NCBI RefSeq assembly: GCF_964204645.1
Contig: NC_134026.1
Span: 22,834,650-22,898,649, forward strand
Direction: 5' to 3'
DNA: 64,000 nt
Origin: Tubulanus polymorphus
Lineage: Eukaryota; Nemertea; Palaeonemertea; Tubulaniformes; Tubulanidae
The position numbers and the translations under genes were made by a program. The notes under the pieces were generated by a model. That model had not been told where the DNA came from. It made no database searches and saw nothing but the letters and a program-made list of their open reading frames with translations. Below, piece by piece: positions 1-64,000 of the stretch; the stretch's first letter is position 1, and each line of letters begins with the position of its first letter.

Positions 1-98
1 TAAAATGGTATGGAAATTTGGATATGTAGAATTATTCTATTATATATCGGTTGTCAGATTCATAGTTATTCAGATTTGTTTCTTTTGTTCTATCTCAG

Positions 99-1495
99 CG
101 ATTCTCGAAACATCATGAACGGTCATCGATCCAGGATATTTGCAGTCCAGTATCATCCAAACATTTCAGGGCTTTTCATATCCGGTGGATGGGATGATAC
201 CATACAGGTACAGTTATTGAATCGATTATAGGCTGGTACATTTTGTTCTGATGTCTGAGACTTTGTTAAATAGCAGTTGATATATTTATTTATAGTTTTG
301 GGATGAGAGAGAACAACATTCTATCAGGTAAAATTATTGAACCTAGCTTGTTGAATATTTGATTGACAAAATGATTAACAAAACTTTTTTGTGATTTTTC
401 CCCAGGAAAATCTCAGGAGTGAATGGACCACATATCTGTGGAGATGCTATGGACATCGATCCTTTTCACGGTCACATACTAACTGGATCCTGGAGAAAGG
501 ATAACACATTACAGGTATGACCCATGCACAGATTTGTTAATCACTTGTGTTAAGATAGGTTCGTGTTGAATGCGCGACATGCATTGCAAGATCTAAATTG
601 ATTCACTGTTTTCTATTTCAGATCTGGGATTTTGCTTCCGGAGACAAAGTGAAAGATGTACCACAAGATACCTTACAAAGATGTCAGGTAATTTGATTTG
701 TGCTCTTATCATACAGTCGTCTAGCTTTCCACAGATAGTTCTTACATATTGTACTGAACATGTATCCGTTGCAACAGTGTTTCATGTCGCACTATGTAGC
801 GTAGAACTAATGAATATTGACATTTTTCTGATATATTAGCCTTGTCCATATGGTGGTCCCAAAAAAGAAGATATGGTGAGATCAATTGTTCCAAAAATGT
901 ACACAATACTATGTTGCATGGTTTTATAAATGTCTTCATCTTATGTCTTCTGGTGCTGTTTATAATATGTACTCATATACAAAAGGTGTATTTTCTTCAT
1001 TGTTTACTTCTGTATATCCCCAATTGATGTTTTTCCATTGTGTTTGACCCAAAATGATGGTAATTTTGAAATAATATGGGACCTCATAGTTATCATTTTT
1101 TTTCAGCTCTACTGTGCACAATGGCTTGGCAGAGATATGATTGCTTGTGCGGGTTCTGACAACAACATAGTTCGTATTATTGACAGAGGAACTTTAAATG
1201 TAAGTTATAGCTATGCATGAACTAGTTGAATCTACTAAGGGCCTGCTATGTGTTTATTTTAGCAGTTTATAGGAGTCTGTATGTTTCCACATATACATGT
1301 ACATAGCATCAAATACATGTACAGTATTCTACCAGTATTTTCATTCAATCTATTGATTATCTTCAGACTATTGGTCAGTTGGTTGATTTGCCGCAGGGAG
1401 TGTACTGTATGGATAATACAAGAGCTAACAACAACCCCAAGGTGGCGTGTGGAAGCAAGAATTCCATATACATCGTTAGACAGGACAAGATTTAA
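99..1495 (+). CDS. WD40-repeat protein, 3' part (5' end lies left of the window)
   Basis: Exons read as 99-207, 296-327, 406-514, 622-687, 840-875, 1107-1199 and 1367-1495 (TAA 1493-1495), all with AG/GT borders and matching phases. They give about 190 residues. The product shows WD40-type blades: a GH dipeptide followed by a YHP strand and a SGGWDDTIQFWD blade end, then GDAMDIDP...ILTGSW...LQIWDFASG, then YCAQWLG...ACAGSDN. WD40 propellers are protein-interaction scaffolds, and I cannot name the orthologue. The first visible exon begins at the third base of a codon, so at least one coding exon lies upstream. Exon 840-875 is only 36 nt and is the least certain, although its acceptor, donor and frame all fit. 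The gene converges with COG8. Confidence 0.8.
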
Positions 1496-2302
1496 TCTGA
1501 GATATTTCCAACGAAAGTGCTTCATGTCATGGAAGGAATTGATTCTGCTATTATTTCCCAAAAAGAAAACCCTTCTAAGGAATCAATAGCTATGTTGTTT
1601 ACATCCAACCGAAGATGTTTTGAATATATTTTTTTGCATATTTTGCATATAATATGTCGTATAATTTTTAGAAATTATACCTGTGCTTATTTGAAGAGGG
1701 TGTTGTATGATTGAAACTTTGAGGAAAAGCGCGGATGCAAGTAACCAACTGCTGACTAGAGAATTCATTACATTATTTTCTTTACTTCATTGTGTTATTT
1801 ATTAAGCTCCCTAAATAGCAGCAGCATCATAATCCTTTATCAAAATCATAACCAAACCACTATAGAGAAAATACTTGAAAACTTTTGTTGATAAGTTAAA
1901 TTTGCGTTATAAATGTACATATGATAAGTATGGTGATAGATGCATTTTGTAGAGTTGAGTAGCATTTTACAACAATCCATCTGATCATCATTTACAAGGC
2001 TGCCTATAAGATTATATTGTGTTACAAACAAAATTTGTTCCAAACTGCATAATTAACTTGCTGAATAGGTATAAAACAGATACTATATTTAAATGAACGT
2101 GGCCGAAAAATTTTATATCTCCATTTTTTCGTGAACCGTATATTTGTTGAAAGATTATTTTTAATGTGTATGTTAATCAATTGTCAATGAAACAAACTGC
2201 TATACCAAATAAATAGAATGTAAATAGATACCGTCCACAAAAAAAGTGTACATATAACCACATTATTTGTGATATACGTTGTATTGTAGAATTCATAGTC
2301 TA

Positions 2303-2308
2303 AATAAA
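2303..2308 (+). terminator. Poly(A) signal AATAAA, WD40 gene
   Basis: Canonical AATAAA about 810 bases after the stop codon of the WD40 gene. A second hexamer at 2208-2213 could be used instead. Confidence 0.4.
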
Positions 2309-2514
2309 ACTTTTGTTGTAACAATTGATCTTTTCTGGCTCCTTAGTTTGAATGATGCAATCCTCATGATCTATTCGTTTTCTCTACTCAGTCCTGGAAA
2401 TTGTTGTATCCTCATCCACAGTGATCTCTGTCATTCTATGCTCCTAGTATAACCAATACGGATAACAAACATCAAGGTAGATAAAATGGAAAATATAAGT
2501 TATCCATTATCCAG

Positions 2515-2520
2515 TTTATT
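2515..2520 (-). terminator. Poly(A) signal AATAAA, COG8
   Basis: TTTATT on +, which is AATAAA on the COG8 strand, 65 bases beyond the COG8 stop codon. The spacing is typical for a short 3' UTR. Confidence 0.45.
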
Positions 2521-2584
2521 CATGTTTCCTATTGCCAATTCCCACAATAATAACATCATAATGACAAAACAATAAACATTGTAA

Positions 2585-5500
2585 TTAATCTGGCAGTTTT
2601 AATGGAGCTATATCAATATCAAGATCATCGTTATCTGAAGCTAATAGATTGGTATCAGTCTCTTCTGTAGTTGGTAATTCTGAGGCTTTTACTTCTAAAT
2701 TTTGACTAGAATGCACATGTATAGAGTCCACATTTTGTGAAATATTATCGACATTTTCTTGTGTATCACTTATCACAGTTGGTGGTTGTGATGCAAGAGA
2801 CTCCACTTGATGAATATTTTGCGTCTCTGATTGAGATATTTCAGTATTCATTGATGATGCAGGTTCAATTCGGTCGTCAATTCGAGTTCCTGACAATTCA
2901 ACAGCAGGAGATTCACCATGTGATTCTTTTTTATCGATTAACATAGTTAACGGCTCTTCTTCACTCCCAGCATCAGCAGTTGAGTCGGCGCTGATTTCAG
3001 TATTCGATAAAACGGTCTCCGATCCTGAAGGTGGCTGGGTTGTATCATCAGTCTCCGGATCGTCTGCTACAGGGGGCGCTTCATCTCTCTCTGGTATGAG
3101 ATGTTCAATCGGAGCTAGAATGGAAGCCACGTCTACTATACCAATATTACCCTGAAATAAAAAAAGAACAAAGAACATGAAATTCCTCAAATACTGAAGT
3201 TCCAGGAAGAAAATTCTTTTTAGATATGCAAACCTTACCAGTCTAACTAGTTCAATCAATGGTAATCCGAATATCTGAGCAATTTGTGCCGGAGGAAACA
3301 GGGTCTGTAGACATTTGTTCAAGTACGGAATGAGTTCGCGTGCAAGAACATGACAAAATTGTCCAAATGCGCTGCGTTCTCTTTGATCAAACACCGATTC
3401 TTCAGCCCTGGAAGATTTGACAAAAAATCTGAATTGGTCGATTTACCTTGAAATGCTGGGAATAGTTAAATTCGAGTTGGCAACTTTTTCAAACATTTCA
3501 TCAAATTTTAATGGCGACTTAATTGGCAGAGTTGGGATAAATTCATTAGGTCTAATACATGAATAAACAAACCTGTGAAATCCGAGTATAACTCTAATGA
3601 CGTGAGCGAGTGATGCTTGAAGTTTTTCGGCTACATTGCCAGCAACTGATATAGGAACACACAGACGTAGATCGTTGAAAGAAGTGAGAATGTTGTTACA
3701 GTACGCGGCTAATGGTTGATAATCAAGAAGCACTAGAGGCGGAGAAAGCTGCATCGACTGAAATAAACACAAATCATGATCATGATTATATTATAGGGTA
3801 CAATTAATATGTATAGAATCAATTTCTTCAACATTCCTTTTGTTTGAGATATGTAGGATGGATATATCTCTAATACACTTTTTTCAATCTTAAAATAGGG
3901 ATTGACCCTGTTATTTATTTGATTGGTAGATTTAGTTTGATCTATTCTTATTAAGTAATTTTGGTTCTGGTTCATTCAAACAATCTTCAAACTAAACAAT
4001 TAATATGTTTACCCTGTTATTTATTTGATTGGTAGATTTCATTTGATTGGTTCTAATCTAGTGTCCCTTACAAACCCACACCTGCCAAAAGTGAGACAGA
4101 GGGTTTGATATAGTTCTGTGATCGGTGGTCGAAATTACATTTTTTGTTTAACCCTTTCAGTGCTAACTTATTAATACCCTATAGTGCTGGACATAATTTG
4201 AAAATTTTTTTAAATTCCACCCTAGTGTGTTGAATAAAGGGATTACCACTATGGTGCATCTACACTGCGGCGCGGTGTATCGTTAGTTACTCATATTTCA
4301 CTTTGTTTGACAGGTGCTGCCTTTTTTCAAGAGAGATAATTACTAATCACTAAATGAATCAATACACCGCAGTGCGGTGTACTAGCAAAATCTATCACTG
4401 ATTTATACACTGCACTGCGGTGTAGACGCACTGAAAGGGTTAAATTAAAGTACATAATTAGGAATTTGGGTTCTGGTTCATTCAAACAATCTTCGAACCA
4501 GCCTAATTTATTCTATTTGATTCAAAAGGAGTGGAAGTGGTGATTACACAAAATCTTGATCGGATCTTAAATTCTTTACTCACATGAGTTAAATTAGAAT
4601 GAGTTGTTGTAGTTAAACCAGGAGAGCTTAGCAGACTATAAGACTGCATGGCTTCATCAAATCTATAAATACAATATCAAATCGTTAAGACATAATGACG
4701 GGTATAACAACACGTACTACATCCATCAAATCTGATAACTGACTTACTTTGAATTAGCATTTTTTAGAGCAGCGTCAAATTCTTTTAGAGCCGCGCGTTG
4801 GAAAATTGGAGGCAAAAGTCCGCGGAAATCTGCACCGACACGGCTGAAACTCAATCCGAAGTACATACACTGCCCGAGTATCGAATCAAGACGATTTCCA
4901 ATGCCTCGATCAAGATCAGATTCTAACGTAGCCAGAAACTGGGACACCTACATATGTAATGAGAACTTTCAGTTGCATTCAATGAAAAATAAACAGCCTG
5001 TCAATTGAGACACAATTTATAAATTTCAAAGACACACATTTCAATTTACCTTTTCCAAAATCCAGCCGTGAAATATCGCGGCTTCATTGATGCTGTCATC
5101 TCTAGCGGAGAAAAACGTATCATCATCGGAGAAAATCGCTCTATATTGAGTTATGATATCGAACAGATGAACACGACTCGCTTCGACACTCTTAGTTATA
5201 TGATGGTACGCTATGAATTTAAAGATTTTCAAACATTAACATCAATCACAATTTCGTATGTTGTGAATAAATCTAATCGACTTCTTACCATCTTCCGCTG
5301 ATATTCCTTTCAATACATTCTGAAACCATGAGTCTCTCGCCTAAATAAACACAAGTGAAGCAGGTTCATATTCTTATACTACATATAGGCCTACACCCAA
5401 AACCATAACGCATAATGTTTGAGATGAAATATCAAATGGAACAAACCTGTAGAAATTTGATTCTCAATTCTGCTTCGTTGAACACATCTAGCCGACGTAG

Positions 5501-6846
5501 ATAACCAATCACGCGTAAGCACGCCGGTAGCTGGATGTTAGTGCGTAGCTGCTGTATTAGTTGAGTCAGCATCAGCTGAGTTGATGACTTCACTTCTTCT
5601 ACGATATTCTACAGTAGAGATCGAAAAAAATGTGTTGCACAATTGAATCCAGTATGTGGAACCTGCTTAGACCGGATACTGATAGTGGAACCTGGACTGG
5701 ATACTGATAGGCTAATCGAAATTTATATAGTTTTCTTATCCCAGTTTTTTTTATGACAAGCATCGACTTAATATCATGAAGACAAAGTATATTCCTGGGC
5801 AGTTAGACGCGTTTTTGTCAATATTGATATCCTATCACTGCCTACCTGAATAACAGGAATGGACGAATGCTTCTTTTCCAATCTCTTCACATGAGCTGCA
5901 AGTTCCAACGCTTCTTCGTAATAACCGTTACGAACGCATGTGTCCATCAATTGTGGCATTTCAAGAATTTCTAATAGTTGTGTGTGTCGTTGCAATGTCT
6001 GCGAGTTCATGCGGCGACTGATGTTGATGTCTTCAGCGATTTGCAAGAAATCGCTGCATTCTGAAGAGAATTTAGGCAGCTTTTCCAACAAATCGCACAC
6101 GTGTTCTTCGATTATTTGAAACTAGAATTCACAAATATACCGGACTATAGTAAACATCATCAGTAACGTATCGTCCAAAAATATAAACATGTAGGTCTCA
6201 AGTAAAGGTCACACAAATATTGAAATTAATTGGGAAGTATTTGATGAGCAATATGATAGAGATTAAGTATAGAACTTGTTATTGACGATAGCTGCAATGA
6301 TCAGTTAGGCGCAAGAGGCAAAATATCTTCAGTCAGTATCTAAAGCAAGACAACAACTAGCCCATTATACTTACGTCCTGAAAGATTTCTTTTGAACATT
6401 CTGCCGTTTGAATGAATGTTTTATAGTTTTGGAAGGCTAAATCTTGAGTTTGTTCCAAAACTTGAGCTCGTTCCTCGGCGAGACGATCCGGTTCACGAGC
6501 TGAAAGTGAATTGAGAAAAAACTATTCGAAGAATTTCTTACTACTTTTGACAACAATACAACATCTTTCTATTTCAAGCTAGGTTATTCGTACCTAGTTT
6601 ATCTACTCCAAAGGAACTCAATTCTGACAGATATTCTGCAAAGTGAGGGTCTTCATTCCAGTTATCTAAAAAATAAAAACATATTGGAATGTATCAGTTA
6701 GAAGGCTTAAAAAGATTGAAAGACTGAGAATAGAGAAAAAATTTAGAAGTCAAAGACAAGGTATCATGAGTAAAGAATATACCTGGAAATGCATCTCTGA
6801 ATATGGCTGATAATATATTCGCATCATCCACGTCAAGTGAAGCCAT
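2585..6846 (-). CDS. COG8: Conserved oligomeric Golgi complex subunit 8 (COG8, Dor1 family), complete
   Basis: Twelve exons on -: 6846-6783, 6665-6594, 6499-6375, 6121-5846, 5608-5447, 5340-5289, 5210-5050, 4947-4748, 4662-4584, 3757-3573, 3407-3239 and 3151-2585. All junctions are GT-AG and phase-consistent, giving 703 residues. Recognisable COG8 blocks are [13 protein letters not shown] near the N-terminus, [69 protein letters not shown] and [23 protein letters not shown]8 belongs to the COG tether, which acts in retrograde traffic within the Golgi and so keeps glycosylation enzymes in place. After about residue 536 comes a long Asp/Glu/Ser/Thr-rich tail of roughly 165 residues with no family motif. 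It makes the protein longer than human COG8, which is about 610 residues. The gene starts about 1.1 kb from the ORF at 7980, which is on the opposite strand. Confidence 0.96.
3905..4494. repeat. Duplicated intron segment in COG8 intron 9, second copy interrupted
   Basis: A 29-base string starting ACCCTGTTATTTATTTGATT occurs identically at 3905-3933 and 4011-4039. A 26-base string starting GGTTCTGGTTCATTCAAACA occurs at 3963-3988 and 4469-4494. The order is the same in both copies, so this looks like one segmental duplication. The second copy was later opened by the MITE at 4152-4439 and by another 108 bases of unrelated sequence. Confidence 0.7.
4152..4439. mobile_element. MITE with TTAA target duplication, piggyBac-type ends
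   Basis: The 288-bp element starts CCCTTTCAGTGC and ends GCACTGAAAGGG, which are perfect 12-bp terminal inverted repeats beginning with CCC. It is flanked on both sides by TTAA (4148-4151 and 4440-4443). TTAA target duplication plus CCC ends is the hallmark of the piggyBac superfamily. There is no ORF, so it would be non-autonomous. Inside are three near-palindromic GC-rich motifs of the form TACAC-GCAGTGCG-GTGTA at 4261-4279, 4363-4381 and 4406-4424. It sits in an intron of COG8. Confidence 0.8.
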
Positions 6847-7979
6847 TACAACAATAAAACCGGTTTTTTGTGGGCCCAAGCAATTTATTATTTTTTCAAT
6901 TTATCATTACAATGTTGACTACGGGTGTAACTAAAATGAAGTGACACATGTCAAGTGGTTGAGTTCGAATCCCATTAATAATCAAAAGTCCTTGTTATGT
7001 AGATTGGATATATGCCCGTCTTTGGAAGATAATATTTAAAAATATTTGTTAAATCATTAAATGCTGATTTAGAATTTTGTTAACTGTTCAGTGCGGTGCA
7101 CAGCTCCCCGCGCAGGTATTTCATCATCAATTTGGTTGATGTCGGTTGCGCTGGTAACTTATCGAGTGTTACAATATTTAACCGTCATTTTTATGATTTT
7201 CGAGCTCATAATAGTTTTAACAAATCTTTAAACATCCACTGGAAACGATTAAAAATGAAATATATACATCAATCTATATCTAATGAGCAATAAATGTATA
7301 TCTGAATAGTGACTCGAACCCAGGTGACGTTTGTTTTCGTCGACATTGACCAGAATTGTACTTGAAATATTCAATTCAAATCAATTTAGGCCAGACCGAC
7401 GCCAACAGCGTGCGCGTGTGTATGACCGACGTGTAACACATGTGAAAAAGGTAAGATGGTAAATTTATCACTTTTTCGACTCTTTAACTCCCGTATAATT
7501 TATGTTAGTTGGCACTGTTTATACTACAGCACTGACTGTATCCGGTAAACCGGCCTAAGACTACAAAAAGTCAAAAAATTCCCCTTTCTCTCAAACCAGA
7601 CAGACTAAGCTAAAAACCTGTCTTAAAATAAAAAGACTATAAAAGTCCAAAAAGTCCTGCTCTTTCAAATCCAACCCAACCACTGGACTGGACCCTCTGC
7701 TGCTGGCTCTAGTTTGTCTGGGAATGTGGGATAGAGCTTTTGGGATATTTCACGTAATCTTTTGAACACAATTTATTAATAGGCCTATGCCTTTGAAAAC
7801 TACCGGTATTACTCTTTTCAAGCCTTTAGGGTCTAATAGCCTAATGTTATAATTCTAATGGTCAAATAAATGTGTATTAGGCTTACGCGGTCTTACTCAT
7901 CGCTTTCATATACTTCCTTTATTTAGGTAGAAACGTATTAGGCCTACAGTCTTTAATTGAGAGGAAGATTTAAAAGATC
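6847..7979. other. Intergenic region with COG8 promoter
   Basis: This is the 1.1-kb gap between the COG8 start codon and the ORF at 7980 on the other strand. No convincing gene is present. Short tRNA B-box-like strings (TTCGAATCC near 6964, and GGGTTCGAGTC on - near 7312) have no cloverleaf around them. The promoter of COG8 must lie here, but no clear TATA or initiator stands out. Confidence 0.4.
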
Positions 7980-8518
7980 ATGCCAAAAAAGGGGAAATAT
8001 GCCTTAGCTGATGGCAGCAGTGGCGGTGGTGACAAGAAAACATCTGATGATTTATCTCCTGAGAGCAGCTCGAGCACATTAGAAGAAATTACGATGGGTA
8101 AACAGATTGATCCGAAAGATGGTGAGTTATCTCTAAAAGTGTTAGAATTGAAACATTTCAGGTGGTTCCTCTACCACCCATCCTCAGTCTAAAATGATAT
8201 GTCAAATAAATACACAAGACACAAATTACTGCATAGTCATAGCCGTAGCAGCCACTGCGGCGACCAAATGTACCACACCCAGCGGCAGCGCAGTGCTCCC
8301 TCCATCTGCAACGTTTGTACTCGCTCTGACCATTCTGTCACCCTCAACAAAGGTTTCAGTCCTCATGATAAACTTATCAAACAAATCAAAGCGAACTCAA
8401 TGTCTTTTTGAGAGAGTTGAAAAATGATTTTAGCACCAGGGATATGAAAAGTTCAATTTCCAAAGAACATTCATCAAGATCAAAATCAAGAACTTTATTC
8501 TGTAGTTTGGGCATTTAA
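7980..8518 (+). pseudogene. Unrecognised ORF region, probably decayed or mis-spliced
   Basis: An ATG at 7980 opens a Lys/Ser/Gly-rich reading (MPKKGKYALADGSSGGG...). The same frame stays open through 8411 apart from a single TAA at about 8190. Shifting one frame at about 8405 continues with FLRELKNDF... rich in Ser/Lys/Arg to a TAA at 8516-8518. One part carries a CNVCTRSDH string with paired Cys. A good donor (GATG then GTGAGT, 8121/8122) could also make 7980-8121 a first coding exon ending in phase 1, with the rest unrelated. I do not recognise the protein. A dead retroposed ORF and a real gene with a distant second exon are both possible. Confidence 0.35.
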
Positions 8519-9432
8519 CGTTTTCAAGTTAGTCTAGCGCCTAGCCTTTTCCCATCTTGTCAGATCATCTGGAATACAGTGTGATAAGTTCGTCATTTTA
8601 TGCTACTGATGAGCATTTTTGTTTTAATCAGTCTTTGAATAGGCATTTACACTTATGATTTATTTATTTATCCTTTTCACTGTTACTTGAACTTTGTCTA
8701 TGGCACTTCTGATTGTTGAAGTGCTACTTTACTACTGAGAACTATCACTTGTACCTCTTGTTTGTAGGACTGAAGTGCTATTTTGGATGCAAGTTCATTG
8801 CCAGGCCCTTCAATTACACACTTATTTACTGAGTAAAAATTTTGATTCATGAAAATTTAATCAATGATTACCTTGCTGTGTACCTTCCTTAGTACAAGAG
8901 TATATCTCACAGGCTTTTTACCATTACTATCACTTTTATGTCCAATTGAAATGATAAGGCCAATTTTGTATGGTTTAGCGAGCCGAAGAACACAAATTGA
9001 ACATTCTATTGCATAAAAAACCAATAGGTCTTGGTTTTTAGCCCACTTGGCCACAATAAACAACTACCCTTGTGAAGTCCAGGCTACGGACCTGTGTATT
9101 TATGTGGTTGAATGATAAACCAAGATATTTTACAGTGCTGATCCCTGTATACCTATAGAACTGATAGACATTTTCCAACCTGTTCAGTTGTTTTGCTATA
9201 AGATATTTCACCATTTACAATTAATTATTGTGCAGTGAAAATTCATATTAAGTTTAGTTACATTTATATTTTGCTGAATAAGAAACTTTCTCAAAATCTA
9301 GGTAAATTGTGTTAGGTTTCTGAGAATTCATTTTCTATTCGCTTTTAAAATTAGATCTTACAAATGAATTATAGCCGTAATAAAGACTTGATATGATATC
9401 TTTATATTAAGGCTAAGTTAATTTTCCAATAA
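8519..9432. other. Noncoding stretch, no feature recognised
   Basis: AT-rich sequence with frequent stops in all frames. The longest open stretch, on - at 9063-8857, has no recognisable motif. Nothing further is supported. Confidence 0.4.
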
Positions 9433-9447
9433 GCGAGAAGATACTGT

Positions 9448-9518
9448 CAGTTTCAGTACATTCTCAGTCAGCACATTCTCAGACAGTCAGTTCACTCCAG
9501 ACAGTCAGTACATTCTCA
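9448..9518 (+). repeat. Degenerate short tandem repeat before the receptor ORF
   Basis: Imperfect reiteration of a unit like CAGTACATTCTCAGTCAG (TACATTCTCAGTCAG, CACATTCTCAGACAG, CAGTACATTCTCAT). It lies directly before the N-terminal coding part of the receptor and may have disturbed its start. Confidence 0.5.
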
Positions 9519-9519
9519 T

Positions 9520-10438
9520 TTGATCTGGAGGAATCATGAATTCTACTCAGATGCGAATTGGTCGGTCTTACATCAGTTACGTCGTTCTCATGTCTTTGGT
9601 GAACAGGTCCGGAACCTACTGTACCGTGTCATTCTGCCCATCTTGTATCTGTTCGGAGCGTTTGGAAATTCAGCCACTTTCCTAATAATGATAAGTCGCA
9701 GATTCCGCAGTATATCTTACGCTAACTATCTGATCGTTTTGTCTCTCAACGATTTCACGTACTGTATAGATTTTACGCTGATGCCTGTTTTACAAGTCGT
9801 TCTCTTGCATCTAAACACCGGTGCTATATTCATGATGAATTCAAAGATCAGTTGTCAAATCTATGAATTTGTTATGATACTCGCAGCCTTCAATAGTGCG
9901 TGGTTAATAGTGGCAATATCTCTAGAACGTGCGGCAGTTGTGCTCTTCCCGTTCACATCTCGTTTGATATGTACACCAAGATTTGCTAGATTCGCTATAT
10001 TGATAATTACCGCAGTAAATGCACTAGTTCTATATCTTCTTCCTACTTTGTCGATACGACCAAATCATATTTTATACCACATGTGGCATCCATGTTTTCA
10101 TACTGCCTTTAGCTTTAATTATAACATCAAATTCTGTTATAATAGTTCAGTTATTCAGAGGGTCAAAAATGGTTTCGTCTGATCAGAAAACTGCAAAATC
10201 GAAATGTAAAACAATAATGCTTGTAACTGTCTCACTCGCATTTGCAATATTTACGCTTCCAACTGCGATTACTACATTTTTACCAATCTCACCGGAACAG
10301 AGAGATTTTCTATATGATATTTTTGTTCAGTTTCAAATGTTTAACTATGTAGTAAATTTCTACATGTATCTTTTACTTGGACAAGAAATTCGTGAATATT
10401 TCTGTATGAAAATGCGCTGTAGAAATTCATACAAATAA
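9520..10438 (+). pseudogene. Rhodopsin-class (class A) GPCR, intronless, frame-disrupted
   Basis: Seven-transmembrane receptor in two frames. The frame beginning 9520 carries TM1 (LYLFGAFGNSATFLIMI, with the TM1 GN), TM2 (LIVLSLNDF, where LAxxD is usual), TM3 ending SLERAAVVLFPF (an ERA form of DRY) and TM4. The frame containing 10169 carries TM5 (FILPLALIITSN), a Lys-rich loop, TM6 and TM7 ending VNFYMYLLLGQEIR, with NFxxY in place of NPxxY, then a TAA at 10436-10438. TM5 in the second frame reads back to about 10050, so the break lies at about 10030-10062. The first frame has no ATG before TM1: its nominal start is a TTG, and an ATG at 9536 (MNSTQM..., with an N-glycosylation sequon) is in the other frame. 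The family is probably a neuropeptide/FMRFamide-receptor-like orphan. Two indels suggest a pseudogene; base-call errors are the alternative. Confidence 0.75.
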
Positions 10439-11136
10439 GCTTTGATTTCATGTGTTCCTGTCATAAACTCAAGAAAATGCCAAAGTGATTTACAATTAAT
10501 GAATCTACTTACATAAATCATACAAAATTATGTCAAATCATCAATGATTTGTCAGACGTTATTTTGAATGAAATACCTGGGGAGCTAATCAAGCTTAGAT
10601 TTAGATAGGCTTAGGAGATGAGCTGTCACTGTCCGTCCGTTGTCCATCCGTATATGAAATCCAGTGTTGAAGATATTTGGTTTATAGGTGTATCTACCCT
10701 TGACACATCTTCAGCCACAAAACTGGCCCAATCAGAATCAAGATGGCCGACTGGTGGCCATTGTTATTGGCAAAAATAAACACCGAAGTTTTCAAAGGAA
10801 AGTGATCTTTCATATTTGTATCACCCTTGAGACCATCAACGTGTAAGAACAATTGGATCAATCGGACTCAAGGTGGCCATCTGATGACCGTTTTGTGCCC
10901 AAATAGTTGGTCATGGTGTCCCTTGACCCCTAGTTGATCTTGGTTCACCGACACCTGTCATTAATAGTTATTGCACATTTTGTTCTAAAGTTATTGTATG
11001 TTGTTTAAAGGGATGACATTCCCTTGAACTAAAGCATATATAAAGATAAACATAAGAATTGATTAGATTATATGATTGAGTCGCAGTATGGGGTAGCGTT
11101 AGCGTGGTACACATCTGTTACTTCCTTCATCACAAA
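10439..11136. other. Intergenic, contains a dispersed noncoding repeat
   Basis: There is no gene. The segment from about 10600 to 10990 contains GTCCGTCCGTTGTCC, then AAGATGGCCGACTGGTGGCC and a second AAGGTGGCCATCTG. These phrases recur in other noncoding parts of the window (see 19440-20010, 29640-30070 and 46200-46740). The upstream region of the SLC17 gene follows. Confidence 0.45.
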
Positions 11137-14100
11137 ATGTCTGACGACTCCAGAGAAAAATATGGTCTAGACATTGATCATCGAAAAGGTTTGTGAAAAT
11201 GAAGTAGGCTTTTTTGAAGTAGGCTCCATGACGTATATATATAGTCATGGACTTCTAGTTGGTTAGACTAAGTTTGTTGTAGGACATATTCTTTTATTTG
11301 ATGATAGACTATACCAGATGCGTGATTTTATCTTTCAGTGCCATTCTGGTGTTCCAGCCGTTTCGCGTTGGCTGTCATTGGATTTTTTGGTACGATTAAT
11401 CTCTATGCCTTGAGGATCAATCTCAGCGTAGCTATGGTATGCATGGTAAACCAGACGGCATTGCTCGAATCAAATCCAATGGACGTAGCATTCGCAAACT
11501 ACACCAACGCGACGCATAGTTTCAATTTGACCGTGAAAGAATCGCCGGCCGTTGATAAATGTCCACGCCAAGCTTCTTCAAATTCTAATGATACGAATCA
11601 AGTGAGTTTGAATTTACTCGAATGTAATGAAAATCCCCTTATTCATGAATAATGCTCTGTATAATTATTATTGCTCAATGATCATTTTAGATGGAAGGCG
11701 ATTTTCTCTGGGATAAAGAAAAGCAAGGGATTATCCTCGGCTCATTTTTCTGGGGTTACCTCATTACGCAATTACCGGGTGGAATTTTGGCGTCGCGATT
11801 CGGAGCAAAGCGTGTTATCGGATTCTTCATGATCGCGACATCCATCGCCACGCTGCTCGTGCCGGTCGGTGCTCGGACTAACTATATATTTTTGATTGTG
11901 TTGAGAATCATTTGTGGAATGGGTTCGGTAAGTGCAGAGCAATCGTATGCTTGAAACCTTTTATTGTTATTTGTTGTAATTGTGGGCAATGAAAAGATAC
12001 TTGATTTAATTAAAATGCCATAATGATGTTGCTATAGTGATGGTCTGATTATTAACCTATTAATTATGTTCTTGATCAATGAATCAAATCACTACTTAGG
12101 ATAGCAAGGGTGATTCATGTACCCGACTATCTTTTCTGCAAACTAATTTGAGATGATCTCGAGCGTGTTTAACTGAAAATTCAAGCTTCAGAAGGATTTC
12201 TATAAAAAAAACCTAAGATGTTACAAGGAAATAAGTATAGAAATAACTGGCTATAATTACAAGAAACCATGGTGAAGCTGCGTCATTACAAGTATTCTAC
12301 CTTTTACCTGGCAGCTTGCCTACCTTCAAGTATCTCATGTCTTGTTTGTTTGTCGACTGTCGGTGTTATTACAGAGAATAATTATTGATAAAAGATAATA
12401 TTGACATACAGAGAATAGATAGAATAGATTAGATATGATCTATTGGACAGGGATTGATTAGGCAATCCAAATCTCCTAAGAATAATATGAAATGAAAAAA
12501 TCAACTGAAATGATGCAAAATAAAAACATTCAGTACCCACTATATATAGCATGTTTCTTGTATCATTTTATCGATGTATGAAATGATGGTTACGTAGCAG
12601 TTCGGATTTTTCAGGGAATTTGGTTTCCATGTTTTCATATAATGTGGGCTAACTGGGCACCACCATTGGAAAGATCCAAGTTAATGAGTTTCACATATTC
12701 TGGTAAGAAAATTTGGATGATTGTCGTCTTTATTCTGCCTTGATTATGAGGATACATGTATATGTTTTTAATGCATTTAGGAGCACAACTGGGTAATGTT
12801 CTAACACTGCCTTTGGCTGGTCTGCTTTGTAAATATGGTTTTGACGGAGGTTGGCCATCTATATTCTATATCTTAGGTAGGTCTTGTGGTCATCCCTTTC
12901 TACTACCTCATATAGGATGCAGATTTTCTTCATCACAACTTCTCCATTTCCTACAGGCGCTTTAAGTTTGATATGGTGTATTCTTTGGTTGGCTCTTGTC
13001 AGCGACTGTCCGACCGCTCATCGCAGAATAAGCAAAATTGAAAAGGCCTACATAGTACAAAGTTTGAGAGGTGAAATGAAAAGCCATCACTCCAAGGTGC
13101 GGTACCCTGTATATCTGTCTTGCGGTCAAATGTTTATATTGGATTGATTTGTATCTTATCTAAACGTGTCGTGTCATTTTTTAGAAACTGGATATACCTT
13201 TTAAATCATTGTTTCTGTCAATGCCTGTGTGGGCAATAATCGTTGCCAATATCACGTCCGATTGGGGAGTTTACACGTTCTTGACAAATATACCTTCATA
13301 TATGAATGAAGTGCTGAAATTCGAAATTACTGCTGTAAGTGCCGGTGATTCTCGTATTTAAATCAGAACATATTACTCTGTTTCTTCGACGTGAAATATT
13401 CAAGCGATTTTATTTTCTTATCTCAGAACGGCTTTCTCTCGTCGATTCCCTACTTGCTGTTTTGGTTCATTGCCACGATGAGCGGAGTAGTCGCTGATTC
13501 TTTGAGAAGTAAGAAGCTTTTGAATACGACGCAGACCCGGAAGCTATTCAACAGTTTAGGTAAGGGTAGTTTGTCAAGATATGAATAAAGATACTCTCCT
13601 TGAAAGTTCTATAATAATGTGAATATCATTTCAGGTTTGCTTCTCCCGGCTGTTATGGTTCTCGTTCTTGGTTTCCTCGACTGTACCCAAGCCTACCTCG
13701 CCGTGGCTTTGCTCGCTATCGGTGTCTCGATGAATGGTTTCGCATTCAGCGGATTCGTCGTCAATCCCGTCGACATATCGCCCAAGCATTCGGGAATCAT
13801 TTTCGGTATATCGAATTCGCTGGCAGCTGTTACGGGTTTTCTTGCCCCATATATAGTTGGCGTTATTACATCAGACGTAAGTATTTTTACTTGATATCAT
13901 ATATTTAAAGCGATCAGGTGTTGATTGTTTATGAAATGCTAGGGCTTTGATGCATTATGATCAGCTTATATCTGATGGCTGAATTCATATAGAGAGTACA
14001 ATAGTTTAGTATGTGTGCGCATCAAGTGAAGTGTAACAACCAAGCAACAGCTGTTGTTTCCATTATTGCCGGACGTTGAATTAATGGTTTTATTCTAGCA

Positions 14101-14469
14101 GTTAGAATCCCATTCACATTGCAGAATTCATTTCGAATAGTTGTATTTAATAGACATTTTGATAAACATGGATTAAGTAGATATATATATATACAGATTT
14201 TCTCTTGTGAACCATAACAGTTTTTAATTGTTATTTTGCAGCAAACACGTCAACAGTGGCAAGTTGTATTCTACATTTGTGCCGCAGTCAACACTTTTGG
14301 AGCTTTGTTTTTTATATTCGGAAGTTCAGGTAATATCCAACCGTGGGCACGGGAGACCGAACCGGACGAAAGGTCAGTCGAATTACAAGATCTCACCATC
14401 GATAAAAACTCTGCTCCGGTAAATGGCGAAAGTGTGAATCATGATGATCGCAAGCAGCCAATGATATGA
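11137..14469 (+). CDS. SLC17-family anion transporter, sialin-like, complete
   Basis: Ten exons: 11137-11188, 11339-11601, 11691-11927, 12615-12702, 12781-12876, 12957-13096, 13185-13334, 13427-13559, 13635-13876 and 14242-14469 (TGA). They join in frame to 542 residues, a little longer than human sialin (495). It is a 12-TM major-facilitator protein of the SLC17 branch: LYALRINLSVAM in TM1, a luminal loop with several NxT/NxS sequons, LGSFFWGYLITQLPGG (TM2), FHIMWANWAPPLERSKL, GAQLGNVLTLPL, NGFLSSIPYLLFW and GFVVNPVDISPKHSGIIFG. The TM1 Arg (R43, human R39) and the His of FHIMW (H192, human H183) are kept. The two acidic residues I recall as proton-coupling in sialin (E171, E175) align with C180 and S184 here. 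Family substrates are sialic acid, acidic amino acids, nucleotides or phosphate. The substrate here is unknown. Confidence 0.93.
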
Positions 14470-16130
14470 GGCTGAAATCTATCTAAAATGGATTTATCAT
14501 ATTTTACGATTATTGGCTTCAGCAATTACATAGATCTACAGACAGCTTAACATTGCATTATTTTGTCATGTTGTCATATGGTATGTATTTTGAACTAGTC
14601 TCATACCTTTTATTGTATTTTACATACTAAGTACATTAAGTTTTTTCCCTTCAACGAGAGCTGTTGAATTAAGTAATTAGTTGTTTGTTGTATATCTACG
14701 GAATTGATAGATCAGATGCCAGTCGCTCTTTTGGGCTTTTGCATCTCTTGGGTATCTTAAACTGCCGAATGTAATTTATTAAGTCAAAGATTCATAGAGG
14801 CTATGAATTTCTGATTAAATCCATAAACATTGTCACAGATGCAGATGATATTATGTGTCTTTTTAGATTTTTTAAGTTAAGTGTGTATGTGATGTCAGTT
14901 GAATTTCGTGAAAACAAGTATTTGTTTTATGTTCCTTATATGGAACGATAAAATCGTAGTATTTTGCTCTTTGTGTGATAACACTTTTCTCTATTTTGAA
15001 GTGAGTTGCTTGTTGAGAAACAGTTTTTTGTGTTGGTTTTTTGTCTTCTTGCGTCTAACGAAGAATATCAAAAAATCTATTTTTGATACTAGATCATTTA
15101 AGGAGTGTTATTTGTCTTGTGAAAATATTGAATTAGTTCTTATCTAATTTCATTTCAATATTTACCCTACCAGTTTGAATGAAATCTCAGTTATAGTTAT
15201 TTTACTTTTAAGAATGTGCGTATATATGCGTAGTCCTTATAAATCAATGAATTTTAGATTCTTTGCTATAGAAAAATAATGTACAACCAGTACTTGTAGT
15301 ATGTGTGTGCGTGTTTGAACAAATAGGATTATGAAACGAAGTTGTTGGAAAAATTTTAATTCAAAACAATGCAATTTATTATCATATGCTGATATATTAT
15401 ATAACCGGTATACTATACGAGTTTGAAATATTTGATATAATCTACCAGATGCCTCTTTTTGGAAGTTTCTATATCATTTGGAGAGGCGCCATGGTAAGAT
15501 CATTGTATTCGTTTTTTTAGGGAATGCATATAAAATGAAGTATCCAGTATTTTCTGTGTAGAGTATCCAGTTTGAGTTACTTTAAGGGGGACAACTAGAG
15601 CATTACTAGCCATAGCACTGACCAAATAAAATGTCTTAAAACGGAGTACATTTGACATATGTACATATGTGAAATGTATATATTGAAGATATATTGAAAA
15701 TATATTATCGAAGACATCGGCCTGTGTATTGTGATAAAAGCGTATATCATCAATAAAGCTGCCACTTAAGAATAAATCTGTACCTTTAAATACTGATTTA
15801 TGATAAGTAATGATTGGTATTATTGAAATATATTATAAACCCATAACAATAACTATAAAATTTTTTTGTTTGTATGTATTATATACATATGTTAAGTGTC
15901 TTTTACTTGGCTTATTCATGATTATCTGTTTTTGATATATGCACCTCTAATATTGCTTTTAAAAAAATACCACAAATAGAAAGGTACTGGAATGACAGCT
16001 CTAGCATTTGCATTTCTGTATAAAATGTATCAAAAGGGAGGGTATTTCTATTATTTGCGTGTTTAAAAGGATACATGTATTTGAATTTCTGTGAACTATG
16101 AATATGTTACAATAGATAGATCAATAAAAA
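14470..16130 (+). other. 3' UTR of the SLC17-like gene
   Basis: AT-rich sequence without coding exons. AATAAA occurs on + at 15752-15757, 15771-15776 and 16123-16128, so alternative polyadenylation over about 1.3-1.7 kb of 3' UTR is plausible. Where the transcript really ends cannot be seen. Confidence 0.4.
16123..16128 (+). terminator. Poly(A) signal AATAAA, SLC17-like gene (distal)
   Basis: Last canonical AATAAA on + before the convergent PGM3 gene. Proximal candidates lie at 15752 and 15771. Confidence 0.35.
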
Positions 16131-16229
16131 AATCTTAGGGTTTGGAAGGACAATGTCTTTCAGTTTATTATTTTTGATGTATGGTCATGCACTGTTCTCA
16201 TCTCTTCAGACATAAAAGCTGGTAACTGA

Positions 16230-16470
16230 ATGCTGGGAGGTCTGTGCCTGGACTGATTTTATGGGCGCTTTGATTTTCCTTGACCCTTTCATGGATCCTT
16301 TTAAAACTGGCGCTCAAAGGTTAAAACTTTGCATTGTGATGACAAATAAGCTCACAATTCAAGGCATCCTATGGAGTTCAATGCCAGTCCTAAATGCCTG
16401 TCGACCCATCTGACCTTTTTTGGATTTTGGCCGGTTCGGATTTTGGCCTGTTCATCGTAACCCCCTTAGG
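16230..16470. repeat. Dispersed noncoding repeat, copy 1
   Basis: Shares ordered phrases with 28685-28880: GATTTTATGGGC, then TTTTCCTT, then GATGACAAATAA (GATGGCAAATAA in the other copy), then CAATTCAAGGCATCCTATGG (CAATTCAAGGCTTTCTATGC) and AATGCCAGTC (AGTGCCAGTC). It has no ORF, lies in the gap between convergent genes, and its class is unknown. Confidence 0.6.
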
Positions 16471-17269
16471 GATGCCTCGTGACATAATATGACAAGGATG
16501 GTATGTACAGGGCATGTATAAAATGGTTCAAATCAACAAATTATCCTATGGAACACATTTCGATTTGACGTGTCTAAACCGCTCCTTGGATCAGCCACTG
16601 AATTCAAAGACAAATTTGGGTATATCAGTTTATTTTGTATATGAAGTAAAGTATACATTTTGAAATGCATGGTAATATTGGCCACTAAGCAATACAAGTA
16701 CATAAGCCTTGAAGGGAATATATTATTTTGGGCACATATCTTTAAATGTACAATAATGCTTAAATATTACAGGTAACAAAAACTATTAGCACCTGAAGAA
16801 TTCGAACGATTCACAGAAGAGTTCAACTCAAGAAAATGTTGAAATTACATTACCGGTAAATAAAAGATAATTCTCAATTAACTGGCAACATACATGACTG
16901 GCCATTGCATACTTTTAGAAAAATATACCCTACATCTACAACAGGTAGGTTACCTTTGAGCAATTATTTTGAACAAAAATACGTTCTTGCGTACTGCAAG
17001 AGACTGACTCAAGTGGAACAGTGAAAAGTTGACTTCCATCGCAAATGACTCTAGATATGTACCGGTATGTAATCGATTCGTGAACATCATATAACATAGC
17101 AAATATAAGTTTTTTTATAACACCAGCTTCCACTGAAGGTATTGTTAATTATAATTAATATCTACGTGTTCAGGAACTCATTCAGTATAACCAAAACCAA
17201 TATTTCTAATATTCTCCTGCCTGAATGGAATGTCATCGCGTCCAACCTATAATTCTTTATCTAAAAGTC

Positions 17270-20200
17270 TTATTGAGGTAGACTGGGTCGTTCTCCTACA
17301 CCTCCAGCAAGGTCGTATATGCTTCCTGCGACTTCATAGGCTAGTTTGTCTGCATTTGCTTGAGTATCCGCCTCTGCATAAACCCGTACAACATTTTCTG
17401 TTCCTGAAGGTCTAAGAGTTGAAGAAAACAAATACTTATAATTTTACCACTTCATTCGGGTATTTGTGAATTCATCCAGGAAAAAAGTGGATATGAATGA
17501 TCTCACCTTGCAAATGAACGGCCATTTGTAAATTTACTGACTAGAATATCTATTACATTCTGCAGATTAGCAGGTGTGATACACTTCCTTTCTGCATCTG
17601 TTGTGCTTATAACTGTTCGATCTTTTACCTTTTAGAATGAAATATAAAATTAAGTTTTAGATGAGACTGAGAAACCAAATAAAAGATGACCAATTTTCAA
17701 GTCCATGCACATACCTTGACTTTCAGCTGTTTATTTGGAAGATCATTATATAATTTTTCCCAATCTACAATACTCCAACCTCTTGCATGTAAGATGGTTT
17801 CCACAACTAACAAATCAGAAATTGCATCACCAACAGTCTGAAAATATTGACAGTATGTTTATGCACAGAAGTTTCTCGAAGTCTCTTGACCTCGTAATAA
17901 ATGCTTTAGTAACAGTAGACAACAGACCTGATTTATTAAGTCTAACATCATTTTCAGACAAAGGGTAGATTTCTTCTGTGTATCATTCAACCTAAAATCA
18001 AAAATTTGATGCATGATATTTTCTAAATTGGACAACATATGTACGCCTGGACATTTCTTTGGCTTACCCAGGATTCACTGATGCATCTTCAATTGTTTTC
18101 TGTGCTTTTTCACTGAACAATACCTAAAAAGATTGAACGTAAACATAAAATATCACAATCGTACATATCAGAGGATGGAATGAAAAGATTGTGAATGAAA
18201 ACTTACTGTACCATGCCCGTTGGCTTCAAAGTAAACACCAATATCATAATTCAGGGCTAATTTATGCAAGTGTTTCACACCAGTTTTGGCGCAAGATATT
18301 GGTATTTTCTGAAAAAGTTTTAAAAAAACTTTAGTTAATCCAAAGCCATTTAGGCCTACATGAAGGAATGAAATTAAAGAAATTTTAAAACTACCATTTC
18401 TTGGGTGATATACTTTGTTGAGCTACCATTGGCATATGCCGTTTGGACTAGACCAAGTTTAATATCGAGTTCACTGGCTGACAACTGATCGCAAAGATAA
18501 CCGGCAATCTATAACAAATAACATACCAAGTAGATTGAAATAAGATTAACTGATTTTGATTCAAGTGTTTTAAAACGCCAAGTAATTGCTTATTGCCAAG
18601 CAAAATTAGAAAATGTACACTGACTTACTAGTGTAGCAATCCGGTCTCCATCCAACAGATGAAATTCACCATCTACAGTGAAATAAACAGAGCATTAGAT
18701 ACACACCAGTAGATATATACCTGGTACATGTAAATCTATACAGAAATTGAAGACGATAATACCTAAATCTGTATAGAAATAGACAATCCTGTCTGCATCA
18801 CCATCTAATGAAGCACATCTTACACCGGGTACCATTAGATTTTTACCTTGATGAACTATCCAAAATTTATACATAAATAATACATGCACACACACAGAAA
18901 TGCAATTATGAACTTGAGGAAACGTTCCAAGTAGTTTCTTACCTTGTGGTGCTTTTTGTTGAACTTTAACATAATCAGCGCCGCACTACGATATAAAGAT
19001 AACCATATATAAAACTAGATGACCCAATGTACGGTATGACTTAAAAACTGAAAAACACTAAAAATATCTCACCATATAGTTAATTTTACCACCTTTTCCT
19101 TCATTGACTAGTTCCACCGCCAAACTGTCCTGCAATTTTTCGATGAATGTTTCCATAGCCACAGCGCCAACACCATTAGCACAATCCACGACTAACTGAT
19201 TGGTGTAATTGTCCCTACATAGTTCCTAAAACGGATACAGAATAGAAAAATTTATGAATCACTTGCTTTCATTTACCCGGTACATTCACTTAGTCATTAG
19301 TTGGCCTCATTTCTTTTAAACAAAGTTTTCAATGCAGTATTTATTACCCACTTGCGAAGGATCAGAGCTTTTTCCAGAGTAAGTTTCCTCTTTTTTAAGT
19401 GTGTAAGTTAGGAGCTACATACCTACACAAATGATATCAACAAAAATCAAACACCAAACTAAGGGTCCAGGGACGGTGAAATGCTTGACAATCAGACGAT
19501 TTCAATATTCAACACGTCGTAGTGAACCCATATAGTTATCAATACCCTTGAAACTTACCATAATCATCCAACATGTCATAAGCTACACATTTACAATTGA
19601 TTGTGGTTACAAAATATGTATAGATACCAAAATAAGAAGACAGGACGGGCTGATTAGACAAAGATGGCCACCAATTGCAATAGGATTGATTGATCAAAAA
19701 ACCTGTTTGATTTTTCAAAGTTCTTTTTGGGCACAAAAATGGTCACAGAATGGTCATCTTCTGATTGTCCCAATTTTTCCTGTGATACAATATATTTTGT
19801 TTATATATGTAGTATCTAATCTGGAAACATCTGGCCTGATCAGAATCAAGATACGTATAAGAACTGAATCTTGATTGTGACTGGGCCAGATTAGTCTTGA
19901 TGGGATACATATACATGTATAAACTGAATATCAAGAAACTCCATTGAAGCATCATCAAAATGTCATAAAATAACAGGCTTCCATCTATCGACAGTCAGAC
20001 CGACAGATGAAAAGTAAACGCAATAGCGGCTGGGACTAAAGTGGGTAAAAGGCCAATTGAAACACCTGCATGATGGAAGTGATGAATTCATGCAAATTCA
20101 TGACATCAGAAGATCTTTCTTATCGATATCAATTTTCATAGCTATCTTTTTGCTATTGATTCTCTCCTACAGAATCTAATGATGTCATAAATGGGAAGAT

Positions 20201-21543
20201 GGAGGAACTTACACAAAATAAAAAAAGATGTTGATAAAGTGGGGCGACTATAGGAGAACCAACAAAAAACTCTCAAACCAAGAACCAAAGACACTATAGA
20301 GATGCACATAAAATAGACTGAAATATACATACTTGACCTCTGAGGTCTTTAAACGCGTTGGTGATTCTGTTGTAATACTGCGATGTATCAGCGAATTGAT
20401 TGTCATGACTATTGTACCAATGGACAAGAAAATGCAGCTGTGGCGTTGTGAGCACACCTACAATACAGTGGTATTCAAAATTTCTGGCATTAACGTTTAT
20501 TCATAAAACCCAGCATCCTCTGATGTTCTTTCATACGTTTCTCGATATTTACGTACCATAATCTTTGCATTTGCCACCGATGGCTTCCACACCATCAAAT
20601 ACGGACCGCGCAAGACTAGCACTACTTTGTCTAAAAATATACATATACATATATATTTATTTTGTACTCATGAAATTAACTAGCTAGAGTAAATTACAGA
20701 GTATCGTATATTATAGTACATAGTACATATATGGCTAAAGGAACGGTCAAATATATTCTGACCATTAAGGTCATTTCAACCAGAAACTAAAACTAACCTT
20801 GTATCTCTTGCAATTAAAACTACTGGCTGGAAATTATCTGGACATTTATTATTGCCTACGATATTTTTCAGGACTGTGACAAGATCAGCATCCCTGTTAT
20901 TGAAAATACATCCAACAAACATTATCGTTACATTGAAAAAAATATAGCAGCGATAATGATGAGATAGTAAAAAACCATACAAAATTCAGTGCCGAAAAGT
21001 GAACTTCGACCAATTTAAGCGTACCCGGAATTGACCAAATCTGTGGCATGCACTTCCCACGATTCTTCTAACATTTCTCCTAGCGGATCAATTAACTTTA
21101 CACCATTATCCTCTTCAGGATTATGCGAGGCTGTAACCATTACACCAATAGCGGCTGAAATAGATTAACTTCGATAAGTAGTACTTGTATCGCAAATCGC
21201 TGCTATATCAAGACTGGTAACTATCTCGAGAGACTACCATCAGTACTAATTATGACCTACCTTGCTTAACACACGATCTCAAGGTTGCGAGGAGACCCAT
21301 TCGGTACATGATATAGTCTAATGTTTCTGCCCTATAAAGAGGAAACTCACATTTACTACCTACAGTACAGACAGACTTTTAAGGCTAAACACACCACACG
21401 GTCGGACATTCTCGCGGGTGGCGGGCTAAAAAACAGCACTTAACACACCTATCCCGGAATCCAGCAGTTCCATATCGGACAAACGTGTCAGTGTTTCTCG
21501 CATGTTTTTTCAGACACACTTCAACAGCCTTATTAAAATCCAT
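17270..21543 (-). CDS. PGM3: Phosphoacetylglucosamine mutase (AGM1), complete
   Basis: Seventeen exons on -: 21543-21449, 21331-21261, 21154-21025, 20893-20798, 20630-20557, 20457-20333, 19225-19073, 18985-18943, 18846-18763, 18672-18629, 18508-18395, 18308-18207, 18123-18068, 17991-17928, 17837-17715, 17628-17507 and 17411-17270 (TAA 17272-17270). They join in frame to 545 residues (human 542). The enzyme interconverts GlcNAc-6-phosphate and GlcNAc-1-phosphate on the route to UDP-GlcNAc, in the cytosol. All active-site blocks are intact: the phosphoserine loop [13 protein letters not shown] (S65), the Mg-binding DGDADR (D277, D279, D281), the sugar-binding EANGHGT, and the phosphate-binding [15 protein letters not shown] (from R499). 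The start is the ATG before [20 protein letters not shown]. Intron 6 (19226-20332) is enlarged by a dispersed repeat. It converges with the SLC17-like gene and is divergent from the large + strand gene. Confidence 0.97.
19440..20010. repeat. Dispersed noncoding repeat in PGM3 intron 6
   Basis: Homologous in patches to 46200-46740: GGGTCCAGG; CCTTGAAACTTACCATAATC matching CCTTGAAAGTTGCCATAATC and followed by AACATGTCA in both; TTTGGGCACAAAAATGG matching TTTGGGCATAAAAATGG; and an AAGATGGC phrase in both. It is noncoding and has no obvious terminal repeats. The best match runs parallel in both copies. Confidence 0.6.
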
Positions 21544-21765
21544 ATCAACGAATATTTAACAGTTAACCAAAACACTATGTAATGTTTTAATATTTGACAA
21601 GTTTCAGGAAGTGGCCAGGAATACTGGCATCAGGAAGTGGCGCCCTCTCGCATTAAAACTCAGCCCTCCACATTAATAGTATGTCCGTTCCACGCGGGAA
21701 CGCACGTGTCGTGTGTGTACAGTCGTCATGCTTGATTAGTCAACTGCGAGTTCATAATTCTGCTG
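21544..21765. promoter_or_regulatory. Putative bidirectional promoter between PGM3 and the large + strand gene
   Basis: CpG-richer than its surroundings, directly upstream of the PGM3 ATG, with a CACGTG E-box at 21703-21708. On + a strong donor follows (CTGCTG then GTAAGT, cut after 21765), as expected for a 5' noncoding first exon. No TATA box is seen. Bidirectionality is inferred from the layout only. Confidence 0.4.
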
Positions 21766-22430
21766 GTAAGTATTATAATGTTCACAAAGCTTTGCTATTT
21801 AAAATAGCTTGAATCACATAAAGTTGCTGGCACGCCCAGTTTATTCTTCGAACGAATTAAGAATAAAACCAGACCACTAACTTTTTTTTTTACTTTTTTG
21901 TCTTTTAATTCCAATTCTTATTCAAGCCCCGCAAGGCCCTAATTTCGATGAATAGTACTATCTCGCCAAGAAATAGCTTCACTTTGGGTAAATCAACGAG
22001 CAAAGTTGATATGTTTGGCCTAAAATTATCGGGGAACTGATGTTCTCCAAGGCGTAAATGAAAATTTTAAGCCAAAATTAGGCTCAAAATGTCCATACTT
22101 GATTGATATCCTTTTTTGATCTCTTCTAAATTGATGGGCTAACGTGAATTTATACCCCCTTTTGTCCTCCCTGCGTATAAATGCAGCTTACCCAGGGGGG
22201 GATGGGGGAAAAAATTTCTATTGCCCTTCAAAGAATATATTGTCAAATTATACCGTCTCAATACACCACCCGCAAACAGTCTGATGATGTCTAGTCTGTG
22301 AATTCCCTGTGGTAGCGTTGTCATAAAACATGACATCTCTCTGCGCTAACTGGTGTTTTCAAGAATTCGTATTAGCTTTATTAACAAAAGCACTTCTAGT
22401 GGCCTAGTGTATTAAAAAAGATTTTCAACC
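21766..22430 (+). other. Probable intron, no feature seen
   Basis: Sequence between the putative noncoding first exon and the small candidate exon at 22431. It is AT-rich and has no coding signal. Confidence 0.3.
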
Positions 22431-22470
22431 ATGGCGGATACCAAAGGGCACATTCATAGTCAGAATATAG
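22431..22470 (+). CDS. Weak candidate first coding exon (MADTKGHIHSQNI, phase 1)
   Basis: The ATG has a near-ideal context (A at -3, G at +4) and opens 13 codons, followed by a G and a GTTAGA donor. The break is after the first base of a codon, as in the stronger alternative first exons further right. The donor is weaker than the others. An acceptor-like CACTTCTAG lies about 30 bases upstream, so it could be exon 2 behind a noncoding exon ending at 21765. Confidence 0.3.
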
Positions 22471-23656
22471 GTTAGAAAATCCTGATAGTGTATAAATAAT
22501 TTACAATAGTTCGAAAAATTCTAAAGAATTGCTTAAAATTGACTCAATCATCAAATTTTTCATTTTATAAGTGATGATGATGTTTACTGTCTTAAAACAT
22601 TGTATAATTATTCTCGTCAATAAATGATGTTTCCACATGCCCATCGCATGAAATGATAGCCCATTCAAGAACAATAATGTATAGAATAAACGGATGAAGT
22701 AACCGATATTGTCTAATATTGATCACTCGGAATAACAGTATCATACATTGTTAGTTGCTAATTAGCAACCTGCAAGACCTCCCCAGATATTTGTTTCATC
22801 CAAATGATTCAATTATCGTCATATGAATTTAACCATGAACTCTAATTTAGCGAGCAGTTATTTCTAAGTGGAAATGTTGTGTTATGATGTTGTGCATATT
22901 TTTTTTCAAAATACACGTGTAATTACATTTAATCTTATTAAATTGTCCTCATAAATGACGCTTATTTCTACATCTCTATACATGGTAGTTCAAATTTTCA
23001 TTGATTCATGTCATGAGTATTTGTCAAAATATTTATTTACAAGTTGCTATAGTTCATTAATAGCTCCAAAACAATCCACTGAAAATATTCAAAATGATTT
23101 TATATTATAGGTTTGAATTGTATCTGCTGAATTGATTGCCTCGCCGCGCATTCAGTGGTATTTCACAAACAACCGAAAGTGCTTTTTTATGCCTAATAAC
23201 ATCCATTTGGTCAGGAATACGCCTCATGCTGGTGAATGGTTTATCATCAATTCATTACATATTTTATCTGTATCACTTGCAGTGATGATTGGATGAATAG
23301 CTCATGATGTTACTAAATGCCTACATTGATTTTATGTTACCGACATTTTTTTGAACGTAATAAACTCTACTTAGCAAACGGTTTTTCTACTATGATAATA
23401 ATTACACGCTCAATAGTGGTATAGTAGCATACATACACATTCTATCCAGTACTCTCAACTTGGGCAATAAACTATTGCATTAGCTCGGCTCCTGGCTGCT
23501 GCGTAAGTCTGCCGATCAAGGCATTCGATGTGACAACTGTATCAGTTATTCCATAAAAACGGCATCAACTCGCGAAAGCGATAAATTTCTAGGAACAAGC
23601 GTTCACCGGCGGTGCCAGCTATTCCTTGCATTCGTGTTAGATCTATCTCAGGGGCC
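22471..23656 (+). other. Noncoding, probable intron and promoter of the exon at 23657
   Basis: No coding exon is seen. CpGs become more frequent after about 23140 (TCGCCGCGC), which would suit a promoter for the following first exon. A GTAAGT donor-like site lies at about 23503. Confidence 0.3.
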
Positions 23657-23909
23657 ATGCGTGAGGATAACAGTGGTAAACACACGACCCCAGTTTGGAC
23701 CGTGTCGACTTCAGATTCCAAATCGGACATGTCGTCGAAAAAGGTCATCACCGTTTCGCCACCGCCAAGTCCAAAGAAATTGAAGAAATTATCATGTTTC
23801 GCGCAGGTCTTCAATCACTTCATGCATCGGATTCGTAAAAGAAAGAAACGTGGCTCGATATTTGGACTACTTCGAGGAAAACCGGCATCTGTCGGTTCAG
23901 CAACTTCAG
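23657..23909 (+). CDS. Alternative first coding exon A (84 residues, basic, Ser/Pro-rich), phase 1
   Basis: The ATG sits in GGGGCCATGC. The frame stays open for 84 codons and ends with one extra G before GTAATT. The residues include a Ser/Thr-rich stretch (TVSTSDSKSDMSSKK), a Pro box (VSPPPSPKKLKKL, a possible proline-directed phosphosite) and a very basic segment (HRIRKRKKRGSIFGLLRGK). The frame is open upstream for about 24 codons but without another ATG. GC content and codon pattern are exon-like against the AT-rich surroundings. The product is unknown by itself. I infer it is one of several N-termini of a single large gene; the CACNB hypothesis is given under findings. Confidence 0.6.
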
Positions 23910-26900
23910 GTAATTCATTCTTTTATTGTTAGATGAGTCAAAAATGAGACTGCTCTATTGTTCCGTTTGATGGACATCTCAAAAGAACTTCTGATAGCTC
24001 AGCGATTGAGATGTGGAGAGCGCATATCTATGGATCATAGCATACGACATATTAATATCTTATTGCCAATTTTCTTCTTTCGTCTTGCATCGATTTCAAG
24101 ATATTAGGTTCCGGCTTTTCCTTTTTATCATATCGCTAATTGATTCTAAATTCTTTCATACATAAAGAAATTGCATTGGAGTACTTCGTCTCATATTTAT
24201 GTGAAGGATATCTCATGTGATGGATGGGTTTTAATTTCCACATATTTAAATGAATGCAATGCGAGATATATGTTTAATCATACATACACAGAAATTACAT
24301 AGAGATTAATGATCCTTGGAGACCTTTCGATGCGAAAACATATCGCTACTCGATGCAGCTTGATGCTGTCGTTTTTTTTTCACAGTGTAGTTTATATTGC
24401 TAAGTGCTTTTTTGCATCTTAGCCAAGCTGAGAAGGTTCAAGCTCTCGAGGATGTTGATGTTGAATATTTATGAACCTTTCATCATGAACATTCATTATA
24501 TCGCAGACGCCTATTGAATCTGGCTGATTGTGGATTTCAGAGTATTTTTTGTTCACCGATTTCTATCGGATTGCTTTTTTTGAGAGTCTGCAGGACGAAT
24601 GAATGTGTTATCACCGTACTGTTCATTGCTGCTTGCATATTAGAAAGTGAGAATTTCCAGGTAGAGTATCAATCAAAGTCTTGCCGCTGTGGCAATGTCG
24701 TTACGACTTCTTGACACTAGACCAAGGTCAACATAGAGTGGTTGAAATGAAAAATTAATGATATTATTTTTGTAGTTGTGAGATGTTAACTTGATCGCTA
24801 CATGTGCGAGGGTAAAATTGTATAACATAGATCCTGATTGAATGATAGGAGGGATCATTTGATTATCTAGATCAGGAAAGGGAAATTAGTTCGCATTTCT
24901 GCGCTGGTGAAACCCCCTGACAAAAATTCATGTTCCCTGATACGTTAAATATCAAATCATTCAACTTAAGACCTGTCTGACTTATGGATTATGAATCTTT
25001 GATTACCAACTTGCGAAGCGACCTAGACAGATTCACATTTTTCACAGAAAGTCCAATTGATCTGGTGTTGGTTAATTCATTGCTCTTTTCAGGGCTCTTT
25101 TCCAATTTTTGCTAGTCCTGTTAATAAATTAATTGACCTACTACGGAGGATTTATGTTTTTCATGGAACCATCCATTCATTGGGAATATCCCTAAATTGA
25201 ATTACTTCATTCATTAGCTCCCCAAGTTGTATTCATGCCGAAGCGATGTGTTGTGAGATGGATTCTAGAAGCTTGATCGCTTCTGACAGCCTATCATATC
25301 AAGCCCATCGTTTTTCGCCTTACCCTTAATCCCTGCAGAACAAATGTAAGGCGTAATTGTTCCATATATTCTGTCTCTTTAATTCATTAGACAATACTGC
25401 CGTTTAGTGGCCCAGATTGCTGATACAAGGACTCATATTTTTTGTGCTTAATTAGCCAAATGGCTCTCATTGGACATCCGAGTAACCAACTCATCTGCTT
25501 GTTTGGCGGTAATGTTTTTATTTTTTCGAGGATAGCAACTTAAATAGAAGTAATTTTCTTCGTAATGCAATTTTTCAATTACGGCGAGCATGGGAGCCTG
25601 AATGAATCGTTAGATTAATGATTTTATCTGTGAAACAACGTATATGTGTATGTTGAACTCAAAATAGTCAGTAGAATGGTGCATAGTACATTGCCTCATG
25701 GCCTAGAGGTTGGCGGGGCTAGGGTTGTCCAGATTTACGGCATGGCTTACGATGGTGGCACAACGATCTGTCATTGATTGAAGGATGACTGGATTAGAAT
25801 ATATTTGGAATGTACACTCCAAGATCTCCCAAATCACTGAACTATATCTCTGCAGAATGCTGGTAATCCTGGTTGTACTCCCAAGTTTATCTCACTTCTG
25901 AGCTAAATGTATAGGGTCATTACACTGCCAGAAATTGTCAATGTCAATGATAAGATGATACACGAACATCAGATATCCTTTATTTTACAGGGCCTGTGAA
26001 TTTTAATGCTCAGAAGTTCCTCCTTCTGTGAAAACAGGCCATTTTTTGCTAGACAAATGCAGGCGACGGTAACAATAGTGACCAAAGGAGCAAAGGAAAC
26101 AAACTATTTTATAATCTCTAATCTCCATGTTTTTCCCATACATATTTATGTATTTATGCATATATTGTTTTTTTTTCTGTGCTCTAAGCTTTAAGTTTCT
26201 TTCGTTTAGCAGATAAAGTACTTCTGATTCTAATTCAGTGATCTGTACAAATATGACGAAAAGATTACTAACTAGCTTAATCCATCAAATCAATCAGGCT
26301 AATTTGTTTCTATTGTTCGTGTTTGGCATCTATCTCCTGAGAACTCTATTGAGTATGCAGTGTAAATGATCAACATGAGTTCAATCCACTCACGATATTT
26401 GGAGGAGATTTGATGGATAGCTGGAATGGATTGGTCCGATTGAATTGCGCCATCATTTGCAAGCCATGAATCAAACTTATCCCGGTATGCAGGGTCCCAA
26501 TACTGAATAAAAACCTTGCTATTCATATCCATCCTTGTGAATCAGGTTTATCTCATAGATTTATTACACGATTTTTTATCATGATGGTATGGAACAGGGT
26601 TTAAGGCATTTCCTTCAACTCAAACTATCTATTTATCTATTCTATGAAGTAGTCTATGAACAATACATACTATAAAACTGATAAATCAGCGCTGATAAAT
26701 GAGACCAATGTGGCTAATATTTGACATGATGGTTACTGCTATATCTTGATGGATGGGAATTCAAGATTGGTTCATATGAAGATTGCAAAAGGAAATAGCC
26801 GAGCAGGCGGTTAATTTGATTGTATCAGATATAATAAGATGTTGCTGTATTCAATGGGAAATAAGAAATTTGTGTAAACCTATGTTCAATGTATTCCGCA

Positions 26901-28660
26901 TTCGCACATTCGAAGAATCCCTAAATGCTTAAATCTTCTCTCTGTATTCACTCTGGAGAGAAAATTGCCTCCCGTTGGCCACCGTTACGGTGAAATTTCA
27001 TAAAGATTCAGCGCAGGTAGTCACATTGACATGACGTTTGACAAATGAGTTGTCATAACCTACTTGTCTCAAAGGATGGATTTATTTCAGAGAGCGGGTC
27101 CTCAACTTAAAAGTGAGAAGCTACTAAATACCTGAACGTATTCCAAATGAAAGAACAACATGCACTTTTCCGTTTGTTAACAGCCATATCAATATCTTCA
27201 GACTTATTTTTGTCTTGGTATCTTCAGAAAACACAAACAGCTTACTTTTTTTTGGATATACAGTATTATGAAATTATTAATTGAGTTCCAGTAAACAATT
27301 TTCAATGCTAAATTACTTAATGCACCTACATGTCAGATTTAATCAAATGTTTGTTTCACCGGTGTGCAGTCATTCATGCAGATTTTATCTCGTCGTATAA
27401 ATGAAGCATACCTGGTATGCCTTTCATGCACTAAAAAATGGATGCATTTTCCTATGCACTCGACGCAAGTACCAGAACCTTGCTAGGCCTATATTGATTG
27501 CGTGGGTTCATTTCTGGAAAAATGCTCATTAGCCAATTTCTGTGTCCTTGCGCTCTGATGCAAAGTGGAATTGTGAAGCTGATCTGAACTTGTTGAACTA
27601 TCATTAATTGGTCTTTCATATGAGACCTGCTTTTTCAATGATACTGATTGCTTTTTCATGCACACAAATTATTTCGCATTCATTCTTGTATATCTGCCTA
27701 CAGTTATTGCAGTCCATTGAAATGACTTAATGACTTAACCATCGAGATCCTTTTTGAATACGTTTTAATGAACAGAGGTCTTCACACCATGTTGAGGGGA
27801 AAATGGCTCTAATCGATCTGTTCCATTTCTCTATAGTACTTCAACTTTCCACGAGTGTTTCACGATGGAATTTATGAATGTCATTGGTAGTATAGGTTGA
27901 GTATAATTTCAAGCTCTTCATATATTTCTATCCGAAGATCTTAAATGTCTTAACCATCATTAGCTAGATGTCAGAATGCTAAATTATGACTGCTGAAATG
28001 TACTGGTAAATCATGTTTTAACTTCTTCAGTATTTTAAACACAAAAAATGTACGATTTTCGTAATGGTTTGCTTTTTTATGCTCTACACAAATTTGATAA
28101 GTTTAGGTTCTTGACACCATATTTCTTTTATATAACCTATATTTATATAACCTTTTATATAACCTTTTATATGGCCTATATCAACATAAAAGCTTGCAAT
28201 GTCCATCAGATATTACATGTTGATCCTGATGTGACAGATCAAATAAGGTTCGGTCCCCACTGCGGAAGTCATCTGGATAAAGAGATATTGATATAACCAT
28301 ATCATAATATATTTTTTCACTTTCTGTCCTGGGTGAGAGAAACCAAGTGAGAAAACAGAAGAAATGCATGTGATTCTGGCTGAAGATTTGACAGTGTTTA
28401 TCTGATCACTTTAATTGTACTCATTTCTTTAGACAAGTCGATAGCGCATATCCATTTACAGTTAGAGACAGATCTACCAACATTTTATTAGCGTGCTGTT
28501 TGTTTATAGCCATTTCTGATGGTTTGATACACCAGTTGTCCGACGGAGGCTGGATCTTCGGGATGACTGACAACAGCTGAAGAAGCAAGGAGAGATCGCA
28601 TAATTGCGAGTAAATTGTTGACAGAGGTAATCCAAGTATAACAGGCACTATCTTCACTGC
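23910..28660 (+). other. Long intron, no exon recognised
   Basis: AT-rich sequence with no ORF supported on either strand. Open stretches such as 24514-24714 and 26532-26299 (-) lack motifs and splice support. Confidence 0.4.
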
Positions 28661-28684
28661 TGGCACTATAGTGACAGACCCGTA

Positions 28685-28880
28685 GCGTGAATGATTTTAT
28701 GGGCAGTTCGTTTTCCTTATTATGCAAACCTTTTTGCTGCACCCTAAGACAGTGCTTGAAGGTAAGACATCTGCTCGTGATGGCAAATAATAAGGCAATT
28801 CAAGGCTTTCTATGCAGTCTAGTGCCAGTCTGAAGTATAGTACCTGAAGGCCTATAAAACCTGGAGTGGCGTAAAGGACA
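28685..28880. repeat. Dispersed noncoding repeat, copy 2
   Basis: Second copy of the family described at 16230-16470, sharing GATTTTATGGGC, the TTTTCCTT run, GATGGCAAATAA, CAATTCAAGGC and GTGCCAGTC in the same order and strand. It is followed by a long C homopolymer. Confidence 0.6.
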
Positions 28881-28964
28881 AGCCCAGAATTTTATTCAAT
28901 TTCTGTAAATCCACTTTTCAAAAGCGAACCATTTTCTAATTTGAGTGTCCCCCAAGTACCGCAT

Positions 28965-28982
28965 CCCCCCCCCCCCCCCCCC
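28965..28982 (+). repeat. C homopolymer, 18 bases
   Basis: Uninterrupted run of 18 C on +. Its length may be unreliable in the assembly. Confidence 0.9.
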
Positions 28983-29639
28983 GTGACCAAACAAAAGGTA
29001 AATACAGCACTAGTACAATTTTGACCAATATCTTAGAGCTTCATTCATCATTTTTTACTCACTACAAACCAGCCTCTGCATAAAATGTCATATAACAAGA
29101 CGTACTGACGCAATGCTTTGATGTAAGAGGTTATTACTGGTAGTAATTCTGCCATATAGCTTATCTACTCATTTAATTTACTATTATTGCATTAGAGTAC
29201 TTGGTTTGAGATGAATTGATCAACATATTTGATTTGGGACATAAAACGCCGACATATTCGGAATTAAACGACAGGTTTGGGAATAACGACGTTGGCAATA
29301 TTGAGATTGTGTGAAATGATACCCGCTGAATACATGTGTATGGCAATATTATTAACCATAAACTTAATAATATGACAACTACGGCTGCTGGTGTGCACCT
29401 GAACCTGCATCCTTGAGGAATGTACTCAATTGTTGATTAATATTACTGTGAAGATGATGTTCTTGTCTCATTCCTCGGTTGCCTATCACTATACGGGCAA
29501 GCATTGTGCTATACCACACAGAATTGTTATTGCAGTCTCATTAAAACACTATACAATTTTCTGGACTTCTATCGTTGAAACATATCAAAACTTATGCTGC
29601 ACCCCTAGGTCTGCGTGGTGGTCAGTGTGTTAGGTTTCT

Positions 29640-30070
29640 TATTAACACTACAGACCTAGACCTCAATGTTTGACCTATCGTCTTTAGATTTGGATATATT
29701 TTGTATGACCAAAAAATCTGGGACGAGTTCAATATTTGTAGTGGGGGGACCCAAGATGGTCGATTGGTAGCAAACTTGGTTTCTGAAATTGCATATTTTG
29801 GCTATTAACTGATATACTATTCCATGTAGGGCTTTTATTTTTCATATGAGAATGTGAAATAGAAAGCTTTATCATATGACCATACTTGAAAATCATGTCA
29901 TCCAATATGCTTGACTGGCAGCCATCTTTAATTCTGAAATTATACAATTTGGTCATCATCTCAAGTTTTCCAGATAAAGCTTTGATATTTCAAATGAATA
30001 TGTCAACTTGCATGACCTATGAAATGAACAAGCTAGGTCATGATATCCAAGATGGTCAACTGTGACTTAC
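29640..30070. repeat. Dispersed AAGATGG-type noncoding repeat
   Basis: Contains CCAAGATGGTCGATTGG at 29752 and CCAAGATGGTCAACTGTG near 30048, with a GCAGCCATCTTTAATTC between them in inverse orientation. The phrase set matches other noncoding repeats in the window (10600-10990, 19440-20010, 46200-46740). The left boundary is uncertain. Confidence 0.45.
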
Positions 30071-31219
30071 TAAGCCTGCTTGGTCAGGTGTTGAGTGAAG
30101 TCACAGTAGAATCGCATCTTGTATTTACGAGTTTCATATAATGAAATAGAAATTTATTCATTGAAACATCATTATGATTTATCATGAATACTGAATGAAA
30201 AATTTTATTTTCCTGTAACACGTTCAGAACAGCTTTCATTTGCAATGTTTTATATTTCATATAAAATGCCACAGGTTTATCGCTATTGGTGTGTCATAAA
30301 AGCCTATTGTGGACCTGTACATGTTTGTGTGTTTGGTACCGTTGCTGCAAAAGTATACCCTATCACCATGGCAGTACATTTTGTGTCTGCAAAGTATGTC
30401 CGGTATGCTATGTATTTGATATATTTTGCTGCAAACAAATATCACTGGGAATAAAGAGTGCCATTCGGGAATGATTCATTTATGGGAAATCCTCTTTCTA
30501 ATACTGGTCCTATTATTCACCGGGCTACTTAATGGTGCATATTGGCCCAGACTGTCAGTGGTATACATACACTCATTCCGAAGGATAATCTACTACTATC
30601 TGTTAATAGGGTTACTGAGATGGGTTCTAGTAATACATAGCATCTCCTAAATACTAAAAGCAAACAAAAATATTTACTTGGTTGTTGGCAATACTGTTAT
30701 ACCTCCAATTATCTATCATTAGTTATATTTTAGGTTTCTAATAAGGGATGAACTCACTTCGGTAATTGCTATTTTGATATAAATATTTCCAGATCGTGTT
30801 CAGATCTGGTGAGCTTAAGTTACGACTTATTTTCCGTGCAATCCACTCCAACACATTGTTGACTGCGGTACTGAGTTGCAGCAGCGATGTATGAAATCCA
30901 GGAACTATCAATGTATAAGCGTGCTAAGTCGGTTTGACCAAATGAAATCTCGTGCTGTTGCAAATATAGCATAAGTGAAATCGATTAGGAATCAACAGTG
31001 TGTGTCGATCCAATCTTTCTCTTATATCAGTGTTTTACCATATTCATTTCATCATGAAAGTGATTTTTACACAACATTCATGGCTGTAATTCCTTTCCAC
31101 AAAGATCAAATTGGAAGCGATCATTATTGTTTTGGTAGAATCTTCGGGAAGGGAAATATGGTGTGTTGTCAGAATAAACATTTATGGATCAGTAATGATT
31201 GAATATTAATGTACTTTGT

Positions 31220-31311
31220 CCAGTTCCACAGTTCTGAGTTAAGATTAAACTCTGAGTCAACTCATCGAAAATGAACTAACTTTAATTCACAACTCACAAC
31301 TGTGGAACTGG
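31220..31311. repeat. Fold-back element with about 31-nt arms
   Basis: Starts CCAGTTCCACAGTTCTGAGT and ends with the inverse (ACTCACAACTGTGGAACTGG). The arms pair over about 31 positions with few mismatches, leaving a loop of about 30 nt. It is probably a tiny MITE. The hairpin would fit an RNA structure too, but no mature-microRNA sequence is recognised. Confidence 0.7.
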
Positions 31312-34238
31312 GTCCTAGTGAAGAAGCGTAAAATAGATGAGCTTGTTCTGATACGTATGTGAATATTTCTTGAATATTTCTTGAATCAACCTTGAAAAAT
31401 CTTCTATTTACTGTCTTAAGCTATTCAGAGTGCAATTTTCAGAGTGTAATTTTCAGAGTGGAACATGTCGAAGCATGTTAGATTTTGATTTGCTTTCCTC
31501 GGCTTACTGCATTCCAATCTTTGCTTCAAGACATTAACGCTGATACCCAAATAGCTATACATCTAAGAGAACTCCAATGTTTCTAACTCTATTTCATGAT
31601 TTTGTAACATAAAGGCTAGAACACTTGTTTTTTTTCGGTGCTGAAATATTAGGCATATTTTGAATGAAGTGTTTCGTACAATTTTTTCATTCATGTTTCT
31701 CAAATCTCTAGTGTAGAAACTGCCTAACACTTCAGTGCACTGAATTTGATATCACGATAAACTGGTCCATCTGTCTCTTCGAGAATGGCTTGGCATAACC
31801 GGCCCTAACGTCTTTAGCATTGCTCAATACTCATTACAGAATTCAAAATTCATTACCATCTTTACCGTCTTTAACGAGCATCTTGAGATCGCATTCCAGC
31901 TCACTGTTCTGTCCGAGTAACATTACTTATTAACACTTGTCTCATGGTTTATTGAACTATCTATGTGAGCTGGTGACTATCTCAATTCCCTTCCTCGGTT
32001 GATAATAATTAATCATATAGATTTCCCCTGAAAAAGTTATTTCGAAAACGGTTGGCGACTCATATTGTGTAAAGAGTTTGTTGATATTTTTATAGTACGT
32101 CGCGTAATACGAAATTGAAGGTTTAAAAGAAGTGAAGAAACAATATTTGATTCAAAAATTCAAAATTTCAAAAAATGTATTCATATTTTACTGTGGAACA
32201 CCATAAGGATATCATGAGCATACAAACTGTAGTGTAGGTTAAGAAACAAAATGATTTGACAAAGAAAACAAAATTGGTACCGAGAAATGTGCTTCCCCAA
32301 TGAAGATTATCAGGGTCCGAGGGTGAATTCTTGTAAAATATCGAATTTGAAACAACAGAATGGAAACATTTATAACCTTTTTTGGGGGACAAGGCATTGG
32401 CAGTTCCACATATATAATTCTGACATGAGACGAAAATCAAAGTGACTTCTTAATGAAGCTGACACTTTGTCTCAATGCAGCCACGTAATTGCCACTTCTG
32501 CCATCTAACAACAATCAATGAAATCTGCGATATATTTTCATAGGGATGGATGTTCTGTCAATTATGTACGCCCTTATGTATTTGTGCATGGTCGTATTTT
32601 CAACGCGGGCTGTCAGCTAGCTCATCTAGTTCCATTGGACAGGTTGAAATGTCATGGAAAAAAGTTGTTGAGTCAGAAAAGATGATTTCTCTGAATTGTT
32701 ATGATAATCCCTGATATTCTCGAATTATTGCACAGAATAGTTGGCGCTATAAAGTCTTTGCCTGATATTAGTTTTTAGACAAAAGTCAATGCATATGCGG
32801 AAAAATTTTTTCATTACATCACGCCAGAATGTAGCATTAAGTTGAAATGCAACTTTTTAGATGTTTATTTGAAATGTTTCATATTGTGAATTAGATGGAA
32901 ACACATGAAGCCTCAAGTCCTGATGAGGAAATGATGTGTGAATGCCTTCTCACTTCTTATCGATTAGTTATATTTTGTTTTGATTATTAGATGCATTACA
33001 TCGCGACATCAGCTACTGATATAGTGCTGCCACCCAGTATGTTGCGCAGTTACTAACTAGCTACATTTTGTTCAGATCGATTCAATTACTCGAATATAGA
33101 TCTGTTTTTATGAATACATTTGACCATTAAACAATTAAAGCTTTTTTCCTGACATAAGGGGGTAATTCCTGGGGAAACTATGCATTAAATTTGTATTCTA
33201 GATTAAGAAAGTGGAACTTGTATGTATATGATATGCTACGATGGAAACCCAATATCTTGTGCAAACATTGGAAAAATCTTTATCTATACAGTCTTATTTA
33301 GTCAGCAATCTGCTATAGGATTCAATGACCATTTCCATCGCACAATTACATATATATATTGCACTTGGATGTGATTCGAAAGTCCAAAAGACTATCCAAC
33401 TCAGTTTGAGATCAGTAAAACTTTGGTTTGGGGTAGAAATCCTCAAAGCAAGATATTTCTTCAATTCTAATTATTCATTTTTTGCATCATGGCGGTGAGG
33501 TGTCTGCCTTTTTCATCATGAAATTCGTTTTTCTTAAAACAAAATAATTATTATTACTATGTCTGGATTTTAGTGTGTTTTCAACATTCAGTTGATTCAG
33601 TTTTCACATGAGTCTATTTTACATGATGCATAGATATAAGTTGCTTTCACACTATCAGTAGTTAGACTGTTCCAAAGGTCCATACCTGCAACAGACCAAG
33701 TCAGAGTGTGTGTTCACATGCGCATTGCTAAATTGGCTACAGATAGTTCTGACTTGTCCCGCAAGATGTCGCCATGAGTATTTTACCCCAAAATTTATAT
33801 CTAAATGATAGATTTGTGAATCCCTAGCTGTTACTTTTTTGAAAATTTTACAGTTTATCATATATCTGGACAATCTATTGGTAAATTTTAGGACATTTCC
33901 AAAACATCAAAACGATATATACTCTGCAAGCAACGCACACAATAGACAGATCTTAAGATACGTATAATTCTGTTGAATTAGGCAATATAGAAATTATGAA
34001 ATTTCAAAAAAACTATTAATCAGCTTGATGATAATTTGGTGACGAATTTATTACAATTGTATGGTGAATATGCCTGAGATGAAATGAATAAATACATATG
34101 ATATAAAGGGCCCCAAAACAAACGTGTTGTAACCATGTAATGACTGATCAATTTTGGAATAGTTTCATTCACCATTGATTATGTCTATTTATTTCTTTTC
34201 ATAAAATGCAATGCTAACTAAATACGACCTTTTTTAAG

Positions 34239-34253
34239 ATGATTGCTGTACAG
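34239..34253 (+). other. Candidate 15-nt microexon or recursive splice point
   Basis: TGCTAACTAAA (a very good branch-point string) is followed by ACCTTTTTTAAG, then 15 nt (ATGATTGCTGTACAG), then the donor GTAAGAA. Fifteen is a multiple of three. Read in phase 1, as every first exon upstream would demand, it is open (D-D-C-C-T). It is not proven to be transcribed. Confidence 0.3.
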
Positions 34254-36028
34254 GTAAGAAATGTAATAGGTGATGGTACATTTCAGACATGGAATTTGAT
34301 CACTCTCAAAGATCATACATTCAATCTACGATAGTAAAGTGTTTAAGGGAAGTCACCAGACATGTAATTACTTTGCAATTCTTCTTCTAACCTTTGAGTG
34401 AATACAGACAAAATTGGCGATTACGAGTAAGTGATAAAATTATGAATCTTATGATGAAGAATCGCTGAAGAAATTACATATAATCAATGGCCGTTCTGTC
34501 ATGCCGCCAAGATTAAAGGCTTGTATGTGTAGATACGTATCTTATTGATAATTTGCACAGAAATTCCGAATCCATGGGGATAGATATTGGACCAGTGGTG
34601 GGTCATCCGGACTTCGAAGGATGTTATTGACTCGGTGAACTTGCTCAAGGCGGCAAAATTCTTATCAGCTCAAATCCTCGCGGAATATAGAGCCATTAGC
34701 AAGTACCTGAATGACTCTGTAATTAATTTTCTTAGGCATTGTATTGTAAGTAATTTGTTGTTTGATATTGTTATTGTGCTGTGAAAAATGTTCCTTGGAA
34801 TTATCTTCGTTTCATTAATTAGACTTAGGGGTTGTTAATCTTCATGCAATTTGAAGGAATTACCCTGTTGTTATTAAGAGTTAATAACTGATTAACTGAA
34901 TTAAGCAAGGGACAATAATTGCTTAAAGGCGTCTAGATTTATCATCCTACTAACCGTGCTGATCTGCAAATGTTGCAAAAGTCATATCAACGATGAAAAT
35001 CAGGACAGAATTGGTCACATTTAGCTCCAGAAGTTACAGTGATAGGTTATATAGTTTGAAAATAGTTTTGAATTAATTTTCTTCATCAAGCAGTTCAAAC
35101 ATATAGAATTACAAATCGATAAACTTAGAAGATAGGAAAATTGAAGTTCAACCAGAGTTGGTCGGTTGGTATTCGTTGGTATGATTGATGTCGAATGATA
35201 CTTGGTGAACCTTGAAACGATAAACAGAATAGAGAAAAGATATCGACGATGTCGTTAATGTTTAATTTGATTTATTGAAAAAATGCGCGTCTTCGTATAA
35301 TTTATGTCTGAATCGTTATTGGAAGGTTCCGATCAACAAAAATTACATTTTACCGTGGAAGAGGCTTGAAGCTTACCGTGCTGTTCTTAGTGGCCACCTG
35401 CTGTGCAGTAATTAGCATTAAAGTACGTCAGTTAATTATCACTTTTGATATTTTACCTATCTATACTCAACTACACAACTATCAGCTATCAGCGTTACCT
35501 ACACACAGTTATCTGATGCTCGTATGAATCTGCCCCTGATATCATTTCAATGGTTTCTAAAGGTAAATGAAAGAAGTCTCTATGACTAGATTTTCTAATT
35601 GTAATATATACATGTATATTGGATTCAAACTGGGAATTGTCTGTTGGGGAGAAAATACATTACTAGAAATTGTGATACTGGACAAATCTGAATAAGACAT
35701 GTGACCCATGAACCCTGATTATTTAGAGTACCTTCCTCCTCTTGCTAACCTTGTATTGAGTTGTGTAGTTCATTAATATGATCTAGATGTATTGACTTGA
35801 ATGGGATTGTCAGTTTGAACTTGAGGATGGAATTTGACGGCATCAATGCTGTTGCTGTATAAATACTATCGATGGAATCTTATTTATTAGAATTGTTTCT
35901 TAAGCTAATGCATTATTGACTGAACTTTGGTAACCGGGCAACCCGCAAGCTATAAAATTTAGTGAAAACCTTGTGAGTTATCTTAATGACTATTAGGAGA
36001 AAGGTGGTTTGATATTTATTTCAAAACT

Positions 36029-36348
36029 TGAGCAAGTGGTGTGGGCAAGTCGTTAGAGCCAGGTCTTGGGTTCGAACCCCTGTACATGACCGTATAGTGT
36101 CCCCGGGCAAGACACTTATCCTTATTGGCTCTCTTCACCCAGGAATAAATGGGAACCTGGTCTGATAGATGACTCCTGATCGCCTAGCAGCTGCTAGGGG
36201 ATATTACTGCTCCCCAGGGAACTGATAAATGGTTAGAGTTTATAGGCTGGGGGTGATAATACCAATTTAATGGTGGAATGCGCCATTGAACATTGTAGCA
36301 CAGTGAAAAGGGTGCTATATAAATTAAATTTCTATTACTAAATTACTA
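36029..36348 (+). mobile_element. tRNA-derived SINE
   Basis: A pol III B-box GGTTCGAACCCC lies at 36069-36080, about 40 bases into the element. A conserved-looking body follows (GTGTCCCCGGGCAAGACACT, TTCACCCAGGAATAAATGGG, GCTATATAAAT near the 3' end) and the tail is AT-rich. A possible 8-bp target duplication TCAAAACT flanks it (36021-36028, 36349-36356). The body phrases resemble those widespread in SINEs of marine invertebrates. The family assignment is from memory. Confidence 0.75.
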
Positions 36349-37984
36349 TCAAAACTAAATTTTTCAAATGCACCCATTCCATGACCAAAATTTGCAGAAC
36401 CATTTTCATAGCATGTAATCTGTTGGTGTTAGGTAATCGTCGTGTCAGTTGCGTATCAGAACTGTCATCTACTGGGGATATTCTTCATTGACAAGTAACA
36501 TTATGAGTTTTCTGGGACTGTACAGCTAATGAATCAGATATGCATACACACTGAAACTCGGTTACTTTAACAGGTCATTGTATTTCACTAGGGAAATCTT
36601 ATTTCATGTCCACGCTGATCATACTGGTTTAATGCAGAGGATCCTCGGCATCACTTCAGCCAATTCAAATGTTCGGTTTGCGTGACAAACACTTTTGTTT
36701 CGCTTACATCATCGGGTAATGTTGGAAATCTCTGCATAATCTGGCATCAAGTGAGAATTTCTGACGACCGATTATGCCTGAGCAAAGTTTTAAAAATTCT
36801 GCGTTAGTTGACTTGCATGATTTTATGAGACTTGCGTTTCGTCCTGAGTTCAATGCTCGCATTGCTTCCAAGCTCAACAAAACCATTGTGTAGGAATCAT
36901 TTCTTTGAGATGATTTTGGCTGTATCTCGATGGACCAACTGCTTGCTTTAGTTTTCATAGTTGGACCATCACCTTTGTATAAAGATATTGATTACTGAGA
37001 AGGGCCGCAGTTGCGACTGGGGAAATCATTATATACTCGCTATTTATTGACTGACCAGTACTGCATGTCTACAGATGTATTCCAAAATATCTTTATTGGT
37101 GTTCATCTTTATTGAGAGGACCGAAGAAATTTTGGAATTGAGTTTTGATATGGAGGCCTTTAATTTGTAATTCCATTGCCTGACACGACTTATTAGCATT
37201 TGCCATAAATCCAGCTTCGCAGATTTCCCATGGGAAGTTTCGTTTAGACCTTAAGTGAATTATGAACATTTACAACACCTGATGTGTAGATAGTTGATAA
37301 CATCTTTCATTCGCAAAGTTGCTCGTGTGGTTACTGTAGTAACTGATATGAAGTCTCTTTTTGTCCTTTCGATATGGGAATATGTTGTTTATAAGTGGTC
37401 AACCAGTCATATAATCCAGGTATGAGAAATCTGGATAAAGGATTATTAAAAGATGAACAAGAGTTGCGATCGTTAAGAAAAACTTATGTCATTTCCTGAT
37501 GTCTTGCATTTTGAATGAGTTTTTGGTTGTAATGTGAACTATTTAAGGAATATGCCAGGTGGTACGCAGCAGTCGGCTTCTCAATAGGGTTCGCCAGGTT
37601 AACTATATTAGCGGTAAGATGGTATCAACCAGAGAGCCCAATTATAGTGTTGCTGATTAATGGTGAATGAAGTGGTACGCGGGGTCTGCAAGGTACTTAG
37701 AAGTTATTGTCATGTAGACTGGTTATATTGATGATACCAACTGCAGTAGTACCCCTGAAGCCATCACCTGCTATCTGGATGCTTGTGTACAAACCATATC
37801 ATATCATCAACCATCTATCCGTCCTTACTCCGATGGTGTTCAGAGATAGCGGTATATTCCTACCATTGAATCACTGGCTTCCCATTCCGATGTTACATCG
37901 CTGGACTTAAATAATATACAACCAATTATTCGACACTAGACTATTACTTAAAATCATTTCCTGGCTGTGTGGTTAATGTGCGTT

Positions 37985-38432
37985 TTTTTGCGGGGTAGTT
38001 TTTGATTGGTTAAGGATCTATATCGAGTTGCCCGTGTGTGAGTGTTAGTGTCGTTTTACCGTCGTTTATTACATGTGACGCGCATAAAAAATGTCTCCTC
38101 GATAATCTGTACACGTGAACGACAGATCATCACAGGTCGTGTACTGTCACGACTTAAGTGTAGTGTTAGCCGAGCTAATGGCTAGTAATTCTTTTTACCA
38201 TATCGCAGGACACAATGTCTTATTATGCCATACACCGAGCAGCAGTTTCAAGCATGCATAAGTGAGTGGCCCAGCTCAATGGGCTCAGAAATTGATTTTG
38301 CACTGCTATACTTGTACATGTGAACGTATCTTATAAGAGAGATAGAGAGGAGAGTGAAGTCTGTTTACTTGATGCTCTTCCACTTCTTTTGAACTGATGC
38401 AATGATTGGTCTTGTCTGCTGTGTTTGGGCCC
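37985..38432 (+). promoter_or_regulatory. CpG-richer patch, putative promoter of first exon B
   Basis: Local enrichment of CG dinucleotides (GTGTCGTTTTACCGTCGT, GTGACGCGC) with an E-box-like ACACGTGAAC near 38111, just before the ATG at 38433. The surrounding sequence is CpG-poor. This is consistent with a separate promoter. Confidence 0.35.
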
Positions 38433-38475
38433 ATGGATGACGTTGAAAGTGAATATTCGTCATCCTATTCATCAG
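38433..38475 (+). CDS. Alternative first coding exon B (short acidic MDDVESEYSSSYSS), phase 1
   Basis: The ATG in GGCCCATGG opens 14 codons. One G and the strong donor GTAAGC follow (cut after 38475). The peptide is acidic and Ser/Tyr-rich. Codon break and final G are identical to exons A, C, D and E. Short acidic N-termini of this kind are known for one CaV beta class (human CACNB3 starts with a short Asp/Glu/Tyr-rich segment), which is the basis of the identity hypothesis. Confidence 0.6.
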
Positions 38476-41400
38476 GTAAGCACACATTTCACGTTAGTCT
38501 TATTTTCCCTTGCAGTTGTGTATCATCTTTCATCCAGTAGTGTTTGTCTTTATTTAGTATTTTTGCCGATTTACATCTGTATAACGCAGACGCGTAGTAT
38601 TTCGGATTTTCGATACGATTATGAATGAAACGATGTCTCGCCGATGTAAGACGAATTTCTATCATTTTTTCCTGTCATTTACGGTGAAATGATGATTCGG
38701 CTGAAGAAATTCGATCTGACAGTGTCGCGGACATGATTTTCACCAGTACGTAATCATATCATGGGAGATTCATGTTAGATATACAGATGTTGTGTGCTGA
38801 GTAGTGGCAGTGATGTTTAGAAGAGGATGGAATCCGGATTTTCTACGCTATCATAAGGCTATTACATATTTGACTGTCATTACTCGGCATTGTATCGAGA
38901 CGATACTCTGGTGACAGTGAGACTGATATGAAGAACCCATTTAGTGCTGAGGGTGGGGAAATTCTTCAGAAGATTATATATTTGAATGAACTTTTGATAG
39001 AATGATTTCTGCATCCGTCCGAAAATGTATCAAACAGCCATAGTTAAGGATTTTTTTTTCAGAATTCATAGTTTTGAAGTTAACTTCTGAGATTTGTGAA
39101 ACTGTAAAAGTCATTTATCTTATAAGAAAGAAATGAAGTTTTGGATAGGGGTATAATGTATCTCATCTTCAAGATCTTTCGGCATTCTTTAAAATCTGGT
39201 AATTTTGAGAATCTTGAGTTCATTTAGATTGTGTATCAGAGGATGAATCGGATCTGAACCACAAAGTACTCTTGACTTGTGATTTTTTTATGATATTCAC
39301 CTTAGATAATTACTGGGCAATAGCAGATATAGTCATTATCTTGTTATATGCTTTCACGTCTACTGTGTGTTTGGCTATTTTATTCACTTATCTGATAGCC
39401 GAGACACTAAATATCGACTGACCAACTGTATTTAATGATGACAGCTACCATATAAGCAACGTTGCTGAAAATAATTGGATCCACCGGCATTGATGTCCCT
39501 ATCGTCTTCCAAAAATGGACACGTTTACTGCAATAAGGGAACATAACCTTGTACTCTATGTCTAAACTTGTATATATAGTACGCGTTTTCTTTTGGGACC
39601 ATATTTGTGAACAGGTATTTCGGAAAGAAATATCAGTGACTTATGGCATGTCAATATTCCAACATTAATCATGCAGTTCTTTTTGAGAAAAGGTGTATGT
39701 TGTTTGGAAAGGCGCTGTTTCGTTCGTTCTGACTTATTTGTCCATTATCGGCTGCTGGACTCAACAGCCCATAAACCGATGAGGTATGTATGTTTCATGC
39801 ATGCGGTGTGGTCGTCCTCGCATGCAATGAATATCAATTGCAGATATTATATGTAAAACATATATTCATCGTTCTGCATCTCTGCTGCTGCCAAATATTG
39901 CATATCTGAGGACAAACATGATATTGGCGTGACATGATTTCACCACTTGACCAAAGTTGCAGCCAATGGTTGCTATTTTAATTTCACACGCTCATTACTG
40001 TGTATCTGGTTCTCAAAGTTCACAGTTCCCCTCATTCTCCTTGTAAGCCCCTAAGTCTCTGGGTAACGGTCGATAGAAGAACAATGGCATTTTGATTTTG
40101 CTGTCGCTTCTGAAATCTAGAACAAAAGTCATTATAAACCGAAGCCAATTACAAACCAACTCGACATTAATTCCATTATGGCAGTGTATAGTTTATCTAG
40201 ATGATATCGATTTGTGTCATGCAGTACCAATGTTGTATCATATGTATATATTTCTTTTATTAGTCATCATTGAAACTATTATTCATTGGTTCCATAAATG
40301 CAGGAATTGACAAATTCCCTTTTGGGATCGCACTAAAAATGTTTCGTGCGACAGTCCTCTATCTATAAACGTTCAAGTTAATTCTGCAGTAGCCATAAAT
40401 TGTGCAAAGAGGACTCGCTGTCTTTGAGTTTTGTATTTATATTACAAGATTCTACTGCACAATTAGACGTCTTGGAAAAACAATTTATGGCCTTAATATT
40501 CTTAGGACTGTAACATCCTGGCTGATAACTCCCAAACATTAATGATCATTATACCTCTTTCGGAACGTGCTCTAATACCTTGCTGTAGCAAATTCTTCTA
40601 AAACCATGTGCGTTTTATCTTCAACCCACCATTTGAGCGTGCTGTCTATGTTTTTCGCTGATTTCTGTTGTGCCGTGGCAGTGTTTGGACTAGATTTTGT
40701 GCTGCAATACATTTCGTCAAAAATGCAAAGTTGATTTTGCATCTGCTTGACTACATTGGTGTGTACATGACGTTATTTCCCATATACATGTAGTAGATCT
40801 ATTTCAACTTTTAGTTTCAAGTTAACCATAGATATGAACACTCATTTTTTTATCATTACGTATGTAAAAATTGGTTATCGATAAAAATTGGAAAACGAAT
40901 CGCACAATGTCTGCTAGAATTGATGGATGTGATGAAATGTTGCCTGAAGTGTACTGTGAGTTTTTATCGGGACAGACTGTTCCTCATACTGTTACTCATC
41001 TACAAAAGCTGGGGACATACGTACCATATTTTGGGTCTAAGTTAATTTCACATGGTTACAGTTTCAGCAATGGTTTGGCATATATGTGTATATGATCAGA
41101 AAATATGATAATATAATGACCCATTGCTTGCACATCAATCAATCTCCTCCACTAGCATTTTACCTTGCTCAAATTTGATATATTCCATTTAGTGCAGGCG
41201 TTTTACCAAGGTCAACTGAATAATCATAGATGTGCTCGTCAACTTGATATTCTGACAATGAGGTTAGATAGTTCCATAAAAGTTCCGTCATGGACTAATA
41301 TTTACATTGCTCACAAGGAAGGACAGTGCTGAATTTCCTTCATATTGTTCTTTCATAAGTTGAGGGGGTTGGCCCAGATTCAGATTCAAGGCTCAAGGTA

Positions 41401-44400
41401 TCTAAACTACAAGGCCATCATTGATTGCTCAGTAAATCATAGAAATAGACCTTTAGCTTTCGGGTTCTTTCTCAGAGAAAATTGGGAAATAGTTCAGATA
41501 TGCTACTCAAAAGTATTGCAGCCAGATTCTGATTTATTACTGACGTTTTTCCTTCATGCCCGTCAAACTCTGAACACAAACTTGAGTCTAGAAATTAGCT
41601 TTTAAAATTGGAATAAAGTTAATTGTATTGATAAGTGGTATGCTGCTAAGCTGCCGGGGCTGTGTTGTCCGTCTTTACAAATCTAATGACATTGATAGCT
41701 TTCGGGTCAGATCAAAAGTAACATTAGTGTAAGCCAATGATCATAGATGTCATGCCGCAATCCATCTTGTGCATTCACAGCAATACAAAAATTTACTCGC
41801 TTCTGACACATCAGTACAAAGAGCGGGTCCTCATTCATCAATGAAGAGGCATCTGTGATTATTTTGGCTGTAATATATCATTGAGATTGTTCGTGACATT
41901 GCAAGATCCATTTCGCTGGCCGAACTCTGATTTTCCCAATCTGGTGGGTGAATTGTGTACGACTGATGCATGTGTTTCGATGATTCATCATGAAGTTTGA
42001 AATGTATTCGATATGAAGATATAATACTGCGTCTTATTTTAGATTATGAAAACTTATGATAAACAACGGGTTTTAACTAGAAAAAGAGCTTCAAATCATA
42101 TAGGATAAAAGATATAGGGAAATCTCTGACGTACATAAACAAGATTTTGAATGATGTTTAGTCCTGACCCAATACCTGACTAAGCTACACATTTTCTATA
42201 ATCATCTAAGAGTTATATAAGATAGTTGAGGAAGTGAACTCATCTGGAGGCCAACTGTGTGCAAAGTGAACAGCTTTTGGAGTATGATCTATGTGAAATC
42301 AATTTGGCCAAATCTGATATGTATACCACCATGCCAATGTTGGATTGGCAGTTGGCTCAATATTTTGCATCAGCCATACTGTGATGGTGCGTTCCTAATG
42401 CGAAAATAATTATTAGGTAGATCAGCGGATAGCCGATCCAATTAATAAAATCAATCATCGGTGAACGGCTTAAGCCAGCACTCGGTAAGAAGATGAAAAT
42501 ATTAGAAACTCGCCAGTCGCAACTGATACAAGTGCTCGCATCAATTCATATCATTCCCTGCCCGCTACGAGGATGAAATCAGGGTATAGAAATTACTATC
42601 CGCGGCTTCCGTTCTAGTCTTAGTAGATTTCTAACGACTACTCGCCACATATTTATAGTTATTTGTTTACGGTATTCTTCTGGACTGATTGCATATTCTT
42701 GCAAGATCAAATACCAGATGGTGTCGGACCAGAATTTCCTGGCGCCGTTTATTTCTTGTAACCACCTGATGCCTGTGGCGGTGTTTTCCCTTTCGAAGTT
42801 TCGCTGCTTGATTGCCTTGCTGTCGTCTAGTTTACTTAAGTTGTTGATTGTACGCTTTGATTATGATTTTCTCCAGTGGTGATTGTAGTAGGTTTTTCCA
42901 TCGATCAGGCGAATAAATTCCTATATTCTGATAGGCTTATAAAATGTAATTATTCGTTCTTTTCGCTGTGTTAATGGGTCCTGTGGACTACTGATTGATA
43001 TGTAATTCTTGTATCCTCAAATCAGTATCTTAGATATCACTGAAATACTATTGTATGTATGCAATGTATATGTGTATGACTACTGTACTGTTTACCGTGA
43101 TTGTACTATGATTATCTTTGTCATATGAGATTATCTGACTTTAGACGAAATCATCATTCATGTTTTTATATCTGTTCATGAAGCGAGATGAATAGACAGA
43201 AAGAATTTATTTTTTTCATAGTATTCTCTTTTAACTATACTACCAACCCTGTTTGCCTTTATTGGGTTGGATTTACGGACCAGGGACCTGTTCCAGCGTA
43301 GCAATGTTCAATTAGACATGACATCGCAATTCTAATGAAACTTTAAGGAAGCTTTATGTCATCTGTGAAACAGTAGAATGATGATATTTTGATAATGGAT
43401 TAGGTCATAACTCGCAATTAGAAAAACATTAGCGCACAAAATGAATTTCGCCAGCACGTAAAATTTCAAGCGGATCGAGATTGTCGGGCGCTGTAACTAA
43501 TCACTTCGGTTATAAGCCTAGCATTGCCTTTGCTTGATGAAGCGAGAGTTATGGATAAAGACACGAATACATGTATGTCAATGAATCTGCGCAATAATCT
43601 AAGACAATAAGAACAACTTCGTCTAATCTTCAACCGACATACACCGCATGTGTCTCCATTTGTCTCCCGTATAATAAGACCAATCAATTAACCTCGATCA
43701 GGATTAATTACATCTGATTGGCTTCATAGTGTCCTAATTCATAATGACGTGCAAGGAAATTCTAGATGATACAATCACCTATTGATTGTATATAAGTCCT
43801 GTCTTATCGATTGGACACTATTCTATGTACGAATACGACTATGATTGAATAGAAGAATCCTCGCAGTATAAAGTCGACCTTACAGTAGACTGATTTCAGC
43901 TTAAACAAAGGAAACTGATAAGAATCATTTTTTACTGTGTTTCTTCTTGATTAAGTTGACAAAATTCTATATTTTGAATCTTTTCTCCCCAAAATGAATT
44001 AGCTGAATTTCATGGTTTCAATGCATTTTCAATTGTATTTTCTTGCTTGTGGTTGGTATTGTATAAAACGGATGCTATCGATCGACTCCTCGTTGTAATG
44101 CGTATACCGCGCATGTGATGACATCATGATTCGAGCTACGTCAATATGGATTCGCGCTGCATTTCTTCCGACAATGACATCAGTTCCACGGTATGCGCGG
44201 TACATCCAATATCTTGCAGCACCAGTGTTAATGCATTTCATCCCACTCGCGCTTCAGTCAAGCGTGGTTTCTTCCATATGTGACATCGTCATTATTCTGC
44301 CCATGCTGTCATTTCGCACTCGCTGAATCTGTATATGCATATTCAGATCATCCATTTTTATGCGACATTATCTGACTATTAATTAGCTGAAATTTGTTCT

Positions 44401-45569
44401 GTTTTCATATTTTACTGGAAATATTTCACCACACTGATCACTCAGTTGCAGTCATGAATGAAATTCAAATTATTTTATACCTGGGTCTTTGTAAGTTGGG
44501 CCATCTAAATCTAAGCCTTCACTGGCTCCAGATGATAGAATTGAATAGTGTCGTGCTGCAAAGATTATGATTATGAATTCATAAGTATTCGAAAAAATTC
44601 AGCTTCAAAAAACTTCTGTTCGAATGTTGATATCTGATATTTCCATCGTTCTACTAAACTATTTTTAGTATTCTGTCTATGATGTTGAAGTAAATTTGCC
44701 TCATTGATTTCGCAGTGCTTTAACTCGAAATTGTCTATTCAACGAGAATGTCCCAGTATTTGTATCAACATCATTCTGAGGACTGAGAGTTCAAGTTCTC
44801 ACTGAGTAGACAAATACTAATGAATATAATCTTAAACTGTACTTCCACTAGCAACAGTTATAGATTTTACTATTTGCCTATGATACTCAATTCCCTAGCT
44901 TACTTCAATGCATTATGCATATTTGAATTGAGTGATAGAGAACATCTTGCAATTTGTGTTATTTATTATTGCAAGATAAACAAATAAATGCAAAATTAGC
45001 AATAGTTTCGCTGACTGATCGAGTCAAGAAATAACATCATTTTTGTGATGCTTTTGTTGTTAACGTTTTTCTGTGGTTCGTCTTGCTCATTTTGGTCCCA
45101 GTGTTAATTTGTAATATGAAGCATTGATGTGAAGCATCCTCCAGTAATGGCAGCGATGTGCGGACTAAAAGATTTTTGAAATGCATTCCGAGGTTTCATT
45201 TACTATGAATAATGAGTATGTGGGCTTCAGTATATCCACCAATATTTGTTTTCTGGTTTCGAAAATGCTTAATGTATAAATCAACAATAGCAGGTTAGAT
45301 GTTTTGAAGGTACACTATATACTAGCTAATAAATCTGATACATTAGCATATAGTAACAGGATTATAGGAGTTGGCATCAGGCAGTTAATCTGGCATATCC
45401 CACAGTTTAGAATCAAGGGACTATAAGTTTAATTGTGTTTTATTGTACTTTTTAAGTGAGTAGAATTTATACATTTCAGTTTATTAAAATAGCTGCAATT
45501 GTATTTTGTCGCATTGTCTTTCATTAGATACAAAGAATTAATCACACGATCTCTTTCTTATATTTTCAG
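38476..45569 (+). other. Long intron with weak exon candidates
   Basis: No certain exon. Two short ATG readings end in strong donors with a phase-1 break: 40907-40955 (MSARIDGCDEMLPEVY, donor GTGAGT, TTATCGATAA about 30 bases upstream) and 44454-44490 (MNEIQIILYLGL, donor GTAAGT). Their split codon begins with T rather than G, so they would change the junction residue. A CpG-richer patch is present at 42550-42850. Confidence 0.3.
44105..44202. repeat. Inverted repeat enclosing TGACATCA motifs
   Basis: TACCGCGCAT (44105-44114) and its exact inverse ATGCGCGGTA (44193-44202) bracket a GC-richer segment. It contains TGACATCA twice (near 44118 and 44175) and a TACGTCA, all close to the CRE/AP-1 type TGACGTCA. 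The function is unknown. Confidence 0.5.
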
Positions 45570-45623
45570 GTAAGCCTTTTTTAGGGTGGTGGTAATTTTC
45601 AGTTATGGATCAAACTTATTTTG
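45570..45623 (+). CDS. Candidate recursive-splicing exon / alternative first exon C (MDQTYF), phase 1
   Basis: A strong acceptor (CTCTTTCTTATATTTTCAG) ends at 45569 and is immediately followed by a donor-like GTAAGC. A second strong donor GTGAGT begins at 45624, so the exon is exactly 54 nt. Read on from any phase-1 upstream exon it hits TAA at 45593-45595. An internal ATG at 45605 gives MDQTYF plus a G, again phase 1. A second acceptor (GGTAATTTTCAG, ending at 45602) would give a 21-nt exon 45603-45623 that is open in phase 1. No transcript evidence is available. Confidence 0.4.
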
Positions 45624-46199
45624 GTGAGTTCGACGTATTTTTTGTGGTTGTTTCTAAAGCACTAGCGTTAGAAATTCTCTAAAACTTCAGAAAATGAGTG
45701 AGACGCATTCTTTTAGGAAAAGTCGAATCTTGAATTTTTAAATATTATATTTGTTTTGAACGAAGGCCGAGGTCCCTGATGCTATACAATTTCCTCAGAC
45801 GCTAATGTTCATTATACACAGGAATTTCTAGAATTTGTATGGTAACAAATAATATTTCAATAGATGGTACTATTTATAACATATCTGTATATATCATCAT
45901 TTTGTGAATTCACAATTCTCAGTCTATATTTTCCCAGCGATCTGGGGATGTTGTTGCGTGTGTGATAATGACTTCATGGTATTCACTTGAAGACTACTTC
46001 TTGACATAGATGATACGCACTACTGACACTTGTTGCATTTTCTCATCAAATTTTCATGCATACATACATTATACGCAGCCTTTCATTTCGTGTATAATCA
46101 TTAAGTGACAGCAGCTACATTGGTGAAATCTTGCATTTATCGTATGGTTCATTTGTATCCTAAACCATAGGATAAATAATAAACCAGTCAATATTAAAG

Positions 46200-46740
46200 G
46201 GTTAACGGATAAAATATCAGCCTGTGCCAATTCAAAAATAGGGGTCCAGGATCTTCAACCTTGAAAGTTGCCATAATCATTGAACATGTCAAGAGATATG
46301 ATTTTGCAATTTATTGCAACAAAACATGCATAGCCCTGATGCATAGGTACAAGTATAAGACAAACTGTATAAAAATCTTTAACTCCCCCTGGTGGTGAGA
46401 ACAAAAAAATTGATTATCCCAATTCCATGAAAGGAGATGTGTTGAATGACAATACTAACAGTTTTCAACCATAACCACTCCAGAGCTATAGACTCTTAAT
46501 TCAGGCCAAAAGTAAAGTTTTTGGGCATAAAAATGGGTCGCTCGGACACAAGATGGCAGTCCTGTGACCTTTCTTGTGCCCGATCGACCCGATCTTTTTC
46601 TAGATGACGGGACCTATATGATATATTCGGGGTTGAAATCATTGATTTCTGGTGAAGGTTATATATCAACCATGTACTGTGCTGGCTGGTGTATGTGATA
46701 CAAATATTAATTGACATTTGAAACAATCAATTGATTCTTA
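46200..46740. repeat. Dispersed noncoding repeat, relative of the PGM3 intron copy
   Basis: Shares GGGTCCAGG, CCTTGAAAGTTGCCATAATC, AACATGTCA and TTTGGGCATAAAAATGG with 19440-20010, plus an ACAAGATGGCAGTCC phrase. No ORF and no terminal repeats are seen. Confidence 0.6.
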
Positions 46741-46865
46741 GGCTCCTGTATTGATATGAGGATAGCAGTATGTGATGATGGTACCTTTGGTACATGTACG
46801 TTATAGTCTATAACCAAAGATATGCTACTTTAGCTTATTTTCAAGAATGAGAAGGTTAGGTATTT

Positions 46866-47110
46866 GCCGCGATCATGCAAGCATTTAGCCCGTGCTAAAT
46901 TTGGTTGACCAAAAACGTTAGACCAGCCCCGAGCCAAATTTTGGGACGGGTTAAATCATTGCGTGTGATTTGCAATTGGTTCCGGAAGTGACTCACTTCA
47001 CTTTGTTTAAGCATTTAGTATCGACTGAGCGGTCTTTGCGTGCTAGATTTGACTCGGGCCTGATCTGTGCCATTTTAGCCCGGGTCAAACCGTGGCCATG
47101 TGATCGTGGC
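46866..47110. mobile_element. Possible MITE with imperfect inverted ends
   Basis: The 5' end starts GCCGCGATCATGCAAGC. The 3' end finishes GCCATGTGATCGTGGC, whose inverse begins GCCACGATCACATGGC. Further in, CCCGTGCTAAA is mirrored by TTTAGCCCGGG. The element is about 245 bp without an ORF. Target duplication is not evident, so the superfamily is not assigned. Confidence 0.4.
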
Positions 47111-50100
47111 TAATGGTAGTCAGCTTATGCAGTCAGCCTGATAAAACCTACATTCAGATCTACCAGGTATTCTTGCACCTGGCAGGAAGGCAAATAGACT
47201 GGCACCATTTTCTCACTTGCTGGTGACATTATCTATCTTTGTTGAAGTACCAAATATTGTATATAATTTCGCTGAAACTCGGCTTTTTTGGACTACGTAA
47301 TGGACTGGTTACAATCAGAATACCTCAATTGACAGATCATTCGGTCAAAATATATTCGAACCGAAAATTTCATATGGTATTAAATTTTGTGTATAAAATT
47401 CATTAATAAAAAAATATGGAAAAACTATGCGATAAAAGTCATCGGTTGTTGGGCTAATATTTAAGTAATAACATTTTCTGATTGTAAAAGGATGTTGAAA
47501 AAGTACTGTTTTCAATCTTTAAATAGAACTCAAGATTTGTCTTCGTGAAAAAATTACAAATATCTTTTCGGCTATCACAGTGTTTATCACTAACTCTTAA
47601 CAATAGCACAATACGTAGAATTCCCTCACTTTTGAATTTCAATTCATTTTCTCGTGAATCAATTAGCAGCAGTTGTATACGCAAGGTGGCGGCACTATCT
47701 GGCAATGCTAGATTTTGACAATTCAATTCAATCGATATCTTATTGTACAAAATTTGTAGATATGTCAAAAATAAATCTCGCAAGGAAATCGTAGGAAAAT
47801 GAGAATAATTTTACAACTTGACAGCGTAGTAGAATGATTCAAATTGATGACCCTTAATCCTCATCTAGCTGTTCCAAAAACAGTGTGATCGGTGATTGCT
47901 GCTGGGCCAAAACGGCACAAATACATCGATCAAGACAAGATCACAACTTAGATATCCCCCCCGGCCCATTTGGCAACTATATGTAAAAACAGATTTGAAT
48001 TTATTGAGTAAAATAGTGTCAGGTGCTCCCCATGGTGATAATATTTCAAGAAGCCTCTTTTAGGGTTTTAGGGGTAAGTTTTACATTTCAAATCAGTAAA
48101 TTATTGTAGAATGTACCTATGTATTTGTTATTTAAAACGAGTTCTCTATCTGGACACAAAAGGGAAATGTCAATGAAATGAAGGAGGATGTCATCAATTG
48201 TCGAGTGCATTTTGTGTAATTCTGTTTTCAAACTTCAGCTTATTTTCAGTATTTTCTTACAGTCAATCATGATAGATCGATAGATAGGTAATCAGCCATT
48301 CGTCATGATTTCTCTTGTCAGATCTATTAAGCTATTTTTACATCGATTCGATTGTTGCTCGATATCTGGTTGATGTCATCTGTCATTCGATGAGCTACAT
48401 GAATTGAAAACTCTTTGATTTTTTTTCAACCTGTTTTTCTATAGTAACTTAGGAACTATTTATCAAATGATGTGCAAGTTGTTGCTTAAGAGTATTGTCT
48501 TTTCGCTAATTACGGCTGGAAATAGTCCTCAGTAGTGGGAGTAATCTGATATATGATAAGCATCGCAGTACCCGCTTCTATTATGAGGTGCTGCCAATAT
48601 TTCAAGCTGTGGTAGATTTCTGAACTACTGCCTGCCGTATTCTTCCTAAGAATTTGCACGGATTCAGTCATCCCTATCTCTGCTCATTGCATTTCAGTTG
48701 GTATTGCCCTCAGTGACTTGTGGATTGTTTAGAAAGCATCTCATTTATAGATCCATGCTAATCCCAAGTGGGAAGTTGATTAGTTTACTGTTGGTAACCG
48801 AAATACTACTGAAAGATGTTACAGCGTAGCAAATGCAATTTTCCTCTACCTAGTCTTGATTTTTTTACCTAGGTTTTATTCCTTATTTTTTTTCTCAAAT
48901 CTTTTTCACATTTAAGAGCTTGAAGTGTGACCTCCTTGCTGATATATTATGCACTTCTTCACAATGGTCATGGTCTAGGTACCAATCATTCAATTTATCT
49001 CGGAAAATCCTGCAGTTATTGACTTTTTTGCACACTGGTCACGTCAATAAGTTCTTGTTGATAATGATTTATTCTATATGCATTTATAGATACTGGCACA
49101 TTTATTGCAGGGCTGAACATGAGGATTATGATGCCGAATTTATGTCTTTCCAGAATAACATTCCTTTTTGACATCCTCCCCTGGTAGTGTTCTTATTACT
49201 ACAGTTATATTTTTCTGATTATTGGCAAAACTGTCTTGTGAATAATGGTGCTTTTATCGTGGATGTGTTAAGATAAAGGCCTGGTTTCATGCTATATTTG
49301 TCATTTATATGCTATTAACCATATGCTATCACTGTATATCTTGGTACAAACAAATAGGTTTACAGCATTTAATATTTCAGGAACATCATTTTAAGTTATG
49401 TGCTCATTTTGTAGAATGCATTTTTGAATTGATGAGATGCACTTCGCAAATAAAAATGCCACGATATGAAAATCTAAAAAAAAAATGATTAAAAAAATAC
49501 CGAATTGATGAAATGTGAGAGTTGTTTTCAGTTAGAGTGTTATGCTGAACAGCAAACACTTATTGTATAAATGTTTCGTGTCATATCACATTTTATGAAC
49601 ATTTTGTGTTTTGAAAAATGGCCTTGTGCAAACACTTATTGTACATAATTCTCCAAAGGGAATTTAGATGTCTGGTTGAATTGCAACTGGCTAGCTAAAT
49701 AACTTCATTGAATTAGTTCTGCCAAATTACTTTATATCCAATGCTTTAGCTTTCGTTATCTATGCTGAACTGCGAGCATGTTCCTATTCAATTTCACCCC
49801 TGAGGATTCATTTTTTTGTCGAATCGACTGGAAACAGTGTTTCCTATAGCAACAGCCATTGTGTCTCAGGAGATGACTATCAGTTATATTCTATACAAAC
49901 TTATCTTTTTGTTCACATATAAACACCATGTATGTGCATATATATTTCAATAATGAGTTTTCGTATCTTTTGATTCATTACAACTTTTGTATGAGCATTT
50001 TTGCCTATGTATGTATGTATGTATGTATTGATGTGACCCAGGAAATATAAACAATTATAGGTAAAATGATAATATTCTACGAGCCTAACGACGAAGTATG

Positions 50101-50929
50101 TTTTATGTTTATCCTCAACAAGTTGAAATATATTATACTTCACATATTGTAAAATTCATTGTGGCTATGATCATGAGAATCATCGATGGTGAGAATTGAA
50201 GATTTTGTGTTCTTATGCTTGAACACTTATATCGCTTGAACGCTAAGATTTGCAGAAAGATGGCATCCTAGTATGTGGTGCACTTCTGCTGACGTTCACA
50301 TAATATCTTGGATGGTGACTGTCCCAGTGCGTTATGACTATACATCAAATATTCTTAGCTTTTTTATCTTTAGTCTTTAGTAGGTTTCTTTTTTTTACAT
50401 TTTTTTCACCGACGTCAGATCAAAGTCATTACGTATTTCATCATGTATCTGACCCCTTTTCTCTGGAGAATGCAATTGTTTCATATAAACTGCGGCTGTG
50501 TTTTCAGCCATCAGGCCCATTGCTATTCAGGCAATGCGTGTTCCTGTCAGAAAAATTGCATCACATAATTTGATGGTCACTATTAACGATTTTACAGTCT
50601 ACACAGGACCAATAAATGTATAGTTCCACAATTTTTACAGGACCACAATGAGCTATATATGATCATGAAGTGGCATTATTGATGAGAAACACAAAATGGT
50701 ATCCATCTCAACTATCGGCGACTTTCGAGTTGATAGTACATTTAATTAATGTCTTTTTGTCAACCAAAACTTAAAGGCAATAATGTATACTTCAAACTTG
50801 TTTGAACATTTTAAAATATTTTTCTATTGCGAGTTACAATGTTCTGTCATCCTGTATCATATTTGTTCTCACATTCGCGGTGTAAAAATCGATTGGTTAG
50901 CCATATTTAGTATTGAATAGTTTGCACTT

Positions 50930-51480
50930 GCTCGTTCGCTCACGCGCTTACCCTCTTCGATCCGATTTGTGCATTAAAAATACAGATCCGCCTGCCGCAT
51001 CGATGATAGTGCTGAATTATGCAAGACAGGTGTTCATATGAGTAGTATTGTAAAGTTAACGATTCTATAGGTGATGGCTCTGATACCGATCTGCTAGCTA
51101 GCAGGCGGTGCGCTTCTAGTAATCTCACGGTACTCGGGAGGTAGTCGCGAGTTCGTGGTGTGAGTGGTAAATTCAAATATACTCCGCATGTTCACTAACA
51201 CACACGTGTTCACTACGCATGCACTTGGCAGTCAATGTGTAATAATTGCTCGTCAAAACTGAAATTCTTCAGACTTTTTTTAATGGTTTTTGTCGCTGCA
51301 ACATCGAAGTCCTCATTAATTCAGGTTTTATCTCGTTGATGACTGACAAAGGATGATAACAATATTGGGAGTGAATAATTTACCAATTACTAAGGACGCG
51401 CTGTTGCGCCGGTTTCTAGTAGTACGAACATCATAGAATCTCGGTTTGATTTTTAGCGCAAAAAAGTGCAACCCGCAATA
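50930..51480. promoter_or_regulatory. CpG-richer patch upstream of first exon D
   Basis: Higher CG frequency than the flanks (TCGTTCGCTCACGCGC, CCGCATCGATG, GGACGCGC). It lies 0.5-1 kb before the ATG at 51981 and may include promoter or 5' UTR sequence. Open frames here on both strands have no recognisable motif. Confidence 0.3.
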
Positions 51481-51685
51481 TGCTCGCTTCAGTTTCATTG
51501 ACGATTGTCATCGGAGTCTAGATATTTTCTGTTACGAATTATGAATTTGTTTGAATTATAGAATCAGGATGACCACCGCTATATTCTAATTCACCGTGAA
51601 CAGCATCTGGTGTATGTAAATCGTGTGGTTTTATTGAATAGTTAGAATCCACGCAGAATTCAGTAAACTTGGTGACTGTATCGCT

Positions 51686-51753
51686 GATTGTGAATTGTTC
51701 TCTACTGAAATCTGGCTACGATTGTGAATTGTTCTCTACTGAAATCTGGCTAC
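51686..51753 (+). repeat. 34-bp perfect tandem duplication
   Basis: GATTGTGAATTGTTCTCTAC and the following 14 bases occur twice back to back (51686-51719, 51720-51753), identical. It lies about 230 bases before the ATG of first exon D. Confidence 0.9.
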
Positions 51754-51879
51754 TCTTCGTGACTGGTTCTATTGTTTTAGCCTCATGTATTGTTACGCGA
51801 ATGTTGCTTAATGTATGTGTACCTAGTTGCCGGATGTACTTTGATATGAATGATACGATGACATTAGCCGTTAAATGAT

Positions 51880-51935
51880 AACAAGTCAATTGGATTATCG
51901 ATATAAATAACAAGTCAATTGGATTATCGATATAA
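51880..51935 (+). promoter_or_regulatory. 29-bp-period duplication with CCAAT-type and TATCGATA boxes
   Basis: AACAAGTCAATTGGATTATC and the next seven bases are repeated with a 29-bp period (51880-51906, 51909-51935). Each copy carries ATTGG (inverse CCAAT) and TATCGATA (51896-51903, 51925-51932), a string known as the DRE core-promoter element in flies. The copies lie 46-101 bases before the ATG at 51981, where a core promoter would be expected. Confidence 0.5.
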
Positions 51936-51980
51936 AACGTGCAGTTTGATTACGCTTGAGTTGGAGACAATAAACACAAG

Positions 51981-52131
51981 ATGGATATGCTTGGAGGGGG
52001 TGGTGGAGGTGGGCCGGGAACGAAGAAGAAAAAGGAGGTATTGACCACTGGTATCCCCGTGTTGGATCGGTTTCGTGCCAAATACAAGTGCTGTTTCGTA
52101 GAGTGGGCTGTTCTCTGCTTTTGTGCGCCAG
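51981..52131 (+). CDS. Alternative first coding exon D (50 residues, Gly/Lys start, Cys-rich end), phase 1
   Basis: The ATG in CACAAGATGG (A at -3, G at +4) opens 50 codons. One G and the donor GTAAAG follow. The residues are a glycine run (MDMLGGGGGGGPG), a lysine cluster (TKKKKE), then LDRFRAKYKCCFVEWAVLCF ending CAP. Four Cys in the last 15 residues next to basic and hydrophobic residues suggest S-palmitoylation and membrane anchoring. The N-terminus of mammalian CACNB2a is likewise Cys-palmitoylated. The break after codon base 1 (G) matches exons A, B, C and E. Confidence 0.6.
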
Positions 52132-55100
52132 GTAAAGTAACAAGTCTTGTTAATTGTGCTGATGCCTTCTGAGTACTTGCCATCGGTCAAGAATGACTTC
52201 AAACACTCTGATATTGAAATAGTCGTACGCATGTTTTATCATGTTATGTACATATGTACTTTCTTTATAATTGATCTCTATCTTTTATGAATTGATTTTT
52301 CTGAAAATATCATTAGATGTTTAGATGTTTTAGAAACGCTGTGAATGATTGCATCAGGCAGCGGGGTTCTAAACACCATATTGCTACTGTTCTAGTATTT
52401 GGATAGGGTGTCATCTGCTCATTAACTGGCAAGAATATCTCTGATTTGAATTGGTTACATACGATTCGTTTAGGAAGCATGGACTCTAAATCGTTTTACT
52501 AATAACGATGTCGTCGTACAAATATCCTGAAAACTCTAGAGAGAAAGTCAGTTGTATTGAATGGATCAATTGGCAGATAATGCATCATAGACAATGTGTT
52601 GTCCCATAAGAAGATATGTATTATTAAATGTACATCAATGATGGCAGTCGAGTTAGATTGGCAGAAAACTTGACAAATAGAATCTGAACACATAGCCAAT
52701 TTATGACAGATGTGCAGGTGACATATTTTATTGTTGAGAATATGCTTTATGATGAAAAAACTATTACCAAAGTCTCCACAATCCTTCCCCGTGGTCCCAC
52801 TGACAGTTTGCTGGATAAAGTTATATCAGGAGATACAAGAACTTCCTTTTACAAGAATTTCCTTTTATTGCTGTGCTGTGACAGCAAACGAGGAACATGA
52901 TATGTCATGAAGACGCTTATGAATTTTTGATGATATTGATAATGATAATTATACCTTGCGTAACAGGAAGCTTTCACACGCAATAGGGTTTCAAATGCCG
53001 CTTCAATTTTTGCTATAGTAGTTGCGCAGTCTGAATTCATTTTTCTGGGCATTTTTATTTTCAAATTTTTGGAAGCCTTTCAGTGATGCGCAGATCTATT
53101 TGTTACCTGTACACCATTTCAGCTGTTTGCGTTACTTCATTTTTTATCAGAAATGTTCATTTATAATCCATTCAGCTGATCAATTGACACAAATATTTAC
53201 ACGCAGGTCGACTGTACGGATATTTCGACCTGATGATATTTCGAACTGATGATCATACGATGTAGCACATGTCAATTTTGTATTTATACGTAAATTAAAA
53301 CATCTGCAGCTGAACAACTTAGCTTTCGAATGACAGCTACTATTTAAATACTATAGATACTTTTGGTCATGTGGATTGTGTACAAGTACTGATTTCCCAG
53401 TTTCAAGCCCCGCCCCAGGCTGTATGTTGCATTTTACCATTTCATTTCAATACTGAGAGTTGACAGCCATGCTGTTATGATTTTCTTTTGTTATTGCAAT
53501 ATCCGGTCGATTTGGTTTGGCTGTAATAGATCCGACTTTATTGATCTATTATGTCGTTAGTGCATTTGCCAACTTATGATAAATCATAAATATTAAAATC
53601 ATCTATACCAGCATTGGTGTTTATGGCACTGGTCAATTGTATATATGCCAAGCTATTAAAAGTTCTGGCACACAGTTTCCAAGGCCACAGTAATTCTCAG
53701 TTCCATCAGTAGATTAGTTGCAATGTGCACTGAATTTTTTATTGATGCATCACGGGCTTGATTAACTACATCCAAAATGTGAATACCAAGCAAATCTTTC
53801 AGAAAAATGCAAATGACACATATTGTTGCAATTCTGTGAATTTTCTGATTATCTTTCATTCATTCAGGAGTGAAGAATTTGTCACCGACCCCTTTGTATT
53901 TGCCACATTATAACAGTCTTCACAATCCGCCCCCAAGTACTTCAAAATCAAACACATTTACACATGTTTCTGTATCAGAATATATTGTAGAATATATCAT
54001 ATACTCATTATATTACACCAAATTCACATTCAGGAAATAGTGAAGAAAGGTTTTCGTTTCTTATGGGTAACAATTTGGGTGTTACCCATTGGATTATCGA
54101 TTTCATGGTGTTATATCGGACAGCAACTCTATTAAACCTCAACTGTACAGTATCGGAGATGCAATATGTGCTGCACATAGAAATCCCATTAGTCAAATTA
54201 TACAAAGCTCCATATTCAGTGGTGTGTCATCTTTGAAGAAATACAAGATTTCACGTTCGTACCTTGGAGGGATTATCATTGGACATTGATTGGACAGTCA
54301 TGGGAAATGTCCTTGCAACTGAAACTGGAGTATTCATTGACTCGAAGAAATCCTATCGTCTTCAATAACTATTCAGACCTGTCGCCTACCTATAGTGACA
54401 CCTGAACGTGATCTGCTATTATTTTGAAATGTGAACAAAATCATACAGGCTTCATTCCTCTCGGATAACTCATTGCCTACTAGAAGAGATGTACCATAAT
54501 TTTGTGAATGTCACATCAAAGTGTTTGTTTACAACGACGAAACACAATTTTGTAATTGTCAGGAAGGCTGATGTACAGCTTATTGATAAGTTACTCGGTT
54601 AGATACGTAATTTGTCATATATTACGTTGGAGAGTTTTCTCGTTATTTTTAACATATCTGTCATCATTTTAGTTACAGTGGCGCTTCATTTCTCTTTGTT
54701 AGCTCTGATCATGACGTTGAAGTGACGGATCGTTACCGAGGTTATTTCGATGAATTAATCCATTTCATTTGCTGCCAGTATGAATGAAAACATTGAAAGA
54801 CAGTCACTGACTGGTTGTCAGGTGTAGTTGGGGTTTAATCGGTGTAACACATCGTTGTAACTTTTGCAGATTGTTTGGTTATAATGATATGCTATTAAGA
54901 GATTATGCAGGGGATAATCTTATATTTGGTTGTTATTGAGATACACTTCATACAGTGTGCGCCGTTCCCTGGAGACCTTGTTGAGTGTGATACAGCCTGA
55001 AATTCTTGAAGAATTTTTTCAACCTGGAGGATTGTGACAGGTGGTATGTCCACCACAGGGTGGCCATCTTGAATTTCTTGTTAGTATGATACAACCCGCA

Positions 55101-57134
55101 CTGGACTTGAACCAACAATTATTACTAAGTTTATGAACTAAACTCCGCTGTTTTTTATCGAGTATGGAATAAGTTACCTCTCTTGAATTCCTTGTCTCTC
55201 AACTGTTTGCATAGCCCGAGGGACATGGGGTGTTTCTCTGGGGAAACATTGTAAGAAAAACGTTTTCATTGTTATAATATCGCATGAAAAATATTTTCAT
55301 TATTATAAATATCCCCCTGATTTTTGTACGTCAATGCGCAGAGTTTTCTCTGCTCTCAGCACCTGGCTCCACAATAAACTGATCTGATTTCGAAACCAAA
55401 TTATTCGAATTGCACATTCTGCATAATAATTGACAGCTGTTCATTATCATCTAGCAATTTCAATGACTGACTTCCCACAGTCCAGCTGCTTGACTTTATT
55501 CAACAATGTGCATTCGATTTTTTTATTTCATTCTAAAGCCGGAGGACCAGGTATTTGACAACAGTTACGCATTATGACGGTGTGACCTTATTAACTTCCT
55601 GAATTCAATTGTAAGCTTGAGAGGTAATCCACAGCAAATCTGCAAGTATTCATATTCATAAAACCAACTTGTGATCCTGCCAATGAAACAGCATATAACT
55701 CACGAACACAACCTTATTTAGAACAGTCTAAATTTGATCTGTTCCAATTTAGAATGAACCAAGCGTTCACACTGGTAAAGAATTGACCAATTCCTCTGAC
55801 CTAAAATTGCAATCCAGTTCTTCTAAATCATATTTATTGGAACGGATCATTTCTTCGTGTATGAGCAGAAACTGGTTCTATATTGAATTGTGATTCGGCG
55901 CGCTAATGTCGCAATCACCTACTGTTTTACTTCCGGAATAGAATAGAACAGATTTACCCCCTGGTATACTGGAGTCAGCTCATCTATTGGCGGTCCGCAG
56001 GCACAATCTTGTTTGGAAATTTCCTCTTGAACTACTCTGTAACTTAGCACAAATGGCTGTTTTGATTTGTAGTGGCACCTATGTTTTATTTTGTGATATA
56101 TATGGTTTGGACAATGCTAAATTGGTCTGTTCCAGGTACGAACCAATTTAGAATGAACTTACTAGATATAATGCCAACGAACGCGGCTTAATTGATTGAT
56201 ATTTGCAAGCCTTCAGTTTTGCTTTCACATTACTTGTACATCAAACGAAGTTGCTGTCAGCCGAATTCTATTCAATTGCAGTATTTTCATTTATCTATAG
56301 ATAGTGATGCCGGGTTTTTGCACTCGGTGATTGATTGATGATCTATCCAGGGAATACAAACCGCAGAAATAAATCACGTTTACTTCAGAACGGGTACCTT
56401 TGCATTGACAGCCTAATTTTTGTCACAAGGTCTCCTGATCCTGTGGTGTTGGTTTCAGTACTATCGATGTTTGACCTTTGTCCTAAGTTTGTGTCGTGAG
56501 AATGTTTCTATATTTTCACCGCAATCTGATTTGTATGAACACTCGGCAGTCCTATATTTGTTTGAAAGTCGTTTCCGACGTGTTAGGTTTACTTTCAGAC
56601 ATTAATCCGATGATATCTGAGCGATTTACAATACTGACGCACAGTTTTCCCTAGACGTGATGATGGTTACGTCCGCCAATTAAAACCATCCATCACAAAT
56701 GTCCTTCAGTGCCTTTGCTCTTTTGCCTATTCAGCTGCTCGTTGCCAATAACCTTTACATCTGAACGATCAGCAAGAAATAGAAAATGTTCTTTTTTCAC
56801 GAATCACTCAGGTTTATGTTTGTTTATTCGACAAAAAGAGTGTTGAAGGTTTTTATTACTGAAACCGTGTTGTTTTCGAAACTACTCTACCCCTGTGCAG
56901 TTCCACATGTTCTTTTATCGCACCATTCACCTAGGACCTTGTTTTATTTAGACCCAGTCCGAATCTGTTTATTCGAATTGAAACCTTGGGATTCCAACGA
57001 TCATATTTCGCCTCGGTCATGCCAATTTTCCCCGAATTCTGGCATGCTGATTTCAGATGCTTTTTCACGGTACGTGTAATTCAGTTTCACGTTCAGGGTA
57101 ATTGAGATACCAAGTTTATTTTCAGTAGTTGTAA
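52132..57134 (+). other. Long intron, mostly featureless
   Basis: No exon is recognised. It contains a GTGGCCATCTTGAAT phrase near 55061 (inverse of the AAGATGGCC family) and the direct repeat at 55744/56143. The 97-residue open frame at 56786-57079 has no motif. Confidence 0.4.
55744..56158. repeat. Direct repeat pair about 400 bp apart
   Basis: CCAATTTAGAATGAAC occurs at 55744-55759 and 56143-56158. Each copy is preceded by a TAAATT...TCTGTTCCA string. This may mark the ends of a degenerate element or a local duplication. Confidence 0.45.
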
Positions 57135-57222
57135 ATGGCGTCGGCATTAATTCTGAGAAAATGCGAGCCAAAACAGATAGTAGGCATCGCTATTCCTTTA
57201 ATGACTGTTAAAACACTTACCG
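57135..57222 (+). CDS. Alternative first coding exon E (29 residues, hydrophobic), phase 1
   Basis: An ATG followed by GCG opens 29 codons (MASALILRKCEPKQIVGIAI then PLMTVKTLT), then one G and the strong donor GTAAGC. The frame is identical to the other alternative first exons. There is a single Cys near a basic residue. No signal-peptide cleavage pattern is convincing. The frame reads on into the intron, where a random extension stops at 57338. Confidence 0.5.
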
Positions 57223-58265
57223 GTAAGCTCATAAACAGAAAAAAAATCGTTTTCTTTCAAGTTGAGTTGATTAGAGAAGAAATGTGCATTGTAATTCTTG
57301 ATGAAAAGACAGCGACAATGACCCACATGTTACTTTAGTTGATTAAAACATTCGATAAAATGCATTTGATAATTAAGATATTGTCGCTTCAACATTTATC
57401 AGGATAACTTCATCATTTATCGTGTCATTTATAGATAGGTACTAACAGTTACTAAGGCTTTTTGACAGAAACCTTCCATACAGTATTCTTTTCAATTAAT
57501 ATATCAACATATGCGAAAATATAAACATTCTATTATCGAAACTAGACTCCTTTTTGAACTTGACTGTAAACTTGTGATATAAGACTTTGCGAAAGCGCGA
57601 TAGAAGAGGATAACCATCAAATTAATCTTCTTCAAAGGTTTCTATTAGTGCCAACAGCGAACTGCATCAAGTTGACAATTATCCGAAATCCTCCAACAAT
57701 TCGCAATTGATGTATGCGTTGGTAGTGACATTGATTAGTAACTTTGTTGACGAACTGTTGTATGCATTAGGTAGAGCCTTCTCGCCCTTGGCCCTGAAAT
57801 ATACAACATTGTCAGTTTGACGACGCGTAAGCACTTTGTTTCGCCAGTGATTGGGCCATTGACACCGCAGTAGCTCCTCCATTAGGATGGACGGCGTTTG
57901 TTGTTGTAACTATATAACTTGTAATTATTCGAGTATATTGATCTTTAAGTAGAATTAGATTTGATGATGATGTGTGATGACCAATTAGCCCTGTACACGC
58001 GTTTTCGCAAACTGCCCTCTAAACATTATTCAGCATTATTCATCATTTGGCACAAGCCAAGCGAAATTCCTTGAAACAAATGCAAAGTTTGAAATGTCGA
58101 TTAGAAATGAAATCCTTTCCCTGGTTATGCATGATTAAATGTTGAAAACTTAATTATACAGTTTCTCTATTTGTATCTGAATGTATGGTTAAATTTTCTC
58201 GGTTTCTTCTGTATTGATCTTCAAGCAGTTTTATAATGTCTTGCAATAGATCGTTTCTTGTTTTT
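57223..58265 (+). other. Intron, no feature recognised
   Basis: AT-rich and without exon or repeat signal. The 67-residue open frame on - (57882-57679) has no motif. Confidence 0.4.
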
Positions 58266-59336
58266 AGCTCCGCTGTGACCGAAGGTCAGCGGAGCTGATG
58301 GGTTAGGGGGTTCGTCGTCGTCGTCCGTCCGTCCGTGCGGTGTTCGGTGTCCGGCGTCAACTTTTTCTTTATATCCCTACTAGTCCTACAGTTCTGATGG
58401 GATCTTGATGAAACTTGGTATGAATGATCTATGGGGGAGTGCCTACAAAAGTACAGAGCCATAATTTTGATTTTGCATAAATTATGCAAATTAGGGCTAT
58501 TTTTAGATTTTCACTAAAATTGCTGCTCCTCCATCGATTTTCAGCGGATTTCAATCAAACTTGGTATGAATGATCTATGGGGGAGTGCCTACAAAAGTAC
58601 AGAGCCATATTTTTGATTTTGCATAAATTATGCAAATTAGGGCTATTTTTAGATTTTCACTTAAATCGCTACTTCTACTTCAGTTTTCAGTAGATATCAA
58701 CCAAACTTGGTACGAATGATGTATGGGGGAGTGCCTACAAAAGTATAGAGCCATACTTTTGATTTTGCATAAATTATGCAAATTAGGGCTATTTTTAGAT
58801 TTTCACTTAAATTGCTACTTCTACTCCAGTTTTAAGTAGATTTCAACCAAACTTCATATGAATGATCTATTGGGGAGTGCCTACAAAAGTATACAGCCAT
58901 GTTTTTGATTTTGCATAAATTATGCAAATTAGGCCTTTTTTAGATTTTCCTTTCAATCGCTACTCCTCCAATTTTCAGCGGATTTCAAACTTAGTATGAA
59001 TGTTTTTATAGGGGATTGTCTAAACCAGTATAGAGCCATATTCTAGATTATGCATAAATCTGCAAATTAGGGATAATTTTTTTAGATTTTCACTTAAATC
59101 GCTACACCTTCTTCAGTTTTTATCAAATTTGAATTAAACTTTTTATGAATGATCTATGGGATGATGCCTACATAAGTATAGAGGATGTTTTGCAAATTAG
59201 TTCTATTTATAGATTTATCTTGTCAAGTGGCTATAATGTCCCTGAACATCTAGTTTCAAATAGATACTGATGTGATAGTCTATGCTCCAAGCCACAACAA
59301 AGACAGCGGAGCTATATAAGCCGACAGGCTTCTTGT
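58266..59336. mobile_element. Dispersed element with palindromic head and 146-bp tandem array
   Basis: It starts with a near-perfect palindrome (AGCTCCGCTGTGACC / GGTCAGCGGAGCT, 58266-58296) and then a GTCGTCGTCCGTCCGTCC run. Six degenerate copies follow of a unit containing AAACTTGGTATGAATGATCT, GGGGAGTGCCTACAAAAGTA and GATTTTGCATAAATTATGCA. Unit starts are at about 58411, 58557, 58703, 58849, 58987 and 59136, so the period is 146 except for the last two. It ends ACAGGCTTCTTGT. No ORF is present. A shorter relative lies at 61286-61753. Confidence 0.75.
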
Positions 59337-60289
59337 CTTTAGTTTAAAATGGCGTGAATGAATTTATGACCAATGAAATCTGAAGTTGTTCATAATACGG
59401 CTGCGATTTCTGCGTCTGGAAAAATCACTCATGCCTGCAGTTTATCAATATTTGCCAGATTCCTTCGGTTTCGACTGATTAATAGCTGTAATTAGTCATA
59501 AGTTATGCAGAGAAATGAATTGAATTTGACATTTCACGGATGAATTTCTTGATCAGTCATTTGCTTCGCGAAATAGATTGAACTGATTAGCGTATATCTC
59601 TCAACTATTGAGAAAAAGCACTACTGGCGCAACATGTGTTAAATTTATTTTCGAGTAACCAGACAAAGAATCATCAGAGTTTATTTACACCATGGGAGAT
59701 GTGTAAAATGTAGTTGATCAGCTGGTAAGATTTTCCTGTGGAGCTAACTTGGTAGAAAATAGACTGAAATGGCCTTCAAAGCTCTGCAAGCGCTACTGTT
59801 CCATTTTTGTTGTTAAACAACACAGTTTGTTTAGAAAAATTGAATTTTGCTGCTAAAGATATGAATCCAATGAATAATGTGTTATTGATGTGTAGCCATG
59901 GTCATTTATCGTTTAGGTTCAAGGCTTGTTAACTCAATATTTAGTTTATATGTAACTGGTGTGCATATTCTGTGGTGATGATAGAATTGTAATTGTCAAT
60001 ATTATAATCAAACATTGGTTAACTCCATACTACCTCTCGGTGACAAATCCGGCTACCAGTACGACAATTGAGGAAATATAACACTTTATGATGACATCAG
60101 ATCGCTGATTTACACTGAATTACCACCATAAATACCAAGAATTCATCTCAGTCATTTTGAAGATATATAATACTATGTTAGAAACATACTTCATTTAAGA
60201 AAATGTGTTATCAGGAACTGTATACGTATATAAATGGATAAGATATACTGCAGGAAATATTTTGTTCTTTGTGAAAGCTCTGGGGACAG

Positions 60290-60530
60290 ATGGCGGAAAT
60301 TGACTTTTCTTCCCGTCACCTGAACTCACGGAAGACTTCTCCGGCATTATCGAGGCTAGCTCATGAAAGGACTGCGGCCATGACAAAAGCTGCGCTCTCA
60401 TGCGTGATGATGTGCAATGGTTTGTTGTCGCAGCATTACCTCTTGTTTATCCTCGGTGTCATCCATCATTGGAATATAAAGCTTGAAGAAACATGCTCGA
60501 ACGCGAGTATCTGCTATTTTCGGACCGAAG
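60290..60530 (+). CDS. Weak candidate alternative first exon F
   Basis: ATGGCGGAAATTGACTTTTC begins a GC-richer open frame (MAEIDFSSRHLNSRKTSPAL...) that contains a hydrophobic segment (LLSQHYLLFILGVI). Two possible donors break in phase 1, after 60455 (TCG, GTGTCA) and after 60530 (AAG, GTGATT). Both donors are mediocre. Included only because position, strand and phase fit the series. Confidence 0.2.
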
Positions 60531-61285
60531 GTGATTGTCAAGATAGAGGCACCAATAATGATCCGTTAAGTAGTATTCTAAGAAATGCTACCATCTACGA
60601 ATTATCTATTAGTTTTTCGATACGTTTGGGAATTTTGTTGTGTGCTAATACACGTTCAGACAAGTGTATCGCGTCTCCGTGGCTTTGTAATAATTGATCA
60701 TTTGGTGTACACAATGATTATTCGAAATAATGAATCGAATTTAAAAAAAAAACAGAGAAATATCTGTAATATTCTTGTATGTTTGATAATTAATATTATT
60801 GCCCGCATGGCAATTGTTTAATGATTATGCGTTGCACGAAATTGAGAAAATGATTGATAGCATATGAGAGATCATGAAATCACTTTATCGGAAAAAAATA
60901 CTGTGTCGTTATATCGTATTGTATGCACGCAAGTGCCATATTTCGTTTATGAATTTATGAATTCATGACGAGCATTGAAAAGCTAATTAACGAATCAACA
61001 CAGGCTGCAACGACAACTGTACAACGCAACTGCTGGCATTCATTTGATACTAGGATATTGAACTCCAGTAGTAATTTATATTGAGAGTTAGGTATTGACT
61101 GATCGACTTCAATTCAATGCATCCTGACTTATGCATGCATTGGAACATGCCGCTAAATTGGAAAATCAATTTACTCTTGATATATTAGTTTTGCAGCGTT
61201 ATCCACTTCTTGAATTTAAGCAGGATCCTGTCGAATGTTTGATGTACCTGTCAAGCATAGCAGTACGAGAGCTAAATCTGTTTTT

Positions 61286-61753
61286 AGCTCTGCTATGACC
61301 AAAGGTCAGTGGAGCTGCAGGGTTAGAGATGAGCCGTCATCGTCTGTCTGTCCTTTCTTTGCCAGCATCAACTTTTATTTATCACATTTTTCTCAATAAC
61401 GGATATATTCACAAAATTTGGTACACTTGCTTACTTTGGTGCCCCATTGTTTTCCATCAAAAAATTTATTAATCGGACTACTGTGGTACCACCAGGGAGC
61501 GTTTCGTAAAAATTGATGTGGGAATTTGTCATATCATTCTTCAGTAACTATATATTTGATGTAGGGTTTATTCAGAAAGTTTGTCTGCGCAAGACAAAAT
61601 CCAGTTATTTTGGGAAGTCGTGGAGACATTTTTGATGGATTGTCTTGAACTAGGCATTAATCTTTTTCAATCACTGCTAGTCCTACAATTTTCTTCCAAT
61701 CTTCCTACTGCCATCAACCAAACACAGTGAACCTCAGCCAACAGGCTTCTTGT
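61286..61753. mobile_element. Second copy of the palindrome-headed element, without the array
   Basis: The head AGCTCTGCTATGACC / GGTCAGTGGAGCT (61286-61316), a GTCATCGTCTGTCTGTCC run, the middle (ACTTTTATTTATCAC) and the terminal CCAACAGGCTTCTTGT match the element at 58266-59336. It is only about 470 bp because it has one internal unit instead of six. Confidence 0.65.
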
Positions 61754-64000
61754 TATTTCATTCGAAATGATTCTCAGCAAGCATTCCAGATTCTGAAGCC
61801 AGGTTATTAAATTCAAGTTGATGAACTGAAGCCTCACATCACAACTCAAAGGCAAGATTCTACATGATGTAGAGGCAAGGTATTGCTTGAATCGCCAGAA
61901 AATCTGGTTCCTCATCTTATCTTTCATTCATAGATCTGAATCTGCAATTGCTATTATGCGTTTCTACTCCTGACATTGTCGGATGAATATTTATAAGACT
62001 TGGAAAGAGAAATGGACATTTCAATTTTGAATCATGCGTTATATGGCAAAGACTTTTTTTCATCCTCGATCCATCAACGAAAAATGGACCCAGCTGTACG
62101 TCTCAATATCACGAGACAAAAACCATGAATTCTTTAAACCGCTGAGATAGATAATGGATCGCAAAAGTGCTCTTACAGCTTACATGCATGTCATTAAAGG
62201 CTGAAGAGCTGGAGGATCTGTTCCATTACGATGTAATTGACTTAGTTCTGAAGTTTTTTCAAGATATTAAAGTTATGAATGGTTCTCTATTCTACTTATC
62301 CGTCAATAAGTGCAACATAGTAAAGCAGAGAATGCACATTTAAGTTGATCTGAATTCGACATTTTTTCAACCATGGACTAGAAAAATCCTGCCGAGACTC
62401 AGTTTTCCAATGAAAATCAAGTTTATGTTCGTTGCTATTGGTTTTATTCACTTGTATAACTCATTCGGGCTGCATAAGTAGATGCGATTGTTCTTAGGGA
62501 GGAGTTGGTTCAGTAATTACAATAATACTTTGAATTCTAGTACCTTATTTTCAATCAGCGCTGTATTAATCACTGCATTAATTGAGGTGACTGCCTGAAA
62601 ATGCATTTGGTAAGTGTTTGCCTATAAATATGCCATCACTGCTGTGTTTGACAGCTCGCTCTGTGTACATTCAAGAAGAAACTACTTCAACTCAGTATAA
62701 CTAGTTTGACAAGTGTTCTATTTTCCTTGTAGTAATCTTGAAAAAAAAAACCGCCTGATGTGACACTTTTCCTGAAATCCTGAATCTTTCAAGTATACCT
62801 GGCACGACACATTCATATGACAGCATGAGATCTTCATAGATCTCCTAGTCATGTTGTTGTAAGATCGTTATTGATATACATACATCCAAATGCTCCCAAA
62901 CAGCATCGTTGGACACTTAGCCCAGTATGGTTTTGAGGGGGAGGCTTTATTAGCTTCGCCTCTGTGATACCTGATTTTTTCCCATTGAAGTGGCACTAGT
63001 AAGAAGGTCTTGAAACCTACTTCGTTTGCGAATGGAGGCTGATTATCATACGTTATAGCAGAATGAAAGTATGTATGAGAAGTATGGTTCCATGTGGTGA
63101 AACATTTCACCAAGAGACTTTTCCAATAACAACAGTGTTTCGGTTTCTACTTTCAATAATCTATCTTCTAATGTGACTGCAACTAGCCGACTTTTATTCG
63201 CCCACAATGCGAGGTCCAAGAAGCGAATTATCAACGTTGATACTATCACATCGATTTCCCTAAAGATGCACGGTAGTCGGGCAAGTACATACGTGCACCG
63301 GTGATAACAGTTTAACCTAATATCTGGCCTGGCAGCAGATTACTTGAATATCGTCTCGCTGGATTTTGTTCGATAGTCCAATAAATCATATCAACATGAT
63401 GACAAATGTGATTATCGCTGAATCCGGTGTCCCTTCTGAAATGGGCTCACATTGATGAAGGTATGGAATGTCTTTGGAACCGGGAGCTGTAAACATCTCA
63501 ATTATTCAGTTCAACAAGTTCAGAATTGATGCGCATAAAATCATGATCTCGGCCGTCGTTTTTCCGTTATCAAACGATTCATTCACTACTCATAAAAATA
63601 TGAATAAACAAGTTTGAATTTCAAAACGAGTTTCGCCAAAATAATCGAATATATCCATATTGTCTTGGCGATACTGTTTACAATTTAGATGTGTATCATT
63701 CATATGAACATAAAACCCGTCTTTTATCTAAGGCAGGAGTAACAGGGTCTTTGTGATGTAATATCATTCAGTGAATATTATATAAAATTCTTTAGCAAAA
63801 ACGATATATGTTATAAAGATACAGGCAACGGTATCCTCCATGGTATTCTTGGTGGCTAGCGCAATACTGGTTATCATTAGAAATGACTGTCAGTGACCAC
63901 TTCATCATATGTTGATAATGAGATCCTGCAAAACTGGTCAGGTATTGGCAGATTTGTTGTGATAAATGATTGATAGGCAAATTGACAAACTACATGCTAT
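61754..64000 (+). other. Intron, no feature recognised
   Basis: No coding exon is supported to the end of the window. An acceptor-like and a donor-like site frame about 50 bases before 62610, but all three frames contain stops, so at best it would be a noncoding exon. Confidence 0.4.

Follow-up and report, generated by a model that had tools for sequence, protein, structure and literature searches.

Mammalian KChIPs are encoded by four genes, KCNIP1-4, in which common core exons lie behind several alternative 5' exons that give rise to variable N-termini, according to one review (PMC3973911). The same review links the choice of N-terminus to whether a KChIP anchors to the membrane and to how Kv4 traffic and gating respond, describes invertebrate KChIPs as frequently myristoylated, and considers the transmembrane exons to have probably been kept from an ancestral gene; a 2014 review gives the S-palmitoylated motif a later origin. 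In the dog, KCNIP4 has at least five transcripts that start from alternative first exons (PMC7012447).

The locus described here may have the same layout, a common EF-hand core and candidate alternative 5' exons (here known from sequence), whereas the mammals have four KChIP genes and a single one was found here. The window, that is, the whole stretch of 64,000 nucleotides under analysis, corresponds to positions 22834650-22898649 (plus strand) of contig C2 (NC_134026.1), and we consider it quite likely that its contents include the beginning of one KChIP gene (KCNIP-type) that makes several N-terminal variants on one core. Such a gene would produce several proteins that have the calcium-binding EF-hand core in common and differ only at the N-terminus, which would be set by the first coding exon in use. 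If the mammalian proteins are a guide, the N-terminus of the Kv4 channel would be clamped by the core, and the variable N-terminus would decide membrane attachment and Kv4 trafficking. We infer the transcription, splicing, promoters, lipidation and channel binding of the candidate isoforms.

The KChIP core

Besides the window, the analysis covered the next 120 kb, numbered in extended coordinates that run on to the right from 64001; adding 22834649 gives the contig position. A protein of the KChIP (Kv channel-interacting protein) family is encoded by six plus-strand exons between extended 139510 and 146004: 139510-139634, 141832-141901, 142070-142140, 142712-142924, 143087-143149 and 145957-146004, the last of them with the stop codon. 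They were located by a scan of codon usage and splice scores, with hand-set splice matrices, and join through canonical GT-AG sites into a single frame. In phmmer comparisons with PDB chains, for which the last exon was left out of the query, the core scored 277.5 bits against KChIP4 and 263.9 bits against calsenilin, as compared with 187.1 bits for NCS-1, 185.9 for hippocalcin and 135.5 for recoverin. Since these scores are nearer to the KChIPs than to the other three proteins, the core is assigned to the KChIP family; EF-hand_7, EF-hand_1 and other EF-hand families were found in it above the Pfam cut-off.

A search of the genome with the core returned 11 matching places, five of which are the exons of the KChIP locus itself. 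The best match outside the locus (C2:30469822, 53% identical) is hippocalcin-like and the one on contig C7 is an NCS-1-like stretch, so that neither represents a second KChIP, and no second KChIP gene was found among the three places classified, out of the six core matches outside the locus. Genes for calcium-channel beta subunits also have phase-1 first exons; this identity was considered for the gene and rejected, as the N-terminal domain of the beta subunit sits on another contig, C1.

The first common exon (139510-139634) opens with the dinucleotide GC, bases 2 and 3 of a codon split by the intron, followed by GAT GAG. A first exon that ends in G at phase 1 therefore completes a GGC codon (Gly) and reads on as DELDDLEM, which makes phase 1 obligatory for any usable first coding exon, and the single common acceptor accounts for the phase rule across the candidates. 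The original prediction, a single large gene whose common exon lies beyond 64 kb, is supported: the gene is the KChIP gene on the plus strand, and its acceptor exon fits the phase-1 G.

Candidate first exons and their background

Five ATG-led stretches, A to E, of 253, 43, 19, 151 and 88 nt, each have a final G and are followed by the donors GTAATT, GTAAGC, GTGAGT, GTAAAG and GTAAGC, respectively. Their coordinates, ATGs, donors, lengths and final G, as first reported, were all correct on re-reading, as was the phase 0 of the stretch 48032-48073; the weaker candidate reported at 22431 is likewise present (22431-22470, plus strand), with 40 nt and a poor donor (score 5.3), and is not supported. 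All five stretches splice in frame to the first common exon through GT-AG sites with an open frame, and the predicted proteins, core included, would have 280 (A), 210 (B), 202 (C), 246 (D) and 225 (E) amino acids.

Exon A (23657-23909, plus strand) comprises 253 nt, encoding 84 amino acids plus the split Gly, with a basic, Ser/Pro-rich N-terminus. It has a donor score of 8.8 and, even when excluded from the training set, a codon score of 18.0, giving it the highest coding score among the ATG-donor candidates; an acceptor-like site with a score of 6.8 ends at 23651. The exon A peptide had one chance match in PDB (E 0.34), and its comparisons with calsenilin, KChIP2 and KChIP4a were not significant. 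Exon D (51981-52131, plus strand) comprises 151 nt, encoding 50 amino acids plus the split Gly, and its codon score is ordinary (-0.4). Just upstream of it lie two exact tandem duplications, at window 51686-51753 and 51878-51936, with 34-bp and 29-bp units in two copies each and 100% matches.

Candidate B (38433-38475, plus strand; 43 nt) would encode an acidic/Ser-rich N-terminus and has a strong donor (11.6) and a codon score of -1.6. Candidate C (45603-45623, plus strand) can be read either as 19 nt from the ATG at 45605 or as a 21-nt phase 1-1 microexon from a TTTTCAG acceptor, with an acceptor score of 10.2 and a donor score of 9.0. Candidate E (57126-57222, plus strand) follows a TTTTCAG acceptor (10.2) that ends at 57125 and has its ATG at 57135, 88 nt from the end of the stretch, with a donor score of 10.2 and a codon score of -6.8; it would be a first coding exon, perhaps not the first exon of its transcript. 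None of the N-termini of A, D and E had a match in Pfam when searched alone. Two more ATG-led phase-1 stretches, both with donor scores of 12.7, lie between the window and the core at extended 107392-107434 and 117994-118051, and are possible additional first exons.

How often such stretches arise by chance was estimated in the region 14431-139500 (125 kb), with the rule that a stretch be in phase 1, end in G, have a donor score of at least 7.4 and measure at least 16 nt. The rule was satisfied by 34 donors on the plus strand (51 ATG-donor pairs) and by 15 on the minus strand (22 pairs), and phases 0 and 2 of the plus strand had 25 and 24 donors. Stretches from an ATG to a phase-1 donor are thus frequent by chance and show no more than a mild enrichment, and the five had been chosen from among them, so that five such stretches prove little. 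Exon A has a sum of donor and codon scores of 26.8; the next plus-strand stretch that does not overlap it reaches 14.1, and the highest value on the minus strand is 14.3. B (10.0), C (7.4), D (7.1) and E (3.4) fall within the background. Two of the five thus stand above the background, A by its coding score and D by its similarity to calsenilin.

Judging by these sequence features, exons A and D are most likely real, and B, C and E are candidates, so that the real alternative first exons number at least two, perhaps more. The figure of at least five first exons in the original prediction is unsupported as it was stated: A and D are well supported, and B, C and E are not.

It is close to an even bet, though slightly short of one, that just A and D, or fewer, are exons and that B, C and E are chance stretches picked by eye. 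In favour of such a reading are the 34 plus-strand and 15 minus-strand donors that satisfy the rule and the background-level scores of B, C and E, but C and E each stand behind a strong TTTTCAG acceptor, and acceptors with a score of at least 10 within 12 nt are found for only about 0.3-0.5% of ATGs; B has its strong donor. Within the 125 kb, C is the sole plus-strand pair of the microexon type (acceptor at least 9, donor at least 8.5, length 12-33 nt), and the minus strand has one.

Somewhat less probable, but still a serious competitor, is a gene with few promoters and many splice choices, in which the coding-start exons or cassettes would be preceded by non-coding 5' exons that they share, or by a leader added through trans-splicing. 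Acceptor-like sites with a score of at least 6.5 precede the ATG of A by 5 nt, that of C by 2 nt and that of E by 9 nt. Sites of this kind are present in 4 of the 51 plus-strand phase-1 pairs, as opposed to none in the other two plus-strand phases (0 of 32 pairs in phase 0, 0 of 34 in phase 2) and one in each phase of the minus strand (1 of 27, 1 of 22 and 1 of 26 pairs). The predicted starts of the Kv4 gene and of the HMG-CoA synthase-like gene (the latter at extended 152615) are also placed 8-9 nt behind an acceptor-looking AG. On these grounds A, C and E may be second exons, preceded by non-coding ones, or may receive a leader by trans-splicing, and the AG just before all of these starts hints at spliced-leader trans-splicing or introns in the 5'-UTR; C, as the 21-nt stretch 45603-45623 with phase 1 on both sides, is phase-neutral and may be a cassette microexon. 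Against this, no good acceptor is found near the ATG of B or that of D, chance alone places such an acceptor-like site before about 3-4% of ATGs, and searches with the nematode SL1 and a Ciona (tunicate) leader gave no match, one of the SL1 searches being without any control signal. The proposal that each first exon is driven by its own promoter is unsupported as it was stated, given the acceptor-like sites that precede three of the five ATGs.

Relation of the N-termini to known KChIPs

Exon D is the only candidate recognisably related to a mammalian N-terminus, among those of calsenilin, KChIP2, KChIP4a and one further peptide. When joined to the common exon, D scored 56.6 bits against calsenilin, in an alignment over residues 17-91, as compared with 40.9-42.7 bits against six other KChIP chains that hold the N-terminal part and 30.4 bits against a seventh, shorter chain. 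Cys37-Cys38 of D are aligned on Cys45-Cys46 of calsenilin, given as the palmitoylation sites of calsenilin/KChIP3 in PMC10377897. Compared with the calsenilin stretch, the D N-terminus had a score of 42, with shuffle p values of 0.0002, 0.0006 and 0.0008 (ten pairs were compared in the first set of shuffle tests and fifteen in the second), and its two rows rank first (42) among 1,980 ATG-donor candidates taken from both strands and all phases at a donor score of at least 3; the next candidate scored 31. The 51-residue N-terminus of D alone retrieved no calsenilin chain from PDB at E up to 10; the match emerges only where the core alignment runs on into D, and in the pairwise tests. A search of a phage collection with the D peptide gave no match and is not informative.

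The likeness to the KChIP3/calsenilin/DREAM N-terminus consists of a basic stretch and the Cys pair (KCCFVEW in D, RCCLIKW in calsenilin). D differs from KChIP3 by a start rich in Gly and Lys and by two additional Cys residues. By analogy with KChIP3, the D form is probably anchored to the membrane through palmitoylation of Cys37/Cys38.

No myristoylated and no transmembrane N-terminal type is visible among the five candidate exons. A Met-Gly start of the N-myristoylation type is present in none of the five, and putative MG-led phase-1 candidates lie further to the right. Candidate E shares shortness and a hydrophobic stretch with the tmKChIPs (KChIP2x, 3x, 4a), but its hydrophobicity is too low for the transmembrane type, for which a hydrophobic segment of about 19 residues would be expected (maximum KD 0.89, compared with 2.39 for KChIP4a), and as a transmembrane KChIP start it was rejected, with shuffle p values of 0.59-0.74 against KChIP4a. 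Its comparison with calsenilin gave nominal p values of 0.027-0.036, not significant once the number of comparisons was counted. In a search for a transmembrane-type exon with KChIP4a, no phase-1 plus-strand stretch was prominent, and the top score (36) was on the minus strand.

The assembly comprises 77 contigs and 267.8 Mb. Its protostome affinity is probable, given 12 mir-2 matches in the genome, 7 of them over the cut-off and most in two clusters (one control genome, a bacterium, had a match below the cut-off), and the protostome age listed for the mir-2 clusters of the fly in PMC3763532. Other checks found no COX1 match in the assembly (for the mitochondrial code), no telomeric arrays in eight 400-base contig ends, and no candidates for the arthropod cuticle family PF00379, with no control signal for that family either.

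That KChIP genes have alternative first exons is already known from mammals. What is new is a KChIP3-like first exon of the palmitoylation type, as predicted from sequence, in a probable protostome; in the open-licence literature, among the matches listed (e.g. the best 8 of 289), we found no earlier report of such an exon in a protostome. If a protostome does have a KChIP3-like first exon, this type of exon would date from before the split between protostomes and vertebrates, and the resemblance of D hints that the KChIP3-like start is much older than the vertebrates. We tentatively suggest, as a possibility that falls short of even odds, that a single KChIP gene was already present in the last ancestor shared by these two groups and that its several alternative first exons included a palmitoylation exon of the KChIP3 type. 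If so, the four vertebrate genes would have divided an inherited set of N-terminal variants among them, and the origin of the S-palmitoylated type would lie far earlier than the 2014 review proposes. A first exon with this Cys pair in a protostome makes that dating testable by comparison of first exons across invertebrate genomes.

Distance to the core, neighbouring genes and the channel partner

The candidates lie 82-116 kb from the core, with 82 kb between the last of them, E, and the core, and about 122 kb from exon A to the stop codon. This distance is large for a genome of 268 Mb and counts against the single-gene reading. The rest of the window (57223-64000, plus strand) would be part of the long intron that leads to the core exons. 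Within it, a 146-bp unit forms a tandem array of 5.3 copies at window 58411-59183.

Between 24 and 139 kb, coding scans, which are insensitive to short exons, recognised no other plus-strand coding gene. The first of them, which had exon A in its training set (removed for the later codon scores), found no segment with a score of at least 11 on either strand from 23.9 to 153 kb; it says little on short exons, because the KChIP core exons were also below 11 and were missed. A Pfam search of the plus strand of 3 of the 12 downstream 10-kb pieces gave one match, below its cut-off. Exons of an intervening other gene could be missed by both kinds of scan. Even so, it is improbable that the candidates come from different genes or non-coding transcripts never joined to the KChIP core, as the very long distance and the blindness of the scans to a gene of short exons would allow, given that no such gene was recognised, that the phases fit and that D resembles a KChIP N-terminus.

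The N-terminus of Kv4 is the part bound by KChIPs. Two Shal-type Kv4 N-termini were found over the cut-off in the genome, at C3:12445733 and C3:12447486, about 1.7 kb apart, and one of them was translated; the usual partner of KChIPs is therefore present. These N-termini (C3:12445733-12447566) belong either to two Kv4 genes in tandem or to a single one with alternative first exons.

An Rfam search of the window at gathering thresholds gave no match. To the left of the candidates, the window contains a WD40 repeat gene (74-1199, plus strand), a Dor1-like family gene (5777-6121, minus strand) that we take to be COG8, a rhodopsin-type receptor (9433-10179, plus strand) whose Pfam match is below its cut-off, and an MFS transporter with a Pfam match (11339-14418, plus strand), presumably of the SLC17 type. 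The next gene to the right of the KChIP core, at extended 152.6 kb, is presumably an HMG-CoA synthase-like gene, and further right, at extended ~160-180 kb, lies what we take to be an apolipophorin-like gene, both named from their translations.
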